DNA of 32,008 nt from Deltaproteobacteria bacterium (lineage in GTDB: Bacteria > Desulfobacterota > Desulfobacteria > Desulfobacterales > Desulfosarcinaceae), in assembly GCA_021819735.1 (NCBI GenBank), contig JAKAFO010000004.1, positions 8,366 through 40,373 on the forward strand, written 5' to 3'. The translations under genes were made by a program, and so were the position numbers. Shown one piece after another: positions 1-32,008 of the stretch. The first letter of the stretch is position 1. Each line of letters begins with the position of its first letter. Under the pieces are notes generated by a model. It was not told the DNA's origin. It was given only the letters and a program-made list of their open reading frames with translations, and made no database searches.

Positions 1-36
1 GATGGCTGGCAGGCGCGGGTGGTATTGGACGTTTAG
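1..36 (+). CDS. Archease, C-terminal tail only (partial)
   Basis: Reading from base 1 in frame 1 gives DGWQARVVLDV followed by TAG. That is the kind of hydrophobic tail with a terminal Asp-Val that ends many archease proteins. Archease is the small metal-binding cofactor that helps RtcB become guanylylated and turn over, and the two genes are commonly adjacent in bacteria and archaea. Here the stop codon overlaps the ribosome-binding site of rtcB, which fits translational coupling. Only eleven residues are visible, so the family call rests mainly on the neighbour and is tentative. Confidence 0.45.
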   Translation, partial: DGWQARVVLDV

Positions 37-45
37 GAGGTGCCT

Positions 46-1479
46 ATGGAAATCACGCGTATCGATGACTACCGTTGGCGGGTCGAAGCCTTCGGCCGGA
101 TGAACGTGCCGGGAATCGTCTATTCCAGCGCCCGCATGCTCGACCAGGTGCGCCAGGAAGAGGCCTTGAACCAGGTGGCCAACGTGGCGGTCTTGCCCGG
201 CATCCTCAAGGCATCCCTGGCCATGCCCGACATCCACTGGGGCTACGGCTTTCCCATCGGCGGCGTGGCGGCCTTCGACTGGGAGAGCGGCGTGGTGTCG
301 CCCGGCGGCGTCGGCTACGACATCAATTGCGGCGTGCGTCTGGCGAGCACCGACTTGCAGGTGGAAGAGGTCCAGGGCCGCATGAAAGGCCTGGTGGATG
401 CGCTTTACCGCAACGTGCCCTCGGGCGTAGGCGCCACCGGATCGGTCAAGTTGTCGCCCAAGGATCAAAAAAAAGTGCTGGCCCAGGGCAGCCAATGGGC
501 TGTGGATCATGGCTTCGGCACCGACGAGGATATCGATCACACCGAAGACCGTGGCTGTCTGGACCATGCCGACCCCGAGGTGGTCAGCCAGCGCGCCCTG
601 GAGCGCGGCAGCAACCAGTTGGGCACCCTGGGGTCAGGCAATCACTTCCTGGAAGTGGGGGTGGTCGAGGAGATTTTTCACCCCCAGGCCGCCGAAATCT
701 TCGGCTTGCGCTTGGGCCAGATCACGGTACTGCTCCACAGCGGCTCCCGGGGCTTGGGATACCAGGTCTGCGACGATTTTCTGGCCGCCATGGGCAAGCA
801 TGTCAAGACTCTGGGCATCGAGTTGCCCGACCGCCAATTGGCCTGCGCCTATATCCACTCCGAGCAGGGGCGGCGCTACTTGAAGGCCATGGCTTGCGCC
901 GCCAATTATGCCTGGAACAATCGCCAGATCCTGCTGCACCGCTGCCGGGAGACCTTCCAAGAGGCCCTGGGCATCGGCCCCCGGGCCTTGAACATGCGTC
1001 TGGTCTACGATGTCTGCCACAACATCGCCAAAAAGGAAGAACATATCGTGGACGGCCGCCCACGGACCGTGTGTGTCCACCGCAAGGGCGCCACGCGCGC
1101 CTTCGGACCGGGGCGGCCCGAAATCTGCGCCGACTATCGCGAGATCGGTCAGCCGATTCTGATCCCGGGCGACATGGGCACGGCCTCCTATGTATTGGTG
1201 GGCACCGAGCAGGCCATGCTGGAGACTTTCGGATCGACCTGCCACGGGGCCGGGCGGGTGCTCGGCCGCAAGGCGGCCTTGCGCCAAGCCAAGGGGCGCT
1301 CCATTGCCCGGGAATTGGAGGATCGAGGCGTGCTGGTGCGCTGGTCCGGCCGTTCGACGTTGGCCGAAGAGATGCCCGAAGCCTACAAGGATGTCTCCCA
1401 GGTGGTGGATGTGGTGCACGAAGCCGGCATATCCCGGAAAGTGGCCCGGCTGAAACCGCTGGCGGTAGTCAAAGGGTAG
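46..1479 (+). CDS. rtcB: RtcB, tRNA-splicing/RNA-repair ligase (3'-phosphate to 5'-OH)
   Basis: RtcB joins RNA 3'-phosphate or 2',3'-cyclic phosphate ends to 5'-hydroxyl ends using GTP and Mn2+, and acts in RNA repair in the cytoplasm. The 477-aa length matches the long, archaeal-like RtcB form rather than the roughly 408-aa E. coli form. Visible signatures are PGGVGYDINCGVRL with the metal-binding Cys95, LGSGNHFLEV, HSGSRGLG, GDMGTASYVLVG, and STCHGAGR, whose His400 is the expected GMP-linked residue. A GTG at 40 is also in frame, but GGAGG at 36-40 lies at ideal distance from the ATG at 46, so 46 is preferred. The preceding bases look like the end of an archease gene. No broken motifs are seen. 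Family identity is very secure; the physiological RNA substrate is not evident. Confidence 0.95.
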   Translation: MEITRIDDYRWRVEAFGRMNVPGIVYSSARMLDQVRQEEALNQVANVAVLPGILKASLAMPDIHWGYGFPIGGVAAFDWESGVVSPGGVGYDINCGVRLASTDLQVEEVQGRMKGLVDALYRNVPSGVGATGSVKLSPKDQKKVLAQGSQWAVDHGFGTDEDIDHTEDRGCLDHADPEVVSQRALERGSNQLGTLGSGNHFLEVGVVEEIFHPQAAEIFGLRLGQITVLLHSGSRGLGYQVCDDFLAAMGKHVKTLGIELPDRQLACAYIHSEQGRRYLKAMACAANYAWNNRQILLHRCRETFQEALGIGPRALNMRLVYDVCHNIAKKEEHIVDGRPRTVCVHRKGATRAFGPGRPEICADYREIGQPILIPGDMGTASYVLVGTEQAMLETFGSTCHGAGRVLGRKAALRQAKGRSIARELEDRGVLVRWSGRSTLAEEMPEAYKDVSQVVDVVHEAGISRKVARLKPLAVVKG

Positions 1480-1487
1480 TATCGAGG

Positions 1488-1530
1488 TGTTACATTAGTT
1501 GCTTTGCATTACCCGCGCGCATCTGTTACA
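1488..1530. promoter_or_regulatory. Two TGTTACA half-sites in the rtcB/phosphohexomutase gap
   Basis: The 90-bp gap holds TGTTACA at 1488-1494, followed by TTAGTTGC, and again at 1524-1530. The same heptamer forms the arm of a near-palindrome before the TetR gene at 3481 and of a perfect palindrome at 4714. Neither copy here has a matching second arm at 3-bp spacing, so they are weak candidates for sites of the same regulator. No convincing promoter hexamers were found. Confidence 0.25.
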
Positions 1531-1569
1531 TAAAAACAAAATTATCCATCGGCACCCAAGGAGAAAACC

Positions 1570-2928
1570 ATGCTGAATCCCGAAATCTTCCGGCAGTACG
1601 ATATCCGCGGTATTGCCGGCAAAGATCTGAATGAGGCCGATGTGGTCCTGCTGGGCCGGGGCATCGGCACCTATCTGAGTCGGCAAGGCCGGCGGCTGAT
1701 CGCCGTGGGACGCGATTGCCGCTTGACTTCGGACGACTATGCCCAGCGGCTCACGGAAGGCTTGCTGGCCAGCGGCTGCCAAGTGGTGGATATCGGCGTG
1801 TGTCCCACGCCGGTGGCGTACTTCGCCATCCGTCATCTCAAGACCGAGGGCTGCGTCATGGTCACGGCCAGCCATAACCCGCCCGAATACAACGGCTTCA
1901 AGATCTGCAGCGGCGTGGACTCGGTCTTTGGCGAGCAGATCCAGCAGATCCGCGAGTTGATCCAGGCCCAGGATTTCGTGACCGGCCAGGGCAGCGTCGA
2001 GAGCTATGAAATTCTTCCGGATTATGTGGATTACCTGGTGGAGAACATCGCGCTGTCGCGCCCCTTGCGGGTGGCAATCGATGCCGGCAACGGCACGGCC
2101 GGCCTGACGGCCGTGCCGGTGATCGCCAATCTGGGCTGCGAGCTGCACGAGCTGTATACCGAAATGGACGGCACCTTTCCGCATCATGAGGCCGATCCCA
2201 CCGTGGCGGACAACATGGCGGACCTAGTGGCCTTGGTCAAAGAGAAGCAATTGGACGTGGGGCTGGGTTTTGACGGCGACGGCGATCGTCTCGGTGTCGT
2301 GGATGCCGACGGCCGCCTGATCTACGGCGACCAGTTGATGATTCTCTTCAGCCGCGAGATTTTGGCGCGCAAGCCCGGCGCCACGATCATTTCCGAAGTC
2401 AAATGCTCCCAAACTTTGTATGACGACATCGCCAAGCACGGCGGCCGGGCGGTCATGTATAAAACCGGTCACTCCATGATCAAACAGAAGATGAAGGAAA
2501 GTCATGCCGAATTGGCCGGAGAAATGAGCGGCCATCTCTTCTTCGCCGACCGCTATTTCGGCTATGACGATGCCACCTACGCCGCTTGCCGTTTGCTCGA
2601 AATTCTGGCCGACGAAGACAAAACCATCGGAGAGCTGCTATCCGACGTCCCCCAAACCTTCAATACGCCCGAAATCCGGGTCGATTGTCCCGACGACATC
2701 AAGTTCGACGTGGTGGCCCGGGTCACCGAATATTTCTCCAAGCGGGAAAAGGTGATCGATATCGATGGCGCCCGGGTGCTCTTCGACGGCGGCTGGGGCC
2801 TGGTGCGCGCTTCCAATACCCAGCCCGTGCTCGTGTTGCGTTTCGAGGCCGTCTCGCCGGAACGTCTGGTGGAGATCCGAAAGACGGTCGAAGAAGCGTT
2901 GGAGAATATCAAGCATGAGCATCATTAG
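1570..2928 (+). CDS. Phosphomannomutase/phosphoglucomutase (AlgC/ManB-type phosphohexomutase)
   Basis: This cytoplasmic enzyme interconverts hexose 6- and 1-phosphates, supplying mannose-1-P or glucose-1-P for nucleotide sugars used in LPS and exopolysaccharide synthesis. The 452-aa protein shows the four-domain alpha-D-phosphohexomutase layout. The phosphoserine loop TASHNPPEYNG has catalytic Ser101, the Mg2+ loop DGDGDR is at about 235-240, the sugar-binding loop GEMSGH is near 317-322, and the C-terminal phosphate-binding loop RASNTQPV is near 413. The length is typical of AlgC. The start ATG follows AAGGAG at good spacing. Its 3' end overlaps the next gene by 14 bp, so the pair is probably co-transcribed. 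Substrate preference between mannose and glucose cannot be settled from the sequence. Confidence 0.92.
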   Translation: MLNPEIFRQYDIRGIAGKDLNEADVVLLGRGIGTYLSRQGRRLIAVGRDCRLTSDDYAQRLTEGLLASGCQVVDIGVCPTPVAYFAIRHLKTEGCVMVTASHNPPEYNGFKICSGVDSVFGEQIQQIRELIQAQDFVTGQGSVESYEILPDYVDYLVENIALSRPLRVAIDAGNGTAGLTAVPVIANLGCELHELYTEMDGTFPHHEADPTVADNMADLVALVKEKQLDVGLGFDGDGDRLGVVDADGRLIYGDQLMILFSREILARKPGATIISEVKCSQTLYDDIAKHGGRAVMYKTGHSMIKQKMKESHAELAGEMSGHLFFADRYFGYDDATYAACRLLEILADEDKTIGELLSDVPQTFNTPEIRVDCPDDIKFDVVARVTEYFSKREKVIDIDGARVLFDGGWGLVRASNTQPVLVLRFEAVSPERLVEIRKTVEEALENIKHEHH

Positions 2929-3406
2929 CCTGCATCCCATCGGCACCATCCACAGTCCCTATCGGAGCATCGAAGATATGCCGATTCAACCCATCGGCGA
3001 CGGAACGACCCAGGGCACCGTGGTCTTGGAAGCGGCCTATGCCGATGGCTTGGAAGATATCGAAGGGTTTTCGCACCTCATTCTGATCTACCAATTTCAT
3101 CGCGTCAGGGGCTTCGACCTTAAAGTCAAACCCTTTCTGGACGACCGAGCGCACGGACTCTTTGCCACTCGCGCCCCACGCAGGCCCAATCCCATCGGTC
3201 TTTCGGTGGTTCCTTTGTTGAGCAGAGAAGGCAACAAACTATTCGTGGGCAACATCGATGTGCTGGATGGAACGCCCTTGCTGGACATCAAGCCTTTCGT
3301 GCCCGACTTCGACTCGCCGATGGTTACTTCCGTTGGCTGGCTCGCTGGAAAAATGCGTCAGGCAAAGCAGATGCGCTCGGACGGCCGTTTCGCGGCAAGC
3401 GATTGA
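2915..3406 (+). CDS. trmO: TrmO/TsaA-like tRNA (t6A37) N6-methyltransferase, UPF0066 family
   Basis: TrmO uses S-adenosylmethionine to methylate the N6 of t6A at position 37 of certain tRNAs. The 163-aa protein is of the short bacterial or archaeal type. It begins MSIISLHPIGTIHSPY, then has the GTVVLE strand, an acidic DLEDIEGFSHLILIY-like segment (here GLEDIEGFSHLILIY) and the family hallmark TRAPRRPNPIGLS, followed by LLDIKPFVPDFD. A longer reading frame is open upstream, but the ATG at 2915, 14 bp inside the mutase gene, begins exactly at the conserved N-terminus. The 14-bp overlap suggests coupling with the mutase gene without implying a shared pathway. Family membership is strong; methyltransferase function is by homology. 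Confidence 0.88.
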   Translation: MSIISLHPIGTIHSPYRSIEDMPIQPIGDGTTQGTVVLEAAYADGLEDIEGFSHLILIYQFHRVRGFDLKVKPFLDDRAHGLFATRAPRRPNPIGLSVVPLLSREGNKLFVGNIDVLDGTPLLDIKPFVPDFDSPMVTSVGWLAGKMRQAKQMRSDGRFAASD

Positions 3407-3480
3407 AACTCGGCGATGGCTCAAATTTTTCTTGTGTAACATCATGGCGGTGAGGTAAGCATTGTGCGCATAAGCTTTCT

Positions 3481-3497
3481 TGTTACATATTGTTGCA
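3481..3497. promoter_or_regulatory. Candidate operator TGTTACA-TAT-TGTTGCA upstream of the TetR gene
   Basis: A 7-3-7 inverted repeat lies 62 bp before the regulator's start codon. The left arm is TGTTACA; the right arm TGTTGCA differs from a perfect complement at two positions. The same arm and the same 3-bp spacing recur as a perfect palindrome at 4714-4732 in the gap before the efflux operon, and a lone TGTAACA sits at 3435-3441. Autoregulation by the adjacent TetR protein is the simple reading. This is inference from symmetry and position. Confidence 0.4.
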
Positions 3498-3559
3498 AAG
3501 ATCAATCCCAGGCTTAATTTGCTGTTAATGAAAAAAGAACAGAGCAGGTAGGTTTTCAA

Positions 3560-4195
3560 ATGACTTCAAAAAGCAGCAAAAAAAAAGAGATCCCGCTGGT
3601 GAAAGCATTGGCCAATCCCGACCGTCCCCAGGCGACACCCCTGGATGTTTTTAAACTGGCCCGCAAATTCTGGTTGGAAGGCAAACGGATCTCCATTGGG
3701 GATTTGGCCAAGGGCGTGGGGGTAAGCCGCGTGACCCTCTACCGCTGGGTCGAAAGCAAGGACCGGCTGGTAGAAGAGGTCCTATGGTCGTTCGCCAAAC
3801 CCACCTTCGATGACGCCATCAAGGAAACGCCGGGGGGCGGCGTGGAACATGTGGTCGGCGTTCATCGTCGCTTCATGACCGCCTTGGGTACCTTTGAGCC
3901 CATGCGACGCTTTATTTATGACAATCCCAAGACGGCGATCCGCATTCAAACCAACGATCCGCGCAGCGCCCATGGCCGCATCATAGAGGCGACCACCCTT
4001 CATCTGAGCGATCAGATCGCCAAAGGGCGTCTTAAATTACCTGCACCGGTGCGCGAAGTGGCCGAGATGATCGTCTTCACCGGCGGCGCATTGCTGTACA
4101 GTGCGATTATCGGTGGTCGTTCAACGCTGCCGGCCATCGAACAGTCTTGCACCATCACGCGTATGTTGTTGCAGGGCAAGTTCGTCAAACAATAA
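3560..4195 (+). CDS. TetR/AcrR-family transcriptional regulator (QsdR-like)
   Basis: This is a 211-aa predicted dimeric DNA-binding repressor. The N-terminal helix-turn-helix is clear at about residues 44-66: ISIGDLAKGVGVSRVTLYRW, followed by VESKDRLVEEVLWSF, the typical TetR recognition helix and helix 4. The remaining helices form a ligand-binding domain that resembles QsdR-type TetR proteins (my recollection, moderate confidence). The start is the only good ATG, after a purine-rich leader. The first 20 residues are Lys-rich and probably disordered. TetR proteins next to pumps usually repress them and respond to an exported or toxic small molecule or acyl compound. The nearest candidate targets are its own promoter and the efflux operon beginning at 5112, whose upstream regions share a palindrome arm. 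Confidence 0.85.
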   Translation: MTSKSSKKKEIPLVKALANPDRPQATPLDVFKLARKFWLEGKRISIGDLAKGVGVSRVTLYRWVESKDRLVEEVLWSFAKPTFDDAIKETPGGGVEHVVGVHRRFMTALGTFEPMRRFIYDNPKTAIRIQTNDPRSAHGRIIEATTLHLSDQIAKGRLKLPAPVREVAEMIVFTGGALLYSAIIGGRSTLPAIEQSCTITRMLLQGKFVKQ

Positions 4196-4488
4196 TTTTT
4201 ATTTCCAATTATATTTCCGTCATTCAGATTTCATCTGACAGTTGGGCAGAGCGGGCTGAGGGCTTGAACCCACCGGCTGATGATGCCTTCCCAACGATCG
4301 TCCTCCGTTAATCCAGGCAAAATAGGTTCCGCGCATAGACTTTATAGTGGTTTTCCTAATTGCCAAAAGGATCGATGCGTAGTAGGGAATTACAAAAAAT
4401 AATAATGTAAGTGTTTGTTAGAGAAATAGACTAAGTAACTGTGATTCGTCATCAAGGTCCCTGAGGAACATGTAAAAGACCCTCCCGG

Positions 4489-4550
4489 GGGCCAGGAGCC
4501 CCATGTCCCATGCATGGGATAAGCCGACCGCCGATCGATGCTCCCGGCCC
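4489..4550 (+). other. GC-rich foldable island, possible small structured RNA
   Basis: GGGCCAGGAG at 4489-4498 can pair with CTCCCGGCCC at 4541-4550, with one A/C mismatch. Enclosed within is a perfect 14-bp palindrome, TCCCATGCATGGGA (4506-4519). The element ends just six bases before the stem of a strong terminator, so the two could form one transcript of about 120-160 nt. No known RNA family (6S, SRP, tmRNA, c-di-GMP or cobalamin riboswitch) was recognised. Whether it is transcribed is unknown. Confidence 0.3.
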
Positions 4551-4556
4551 TCTATT

Positions 4557-4605
4557 CGTGATAAACCTTTCCCTCCGGAAGGAAAGGTTTGTCACGATTT
4601 TTTTT
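4557..4605 (+). terminator. Strong rho-independent terminator
   Basis: A 16-bp stem (arms 4557-4572 and 4581-4596) has only one U-G wobble and an 8-nt loop, and is followed directly by A and eight T residues (4598-4605). This is the best intrinsic terminator in the window and reads on the plus strand. It lies 360 bp past the TetR stop codon, so it may end either a long TetR 3' UTR or a separate short RNA. It insulates the efflux operon from upstream transcription. Confidence 0.85.
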
Positions 4606-4713
4606 GATACCCCGCTCGGGAGAACCTCCCAAGGGGTTTGGAGGGGGCAGGTTTTTGGACTTCGCGATTTGGTAATTCCCCTAGTTGCCAATGGCCGGTA
4701 GCGTGTAGTATGT

Positions 4714-4732
4714 ATGTTACAGATTGTAACAT
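4714..4732. promoter_or_regulatory. Perfect 8-3-8 palindrome ATGTTACA-GAT-TGTAACAT
   Basis: This 19-bp inverted repeat has fully complementary 8-bp arms and a 3-bp centre, the geometry of many TetR operators. It shares the TGTTACA arm with the imperfect site at 3481-3497 in front of the TetR gene. It lies about 380 bp before the efflux operon and downstream of the terminator, so it could control a promoter for a long leader. The binding protein is inferred, not shown. Confidence 0.5.
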
Positions 4733-4894
4733 CGTTCAGAAATTTTTAATCATCATGGACCGTAAACGAGGTTCATGGTTCAGAAAAGTGCTTAATGGAA
4801 GAACTGGCATCGGAGACCAGTCGTGAAGTCAGCGTTGAGGCCCTGGAAAAAGCGGAATTTAATTTGCGGATGCGGATCGGTTTTTTAGTTGCGA

Positions 4895-4908
4895 ACTGAT
4901 GTGTCAGT
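4895..4908. promoter_or_regulatory. Palindromic site ACTGATGTGTCAGT before the efflux operon
   Basis: The arms ACTGA and TCAGT are perfectly complementary around TGTG. The site lies exactly between weak promoter-like hexamers TTGCGA (4889-4894) and TGTAGT (4911-4916), a placement expected for a repressor site. It matches the sequence ACCGACATGTCAGT at 28908-28921 at 11 of 14 positions, and all three differences are transitions. Confidence 0.35.
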
Positions 4909-5022
4909 ATTGTAGTAAGAAAATGCTGGGTGCTTTGAGAACATAACGCTGATTGGTTTCCTGCGGGTCAGTTTGCCTGAGCAATTTTGTTAGGCTTCAT
5001 TTTCATTCAAAAAATTTGAATT

Positions 5023-5041
5023 CATGACCATTGTGGTCATG
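5023..5041. promoter_or_regulatory. Perfect 8-3-8 palindrome CATGACCA-TTG-TGGTCATG
   Basis: This 19-bp inverted repeat with a 3-bp centre starts 89 bp before the first efflux gene. The arm sequence is unlike TGTTACA, so it may bind a different regulator, although the geometry is the same. A second GC-rich hairpin (CCGCG-TGCG-CGCGG, 5048-5061) follows directly. Confidence 0.45.
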
Positions 5042-5111
5042 CTGCCGCCGCGTGCGCGCGGTGACTTCATCGGACCGTTTGCAAGACCCTTAGGCGTCTC
5101 GTGAGGCAAGA

Positions 5112-6629
5112 ATGAATGATCCCGGCAGGAAGATGCTATCTCTCCGAAGGTCGGCCTGTATCCACGCCCTGCGCTCGATGATGATACTGACTCTGGGGCT
5201 AAATGCCTGTGCATCGGTCGGACCCGATTATACTAAACCCGAACTGTCCCCGCCCAATGCCTGGCATGCTTCCCTGGAAGATGGATTGCAGCCTGCCCCG
5301 GTGGCGCCCGAAATGCTGGCCCGGTGGTGGACAACCCTCAACGATCCGCTGCTGACCGACATCATGGAAAGGGCCGTCCGAGGCAACCTGGACCTGCAAA
5401 CCGCCCAGGCAAGGGTCCGGGAAGCGCGCGCCCGCCGAGGGATCAGTCAGGCCGCTTATTTTCCGGTGGTGGATGCCAATGGCTCCTATACGAAGACCCG
5501 CACCAGCGAAAGTACCACCCCTTTTGGTGACAGAGACAGCGAACTTTATTCGGCCACATTGGATGCCGGCTGGGAGATCGATGTTTTCGGCGGCGTGCGT
5601 CGCTCGGTGGAGGCGGCTGATGCCGACCTGGCTGCCTCCCAGGAGGATCTCAACGGTGTTCTGGTATCCTTGCTGGCCGAAACCGCGTTGAATTATGTGG
5701 ACGTGCGCACCTTGCAGTCCCGCATCGAGGTGGCCGAAGCCAATGTCAAAGTCCTGGACGAAACCTATCAGCTCACCCAATCGCGCTTCAAAGCCGGGCT
5801 GACCGATGAACTGGCCGTGCAAGGCGCCCTGTATCTATTAGATGGTACCCGCAGCCAGATCCCGGTTTTGACGACCAGGCTGGAATCGGCCATGAACCGC
5901 ATGGCCACCCTGCTGGGAGGGTACCCCGGAGCCATGCATAAAGAATTGATGCCCAAAGCCCCGGTGCCGGTGCCGCCCAAAAGCGTGGCGGTGGGTGTGC
6001 CGGCCGAAACGTTGCGCAACCGGCCGGATGTGCGCCGGGCCGAACGCCAACTGGCGGCCCAGACCGCCCGCATCGGCGTCGCCAAGGCCGACCTCTATCC
6101 CCGCTTCAGCCTCGTCGGCACCATTGGGTATCAATCCCTGGAATCCGACACGCTCTTCGAGGGGGATAGCTTGGGTTGGGTCTGGGGCCCGAACGTAAGC
6201 TGGGCCATTTTCAGGGGCGGGGCGGTGTTGCGCAACATCGACGTCCAGGAAGCCCGCCAGGAGCAGGCGCTAAAGCAATATCAATCCACGGTGCTGGGCG
6301 CTCTGGAGGAATCCGAAAGCGCCATGGCCAGTTATGTGGGCGAGCAGCAGCGGCGCGATTCGCTGGTAACGGCCACCCGGGCGGCCAGCCAGGCGTTCTT
6401 CCTGGCCCGCAACCAGTACGAGGCGGGCCTGGTGGACTTCAGCGTTGTGCTGATTGCCCAGCAAGCCATGCTTTCCTATGAAGATCAATTGGCCCAAAGC
6501 GAGGGAACGGTAACCACCAACCTGGTGCGGCTGTATAAATCCTTGGGCGGCGGTTGGACCGTCCAGAGCGGCGCGGTGCCGAACGCCGGCGTAAAAACCG
6601 TGGGGAATAAAGAAAATGCAAGCAAATAG
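5112..6629 (+). CDS. NodT-family outer membrane efflux lipoprotein (TolC-like channel)
   Basis: This 505-aa channel protein is predicted to form a trimeric beta-barrel and alpha-barrel conduit through the outer membrane and periplasm. The N-terminus carries a lipoprotein signal: a basic stretch, a hydrophobic segment (MMILTLGLNAC) and a lipobox with Cys at about residue 33. The family-typical ASVGPDYTKPELSPPNAW follows, then two repeated OEP helical regions (about 80-280 and 300-490) with the NRPDVRRAERQLAAQTARIGVA-type segment split between them. The ATG at 5112 is preceded by GAGG at suitable spacing. The last 14 bp overlap the next gene. With the three following genes it makes a complete tripartite exporter; the adjacent synthase operon suggests, but does not prove, the cargo. 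Confidence 0.92.
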   Translation: MNDPGRKMLSLRRSACIHALRSMMILTLGLNACASVGPDYTKPELSPPNAWHASLEDGLQPAPVAPEMLARWWTTLNDPLLTDIMERAVRGNLDLQTAQARVREARARRGISQAAYFPVVDANGSYTKTRTSESTTPFGDRDSELYSATLDAGWEIDVFGGVRRSVEAADADLAASQEDLNGVLVSLLAETALNYVDVRTLQSRIEVAEANVKVLDETYQLTQSRFKAGLTDELAVQGALYLLDGTRSQIPVLTTRLESAMNRMATLLGGYPGAMHKELMPKAPVPVPPKSVAVGVPAETLRNRPDVRRAERQLAAQTARIGVAKADLYPRFSLVGTIGYQSLESDTLFEGDSLGWVWGPNVSWAIFRGGAVLRNIDVQEARQEQALKQYQSTVLGALEESESAMASYVGEQQRRDSLVTATRAASQAFFLARNQYEAGLVDFSVVLIAQQAMLSYEDQLAQSEGTVTTNLVRLYKSLGGGWTVQSGAVPNAGVKTVGNKENASK

Positions 6630-7908
6630 CGCCGGCAAAGAGATTACCGATGTTCTGGGAATCGACCAGAACCAGCCGCGGGAAAAGCGGCGCGGGCGGC
6701 GTTGGATTCTGGCGTCGGCTGTGGCGGTGCTCGGCCTGCTGGCTGCTTTGGCGGTGGTTCCCAAGGGTATGGGTGGCAATGGCCGGCAGCCCCTGGACTA
6801 CAAGACCGAACCAGTGGTGCGCGGCGATTTGACGGTTCTCGTGACCGCCACGGGCAACCTGGCCCCCACCAATACAGTGGAGGTGGGCAGCGAGCTGTCG
6901 GGCATCATCCAGAGCGTCGAGGTGGATTTCAACGACCGCGTCAAGGTGGGGCAACCCCTGGCCCGCCTGGACAATACCAAATTCGAGGCCGCTGCCATGG
7001 AATCTAAGGCCGCCCTGGCGTCGGCCGAAGCCAAGGCCCTGCAAGCCAAGGCGACCCTGATGCTCAAAGGCCAGAATCTGACGCGCCTGCAAAAAGCCCA
7101 CAAGCTCTCCGGCGGCAAGGCGCCCTCGCTTGGGGAGTTGGAGATTGCCGAGGCCGACCTGAGTCGCGCCAAGGCCGACGCCAACGCTGCCCAGGCGGCC
7201 ATTCAACAGGCCCACGCGCGACTCAAGATCGACGAAACCAACCTCGCCAACACCATTATCTACTCGCCGGTCAACGGCATCATTCTGAGCCGTAAAGTGG
7301 ACCCGGGCCAGACGGTGGCCGCTACGCTCCAGGCGCCGGTGCTCTTTACGCTGGCCGAAGATTTAACCAAGATGAAATTGCAAGTGGATGTGGACGAGGC
7401 GGACGTGGGCATCGTGCGCGAAGGGCAGAACGCGACCTTCACGGTGGAGGCCTATCCCGGACGCACCTTCGATGCGCGCATCGCCCAGTTGCGCTATGGT
7501 TCCCAGGTCACCAACGGGGTCGTCACCTATACCACCTTATTATATGTGGATAATTCCGACCTGGTGCTGCGGCCGGGCATGACGGCCACGGCCAAGATCG
7601 TGGCCAAAAGAATTGACGACCAGATCTTGATACCCAATGCGGCCCTGCGCTTCACCCCCAAGGAGGAGGCCCAGGAGTCGGGCCAACGCCGCGGGCTATA
7701 CGCCATGCTGTTCAAACGCGCCAATAGCGCTCAAGGCCAGGTGAGCGTCGGCAAAATCGCCCACACGCGGGTATGGGTCCTCAAGGACCAACAGTTGATC
7801 CCCTTTGTGGTGACCACCGGCCAAAGCGATGGCATCCTGACCGTCGTTAAAGAGAGTGAACTGTCGCCTGGCATGCAAGTGGTCGTGGATGTGGCCCAGG
7901 CAGGATAG
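6616..7908 (+). CDS. MacA-like membrane fusion protein (periplasmic adaptor)
   Basis: The 430-aa adaptor links an inner-membrane ABC transporter to the outer-membrane channel. After a charged 30-residue cytoplasmic tail there is one membrane anchor (about 33-52, ILASAVAVLGLLAALAVV). A lipoyl half-motif follows (VTATGNLAPTNTVEVGSELSG, then VKVGQPLARLD), then an Ala-rich alpha-helical hairpin (about 120-205), the second lipoyl half (IYSPVNGIILSRKVDPGQTV) and beta-barrel and membrane-proximal domains. The order is that of HlyD/MacA adaptors. It begins 14 bp inside the channel gene and ends 11 bp before the ATPase gene, so the set is one operon. Substrate cannot be read from this subunit. Confidence 0.92.
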   Translation: MQANSAGKEITDVLGIDQNQPREKRRGRRWILASAVAVLGLLAALAVVPKGMGGNGRQPLDYKTEPVVRGDLTVLVTATGNLAPTNTVEVGSELSGIIQSVEVDFNDRVKVGQPLARLDNTKFEAAAMESKAALASAEAKALQAKATLMLKGQNLTRLQKAHKLSGGKAPSLGELEIAEADLSRAKADANAAQAAIQQAHARLKIDETNLANTIIYSPVNGIILSRKVDPGQTVAATLQAPVLFTLAEDLTKMKLQVDVDEADVGIVREGQNATFTVEAYPGRTFDARIAQLRYGSQVTNGVVTYTTLLYVDNSDLVLRPGMTATAKIVAKRIDDQILIPNAALRFTPKEEAQESGQRRGLYAMLFKRANSAQGQVSVGKIAHTRVWVLKDQQLIPFVVTTGQSDGILTVVKESELSPGMQVVVDVAQAG

Positions 7909-7919
7909 GGAGTGCTCGG

Positions 7920-8681
7920 ATGCTGCAGTTGAATGCATGGAAACCTGGAATCAATCCTGCCGAGCTGCAAAGCGTGCGCCCGGCGGTGGTCCACTCCAGT
8001 TCCCTGATCGAGCTGCGGGGCGTGACCAAGGTGTACGGCAAGGGCCAGGCGGCCGTGCAAGCCCTCAAAGGCATCGATCTGCGCGTGAACCGGGGGGATT
8101 TCGTGGCGGTCATGGGACACAGCGGTTCGGGTAAATCCACCTGCATGAACATTCTCGGATGCCTGGATACGCCCACGGCCGGAAACTACTTCTTCGAAGG
8201 CGTGGATGTGGGCCGCCTGGCCCGCGATCAGCGCGCCCTGTTGCGCCGGCACTACCTGGGCTTCGTTTTCCAGGGATTTAACCTGCTCCAACGCACCTCG
8301 GCCCTGGAAAATGTGGAGTTGCCCCTGATCTACAGAGGGCTGCCGGTCAAGCAGCGCAAGGAAAAGGCGCGCCAGGCCCTGGCATCCGTGGGGTTGAACG
8401 GTTGGGAACACCATACCCCCAGCGAGCTGTCGGGCGGCCAGATGCAGCGCGTGGCCATCGCCCGGGCCATCGTCTCCGAACCGCAGTTATTGTTGGCCGA
8501 CGAACCCACCGGCAACCTGGACTCGGCCCGCAGCAAGGAGATCATGGAGCTGATCGTGCGCTTGAACCGGGAAAGGCGCTTGACCATCGTCATGGTGACC
8601 CATGAAGCCGACATGGCGGCCTATGCTCGGCGCCAGGTCCACTTTGTGGACGGGCAGATCGAATGGGTACAGACCTTTTGA
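7920..8681 (+). CDS. ABC transporter ATP-binding protein, MacB/LolD type
   Basis: This 253-aa nucleotide-binding subunit powers the adjacent permease. Intact motifs are Walker A GHSGSGKST (66-74), the Q-loop in FVFQGFNLL, signature LSGGQMQRVAIARA (LSGGQ at 170-174), Walker B LLLADEP (Asp194-Glu195) with the TGNLD D-loop, and the H-loop MVTHE. The family is the MacB/LolD/FtsE group that works with FtsX-fold permeases. An N-terminal extension of about 28 residues precedes the usual LIELRGVTKVY start; a GGGAG site 7 bp before the ATG at 7920 supports the longer start. In MacB proper, ATPase and permease are fused; here they are separate genes. Confidence 0.93.
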   Translation: MLQLNAWKPGINPAELQSVRPAVVHSSSLIELRGVTKVYGKGQAAVQALKGIDLRVNRGDFVAVMGHSGSGKSTCMNILGCLDTPTAGNYFFEGVDVGRLARDQRALLRRHYLGFVFQGFNLLQRTSALENVELPLIYRGLPVKQRKEKARQALASVGLNGWEHHTPSELSGGQMQRVAIARAIVSEPQLLLADEPTGNLDSARSKEIMELIVRLNRERRLTIVMVTHEADMAAYARRQVHFVDGQIEWVQTF

Positions 8682-8706
8682 AGGATGATCCGGAGCAGCG
8701 ACGCCC

Positions 8707-9918
8707 ATGTTGATTGAAACCTTCCTGTTGGCCCAACGCGAGATTCGGCGCAACGTCCTGCGCTCGTCGCTGACCGTGCTGGGCATCGTCATCGGGGTGG
8801 CGGCCGTGATCGTCATGGTCACCCTGGGCGGCGGCGCCACGGCCAAGGTCACCGATGACATTTCCAAGCTGGGCAGCAACCTGCTTCAGGTGCGGGTCGG
8901 GCAAGCCTTCCGGCGGACCGGCGGCGTACGCAGCGATGCGCCGGCCTTCAAAATGGAGGACGCCACAGCCATTGCCCAGGGCGTATCTGGGCTCCAGGCG
9001 GTGGCGCCGGTCTCGATCAAACCCATGCAGGTTATCTTCGGCAGTGCCAACAAGTCCACCAGCATTACCGGCAGCACGCTCGAATATTTGAAGGTGCGAG
9101 ACTGGAAAGTCGCCCGCGGCCGCTCGTTTACCGAAAACGAAGAGCGTTCCGGGCAGTCGGTCTGTCTGCTGGGCGAAACGGTGCGCAAAACCCTATTCGG
9201 CAAGCAAGAGTCTCTGGGCCAGAACATCCGCATGGGCAAAACCTCCTTCCGCGTGGTCGGCCTTCTGGAGGCCAAGGGGCAATCCAGCTTCGGCACGGAC
9301 CAGGATGACTTTGTCTTGATCCCCATCCGTACGTTTCAGCGGCGCATCGCCGGCAACGTCGATGTGGGCAGCATTATCGTGTCGGCCTTGGACGGTGTTT
9401 CCACCCAAAAGGTCAAGGCCGACATCGAAACCCTGATGCGCGCGCGCCGCAACCTGGGCGGCGTCCAGGAAGATGACTTCAATGTTCACGACATGAAAGA
9501 GATCATCGATACCATGACCAGCACCACCAAGGTTCTCACCGCCCTGCTGGGCGCGGTTGCCGCCGTGAGTCTCCTGGTGGGAGGCATCGGTATCATGAAC
9601 ATCATGCTGGTGTCGGTTACCGAACGCACCCGTGAAATCGGCACCCGGCTGGCCATCGGGGCCCGGGAGCGCCAGGTGTTGATGCAGTTCCTGGTGGAAG
9701 CGGTGGCCCTCGCCTCATTCGGCGGGCTGATCGGCATCGCCGTGGGACTGGGCATGGCGGCCTTGGGAGCCCATCTGCTCCAGATGCCCTTTGTCTTGAA
9801 TACGGGTATCGTGGTGGCCGCGTTTCTCTTTTCCGGCGCCGTGGGAATCGTCTTTGGTTACTTTCCCGCGCGCAAAGCCGCGCGCCTCGATCCCATAGAG
9901 GCGCTGCGGTACGAATAG
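8707..9918 (+). CDS. MacB-like ABC permease (FtsX fold)
   Basis: The 403-aa inner-membrane protein has the mechanotransmission permease layout. The first membrane helix is at about 18-42 (RSSLTVLGIVIGVAAVIVMV). A large periplasmic MacB-type domain (about 45-270) follows, and three helices near the C-terminus (about 272-305, 325-350, 358-385), including the conserved segment GGIGIMNIMLVSVTERTREIG. It ends with the usual ARLDPIEALRYE. It starts 25 bp after the ATPase gene. Such transporters do not pass cargo through the membrane but push periplasmic substrates (peptides, lipids, glycolipids, macrolides) into the outer-membrane channel. That mechanism would suit export of a lipid made by the next operon. 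No clear terminator follows. Confidence 0.92.
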   Translation: MLIETFLLAQREIRRNVLRSSLTVLGIVIGVAAVIVMVTLGGGATAKVTDDISKLGSNLLQVRVGQAFRRTGGVRSDAPAFKMEDATAIAQGVSGLQAVAPVSIKPMQVIFGSANKSTSITGSTLEYLKVRDWKVARGRSFTENEERSGQSVCLLGETVRKTLFGKQESLGQNIRMGKTSFRVVGLLEAKGQSSFGTDQDDFVLIPIRTFQRRIAGNVDVGSIIVSALDGVSTQKVKADIETLMRARRNLGGVQEDDFNVHDMKEIIDTMTSTTKVLTALLGAVAAVSLLVGGIGIMNIMLVSVTERTREIGTRLAIGARERQVLMQFLVEAVALASFGGLIGIAVGLGMAALGAHLLQMPFVLNTGIVVAAFLFSGAVGIVFGYFPARKAARLDPIEALRYE

Positions 9919-9979
9919 AAAGGATTTTTTTCCCGGTTTTTAGAAATTCCCCCCGCGAGTTTGGCTGCCGCATTGGCTT

Positions 9980-10010
9980 CGATACGGCGGCCTCTGACGC
10001 GATACGACGG
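9980..10010 (+). repeat. Short direct repeat CGATACGRCGG, 20-bp period
   Basis: CGATACGGCGG at 9980-9990 and CGATACGACGG at 10000-10010 differ at one base and start 20 bp apart, about two helical turns. They lie in the 293-bp gap between the pump and the synthase operon, 200 bp before the first synthase start. Same-face spacing would suit an activator or response regulator, but a pair this short could arise by chance. Confidence 0.35.
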
Positions 10011-10086
10011 ACACAGACTCAACTAGTAGATAGGTAATCGCCGACAGCTTTTTCAATGGCTTCAGTGGCGTTTCCCAAAGGGTTTG

Positions 10087-10106
10087 AACCCCACGATGGA
10101 GGGGTT
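10087..10106. other. Small inverted repeat AACCCC/GGGGTT before the synthase operon
   Basis: Six-bp perfect arms (10087-10092 and 10101-10106) flank the 8-nt loop ACGATGGA. No T-run follows immediately, so it is not a convincing terminator for the pump operon. It may be part of a leader or be incidental. Confidence 0.25.
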
Positions 10107-10211
10107 GGTGGATCGGCTTTTAGCATGTGTACGATTAACATCGAAGCGGGATGTAAGGAATACCGACACCGTTAGCGCATGTAAAAGTATCCACGCCGAT
10201 AAGGAACGAAC

Positions 10212-13200
10212 ATGACCGACCGGGCTCTCCTCAAAGCTGAAGCGTCTTCGGACATCGCCATCATCGGCATGGCCGGGTTTTTCCCCGACGCACCGGATGT
10301 GGATACTTATTGGCACAACATCCTGCGCCGTCATGTGGCCTTCAGCGAGATTCCCGCCCGGCGCTGGGATTGGCGGCTCTATTACGATAGCGATCCCCAG
10401 GCACCGGACAAGGTCGTTTCCCGCTGGGGCGGATTTCTGCCCGAGACGGTGTTCGATCCACTGCTTTTCGGCATTCCCCCCAAGACGTTGACCTCGGTCG
10501 AAACCGTGCAGTTGCTGGTGCTCGAGAGCACGCGCTTGGCTCTGGCCGATGCGGGCTACCAGGAGCGGCCCTTTGACCGCGAGCGCACCTCGGTGTTCAT
10601 CGGCGCCGGGGCCGGGGAGAACGACCTGGGGCAGATGTTCAGCTTCCGCGCCTTGATGCCGCACTATTTCGGTCCCAGCGCGGCCGAGATCCTATCCCGG
10701 ATGAAGCCCGGCGTGCCGGAATGGGACCCGGATGTCTTCACCGGCGTGATCACCAACATCATCGCCGGCCGGGTGGCCAACCGCTTCAATCTGGGCGGCA
10801 CCAGTTGCACCATCGATGCCGCCTGCGCCTCGGCCCTGGCTGCCCTGCGGGCCGGCATCATGGAGTTGCGCAGCGGCGAAAGCGACCTGGCCATCGTGGG
10901 CGGCGCCGATACCTTGATGGGGCCCTTTGCCTACAGTTGCTTTTCCGTGGTGGGGGCACTGTCTCCCAAGGGCGTGAGCCGGCCCTTCGACGAACAGGCC
11001 GACGGTCTGGTGTTGGGCGAGACGGTGGCCACGGTGATCCTCAAGCGTTTGGCCGATGCCCGCCGGGACGGCGACCGGGTGTATGCCGTGATCAAAGGCA
11101 TCGCCGCCTCCAGCGACGGCCGGGCCAAGAGCCTGACGGCTCCCAGTGCCGACGGACAACACCTGGTTTTGACGCGCGCCTACCGCAACGCGGGCATCGA
11201 CCCCCGCACCGTGGGGCTCATCGAGGCCCATGGCACGGCCACCAAAGTGGGCGACCTGGCCGAAGCCGCGGCCCTTAAACAGTTCTTCAGCCGGCAGGCG
11301 GCCGAGGCCCGAAGCTGCGCCGTGGGTTCGGTCAAGTCCCAGATCGGCCATGCCAAATGCGCCGCGGGCATTGCCGCTTTGATCAAGGCCGTCCTGGCCC
11401 TGCACCACAAAGTCCTGCCGCCCACCGTAGGCGTCGAAACCCCCATCGCCGACCTGGACGGTCCGGACAACCCCCTTTACCTCAACACCCGCACCCGGCC
11501 CTGGATCGTCGACGGCCGGCACCCGCGGCGGGCCGGCGTGAGCGCCTTCGGTTTCGGCGGCACCAATTTTCATGCGGTGCTGGAAGAGGCCCCGGCCGAG
11601 GCCGGCGGCCGCCCGGCGCTCGCGCCCGTGGCGACCTGGGATAGCGAGCTGCTGCTGTTCAAGGCCGACGGCCGGGAGGCGCTGCGCCAAAAGATCGCCG
11701 CGTTGCTCCGGCAACTGCGGGCCGGCGCCGTTTGTGCCTTGAAAGACCTGGCCTTTACCCTGGCCGGTGAATACAGCTCCCAAAAAGAGGACGGGGTGCG
11801 CCTGGCTGTGGTGGCCGCTTCGCTTCCGGATCTGGCCGCCAAGCTGGAAAGCGCCGTGACCATGTTGGATTCGGGCGCTGCGGCCGCAGCCGGCATTTAC
11901 TTCGAAGCGGGAGCGCCCCTCGCGGCCGACCGGATCGCCTTCGTTTTCCCGGGACAGGGCTCCCAATACCCGGGCATGCTCAAATCGCTGGCCGTGGCCT
12001 TCGCCGAGGTGCGCGCGGTATTCGAACGCTTCGATGCCCACCTGGCCGAGCAGTTGCCCAAACCCTTGAGCCGCTATATCTATCCGCCCGATCTTTTTAA
12101 GAGCGAAGAGCAGAAAAGCGTCGAGCGCGCCCTGACCCAGACCTTCGTGGCCCAGCCGGCCATGGGTGCCGCCGATGCCGCCATGCTGCGCTTGCTGGCG
12201 CTCCTGGGCCTGCGGCCGGCCATGACCGCCGGCCACAGCTACGGCGAGTATGTGGCTCTCTTTGCGGCCGGCGTGTTGGATGAAAAGGCCCTGGCGCTGA
12301 TCTCCGAGGCTCGCGGCCGTTTCATCCTGCAGGCCTCCCAGCCCGAGCCGGGTACCATGGCGGCGGTCAAGGCCCCCGAAGAAGCGGTGGCCGACGCGAT
12401 CGCCGGCCTGGACCAGGTGTGGATCGCCAATCTCAACGGACCGCGCCAGACGGTCATCAGCGGCACGTCGGCCGGCGTGCGCCAGGCCATCGAGCGGCTC
12501 TCCCGGAAAAAACTTTCGTGCGTGCCGATTCCCGTGGCCTGTGCCTTCCACAGCCCGATCGTGGCCGGCGCCCAGAGCCGTCTGGCCGAGTTCTTCGGCC
12601 AATTCGAGTTCCGGCCGGCCCACATCCCGGTGTTCAGCAATACGACCGCCGGCCTTTTCCCGGAAGCGGCGGAGGCCATCCGCAACCTGCTGGTGGAACA
12701 GTTGGCCCGACCGGTGCGTTTCGTGGATGAGGTCGAGGCCATGTACGCGGCCGGCGCGCGGATTTTCGTGGAAGTGGGCGCCGGTAATGTCCTGACCCAT
12801 CTGATCGACCGGATTCTGGACGGAAAACCGCATGCCGCCATCTGCACCGATATCAAAGGCCAAGCTGCGCTGACCCAGTTGCAGCATGCCCTGGGCCGCC
12901 TGGCGGTTTTGGGCACCCCCCTGACGCTCGAACCGCTCTTTACCGGACGCGGCGTGCGCCGGCTGGATCTGGAGCGGCTGACGGCCCAAGGCTCGGCGGT
13001 ACTTTCCAAAACCGCTTACATCATCGGCCAGGGCGGGGTGCGCCCCGCCGCCCAGGCGGCCCGCGCCCACATCCACCCGCCGCGCCCCATCCGCTTTGCC
13101 GACGATGGGCCGGCGACGCCCGAACCGCTGCCGCAAATCGCCCTAACCCCAGAAACTCCCCACACACCATCCTTCGGCGGTGAGACCATGGAAACTTTCA

Positions 13201-16200
13201 AGCCCGCTCCTGCTGTTCATGGAGCCATGCCCGACGTCACGGTCATGGTCAAATTTCAAGAGCTGATGAGCCAGTTCCTGGAGACCCAGAAAGCGGTCAT
13301 GACGGCCTATTTGGGCGCGGGTGAGGGCACCGGCCTGGATGCCGTCGGCGCGGCGTTCGCCGCCGCCCCGCTCCTGAACCCGTCCGCGGTGCCGGCCGAG
13401 CCGCTGCGGTTCGAGCCTGCTCCAGCATGGGACAGCCCTTCGGCCCCGGTTCCGCCGCCGCCCGCGGCCGTGCGCGAGGAAGCGGCGACGGCCCCCGCGC
13501 CGGAGCAGCGCTTCGATCTGAGCGCCGTGCTGCTGAAAATCGTCAGCGATCGCACCGGCTACCCCGGCGAGATGCTGGACCTGAAGCTGGAGATCGAAGC
13601 GGATCTGGGCATCGATTCCATCAAACGCGTGCAGATTACCGAAGAGCTGGTGGCGAGCCTGGAGGCCGTCGGCATCAAACTGCCCAATGAAGAGCTGGCC
13701 GCCGTGGCCGGCAGCGTTACCCTGGGCGACATCATTACCAAGCTCCAGGTGCTCATTCAGACACAGCCGGCGCAATCGGCGCAGCCATCGGCAGCCGCGC
13801 CAGCGGCGCCCGTCGGCTTCGATCTTGCCACAACCTTGCTGCGCATCGTCAGCGAGCGCACCGGCTATCCCAGCGAGATGCTGGACCTGAAGCTGGAGAT
13901 CGAAGCGGATCTGGGCATCGACTCGATCAAGCGCGTGCAGATTACCGAAGAGCTGGTGGCGAGCCTGGACGCCGCCGGCATCAAACTGCCCAACGAGGAG
14001 CTGGCCGCCATCGCCGGCAGCATCACCCTGGGCGCAATCGTCGAAAAGCTGCAAGCCCTGCTCCAGGCGCACACGGCCCGGCCGGCGGCACAGCCCGTGA
14101 CCGCCCCGCCGGCAACACTCGTTCAGCCCATGGCCCCTGCTCTGGACGCCAAGGCCATGCTGCTGGGCATCGTCAGCGACTTGAGCGGCTACCCGGCTGA
14201 GATGCTGGATCTGAAGCTGGAGATCGAGGCGGATCTGGGCATCGATTCCATCAAGCGTGTGCAGATCATGGAGCACTTCCTGGCGGCTTTGGAAAAGCAG
14301 CAGTTGACGCTGCCCGATGCCGAGGTGGCCCAATTGGCGGCCAGCGTCACCCTGGGGGAGATCGTGGCCCGCATCGATCTGCTGCTGAGCGCATCGGCCA
14401 CGGCATGCGAGGGGCCTTGCCATGCGCCGGAACGCCGGGCCGAGCAGCGTGCGACCGCGCCCCAGCCGGCGGCGCCGACGGCCGCGCCGGCAGGCGCCAC
14501 GGTGGCCGAGGCCCTGACGCCCCAAGCCCTGCAAGGCCTGCTCTATGAGTTGATTCAGGAGTACACGGGCTACCCCAGGGAGACCCTGGCGCCCGATCTG
14601 GAATGGGAGGCCGACCTGGACCTGGACCCGGCCGGAAAGTCCCGTCTGCTGACGGCCTTTGTTGCCGCCGTGGGCCGGGCCTGCGGGGCCGTGCCGGAGG
14701 CCGACGTGGAAGCGGGGCGGGCGGCCCGGTGCGTGGAACACACCCTGGCGTGGATGGCCGCGGCCCCCGTGGCCCGGGACCTGATCGAGCGCCGGGCAGT
14801 CGAACAGATCCGACGCTTCACCCTAGTGGAACGCGAGCAGCCGTTGATGGTGCCGCCCGCCAAACCCTTCGACGGCAAGCGCGTGGTGGTCACCCAGATG
14901 CCCGATGATCCCTTGGCCGCCGCGGTGGTGGCCGAGTTGAGGGCCGCCGGCATCCAGCCGGTGCGGCTCGTGCATGGGCCGGCTTTCCGCGATGGCGCCG
15001 AACAGGCCCATGGGGTCGATCTTACCGCCTACGATCAGCTCAAGGCGACCATCGAGGAGATCCGCAAGCAAGGGGCGCCCGTGGGATTGCTGCACCTGGT
15101 GCCCCTGGCCCCGGCCCCGGCTATGGAAAACATGCAACTGGCCGACTGGAAGCAGCGGCTGGCCCTGGAGATCAAGAGCCTTTTCTACCTGACCAAACTG
15201 CTGGCCGACGATCTCACCGCGGCGGTCCAGGGCGGAGATGCCAGCCTGGTGGCTGTCACCGCCATGGGCGGTGCCTACGGCCGCGCGGCCGACGGCGACC
15301 AGGCATGCACCTTCTTCCCGGGCAGCGGCGGCGTCAGCGGTTTTCTGAAGAGCGCGGCCCTGGAGATCCCCGGCCTCAATGTGCGCGCCGTGGACCTGGA
15401 ATTGGGCGAAGCGCTCCAGACCCTGGCGGCGCGCATCCGGGACGAGTTCCTGACCGCCAGCGCCCAAGTCGAGGTGGGCTACCGGGCCGGCCGCCGCCTG
15501 GTGCTGGATGTGCAGCCCGCGACGATCGAATCGGGGCAGACAGCGCTGCTGAGCATCGATTCGCAGTGGCGCCTGCTGGTCACCGGCGGTGCCCGGGGCA
15601 TCACGGCCAATGTCGCCCTGGAGTTGGCCCGGCGCTATCGACCGACCCTGCTGCTAGTGGGCCGCACGCCGCTGTCCGAGACGGAGGAGGAGCAAACCGC
15701 CGGCATTGACGATCCCAAGCAGTTGAAGGCCCTTCTGGCCCAGGGCCTCAAAGCGCAAAATAAGAACGTCAAGCCGGTGGAAGTCGAGCGCGCCTACACC
15801 CGTCTGATCCATCAGCGTGAAGTGCGCCGGACCCTCTCCCAGATCGCGGCCACCGGCGCCAAGGTGCGCTACTACGCGGCCGATGTCACCGACGAAGCAG
15901 CCTTCGGCCGGGTGCTCGACGGCATCTACGCCGAGTTCGGCCGCATCGACGGCGTGCTGCACGGCGCGGGCCTGATCGAAGACAAGATGGTGCGGGACAA
16001 GGATGTGGCCTCCTTCGACCGGGTGCTGGATACCAAAGCCGACAGCCTTTTTATTCTGAGCCGCAAGCTGCGCGCCGACCAGTTGCGCTTCGTGGGGCTC
16101 TTCTCCTCGGTGGCCGGCCGCTTCGGCAACCTCGGCCAGGCCGATTACGCCGCCGCCAACGAGGTGCTCAGCAAGTGCGCGCTCTACCTCAACCGGCGCT

Positions 16201-17315
16201 GGCCGGGCCGGGTGGTCTCGTTGATGTGGGGCCCCTGGGAGAGTCACGGCATGGTTTCGGCCGAGCTGCGGCGCAAGTTCGAAGAGAGCGGCATCTACCT
16301 GATTCCGCCGGAGATCGGCGTGGCGCGCTGCATCGATGAGATCGCCCATGGGACCCAGGCCGACGCCGAAGTGGTCTTCGGCGGCTGGGACGACCGCCAG
16401 AAAACGCTCTTCCCGGCCAAGGGGGCCGAACGACTGCCGCTGTTCTTCGCCAATGCCAACTTCAAGCCCCGCCTCGACGGCCAGGTGGACGTATTGCGCC
16501 ATCTGGCCCCGGAGCGCGATATCTACCTGTTGGATCACAAACTCGACGGCCGTCCGGTGCTGCCCATGGCCATGGCCATGGAGATGATGGCCGAAGCGGC
16601 GGCTTACCGCTACCCCGATTACTACCTCAAGAGCCTCAGCGACCTGAAAGTCTTCAAAGGGATCATCGTGGGCAACGGCGCGGAGCACATCCACATCGCG
16701 ATCACCCCCCAGATGAAAGGCCGGGAGCGCATCGTGCTCAAGGCCCAGATCCGCAATCCGCACAAGGAGCAGTGCGTCTACTACGAGGCGCGGCTCGAAC
16801 TGGGCAAGGAGGCGCGCACCTTCCGACCGCACGTGGCCATCGAGTTGCGCGAGGCCGAACCTTTTGGCCTTTCCGTGGGCGAGGCCTACCGGCAACATCT
16901 GTTCCACGGTCCGCTCTGGCAGGGCATCGAAGCGGTCCAGGCCATCGGCCGCGACGGTATCGTGGGGCAGCTCAAGCCGTCCCGGCCGGAAGGATTTATC
17001 CAGGGGGTCTGCGGCCGGCACGCCTGGCTGGTGGACCCGCTGGTGATCGACAGCGGCCTGCAACTGGTGGGTTTATGGGCCCGCCGCCGCTTCGACATCA
17101 TGCCCCTGCCGTCGCGCATCAAAAAGTACGTGCAGTACGATCGAGCGCCGGGTGACGGGCCGCTGCGCTGCGAGGTGCATGTCGGATCGCCGGAAAGCAA
17201 GGGGATCAAGGAAGCCGAACTCTATTTCGTGAAAAACGACGGTCAATTGTTTGCCTGGATCCAGGGCTTGGAGATCATCGGATCGACGGAGTTGAACCGT
17301 TTGGCGCAGAAGTGA
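10212..17315 (+). CDS. PfaA/HglE-like iterative polyketide/fatty acid synthase, KS-AT-ACP3-(degenerate ACP)-KR-DH
   Basis: The 2367-aa multidomain enzyme should build and partly reduce an acyl chain from malonyl units. The KS (about 14-455) has an intact triad Cys205 (DAACAS), His340 (EAHGTAT) and His380 (IGHAKCAAG). The AT (about 573-900) has GQGSQ at 581-585, GHSYGE with Ser676, and CAFHSP with His780, which looks malonyl-type. A helical FLETQKAVMTAYL segment is at 1022-1034. Three ACPs have LGIDSIKRVQI serines at 1136, 1238 and 1346. A fourth ACP-like unit has Pro1473 where Ser is required. A KR with TGGARGI (1791-1797) and Tyr1979, in a long PfaA-type frame, follows. A hot-dog DH has His2109 (HKLDGRPVLP) and Asp2280. 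No ER is present. The start follows AAGGAA; the stop overlaps the next ATG. Compared with PfaA, the attached DH and few ACPs are distinctive. Confidence 0.93.
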   Translation: MTDRALLKAEASSDIAIIGMAGFFPDAPDVDTYWHNILRRHVAFSEIPARRWDWRLYYDSDPQAPDKVVSRWGGFLPETVFDPLLFGIPPKTLTSVETVQLLVLESTRLALADAGYQERPFDRERTSVFIGAGAGENDLGQMFSFRALMPHYFGPSAAEILSRMKPGVPEWDPDVFTGVITNIIAGRVANRFNLGGTSCTIDAACASALAALRAGIMELRSGESDLAIVGGADTLMGPFAYSCFSVVGALSPKGVSRPFDEQADGLVLGETVATVILKRLADARRDGDRVYAVIKGIAASSDGRAKSLTAPSADGQHLVLTRAYRNAGIDPRTVGLIEAHGTATKVGDLAEAAALKQFFSRQAAEARSCAVGSVKSQIGHAKCAAGIAALIKAVLALHHKVLPPTVGVETPIADLDGPDNPLYLNTRTRPWIVDGRHPRRAGVSAFGFGGTNFHAVLEEAPAEAGGRPALAPVATWDSELLLFKADGREALRQKIAALLRQLRAGAVCALKDLAFTLAGEYSSQKEDGVRLAVVAASLPDLAAKLESAVTMLDSGAAAAAGIYFEAGAPLAADRIAFVFPGQGSQYPGMLKSLAVAFAEVRAVFERFDAHLAEQLPKPLSRYIYPPDLFKSEEQKSVERALTQTFVAQPAMGAADAAMLRLLALLGLRPAMTAGHSYGEYVALFAAGVLDEKALALISEARGRFILQASQPEPGTMAAVKAPEEAVADAIAGLDQVWIANLNGPRQTVISGTSAGVRQAIERLSRKKLSCVPIPVACAFHSPIVAGAQSRLAEFFGQFEFRPAHIPVFSNTTAGLFPEAAEAIRNLLVEQLARPVRFVDEVEAMYAAGARIFVEVGAGNVLTHLIDRILDGKPHAAICTDIKGQAALTQLQHALGRLAVLGTPLTLEPLFTGRGVRRLDLERLTAQGSAVLSKTAYIIGQGGVRPAAQAARAHIHPPRPIRFADDGPATPEPLPQIALTPETPHTPSFGGETMETFKPAPAVHGAMPDVTVMVKFQELMSQFLETQKAVMTAYLGAGEGTGLDAVGAAFAAAPLLNPSAVPAEPLRFEPAPAWDSPSAPVPPPPAAVREEAATAPAPEQRFDLSAVLLKIVSDRTGYPGEMLDLKLEIEADLGIDSIKRVQITEELVASLEAVGIKLPNEELAAVAGSVTLGDIITKLQVLIQTQPAQSAQPSAAAPAAPVGFDLATTLLRIVSERTGYPSEMLDLKLEIEADLGIDSIKRVQITEELVASLDAAGIKLPNEELAAIAGSITLGAIVEKLQALLQAHTARPAAQPVTAPPATLVQPMAPALDAKAMLLGIVSDLSGYPAEMLDLKLEIEADLGIDSIKRVQIMEHFLAALEKQQLTLPDAEVAQLAASVTLGEIVARIDLLLSASATACEGPCHAPERRAEQRATAPQPAAPTAAPAGATVAEALTPQALQGLLYELIQEYTGYPRETLAPDLEWEADLDLDPAGKSRLLTAFVAAVGRACGAVPEADVEAGRAARCVEHTLAWMAAAPVARDLIERRAVEQIRRFTLVEREQPLMVPPAKPFDGKRVVVTQMPDDPLAAAVVAELRAAGIQPVRLVHGPAFRDGAEQAHGVDLTAYDQLKATIEEIRKQGAPVGLLHLVPLAPAPAMENMQLADWKQRLALEIKSLFYLTKLLADDLTAAVQGGDASLVAVTAMGGAYGRAADGDQACTFFPGSGGVSGFLKSAALEIPGLNVRAVDLELGEALQTLAARIRDEFLTASAQVEVGYRAGRRLVLDVQPATIESGQTALLSIDSQWRLLVTGGARGITANVALELARRYRPTLLLVGRTPLSETEEEQTAGIDDPKQLKALLAQGLKAQNKNVKPVEVERAYTRLIHQREVRRTLSQIAATGAKVRYYAADVTDEAAFGRVLDGIYAEFGRIDGVLHGAGLIEDKMVRDKDVASFDRVLDTKADSLFILSRKLRADQLRFVGLFSSVAGRFGNLGQADYAAANEVLSKCALYLNRRWPGRVVSLMWGPWESHGMVSAELRRKFEESGIYLIPPEIGVARCIDEIAHGTQADAEVVFGGWDDRQKTLFPAKGAERLPLFFANANFKPRLDGQVDVLRHLAPERDIYLLDHKLDGRPVLPMAMAMEMMAEAAAYRYPDYYLKSLSDLKVFKGIIVGNGAEHIHIAITPQMKGRERIVLKAQIRNPHKEQCVYYEARLELGKEARTFRPHVAIELREAEPFGLSVGEAYRQHLFHGPLWQGIEAVQAIGRDGIVGQLKPSRPEGFIQGVCGRHAWLVDPLVIDSGLQLVGLWARRRFDIMPLPSRIKKYVQYDRAPGDGPLRCEVHVGSPESKGIKEAELYFVKNDGQLFAWIQGLEIIGSTELNRLAQK
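13512..14390 (+). repeat. Tandem acyl-carrier-protein domain repeats inside the first synthase gene
   Basis: Three in-frame ACP units begin near 13512, 13818 and 14142. The first two are nearly identical in DNA around the phosphopantetheine site and onward through the rest of the domain, joined by Ala/Pro/Gln-rich linkers, and repeat with a 306-bp period. The third matches them up to the serine motif and then diverges (IMEHFLAALEK instead of ITEELVASLE). The pattern indicates a recent duplication of unit 1/2 and possible partial gene conversion with unit 3. A fourth, degenerate unit follows at about 14520-14730. ACP copy number is a known yield determinant in PUFA synthases. Confidence 0.9.
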
Positions 17316-20300
17316 TGCAAACCATGGATAGTGGACATAGCCCTGAAAAATCGGCGCCCAAGAACGAGGCAATCGCCATCGTCGGCATGGCCTGTACGTT
17401 TCCCAAGGCGCCCGACCTGACCACCTATTGGCACAACATCATCAATAAGGTGGATGCCATCGCCGACGCGCCGGCCGATCGTTGGGATGCGTCGCGCTTC
17501 TACGACCCCCAGGACGGCACCAAGCTCTATGCCCGGCGCGGCGGTTACCTGGACGGCCCCCTGGCCTTCGAGGCGGCCGAGTTGGGCGTTATGCCGTCGG
17601 CCGTGGCGGGCGGCGAGCCCGACCAGTTTCTGGTGTTGAAGACCGCCGCGGCGGCCATGCGCGACGCCGGCATCCAAAACGATCCGGCCTTGGAGCGCAC
17701 CGATTTCATTCTGGGCCGGGGAGCCTACCTGAGCGCCGGTGGTTTCAATCTCTTGCAGCGCACCTTGATCGTGGAGCAGACCGTCAACCTGGTGGGCCAA
17801 CTGCACCCGGGCATGAACACCGAGGCGCTCCGAGGCCTCAGGGACGGGCTGCTGGCCTCCCTGCTGCCGTTCGAAGCCGACACCGCCGCCTCGGTCATGC
17901 CCAACATCACGGCCGGCCGGGTCTCCAACCGGCTGGGGTTCATGGGACCCAACTACACCATCGACGCGGCCTGCGCCTCGTCCCTGTTTGCCGTGGACAT
18001 CGCCGTGGCCAATTTGCGCTCCGGACGCTCCGATCTGGCCCTGGCCGGCGGGGTCCACGTCTTCAATACCATTCCGTTTTTAAGCGTGTTTTGCGCCCTG
18101 GGCGCCATGTCCCGCAAAGAGTGCATCCGGCCTTTCGACCAAAATGCCGATGGCCTGCTGCCCGGCGAAGGGGTCGGCATCGTAGTCCTCAAGCGTCTGT
18201 CCGACGCCGAGCGCGACGGCAACCGGATCTACGCCTTAATCCGCGGCGTGGGCAGCTCCAGCGATGGCCGAGGCGGCAGCGTGGCGGCCCCCCGCGTGGC
18301 GGGCGAAGCCCTGGCCGTGCGGCGCGCCTATGCGGCGGCCGGTGTTTTGCCCCAGACCATCGGCCTGATCGAAGCCCATGGGACCGCCACCCTCGTGGGC
18401 GACACGGCCGAGGTGGAATCCCTGAAGACGGTCTTCGGCGCCAAACCCGACACCCTGGCCCGCTCGTGCGCCCTGGGCAGCGTCAAGTCCATGATCGGCC
18501 ACGCCATGCCGGCCGCCGGCATCGCCGGCTTGATCAAGGCCGTGCTGGCCCTTTACCACAAGGTGCTGCCGCCTACGCTGCACTGCGAGGCCCCCAACCC
18601 CAAATTCGAATTGGAAACGACGCCCTTTTACATCAACACCGCCACCCGGCCCTGGTTCCGCATGGCGCCCGATGTGCCGCGCCGGGCCGGCGTGAATGCC
18701 TTCGGTTTCGGCGGCGTCAACGCCCACGTGGTGCTCGAGGAGTATTCGGCCGCGGTTCCCGAAACTTGCCATCCGGCCTGGGATGCGGCCCTGTTCCTCT
18801 TCGCGGGTGATAGCCAGGCCGCCCTGGTCCAGGCCTGCGCAACGGCCCTGGCGTATTTGCAAAGCAATACTTCGCTGGATTGGCTGGCCTGGTCCCGGGA
18901 CATCGTACGTGCATTCCGCCCCGCGGCGCATCGGTTGGCCGTCATCGCCGAAGGTCCCGAAGATCTCTCGCGCAAGCTGGGCTATGCCATGCAAAAGCTG
19001 CAAACCGGCGACTGCAAGAAGATCAAGGACGTCAAGGGGATTTACTACTTCGCCGCGCCGTTGGGCTCCCAGGCCAAGATCGCCTTCATGTTCCCGGGCG
19101 AAGGTTCGCCCTACGCCAATATGCTGCTGGACCTGTGCCTGGTCTTTCCGGAAGTGCGGGCGGTCTTCGAAGCTGTGGATGCGGCGATCCTGTCCCGTTC
19201 CCAAAAAAGTGCCTTGCAGCCCAGCCAATTTATCTTCCCGGCCACATTGCTTACGTCCTGCGAAATGGAGACGCTGGGCGCCCAATTCTGGAAGGTGGAC
19301 AGCGGCCTGCAGGCCATTCTGGCCGCCAGCCTGGCCATGCAAGCCCTGCTGGCGCGCTTTGGGGTGCAGCCGGACATGATCGTGGGCCACAGCGCCGGAG
19401 AGTATTGCGCCTGGATCGCTTCGGGCATCCTGGCAATAGAGGAGTTGTACCGCCACCAGGAGCGCATCGCCGGCATCTACGCCGCCCACCGCCATCCCCA
19501 GGAGACCGCTATGATGGCCGTTTCCGGCCGCTTCGACAAGATCCGGCCCATGGTGGAAGGGCTCGGCGGGGCGATCTACATTTCCAACGACAACTGCCCC
19601 CACCAGGTGGTGGTGGTGGGCGAAGCGGCGGCCGTGGCCCAATTGAAGGCGCAGTTGAAGGCCCGCAGCATTCTCTTCACCGACCTGCCGTCCCGGGAAG
19701 TCCATCATACCGCCCTGGCCGCGCCCCAGGCCGAACCTTTGTTCCAGACCTATGCGCGCATGGCGGTGCATGCCCCGCGAGTGCCGGCCTATTCGGCCAC
19801 GACCGCGGCGCCGTATCCCGACCAGGCGCCGGAGATCGTGCGCCTGATGACCGACTACTGGCTCCAGCGGCTCAATTTCAGAAGCACGGTGGAGGCCATG
19901 CACCGCGACGGCGCCCGAATTTTCATCGAAGTCGGACCCGGAACCAATTTGTCCGGCTTCGTGGACGACACCTTGCGCGGCAAGCCGTTCATGACCGTGG
20001 CCGCCAACAACAGCCGGCGCTCGGGCATCGGCCAGTTGTGTCATCTGCTGGGCATGCTGGTGGCCCAGCATGTGCCCGTGAATTTGGATGCCTACGATCC
20101 GCTGCCCTGGGCCGCGGTCCAGGAACTATCGCCGGACGCTGCCAAGCCCAAGCCCAAAGCCGGCACGGTTTTCATGGAACTGGGGCTGCGGGAGTTGACG
20201 CTGCCCGAGCCGACCCTGGCGAGCCTGCAAAAGCATTTCAATCCACCGCTCCCCGCGGCAGCATCGCCCAAAGCCGAACCCCAGGCACCGGCGGCGTTGC

Positions 20301-21844
20301 AGGCCGAGGCCGACCCAGGCAAGCATGCCACCGTTGCCGTGCCCCAGCCGGCCGCCGTGTCGCCCAAAGCTGACGTCATGCAGCGCTATATGGACAACAT
20401 GGCCCAGTTTCTGGCCCTGCAAAAGCAGGTCATGACCGCCTGGCGCGCGCCGCGCTCGGCGCAGCCCGTGACCGAGCGGCCTTTTGCGCGGCGGGTCATC
20501 TCGCTCTCGCCGCGCCAGGCGTGCCGGGTGCAATGCGACATCGATTTGAAAAAAGAGCGCTTCCTGGAAGACCATCCCATGGTCGGCAGCCGGCCGATTT
20601 CCGACCGGGACCCCGGCCTGCTGCCCCTGATCATCACGCCCATGACCCTCAACCTGGAGATCATGGCCGAAGCCGCGTCGCTCCTGCACCCGGGGCAGAT
20701 GCTGCTGGAAGTAAAGAACGGCCGCGCCAACCGCTGGGTCGAGGTGCCCGAAGCGGGCGCCACCACGCTGGAGGTCCAGGCCAGGCAAGCTGCGGGCGGC
20801 GACGTCCAGGCCCGCTTGTTCGCTCCGGCCTTCGGCATGGCCTCGGCGGAAGCCAGCGCCGTATTCGGCACCCAGTATCCGCCCTCGGCCGTGGGCGAAC
20901 CGGTCAACGCCGAGCACATTACGCCCGAGGCCGCCGCGCGCGCCCGGGAGATCTACGCCGCCAAGTACATGGCGCACGGACCGCGCTTCCAGGTGATCGC
21001 CGGCTGGACCCAGGTGGGCCCAAGGGAAGTAGAGGTCTATCTGCGGGCGCCGGCCGACAACGACCTGTTTGCCGACATCCGCGCCCCCCGGCTGCTGCTC
21101 AACCCGCTCTTGCTGGATGCGTGTGCCCAATTGGTGGGGCATTGGGCCCAGATCAGCCTGGGCGAAAAGTTCATCACCTTTCCGGCGGGCGTGCAGCATA
21201 TCCGTTTTTTCTCCGACCCGCCACGGCCGGGAAAATTGCTCAAATGCCGTGTGCGCATCGGCGACATCGACGACCACTGTGTGCGCGCCGACATCAAGAT
21301 GACGGCCAGCGACGGCCGCCAATGGCTGACGGTCCAGGGCTGGACCCACCGGCGCTTCGCCTTGCCGTTGGAGTTCTACCACTTCTGCCGATTCCCCAAG
21401 GCCAACGCCATCGGACAACCGGTAACGGCCGAGAAGGATCGCAAGCGATCCGGGGCTTTCACCTGCCGGATCGCAAATTATCCCGAACTGAACCGCACCA
21501 TCTGGAAACAGGGCCTCGGCATGATCTTCCTGAACCGCGCCGAGCGTCGGGTCTACAAAGAGAAATTGTCCCGCGACGAAGCCGAAGCCGATCGCTGGCT
21601 CACCGAACGCATGGCCGCCAAAGAGGCCGTGCGCCTCTTTTTGAAGCAGTATAACCGCCTGGAAGTATTCCCCGCGGATATCGAGATCGAAGAAATCGAT
21701 GGACATCTTATTCCCAAGGGCGATGGCCTTTCCGAGCTCGACCGGCCGTTGTCCCTGACCATCTCGCATACGGAGCAGTTCGCGGCCGCCCGCGTGAACC
21801 CGGGGGCGGAAACTATCAAACGGGAGAGAGCACAGAATGACTAG
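17315..21844 (+). CDS. Second iterative synthase, KS-AT-DH with fused phosphopantetheinyl transferase
   Basis: This is a 1509-aa partner of the preceding synthase. The KS (about 20-475) has an intact triad Cys220 (DAACASS), His355 and His396. The AT (about 590-900) has FPGEGSPY in place of GQGSQ, GHSAGE with Ser693, and REVHHTAL where malonyl ATs have AFH. A linker carries FLALQKQVMTAWR (1032-1044). The hot-dog DH has His1087 (FLEDHPMVGS) and Asp1268 (LLDACAQ). The C-terminal about 110 residues form a PPTase-like domain with RWLTERMAAKEA (Lys1436-Glu1437) and SHT (His1485). No ACP domain exists, so it must use carriers in trans. GTG 17312 is in frame, but ATG 17315, overlapping the previous stop as TGATG, is the likely start. 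The classical early Asp motif of PPTases is not obvious, so that activity is probable, not certain. Confidence 0.9.
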   Translation: MQTMDSGHSPEKSAPKNEAIAIVGMACTFPKAPDLTTYWHNIINKVDAIADAPADRWDASRFYDPQDGTKLYARRGGYLDGPLAFEAAELGVMPSAVAGGEPDQFLVLKTAAAAMRDAGIQNDPALERTDFILGRGAYLSAGGFNLLQRTLIVEQTVNLVGQLHPGMNTEALRGLRDGLLASLLPFEADTAASVMPNITAGRVSNRLGFMGPNYTIDAACASSLFAVDIAVANLRSGRSDLALAGGVHVFNTIPFLSVFCALGAMSRKECIRPFDQNADGLLPGEGVGIVVLKRLSDAERDGNRIYALIRGVGSSSDGRGGSVAAPRVAGEALAVRRAYAAAGVLPQTIGLIEAHGTATLVGDTAEVESLKTVFGAKPDTLARSCALGSVKSMIGHAMPAAGIAGLIKAVLALYHKVLPPTLHCEAPNPKFELETTPFYINTATRPWFRMAPDVPRRAGVNAFGFGGVNAHVVLEEYSAAVPETCHPAWDAALFLFAGDSQAALVQACATALAYLQSNTSLDWLAWSRDIVRAFRPAAHRLAVIAEGPEDLSRKLGYAMQKLQTGDCKKIKDVKGIYYFAAPLGSQAKIAFMFPGEGSPYANMLLDLCLVFPEVRAVFEAVDAAILSRSQKSALQPSQFIFPATLLTSCEMETLGAQFWKVDSGLQAILAASLAMQALLARFGVQPDMIVGHSAGEYCAWIASGILAIEELYRHQERIAGIYAAHRHPQETAMMAVSGRFDKIRPMVEGLGGAIYISNDNCPHQVVVVGEAAAVAQLKAQLKARSILFTDLPSREVHHTALAAPQAEPLFQTYARMAVHAPRVPAYSATTAAPYPDQAPEIVRLMTDYWLQRLNFRSTVEAMHRDGARIFIEVGPGTNLSGFVDDTLRGKPFMTVAANNSRRSGIGQLCHLLGMLVAQHVPVNLDAYDPLPWAAVQELSPDAAKPKPKAGTVFMELGLRELTLPEPTLASLQKHFNPPLPAAASPKAEPQAPAALQAEADPGKHATVAVPQPAAVSPKADVMQRYMDNMAQFLALQKQVMTAWRAPRSAQPVTERPFARRVISLSPRQACRVQCDIDLKKERFLEDHPMVGSRPISDRDPGLLPLIITPMTLNLEIMAEAASLLHPGQMLLEVKNGRANRWVEVPEAGATTLEVQARQAAGGDVQARLFAPAFGMASAEASAVFGTQYPPSAVGEPVNAEHITPEAAARAREIYAAKYMAHGPRFQVIAGWTQVGPREVEVYLRAPADNDLFADIRAPRLLLNPLLLDACAQLVGHWAQISLGEKFITFPAGVQHIRFFSDPPRPGKLLKCRVRIGDIDDHCVRADIKMTASDGRQWLTVQGWTHRRFALPLEFYHFCRFPKANAIGQPVTAEKDRKRSGAFTCRIANYPELNRTIWKQGLGMIFLNRAERRVYKEKLSRDEAEADRWLTERMAAKEAVRLFLKQYNRLEVFPADIEIEEIDGHLIPKGDGLSELDRPLSLTISHTEQFAAARVNPGAETIKRERAQND

Positions 21845-22127
21845 ACCGGACAAGGCGACCATATTCAAAGATATCTTAGCGACCCTGGAACGTGTCGGCG
21901 AAGATTGGGAATACTCCGGCGAGATCACCCTCGACACCACCTTGCTGCAGGATCTGGGCCTGGAGTCCATCGATGTGGTGGTGCTGGGCGAATTCCTGGA
22001 AGAACATTACGGCCAGACCTTTCCCTTTACCGAATACTACACCGAATTGTCGCAGAAGAATAAATCGGACATTCGCATCGCGGATATCGTGGATCTGATC
22101 TTCGACCACTTCGAGGCCCAACCATGA
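21837..22127 (+). CDS. Stand-alone acyl carrier protein
   Basis: This 96-aa acidic helical protein has the phosphopantetheine site DLGLESIDVV with Ser44, preceded by the usual DTTLLQDLGLES helix boundary. It starts 8 bp inside the gene for the KS-AT-DH-PPTase synthase and its stop overlaps the next start codon, so its synthesis is tightly coupled. Since that synthase lacks an ACP, this protein is a good candidate for its carrier, activated by the fused PPTase, or for presenting the finished chain to tailoring enzymes. It is longer than E. coli AcpP (78 aa) and carries a less conserved segment FPFTEYYTELSQKNKSD near the C-terminal third. Confidence 0.9.
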   Translation: MTRPDKATIFKDILATLERVGEDWEYSGEITLDTTLLQDLGLESIDVVVLGEFLEEHYGQTFPFTEYYTELSQKNKSDIRIADIVDLIFDHFEAQP

Positions 22128-23728
22128 CCAAAAACGGACGAACGACATTGATGATCGGCCTGGACGGCGCTACTTTTTCCATTCTCGATCCGCTCATGGA
22201 AGCCGGCCACATGCCGTTTTTGAGGCAATTCGTGGCCCAAGGGGTGCGCGCCGAACTGCAATCGACCATTCCGCCCATCACCCCGCCGGCCTGGACCACC
22301 ATTATGACCGGCCGCAGCCCGGCCCAACACGGCATTCTGGATTTCTTCCGCCCCGAGTCGCCGGGCAGTCGCTTTCTGCGGTTTGTCAGCACCAAGCAGC
22401 TCAAATGCGAAAGCATCTGGACCCATTTGATGCACCAGGGGTTGAGCGCCATCAATCTGAACTTTCCGGTGATGGCCCCGCCGCTGCCCATCAAAGGGTA
22501 CAGCATTCCGGGTTTCGTGACCTGGCGCCACCTGCGGCACAGTTGTTCGCCGGGGGACTTGATGGATACCTTGAAAGCCATCCCCGGCTTCGATCTGAAG
22601 ATCATCGCCCATGACTTCGGTCTGGAGGAAAAGGTGGTGCAGGGCTGTTCTTTCACCGAGTCCGAAGGCTGGATCAAATACCACACCTATAAGGATGAAC
22701 AGTGGCTGCTGGTGCTGGGCCACCTGACCCGCACGGACCCCTGCGATCTGAGCGCGCTGGTGCTGGACAGCCCGGACCGCTTGCAGCATGTCTTTTACCG
22801 GCTGCTGGACCCCCAATGCTTCCCGGCGAACTGGAGCGAACAGGACCGCCAGATCCGCGGCGTCCTGGAAGGCCACTACCGGGCCCTGGACGGCATGATC
22901 GCCCGCATGGCGGCCGACGCCGGGCCGGAGGCCAATATCTTCATCGTCTCCGATCACGGTTTCGGCCCCAGCCAGGAGTGCTTCTATTTGAACACCTTCC
23001 TGGAGCGGTTGGGCCATCTGAAATGGTCCGAGCGGGCCGTGAGCGACCAGGACGGTGCCGGCGATGTCTCCATGGAGGCGGTGCGCAATCACGGCAACAT
23101 CCTGGATTGGGAGCAGACCCTGGCCTATGTCAACACGCCCAGCAGCAACGGCATCACCATCAACGTCGCCGGCAAGAACAGCCGCACCGGCATCGCGCCC
23201 GAAGATTACGACACCTTCGTGAACGTCTTGCGCGAGCAGTTGCTCAGCCTGCGCCACCCGCGCACGGGCCAACCGGTGGTTACGCGGATATGGACCCGGG
23301 AGGAGGCTTTCGACGGTTGCGAACTGGCGCCGGACCTGACCGTGAGACTGTGGGACAACGGCCTGGTCTCCACGGTCAAGTCGGATCGAATCGTCAAGCC
23401 GCGCCGGGAATGCATCGGCGTGCACTACCCCATGGGCGTCTTCATGGCCAAGGGGCCCGACATCCAATCCGGCCTGCAACTGGAGCCTCTGAATATTTTG
23501 GATGTGGCCCCGGCCATGCTCCACAGCCTGGGCCTGGCCATCCCGGCGGCCTATGAAGGTCGCGTGCCCGCGGAGATGTTACGTAAGGAGTCCCTGGCGG
23601 CGCGGCCCGTGGCGATCGATGACGCCGCGCCGAGTTTCGAGCAGCAAGCCGCCGCCTCCCTGGAAATGGACGAGGAGGATATGGACCTGATCGTCAAGCG
23701 GCTCAAGGGATTGGGATATCTGGCATAA
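22124..23728 (+). CDS. Alkaline-phosphatase-superfamily phosphodiesterase (type I NPP-like)
   Basis: This 534-aa predicted metal-dependent hydrolase or transferase belongs to the nucleotide pyrophosphatase/phosphodiesterase branch. Metal and nucleophile motifs are visible: LMIGLDGATF with Asp14, PPAWTTIMTG with probable nucleophile Thr59 followed by SPAQHGILDFF, DSPDRLQHVFYR, and IVSDHGFG with Asp277-His278. A further conserved His lies in the C-terminal third. No signal peptide or membrane helix is seen, so it appears cytoplasmic, where it could act on phospho- or nucleotide-activated lipid intermediates. The ATGA overlap with the ACP gene places it firmly in the operon. Exact chemistry (phosphate hydrolysis, phosphodiester transfer or sulfate ester chemistry) cannot be deduced. 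Confidence 0.85.
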   Translation: MTKNGRTTLMIGLDGATFSILDPLMEAGHMPFLRQFVAQGVRAELQSTIPPITPPAWTTIMTGRSPAQHGILDFFRPESPGSRFLRFVSTKQLKCESIWTHLMHQGLSAINLNFPVMAPPLPIKGYSIPGFVTWRHLRHSCSPGDLMDTLKAIPGFDLKIIAHDFGLEEKVVQGCSFTESEGWIKYHTYKDEQWLLVLGHLTRTDPCDLSALVLDSPDRLQHVFYRLLDPQCFPANWSEQDRQIRGVLEGHYRALDGMIARMAADAGPEANIFIVSDHGFGPSQECFYLNTFLERLGHLKWSERAVSDQDGAGDVSMEAVRNHGNILDWEQTLAYVNTPSSNGITINVAGKNSRTGIAPEDYDTFVNVLREQLLSLRHPRTGQPVVTRIWTREEAFDGCELAPDLTVRLWDNGLVSTVKSDRIVKPRRECIGVHYPMGVFMAKGPDIQSGLQLEPLNILDVAPAMLHSLGLAIPAAYEGRVPAEMLRKESLAARPVAIDDAAPSFEQQAAASLEMDEEDMDLIVKRLKGLGYLA

Positions 23729-23739
23729 GGAGAAAAGCA

Positions 23740-24651
23740 ATGCCCTTCGTCACCGTCAACGGCATCAAACATCACTATATGCAGCAAGGCAGCGGCCCCG
23801 ACGTGGTGCTGATTCACGGCATGGGCGGCAATATCTCTTTCTGGCATGCCAATAAGGCCCTGGCCGCGCTGAAAAGCGATTTCCGCGTCACGGTCTACGA
23901 TCTGCGCGGGCACGGCTACAGCGATTTTGTGAAAAGCGGCTATACGTCCAAGGATCTGTCAGCGGATTTGAACGCCTTGCTCGAGGCCGTCGGCGTGCAA
24001 AAAGCCTTTCTGGCCGGGCACAGCCTGGGGGGGTTGGTGGCCTTGCATACGGCCTATCTTTATCCCGAGAGAGTCGCCGGCATCGTCATGGCCGAGGGCA
24101 ATGTGCCGGCCTTGCGCCATCTCATCGACCTGGACAAATGGTCCTTCCGCCAGCAGCGCGACGATATGCTGCGGGAGATCGATCCCAGGCTGCCGGAAAT
24201 GGTGCGGGGCCAGGACATCTTCTACCTGGAGTACCGCTTGAAAAACGCCAAGAAAGAAATCGGCGACAGCGATCTCAACCAATTCGGCTTGCGCAAGGGG
24301 ATGGCCGTGAAAGGTAAAGGGGTTTTACGGCTGCTGGAAGAGACCACGATTAAAAAAGACGTTCGCGACCTGGCCGGCCTGACCGAGGCATGTATCCGCA
24401 CGGTGACCCAGCCGACGTTGGCGCTCTACGGGGAGTATTCGCCCCTGATCCCGATTTCGGAGTATCTGCGCGATCATCTGCCCAACTGCACCCAGGAAGT
24501 CATTCCCAAAGCCTGTCACCTGTTCCCGGCCAGAATGCCGGATAACTTCGTCAACAGCCTGGGCGCCTTTCTGTTTAAAATCGCCAAGGCAGCGCCCTGC
24601 GAGGTTCATTATGCAGCCCATGCAACCGCTCCGACCGCCCAAGTGGCTTGA
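23740..24651 (+). CDS. Alpha/beta hydrolase (possible chain-releasing thioesterase)
   Basis: This 303-aa single-domain alpha/beta-hydrolase has an oxyanion-loop segment VVLIHGMGGN, DLRGHGYSD, and the nucleophile elbow AGHSLGG with Ser95. His260 in the segment PKACHLFP is the likely catalytic histidine. At the usual acid position, where relatives read G-x-x-D-x-x-x-P, this protein has YGEYSPLIP, so Ser234 stands where Asp is normal; Glu232 or another acid may substitute. There is a good AAGGAG before the ATG. No signal peptide is seen. Within a synthase operon it could release the chain from a carrier, proofread it, or hydrolyse a lipid ester. Its 3' end overlaps the sulfotransferase gene by 41 bp. 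Confidence 0.85.
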   Translation: MPFVTVNGIKHHYMQQGSGPDVVLIHGMGGNISFWHANKALAALKSDFRVTVYDLRGHGYSDFVKSGYTSKDLSADLNALLEAVGVQKAFLAGHSLGGLVALHTAYLYPERVAGIVMAEGNVPALRHLIDLDKWSFRQQRDDMLREIDPRLPEMVRGQDIFYLEYRLKNAKKEIGDSDLNQFGLRKGMAVKGKGVLRLLEETTIKKDVRDLAGLTEACIRTVTQPTLALYGEYSPLIPISEYLRDHLPNCTQEVIPKACHLFPARMPDNFVNSLGAFLFKIAKAAPCEVHYAAHATAPTAQVA

Positions 24652-25219
24652 CAGCCTCGTGCTGGTTTCCGGTCTGCCGCGCTCGGGCACCAGTATGATG
24701 ATGCGCATGTTGGACGCCGGCGGCATGCCCATCTACACCGACAATATCCGCACGGCCAACGAGGACAATCCCAACGGCTATTACGAGTTGGAGAAGATCA
24801 AACAAATCGAACAGGACGCCACGTGGCTGAGGAACGAAAAGGGCAAAGCCATCAAAGCCATTTCGGCCCTGCTGCCGGCGCTGCCCAAGGATCTTTATTA
24901 TCATGTGATTTTCATGCGCCGGCACATGCCCGAAATCCTGGCATCCCAGCAAAAGATGCTCAAGCGGCGGGGCGTGACCGACGACCGGATTCCCGATGCG
25001 CTCATGGCGGCCAAATACGAGGCGTATCTGGCGGCCACCTATAAATGGATCGCGAAGCAAAGCCACCTGAATGTGCTTTACGTTCACTATAACGAAGTCA
25101 TAGCCGATCCCTGGAACCAGGCCGAGCGGGTCAATGCTTTTCTGGAGAACCGGCTGAACGTGGCGCACATGGTGCGTGTGGTGGACCCGGACCTGTACCG
25201 GCAGCGGAAGCAGGCTTGA
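24611..25219 (+). CDS. Small sulfotransferase-family protein (PAPS-dependent)
   Basis: This 202-aa protein has a P-loop-like 5'-phosphosulfate binding motif, SGLPRSGTS (residues 20-28), followed by MMMRMLDAGGMPIYTD. The segment VIFMRRHMPEILASQ resembles the 3'-phosphate binding region. It fits compact bacterial sulfotransferase-fold proteins that are shorter than typical carbohydrate sulfotransferases. The reaction expected is transfer of sulfate from PAPS to a hydroxyl or amine, here perhaps on the lipid product, giving an anionic head group. The start overlaps the hydrolase gene by 41 bp; an in-frame ATG nine bases on is an alternative. Activity on lipid is inferred from context, and a purely structural relative with another role cannot be excluded. 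Confidence 0.75.
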   Translation: MQPMQPLRPPKWLDSLVLVSGLPRSGTSMMMRMLDAGGMPIYTDNIRTANEDNPNGYYELEKIKQIEQDATWLRNEKGKAIKAISALLPALPKDLYYHVIFMRRHMPEILASQQKMLKRRGVTDDRIPDALMAAKYEAYLAATYKWIAKQSHLNVLYVHYNEVIADPWNQAERVNAFLENRLNVAHMVRVVDPDLYRQRKQA

Positions 25220-25260
25220 GAGGGTGGGGCTGACCCATCCTCAAGAAGGGAGAGGGGGAG

Positions 25261-26769
25261 ATGACCATGAAAGCCAGACAATTACTGGAATCGAAGCCGC
25301 GCGGTTATCATCTTGCGGAACTGGTGGTCTTGGGGGCCGATACGACCACCGATCTGCTGGAACGGCTGGCGCATTGGTTGAAGGCTTTGGAAGCGGCTTC
25401 CGAGGGAAACGGCTTGCTCAAGCAACTGGCCTACGACAGTTACCGGCAATTCGACGGCCGGCCGAGCCGGTTGCGCGTCGCGCTGACCGCCTACGGTGAA
25501 GGCGATCTGCGCAAAAAAATGGCGCAAATGCGCAAAATGATCGGCGACCGGCCCCAGGACGGTTTTTCTTTCCCCGCCGCCGGGCTTTTTTACGGCGCCG
25601 GCGAGACCGGCGCCCAAATGGCTTTCCTCTTCCCGGGACAAGGGTCCCAGTACCTGAACATGGGCAAGGCCCTGGCGGATGCCTTTCCGGCCGCGCGTCG
25701 CGCCTGGGACACCCTGGGCCGCATGCGTTTCGGCGCCAAGAGCATCACGGAGATGGTTTTCCCGCCCGAATCGATGAGCGAAGAAGAGAAGAAATGGGCT
25801 TTCCTGGAGCTCTGCGGGGCGGAGTGGGCCAGCCCATCGATTGCCGTGGCCGGCGAGGCGATTTTGAATCTGCTGGAAGAAATGGGGGTCCGACCGGATG
25901 CGGTCGGATCGCATAGTTTCGGCGATATCGCCGCGTTGCGGGCGGCACATGTCATTTCCAGCGAAGATATGCTCAAGGCGATCCGTTTGCGGGGAGATAT
26001 GGGCGTTGCGTGTCCCCAAGCCACTCGGGGATGCATCTTGGTGGTGCCCGAATCCGCTGACCGAATAAAAGCCGAACTCGCCAGGCACGGCATCGAACAG
26101 GTGTGGGTCGCCAATTACAACTGGGGGAGCCAAACGGTTCTGTCCGGCTTGAAAGCGGGCATCGCCAAAGCCAACGACGTGTTCCAGGCGCAAGGCATTA
26201 ACAGCCGGTTGATCCCCATATCGGCAGCGCCCCATTGTCCACTTTCATACAATGTCACCGAAAATTTCTTCGAACACCTGCGAGAGATTCCCTTCGCCAA
26301 AGCCGATTTCGAGGTTTACTCCAGCTTGTTCGGGCGCAAGGTCCATAACGATCCCGATCTGTTGCGCAAGATACTAAAGGTCCATAGCGAAAAACCGGTA
26401 CGCTTCCTGCGCCAGATCGAACAGATGCATCGTGATGGTGTACGGATCTTCATCGAGGTGGGGCCGTCCGATGTATTGACCCAACTGGTGGGCCAGATTC
26501 TGGAAGGCAAGGCGCACGTCGCTTTGAGCACCGACCAGCGCAAAAAAGACGGGGTGCTGGTCTTCTTGAACACGGTCGCCGAACTTTTCAAGGAAAACCG
26601 GATCAAGGACCTGTCGCCACTGTGGGAGGGCTATCGACTCCCGAGCACCGCCGGATTGGAAGCGCGCGGCAGGGCGAGCGCTTCCGCCGCCGTGGAAAAG
26701 TACTTGTACCAATTGGACCTTGAATTCGCCAAGATCGAAAAGGGATACCCGACGGCTCAGGCGGTCTGA
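25261..26769 (+). CDS. Stand-alone acyltransferase, PfaB/FabD-like
   Basis: The 502-aa protein has an N-terminal region of about 115 residues resembling the linker that precedes AT domains in synthases, then a complete AT domain. The AT starts MAFLFPGQGSQYLNMG and has the nucleophile elbow VGSHSFGDIAALRAA with Ser219, the substrate Arg in RLRGDM, NYNWGSQTVLSG, and an active-site His in AAPHCPL. The elbow reads SHSFGD rather than GHSxGE and the usual AFHS motif reads APHCP, so substrate choice may differ from malonyl-CoA. In PUFA systems the separate AT PfaB strongly affects product type, a plausible role here. ATG 25267 is an alternative start, since GGGGGAG ends right before 25261; both starts have a usable upstream purine stretch. 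This is probably the last gene of the operon. Confidence 0.88.
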   Translation: MTMKARQLLESKPRGYHLAELVVLGADTTTDLLERLAHWLKALEAASEGNGLLKQLAYDSYRQFDGRPSRLRVALTAYGEGDLRKKMAQMRKMIGDRPQDGFSFPAAGLFYGAGETGAQMAFLFPGQGSQYLNMGKALADAFPAARRAWDTLGRMRFGAKSITEMVFPPESMSEEEKKWAFLELCGAEWASPSIAVAGEAILNLLEEMGVRPDAVGSHSFGDIAALRAAHVISSEDMLKAIRLRGDMGVACPQATRGCILVVPESADRIKAELARHGIEQVWVANYNWGSQTVLSGLKAGIAKANDVFQAQGINSRLIPISAAPHCPLSYNVTENFFEHLREIPFAKADFEVYSSLFGRKVHNDPDLLRKILKVHSEKPVRFLRQIEQMHRDGVRIFIEVGPSDVLTQLVGQILEGKAHVALSTDQRKKDGVLVFLNTVAELFKENRIKDLSPLWEGYRLPSTAGLEARGRASASAAVEKYLYQLDLEFAKIEKGYPTAQAV

Positions 26770-26815
26770 CCCTAAAGCTATCAAACTGACATATGGGTCT
26801 CTGTTTAGGGTTTTT
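26769..26815 (+). terminator. Possible rho-independent terminator after the synthase operon
   Basis: ACCCTAAA (26769-26776, beginning at the last base of the stop codon) is perfectly complementary to TTTAGGGT (26804-26811), which is followed by four more T residues. The 27-nt loop is long and the stem is only half GC, so efficiency is uncertain. The position directly after the last operon gene supports the call. Confidence 0.45.
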
Positions 26816-27092
26816 GAGACGGATTATTAGTGTTTTCCCGATGGACAGCATAGGGCCATTAAAATAAAGTAGCTATAGTGTTAATAAAAATTACAAATCC
26901 AGAAGATACATCATGCGGCGATCGCACTTTCGGTGGGGGCTTCGGCCCCGGTCATCGACCCGCCGACGAGTCCGCGGATATTGGTGCGACGGGGGTGACA
27001 TTTTTTCGCAAGACGCAGTCGTCTGGAGGGGATTTCGTTGCGTTGCCTAAAGGGGTGTTCAACTACACTTAAGTAAGTAGAGGGAGGTACAC
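26770..27092. other. 323-bp non-coding leader of the secreted-protein gene
   Basis: Composition switches from AT-rich (to about 26910) to a GC-rich island (26915-27000). Contents are the putative terminator, an ACTGACATATGGGT sequence (26785-26798) similar to two other candidate operator sites, a TATAGT -10-like hexamer (26874-26879) without a good -35, a hairpin with a canonical C(UUCG)G loop (GGGGC-TTCG-GCCCC, 26936-26949), an alternative pairing of CGGTGGG (26931-26937) with CCCGCCG (26959-26965), and a hairpin AGACG-CAGT-CGTCT (27011-27024). The mutually exclusive pairings suggest a structured 5' UTR, but no known riboswitch was recognised. Confidence 0.45.
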
Positions 27093-28808
27093 ATGAAGAA
27101 GTTGGCCATCAGTCTATTCGTATTGGGATTCTCCTTGTATTGCGCGTTGCCTTGTTTTGGGATGGCATACCCACCGCCAACCCCCACCCCGCCTTTCAAC
27201 ACCACGCTCGTGGCCAAGGCTCCCGTCGATGAGTGCTTCAACGGTGTCGGTGGCGCCTATATCGCCGGTTCCAGTTGCAGCAGCAATCAAAAACCGAAGA
27301 CCAATCAATCCTACGTGTGGGGGCTCACCAAGGCGGGGGATAACATCTGGTTCGGCACGGCGGCCAACATGCTATGTCTGATCAATGCCTACAACGCCTA
27401 TGAAAACGGCGTCGACATAAAATCCTATTGGAACGGTTTGTGGACGTGTGAATTTAATGAAGGGCAATACGTCAAAACGCAGATGCCATCGGTCACGGTG
27501 CCTTCCGTCTTCAGCGATTACCGGCCACCCAAAATTTATACCTACAACATCGCTACCAAGGTGTTGACCGACAAGACCCTGGAGATCGCCAATCCCCAGG
27601 CCCAATTGCTGCTCCAGACCACTTTCGGCCTGCGCTCGGCCGTCACCTTCGGCAACTACGTCTTTTTGAGCGGTCCCATGGCCCTGGGCGCGGGCATCAA
27701 CCTTTTCGCCTTCAATGCGACCACCGGCGCTTTCCTGGGTGCCGGCACTTTAAAGGATTTCCAGAACATCCGCAGATGGCTGGTTTTGAACAATGTGCTT
27801 TACGCGGCCGTGGGTGCCGAGGGCGGCGGCGGCAAGATATTGCGATGGACCGGTACTGCGGCAGCGCCCTTTACTTTTGCTGAAGTCGGCGTTGTAGATG
27901 GCGCCGCCAGCGAAATCGTGGCCCATGATGGTCGGATCTTCGTCGGCACCTGGCCCAGCCGCGTCAATGATGTGGCTTATATGGCCGGACTCTGGATGAG
28001 CCCGACGGTTCCCGCCACCGGCTTGACCGCCGCGGATGCCGGCAGTTGGAAAAAGGTTTGGCAGGCCGATCGCTATGAACCCGATGCGCTCAATGCTTCC
28101 ATTTACGGCATGGGCGCCATGGCCTCGTATGGCGGTTATCTGTACTGGGGCACGATGCATGTGCAAGGCAAGGCGGCCAGGGTTTTCGCCGAGCAATACA
28201 ACATCACGGGCAACGATGCCTTGTGGGAAACCTACAACAATTCGTGGCGCGCGACGGCCATCTTCAGGGGCAGCAATTTCAGCGCTACCAGCCCTACGTT
28301 CGAACTGCTTTACGGCAACTCGACGCTGCCGGTTTACGTCTACAGTAACGGGCGCGGCTATTGGGCCAGCGCGAAAAACAAAATGGGTGGCGTTTCGGGG
28401 CGTTACGGAACCGCCGGCTTCGGCAACAAGTACAACAATTACTGCTGGTCCATGGCGATCTATAACAATCAATTGTTCGTGGGCACCATGGACCACGGCT
28501 ACCTGTGGCTGGATTGGGAACATCTCCAGGGCGTCTATGACGGAGAGCCCTTCTATACCTACATCCCTTACTGGTACGACCGGGATCCGGAAGAGTGGGG
28601 TGCCGATCTGTGGCGTTTTGCCTCGACCAGTTCGTCCGCCAGCCGCGTGAGCCGCGATGGATTGGGCAATTACACCAACATGGGTTTCCGCAACATGATT
28701 GCCGATGAAGCCACCGGCTTGTATGTGGGCACCGCCAACCCCGCCAACCTGTATCGCGAAGATGGCGACCGGGGCGGTTGGGAATTGCTCAGGGTGACCA
28801 AGCGGTAA
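27093..28808 (+). CDS. Secreted protein of unknown function, propeller-like sequence
   Basis: This is a 571-aa protein with a clear Sec signal peptide (MKKLAISLFVLGFSLYCALP, cleavage near residues 20-25) and then a short Pro/Thr-rich spacer. I do not recognise a named family. The mature part contains recurrent segments of the type NYVFLSGPMALG, NVLYAAVGA, GRIFVGTWPS, GYLYWGTMHV, NQLFVGTMDHG and GLYVGTANP. These look like repeated beta-strands ending in G-T or G-x, as in beta-propeller or kelch-like folds. It is rich in Trp, Tyr and Asn. No catalytic motif is evident. GGGAGG precedes the ATG. It may act in the periplasm or outside the cell. Its relation to the synthase operon is positional only, since a possible terminator lies between them. 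Confidence 0.8.
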   Translation: MKKLAISLFVLGFSLYCALPCFGMAYPPPTPTPPFNTTLVAKAPVDECFNGVGGAYIAGSSCSSNQKPKTNQSYVWGLTKAGDNIWFGTAANMLCLINAYNAYENGVDIKSYWNGLWTCEFNEGQYVKTQMPSVTVPSVFSDYRPPKIYTYNIATKVLTDKTLEIANPQAQLLLQTTFGLRSAVTFGNYVFLSGPMALGAGINLFAFNATTGAFLGAGTLKDFQNIRRWLVLNNVLYAAVGAEGGGGKILRWTGTAAAPFTFAEVGVVDGAASEIVAHDGRIFVGTWPSRVNDVAYMAGLWMSPTVPATGLTAADAGSWKKVWQADRYEPDALNASIYGMGAMASYGGYLYWGTMHVQGKAARVFAEQYNITGNDALWETYNNSWRATAIFRGSNFSATSPTFELLYGNSTLPVYVYSNGRGYWASAKNKMGGVSGRYGTAGFGNKYNNYCWSMAIYNNQLFVGTMDHGYLWLDWEHLQGVYDGEPFYTYIPYWYDRDPEEWGADLWRFASTSSSASRVSRDGLGNYTNMGFRNMIADEATGLYVGTANPANLYREDGDRGGWELLRVTKR

Positions 28809-28878
28809 TGAATCCCAGGGGCTTTACGCGGCGCGCGAACCGAATAGAGCCCCATTTGTTTTTACCCCAACTTTTCTA

Positions 28879-28906
28879 TTGACAGGGGTCTCGGGCGTGA
28901 TGTAAA
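28879..28906 (+). promoter_or_regulatory. Putative sigma-70 promoter of the acyl-CoA ligase gene
   Basis: A perfect -35 TTGACA (28879-28884) is followed after 16 bp by TGTAAA (28901-28906) as a -10. The -10 is imperfect (four of six to TATAAT). The position between two same-strand genes and the operator-like palindrome immediately downstream support it. Confidence 0.5.
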
Positions 28907-28907
28907 A

Positions 28908-28921
28908 ACCGACATGTCAGT
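28908..28921. promoter_or_regulatory. Operator-like palindrome ACCGACATGTCAGT at the predicted start site
   Basis: The 14-bp site has 7-bp arms with one mismatch and a perfect GACATGTC core. It sits right after the -10, where a repressor would block initiation. It resembles ACTGATGTGTCAGT before the efflux operon (4895) and ACTGACATATGGGT after the synthase operon (26785). Acyl-CoA ligase genes are often controlled by TetR-type repressors that sense acyl-CoA, so a fatty-acid regulator encoded here or elsewhere is plausible. Confidence 0.45.
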
Positions 28922-28960
28922 CTAAATTACGCCCTTCAAGTAACAAGAGAAGAACCCATA

Positions 28961-28989
28961 GGGGCCGATCGGATAACCCCATCGGCCCC
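28961..28989. other. Strong 9-bp hairpin in the acyl-CoA ligase leader
   Basis: GGGGCCGAT (28961-28969) and ATCGGCCCC (28981-28989) are perfect complements with an 11-nt loop. TTTTT follows only after 12 more bases, so it is a poor intrinsic terminator. It could be the terminator of the upstream gene with a distant T-run, or an mRNA-stabilising or regulatory leader structure. Confidence 0.45.
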
Positions 28990-29149
28990 ATCTCCAACCA
29001 ATTTTTGACGAGGATCGGCGCGTGATACGCGACCGATGTATGCCCAATAGGAAGAACGCTCTAGGCATCCTATGATCCCGTGGCCCTTGAATATTAGTGA
29101 ACCTGTCGCTTTCTCTTGCTGATGCGATAGGGTGCCGAAGGAGACATGC

Positions 29150-31033
29150 ATGCGATCCCCCAAGTATCCCTGGTCTGCCGAGTACCGTGTCCTCGGAATC
29201 CCCGAGACGCTTCGTCCTTACCCGGACAAACCCGTCTACGACATTCTCTACCGGACAGCGAAAAAATACAAAAACAACGGCTTGGTGCAGAACCATTTCA
29301 AGATCACCTACCGTCAACTGGCCCAGGAGGTAGATCGGCTCGCCACCGTACTCCAACGCATGGGGCTGAAAAAAGGCGATCGCGTGGCCACGCTGTTGCC
29401 GACCTCGATTCAGTTTTTCGTGGCCGATTATGCCATCTCCAGGGCGGGACTGGTGCAGATTCCCAGCAGCCCCCTGGAGCCGCCGGCCAATCTGAAGCAT
29501 AAGTTCGAGCAAGGCACGCCCCGGGCTTTGATTTGCCTGGATGAATATCTGGATGTGGCCAAGGCCGTGATGAAGCGTTCCAGTATCGAAAAGCTGCTGG
29601 TGACCACGCTCAACGACTATTCGAATAATCCGCCGACGAGCCGTCCGGACCTGGGCGGTGCCAACCAGTTCTGGATGAAGGATCTGATCGACCGCACACC
29701 GGCCGATCCGCCGGACTACGACTACAATGTGGAAAAAGATCTGGAAACGCTGCTTTTTACCGGTGGCACCACCGGTTTGCCTAAGGGGTGCATGCTCACC
29801 CATCGAAACATCTACGCCAATGCCATGCAAAACCTGCATGCCATGGGGCAGAGCGGGCAACTCATTGCCGGTGCGGTCTCGGTATTGCTCGGACTGCCGC
29901 TCTTTCACTCCTATGGTCACATGATCATGCATGCCATGACCTTGTTCGGTTACAACCAGATCATGATCAACGATCCGCGCGATACGGCCGGCATGGTTAA
30001 AATGATCAAGGATTACCGCCCGCTCATTCAAATCGGCGTGCCCACGCAGTTCATGAAACTCTGCTATGCGGAGCTCAAGGGCGCCGGCATGCTCGGTCTT
30101 TCCGGCTCCGCGCCGTTGCCGCCCAACACCCAGCAGGAGTACGAGAAGGTCTCCAAGGGCGGCATCATGGAAGGGTATGGGTTGTCGGAGATGTCTCCGG
30201 TGACCCATTTGAACGGCACGTTTTTGGTAAGACTCTTCGGCGGCCGGATTCCAGTGACGATCAACAGCTTCTTTCTCGGTATACCCGGCGTCAAGCCCGT
30301 GCTGAACAAAATGCTTCGCCTGGCCGGCCCTAAAGTCGTGGGCTATGTCACCACCCGGCTCTTTTCGCTGCTGACCGTCGTAACCTCGTGGGGCAACAAG
30401 CCGGGCAAGAAAAAGCCGGGCATCGAAAAGCGCGGCACCATCGGCATCCCATTTCCCGATACCGAAATCAAGATCGTCGATGCCATGGGCGCCCCCTTGA
30501 GCTGGGAGGAAGTCGCCGCCGGGATTCGCGGAGAAATGCTTTTAAGCGGCCCCCAGCGCATGCTGGGTTACTGGCCCACCCCCGGCAACGGTATCGATGA
30601 GGACGGGTTCATCCACACCAGCGATATCGTACGCCTGGACGAGCGGGGCTATTTCTATATAGTGGACCGCACCAAGGACATGATCATCGTTTCCGGTTAC
30701 AAAGTCTACTCGAGAGAGATCGATGACCTGCTTGCCGAACACCCGGGTGTCGAAATCGGTGCAACGGTCGGTGTCCCCGATCCCGAAAGAGAAGGCAGCG
30801 AGATAGTTGTCGTCTATGTTCAACCCAGACCGAACTTCCAAACGAAAATTACTTCGGAAGAGATCATCAAATATCTCAGGGAAAGAGCGGCCCGGTACGC
30901 TATTCCAAAGAGAGTGATCGTGGTGGATGCCATGCCGCTGACCGAGGTGCAAAAGGTCGATAAGAAGTTGCTTAGAAAAATGGCCATCGACCGGATTCAA
31001 AAGGAAGTACAGCCCGAGAAAGCTTGTGTATAA
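29150..31033 (+). CDS. AMP-binding long-chain acyl-CoA synthetase (FadD-like)
   Basis: This 627-aa adenylate-forming enzyme should activate a fatty acid with ATP and CoA. It shows the P-loop LLFTGGTTGLPKG (about 201-213), LFHSYGH, the acyl-binding YGLSEMSPVTHLN (about 343-355), TSDIVRLDERGYFYIVDRTKDMI, VSGYKVYSREIDDLL and a C-terminal lysine region MPLTEVQKVDKKLLRK. About 60-70 extra residues (roughly 360-425, from LFGGRIPV to KKPGIEKR) are inserted between the YGLSE motif and GIPFPDTEIKIVD and are rich in hydrophobic and basic residues. A GTG at 29132 is in frame, but AAGGAG six bases before the ATG at 29150 decides the start. A thiolase gene follows after 20 bp, so beta-oxidation or a related acyl pathway is likely. 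Confidence 0.92.
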   Translation: MRSPKYPWSAEYRVLGIPETLRPYPDKPVYDILYRTAKKYKNNGLVQNHFKITYRQLAQEVDRLATVLQRMGLKKGDRVATLLPTSIQFFVADYAISRAGLVQIPSSPLEPPANLKHKFEQGTPRALICLDEYLDVAKAVMKRSSIEKLLVTTLNDYSNNPPTSRPDLGGANQFWMKDLIDRTPADPPDYDYNVEKDLETLLFTGGTTGLPKGCMLTHRNIYANAMQNLHAMGQSGQLIAGAVSVLLGLPLFHSYGHMIMHAMTLFGYNQIMINDPRDTAGMVKMIKDYRPLIQIGVPTQFMKLCYAELKGAGMLGLSGSAPLPPNTQQEYEKVSKGGIMEGYGLSEMSPVTHLNGTFLVRLFGGRIPVTINSFFLGIPGVKPVLNKMLRLAGPKVVGYVTTRLFSLLTVVTSWGNKPGKKKPGIEKRGTIGIPFPDTEIKIVDAMGAPLSWEEVAAGIRGEMLLSGPQRMLGYWPTPGNGIDEDGFIHTSDIVRLDERGYFYIVDRTKDMIIVSGYKVYSREIDDLLAEHPGVEIGATVGVPDPEREGSEIVVVYVQPRPNFQTKITSEEIIKYLRERAARYAIPKRVIVVDAMPLTEVQKVDKKLLRKMAIDRIQKEVQPEKACV

Positions 31034-31053
31034 AGAACTAAAGGAGTCATGTT

Positions 31054-32008
31054 ATGCAAGAATGTGTATTCATCGATGGCATCAGAACCCCCAACGGCAG
31101 GGCCCACAAAGACAAAGGCTGGTTTCGCAACATCCGGCCCGACGAGCTTCTGACCGAAGTTTACAAGGCCCTTTTCCAAAGAAACCCAAAAATTAAACCC
31201 GAAGATGTGGATGCCGTCTTTTGCGGCACGGCCAATATATCCGGCATGCAGAACGATATCGGTCGTTTGGCTTGGCTGGCGTCCGGTCTGCCCGACTCGG
31301 TGCCGTCCAACAGCATCAGCAATCAGTGCCCCTCGGGCATGTCCGCCACCATGCACGCCGCCCGCGCCATCATCACCGGCGAAACCGACATCATGATCGC
31401 GGCCGGTGTGGAAGACATGGATAAAGTGCCCATGGGCGCCAACATGAATTTTCCGCCCCGGCTTTTGAAGTATTACAACGGCGCCGATCTTCTGATGGGG
31501 GCCACGGCCGAGAAGGTGGCCGAGCAGTGGTCGATTTCCAGGGAGGACATGGACAACATGGCCGCCTGGTCCAACCAAAAAGCCTCGGAAGCCAAAAAGG
31601 CCGGCAAATTCAAACACGAAATCGTGCCGGTCATGGGCCTGAAAGAAGACGGCACACCCTTCCTCGTCGAGCACGACCAGTGGATTCGCGACAAGGTAGA
31701 CCGCGCCAAGATGGCCACCATGCAGTCTAACTTTAAAGCCAACGGCAATGTCACGGCGGCCAACGCGTCCCCCCTGACCCAGGGCGCCTGCGCACTGCTG
31801 ATGATGAGCCGCAAGAAAGCCGACGAATTGGGCCTGAGCTATTCCTACAAGTACAAGATCGGTGTGCTGGCCGGATGCGATCCGACCGTCATGGGCATCG
31901 GTCCGATTCCGGCCGTCAAGAAGCTGTTTCAAAAAACGGGGCTTACTCCCAAGGACATCGGCCCCATTGAACTCAACGAGGCCTTTGCCAGTCAGTCGCT
32001 GGCGTGCA
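31054..32008 (+). CDS. Thiolase-family acetyl-CoA acyltransferase (truncated by window end)
   Basis: The frame is open to the last base, giving 318 complete codons of an expected 390-400. The N-terminus ECVFIDGIRTPNGRAHKDKG is typical of thiolases. The nucleophile is Cys92 in SNQCPSGM (families usually read NR/Q-x-C-x-SG), followed by GETDIMIAAGVEDMDKVPMG, and the last residues include ELNEAFASQS, the conserved NEAF loop. The catalytic His and second Cys near the C-terminus are beyond the window. AAGGAG lies 8 bp before the ATG, and the gene follows the acyl-CoA ligase by 20 bp. Both degradative (FadA-like) and biosynthetic roles are possible; the neighbour favours fatty-acid degradation. Confidence 0.92.
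   Translation, partial: MQECVFIDGIRTPNGRAHKDKGWFRNIRPDELLTEVYKALFQRNPKIKPEDVDAVFCGTANISGMQNDIGRLAWLASGLPDSVPSNSISNQCPSGMSATMHAARAIITGETDIMIAAGVEDMDKVPMGANMNFPPRLLKYYNGADLLMGATAEKVAEQWSISREDMDNMAAWSNQKASEAKKAGKFKHEIVPVMGLKEDGTPFLVEHDQWIRDKVDRAKMATMQSNFKANGNVTAANASPLTQGACALLMMSRKKADELGLSYSYKYKIGVLAGCDPTVMGIGPIPAVKKLFQKTGLTPKDIGPIELNEAFASQSLAC

What the first reader, a model, noticed from the sequence alone, without database searches (positions are those of the whole stretch)
10212..26769. Two-megasynthase secondary-lipid operon with a non-PUFA domain set
Seen: one operon encodes KS-AT-ACP3-degenerate ACP-KR-DH and KS-AT-DH-PPTase, then ACP, phosphodiesterase, hydrolase, sulfotransferase and a third AT, with overlaps or short gaps. 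Known: PUFA synthases (PfaA-E) need a KS-CLF-DH-DH subunit and a separate ER; heterocyst glycolipid (HglE) and enediyne synthases use related single proteins. Inference: this is a distinct iterative lipid or polyketide synthase whose product is probably tailored by the four small enzymes. I know of no characterised product for this exact gene set.
Basis: partly seen in the sequence, partly recalled or inferred. Interest (0 to 1): 0.78.

Follow-up and report, generated by a model that had tools for sequence, protein, structure and literature searches.

The report
Sulfotransferase-linked two-subunit lipid synthase operon
An uncultured bacterium of a sulfate-reducer order carries an operon for two giant enzymes that probably build a long lipid, which a sulfotransferase may then tag with sulfate and a neighbouring pump may export; it is a new variant of a known enzyme class, and its product is unknown.

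Summary
Window 10212-26769 encodes PKS1 (KS-AT-ACP3-dead ACP-KR-DH), PKS2 (KS-AT-DH-tail), ACP, phosphodiesterase, hydrolase, sulfotransferase and AT, spaced -41 to +41 bases. One call is wrong: the PKS2 tail is only the first half of a PPTase, without either catalytic motif, in all four window-type loci found. Those loci share these seven genes plus a propeller gene; three of four also carry TetR-TolC-MacAB upstream. No enoyl reductase was found in the window; a PfaD lies just downstream in one of the four loci. KS trees place neither subunit in the PfaA, PfaC or enediyne clades. PKS2 belongs to a two-subunit family (99/99) with Streptomyces, Bryobacterales and other Desulfobacterota; PKS1 and the PKS2 tail are related to the Ars/Type P phenolic-lipid synthase of Beijerinckia. 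So it is a new variant of a known kind. A paralogous cluster in the genus carries a different sulfotransferase, and in the 99%-complete relative both Sulfotransfer_3 genes sit in these clusters; many wider relatives have no sulfotransferase there, and several carry glycosyltransferases instead. Best reading: an iterative synthase for a long, possibly polyene lipid that is sulfated and exported. The product is unproven.

The parts
3560..4195 (+). TetR-type regulator, same place in G009 and G007
   Evidence: Pfam TetR_C_36 over cut-off; 100% and 70% identical homologues
5112..6629 (+). TolC-type outer-membrane efflux protein
   Evidence: PF02321 169.9 bits; conserved in G009 and G007
6616..7908 (+). 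MacA-like adaptor
   Evidence: HlyD_D23 over cut-off; also in G009, G007 and the paralogous cluster G007:C34
7920..8681 (+). MacB-like ABC ATPase (named by eye; no Pfam run)
   Evidence: conserved in G009 and G007
8707..9918 (+). MacB-like permease
   Evidence: MacB_PCD and FtsX over cut-off; also in G009, G007 and both paralogous clusters
10212..17315 (+). PKS1: KS-AT-ACPx3-degenerate ACP-KR-DH; no N-terminal enoyl reductase
   Evidence: KS trees
17312..21844 (+). PKS2: KS-AT-DH-N-terminal half of a PPTase; its AT lacks the Arg of malonyl transferases
   Evidence: trees
21837..22127 (+). discrete acyl carrier protein
   Evidence: PF00550 over cut-off
22124..23728 (+). type I phosphodiesterase (alkaline-phosphatase superfamily); no signal peptide seen by eye
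   Evidence: PF01663 137 bits; weak PDB matches to phosphonoacetate hydrolase and NPP
23740..24651 (+). alpha/beta hydrolase, likely thioesterase or esterase
   Evidence: PF00561 105.9 bits
24611..25219 (+). sulfotransferase, short Sulfotransfer_3 form
   Evidence: PF13469 48 bits; a 12-row profile matches cytosolic sulfotransferases of known structure
25261..26769 (+). AT3: stand-alone acyltransferase, Ser/His/Arg kept
   Evidence: PF00698 92.8 bits; alignment
27093..28808 (+). propeller-like protein with a signal-like N-terminus (by eye); beside AT3 also in G009, G329 and two G007 loci
   Evidence: no Pfam family over cut-off
29132..31033 (+). acyl-CoA ligase; uncertain member
   Evidence: PF00501; linked to a propeller-AT3 pair and a thiolase in G007:C22 8-22 kb

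Best explanation
The operon encodes a two-subunit iterative 'secondary lipid' synthase of the two-KS branch related to Ars/Type P. PKS1 AT loads malonyl units onto the tandem ACPs; the KS domains of PKS1 and PKS2 extend the chain; KR reduces and the two DH domains dehydrate it. As neither an enoyl reductase nor a catalytic PPTase was found in the window, the ACPs must be primed by a PPTase encoded elsewhere, and the chain either stays polyene-like or is reduced in trans, for example by the genome's PfaD. The finished chain goes to the discrete ACP (perhaps by the PKS2 AT, which lacks the malonyl-binding arginine), is released by the hydrolase, sulfated on a hydroxyl by the sulfotransferase and exported by the linked TolC-MacAB pump. 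Shown: gene order, domains, motifs, phylogeny, conservation. Inferred: order of reactions, product, sulfation, export.
For: Domains and motifs. Eight genes conserved in 4 of 4 loci. PKS2 KS clade 99/99, ten rows. PKS1-PKS2-ACP-PDE-hydrolase in G414, G672, G633 and G716, followed by a glycosyltransferase in G414 and G672; Streptomyces PKS1-PKS2-ACP-hydrolase-glycosyltransferase-methyltransferase: a core plus exchangeable head-group enzymes. Sulfotransferase link: the paralogous cluster, found through PKS2, has a Sulfotransfer_3 gene next to PKS2 in G007 and G000 that aligns with the window ST mainly over a 22-residue loop. Of PF13469 genes, 2 of 2 in G007, 1 of 1 in G009, 2 of 3 in G000, 1 of 2 in G329 and 2 of 4 in G288 lie in such clusters, and 1 of 3 in Desulfocicer vacuolatum (G334), about 7.3 kb past its DH-half-PPTase gene on the same strand. 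Exporter: TolC-MacAB in 3 of 4 window-type loci, MacB permease in both and MacA in one of the paralogous clusters, ABC exporter genes beside Desulfocicer, Gemmataceae, Planctomycetota, Beijerinckia and Methylosinus relatives. A PPTase gene elsewhere: G000:C118.
Against: No product is known for any window-type locus. No Sulfotransfer_3 match lies on the cluster's contig in G672 (0 of 11 matches), G633 (0 of 3), G716 (0 of 1) or G389 (0 of 4, contig only 6 kb); none was found at all in G385, G146 or G414; in Bryobacterales (0 of 4) and one Planctomycetota (0 of 2) the matches lie on contigs of other lengths. In Gemmataceae both matches lie about 9 kb upstream of PKS1, but with genes of both strands between. 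So sulfotransferase linkage is a feature of some Desulfobacterales lineages, not of the family. The exporter is absent from the flank read in G329 and ends 293 bases before PKS1, so it may be its own operon. The ST family also occurs without the synthase, fused to or within two genes of a phosphodiesterase in 12 of 15 contexts read, so PDE and ST may form a module with another job. Propeller and AT3 also stand together away from the synthase in G007.
Confidence: 0.55

Rival explanations
1. The operon makes an ordinary long fatty acid for membranes, with PfaD in trans as enoyl reductase; sulfotransferase and phosphodiesterase have an unrelated role.
For: One PfaD over cut-off in six of seven genomes tested; in G329 it lies just downstream of the locus, and G329 (76% complete) has no other protein over the TIGR02813 cut-off. 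PDE-ST pairs exist without the synthase, and several relatives have no linked ST.
Against: In the window genome PfaD sits beside a separate PfaA (G000:C174). A different ST is linked to the paralogous cluster. A linked exporter fits poorly with a membrane acyl chain (inference).
Confidence: 0.25
2. Enediyne-like polyene synthase: with no enoyl reductase the product is a conjugated polyene.
For: No ER domain in PKS1, PKS2 or the operon proteins scanned. KS1 falls on the same side of the tree as enediyne PKSEs (90/98, open fork).
Against: Two subunits, two KSs, three ACPs; enediyne rows sit on a branch of length 2.13; none of the companion genes annotated is seen in the operon.
Confidence: 0.12
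3. Sulfotransferase, hydrolase and ACP act as a discrete form of the olefin-synthase ending: sulfation of a beta-hydroxyacyl-ACP, then hydrolysis, decarboxylation and loss of sulfate, giving a terminal alkene or polyene.
For: ACP, hydrolase and ST are co-encoded; hydrolase and ST genes overlap by 41 bases. The ACP-ST-thioesterase logic of CurM and OLS is recalled.
Against: ACP and hydrolase occur together without a linked ST in Streptomyces, G414, G672, G633 and G716. No entry named CurM or OLS is among the 49 PDB matches of the ST profile up to E = 1; no direct comparison was made.
Confidence: 0.08

Closest known systems
Two-subunit synthase of Streptomyces sp. NBC_00984 (perhaps Type M of Shulse and Allen 2011; that assignment was not tested)
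   Same: PKS1, then full-length PKS2 (KS-AT-DH-PPTase), ACP and alpha/beta hydrolase; PKS2 KS in the same clade
   Different: PKS1 has an N-terminal FabK-like reductase and ends after KR; the PPTase is complete; glycosyltransferase and methyltransferase follow; no PDE, ST or AT3 match
Ars/Type P system (Beijerinckia indica pBIND02; Azotobacter vinelandii arsABCD)
   Same: PKS1 45% identical over KS-AT; the ArsD-like protein is a DH-PPTase, 27% identical to the PKS2 tail; ABC exporter genes nearby
   Different: Type III PKS genes, N-terminal enoyl reductase, catalytic PPTase, no second KS subunit. Azotobacter itself was not compared
PUFA synthase PfaA-E
   Same: PKS1 has the order KS-AT-ACPn-KR-DH of the genus's own PfaA and passes TIGR02813
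   Different: KS1 outside the PfaA clade, no KS-CLF-FabA subunit, no PfaD in the window
Enediyne PKSE (Streptomyces parvus plasmid)
   Same: KS-AT-KR matches in one protein with a PPTase-like end
   Different: Single protein with companion enediyne genes; KS on its own long branch

Membership tests
PUFA synthase (PfaA-E) | KS-CLF-DH-DH subunit (PfaC) | tested here: not met
   No FabA domain in PKS1 or PKS2, while G007 has a separate PfaC with them; KS2 keeps its Cys
PUFA synthase (PfaA-E) | Proximal KS nests with PfaA | tested here: not met
   Eight-row PfaA clade 100/99 excludes it; AU p 0.0046
PUFA synthase (PfaA-E) | Linked PfaD enoyl reductase | tested here: not met
   The genome's one PfaD over cut-off is on another contig; linked in one of four window-type loci, G329
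PUFA synthase (PfaA-E) | TIGR02813 score over cut-off | tested here: met
   1276.4 against 1010.1 bits, but Beijerinckia ArsA-like PKS1 also passes with 1156.1, so it does not discriminate
Ars/Type P phenolic-lipid synthase | PKS1 and DH-PPTase homologues | tested here: met
Ars/Type P phenolic-lipid synthase | KS1 in one supported clade with ArsA | tested here: inconclusive
   Same 17-row side of the tree, 90/98, fork drawn open
Ars/Type P phenolic-lipid synthase | Type III PKS in the cluster | tested here: not met
   None among the operon proteins scanned; PF02797 over cut-off in 0 of 5 genomes
Ars/Type P phenolic-lipid synthase | N-terminal enoyl reductase on PKS1 and catalytic PPTase | tested here: not met
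Two-subunit PKS1-PKS2 secondary-lipid family | PKS2 KS in one clade | tested here: met
   99/99, 10 rows; 100/99, 11 rows
Two-subunit PKS1-PKS2 secondary-lipid family | ACP and hydrolase near PKS2 | tested here: met
Enediyne PKSE | Single protein with enediyne companion genes and KS in the PKSE clade | tested here: not met
Heterocyst glycolipid synthase (HglE/HglC) | KS clade with HglE | not tested
   No HglE sequence was among the records fetched
OLS/CurM sulfotransferase ending | ST of the CurM/OLS family | tested here: inconclusive
   No entry of that name in 49 PDB matches; no direct comparison

The most novel reading that the evidence does not exclude
A new class of exported, sulfated long-chain (perhaps polyene) lipids in Desulfobacterales, built by a synthase family in which some lineages use sulfation where others use glycosylation, which has repeatedly lost the catalytic half of its fused PPTase, and which works with priming and perhaps reducing enzymes in trans.
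Probability: 0.4. Interest if true: 0.68.

Novelty: new variant of a known kind. Interest (0 to 1): 0.5.

Why it matters
In the 2011 survey of secondary-lipid synthases 14 of 20 types had no known product (PMC3098273). The pairing of this synthase with at least two different kinds of sulfotransferase in Desulfobacterales gives a concrete, testable guess, a sulfated lipid, in an order known for sulfate respiration, and such a lipid could be looked for in existing sediment lipidomes. The repeated loss of the catalytic half of the fused PPTase, with the first half kept, shows how a domain name given by resemblance can mislead in this family.

Tried and rejected
PUFA-synthase membership: rejected by tree and missing subunits. 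Enediyne membership: rejected. 'PPTase': rejected. The TIGR02813 hit was set aside as evidence because the Beijerinckia PKS1 passes too. CurM/OLS-like ending: kept as a rival only. The single-sequence PDB search with ST gave only weak, partly irrelevant matches (best E 0.0047, designed armadillo proteins); the 12-row profile worked. The promoter and terminator scan was uninformative: 2 promoter-like sites against 4.3 expected, 14 terminator-like against 17.6. Papers: PMC3098273, parts 1-4 of 7 and passages; PMC13291983, abstract, outline and passages; PMC4824345 and PMC11804610, passages; all others listing only. Eight rows were dropped before the second KS tree: Desulfocicer_C50_KSa and KSb, the CLFs of Persicobacter, G007 and G022, Persicobacter PfaC KS, Azospirillum second KS and Anaerolineae PKS2; one search holds all 49. 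My script failed to add the FabF outgroup, so both trees are midpoint-rooted. The motif patterns are strict: they miss the enediyne PKSE, and they miss G716 and G672, which read as intact by eye. The odds of the enediyne-like and olefin-ending rivals were lowered slightly in that revision (0.15 to 0.12, 0.10 to 0.08); no other odds were changed.
Full report
Where it is. The window is G000:C41:8366-40373 of a 5.3 Mb, 517-contig assembly (95% complete, 7.9% contamination). The nearest relative with the cluster (G009, PKS2 92% identical) has a contig of the same length and position as JACRDD010000004.1, a Desulfobacterales MAG from groundwater.

Anatomy. PKS1 and PKS2 were checked with Pfam, NCBIfam and active-site motifs. 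Both KS domains keep Cys-His-His, so PKS2 is not a typical chain-length factor. The PKS1 AT looks like a malonyl transferase. In the PKS2 AT the active serine is kept, but the arginine that binds the malonyl carboxylate (role recalled) is Ile in the window and G329 and is absent in the Streptomyces, Desulfobacula and cluster-b PKS2 rows; the stand-alone AT3 keeps it in 5 of 5 rows. PKS1 has three ACPs and a fourth whose serine is lost. The seven genes are spaced from -41 to 41 bases.

The PPTase correction. In Beijerinckia, Streptomyces and Bryobacterales the homologous tail carries a Pfam ACPS domain, with GxDxE and WxxKE motifs after an AKDAVR-type segment. In the window, G009, G007 and G329 the protein stops soon after the first half. 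Of 21 rows (20 distinct; Desulfocicer is there twice), 6 have both motifs by pattern; the ten distinct Desulfobacterota rows have neither. The wider phylum is mixed: of five more Desulfobacterota rows, G414 and G633 have both by pattern, G672 and G716 by eye, and G389 is degenerate. On the PKS2 tree the pattern label needs at least three changes (with G672 and G716 counted as lacking). PF01648 elsewhere: one match in G000, two each in G007 and G009, none in G329, which is 76% complete.

Enoyl reductase. PKS1 of Beijerinckia and Streptomyces has a FabK-like region before the KS, that of Desulfocicer and Desulfobacula an NMO domain. The window PKS1 starts at the KS. Six of seven genomes tested have one PfaD over cut-off; G009 (64% complete) has none. 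In the window genome PfaD sits beside a separate PfaA; in G329 it follows the locus, with one 4Fe-4S protein gene between.

Phylogeny. With 49 KS rows and with 41 after dropping 8, PKS2 forms a clade (100/99, 11 rows; 99/99, 10 rows). PKS1 lies with Ars-like and two-subunit PKS1 rows and the enediyne rows (59/97, then 90/98), not with PfaA (100/99). Holding window-type KS1 inside PfaA is rejected (AU p 0.0046); holding KS2 with PfaC KS is disfavoured (AU p 0.038). TIGR02813 does not separate these groups.

Distribution. The PKS2-tail query matches 18 of 389 genomes of the order, but only G000, G007, G009 and G329 at 42% identity or more, and 8 of 395 of the phylum sample, the window genome included. 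A scan of named genomes gave 10 loci, from Desulfobacterota, Hydrogenedentes, Bryobacterales, Planctomycetota (Gemmataceae included) and Anaerolineae; its two patterns were narrow, so absence means little.

Neighbourhoods. PKS1, PKS2, ACP, PDE, hydrolase, ST, AT3 and propeller occur in 4 of 4 window-type loci; TetR-TolC-MacAB in 3 of 4. G414, G672, G633 and G716 have PKS1-PKS2-ACP-PDE-hydrolase; UGT-type glycosyltransferases follow in G414 and G672, and a sulfatase-family gene in G672. Bryobacterales has PKS2 with ACP, PDE and hydrolase on the other strand. G146 has PKS1-PKS2-ACP-two hydrolases and a UGT-type gene. A propeller-AT3 pair also stands near TetR, acyl-CoA ligase and thiolase genes in G007, away from the synthase.

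Sulfation, for. The paralogous cluster (PKS2 about 31% identical; found by PKS2) has its own Sulfotransfer_3 gene next to PKS2 in G007:C34 and G000:C509. In five genomes 8 of 12 PF13469 genes lie in such clusters (the two pieces at G000:C305 counted as one gene); the C305 gene has no match to the operon on its 17.9 kb contig. Desulfocicer adds 1 of 3. A simple placement estimate with 30 kb per cluster gives 0.0001 to 0.02 per genome for the five; the window-type loci were chosen with an ST in them, so only cluster b, Desulfobacula and Desulfocicer are independent.

Sulfation, against. The window ST family is elsewhere fused to, or within two genes of, a phosphodiesterase in 12 of 15 contexts read, from 14 of the 42 matching genomes: a module whose role I cannot name. 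Only PF13469 was counted, not other sulfotransferase families.

Literature. Shulse and Allen 2011 define 20 types; Beijerinckia indica ATCC 9039 is in their Type P with Azotobacter (PMC3098273), whose ArsA and ArsD are described as a fatty acid synthase and a PPTase (PMC4824345). The word sulfotransferase does not occur in the held text of PMC3098273 or PMC13291983.

Verdict. A real, conserved, uncharacterised operon; a new variant of the two-subunit secondary-lipid synthases. A sulfated, exported lipid is the best-supported product class but remains inference.

Noticed in passing
G000:C509, C290, C455; G007:C34:98000-124000 (L020, L021): A second, paralogous two-subunit synthase cluster in the same genus, with an AT3-like gene, a MacB permease and a different sulfotransferase; its PKS1 in G007 keeps only a weak, partial NMO-like N-terminus. 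That the three G000 contigs form one cluster is a guess.
   Followed up: partly
L050, L056, L057 and nine other loci: Sulfotransfer_3 proteins fused to or near alkaline-phosphatase-superfamily phosphodiesterases, with no PKS1/PKS2 match in the stretches read: a recurrent module of unknown role in this order.
   Followed up: partly
L096:3832-12329 (G007:C22): A second propeller-AT3 pair with TetR, acyl-CoA ligase and thiolase genes, roughly 90 kb from the synthase; its propeller is closer to the window's (64%) than the one inside the G007 operon (53%).
   Followed up: partly
L070:3746-18809, L039, L040, L083 (Desulfobacula): Related cluster on two strands with two sulfotransferases, a UGT-type glycosyltransferase and a radical SAM-SPASM gene.
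   Followed up: partly
L073:9926-19715 (Desulfocicer vacuolatum DSM 3385): In a cultured strain, the half-PPTase gene is followed by ABC exporter, LolA-like, FMN oxidoreductase, VTT-domain and sulfotransferase genes on one strand; a tractable place to test the family.
   Followed up: partly
window 40-1479, 1570-2928, 2765-3406: RtcB-like, phosphohexomutase-like and TrmO-like genes upstream, read by eye only; they look like housekeeping genes.
   Followed up: no
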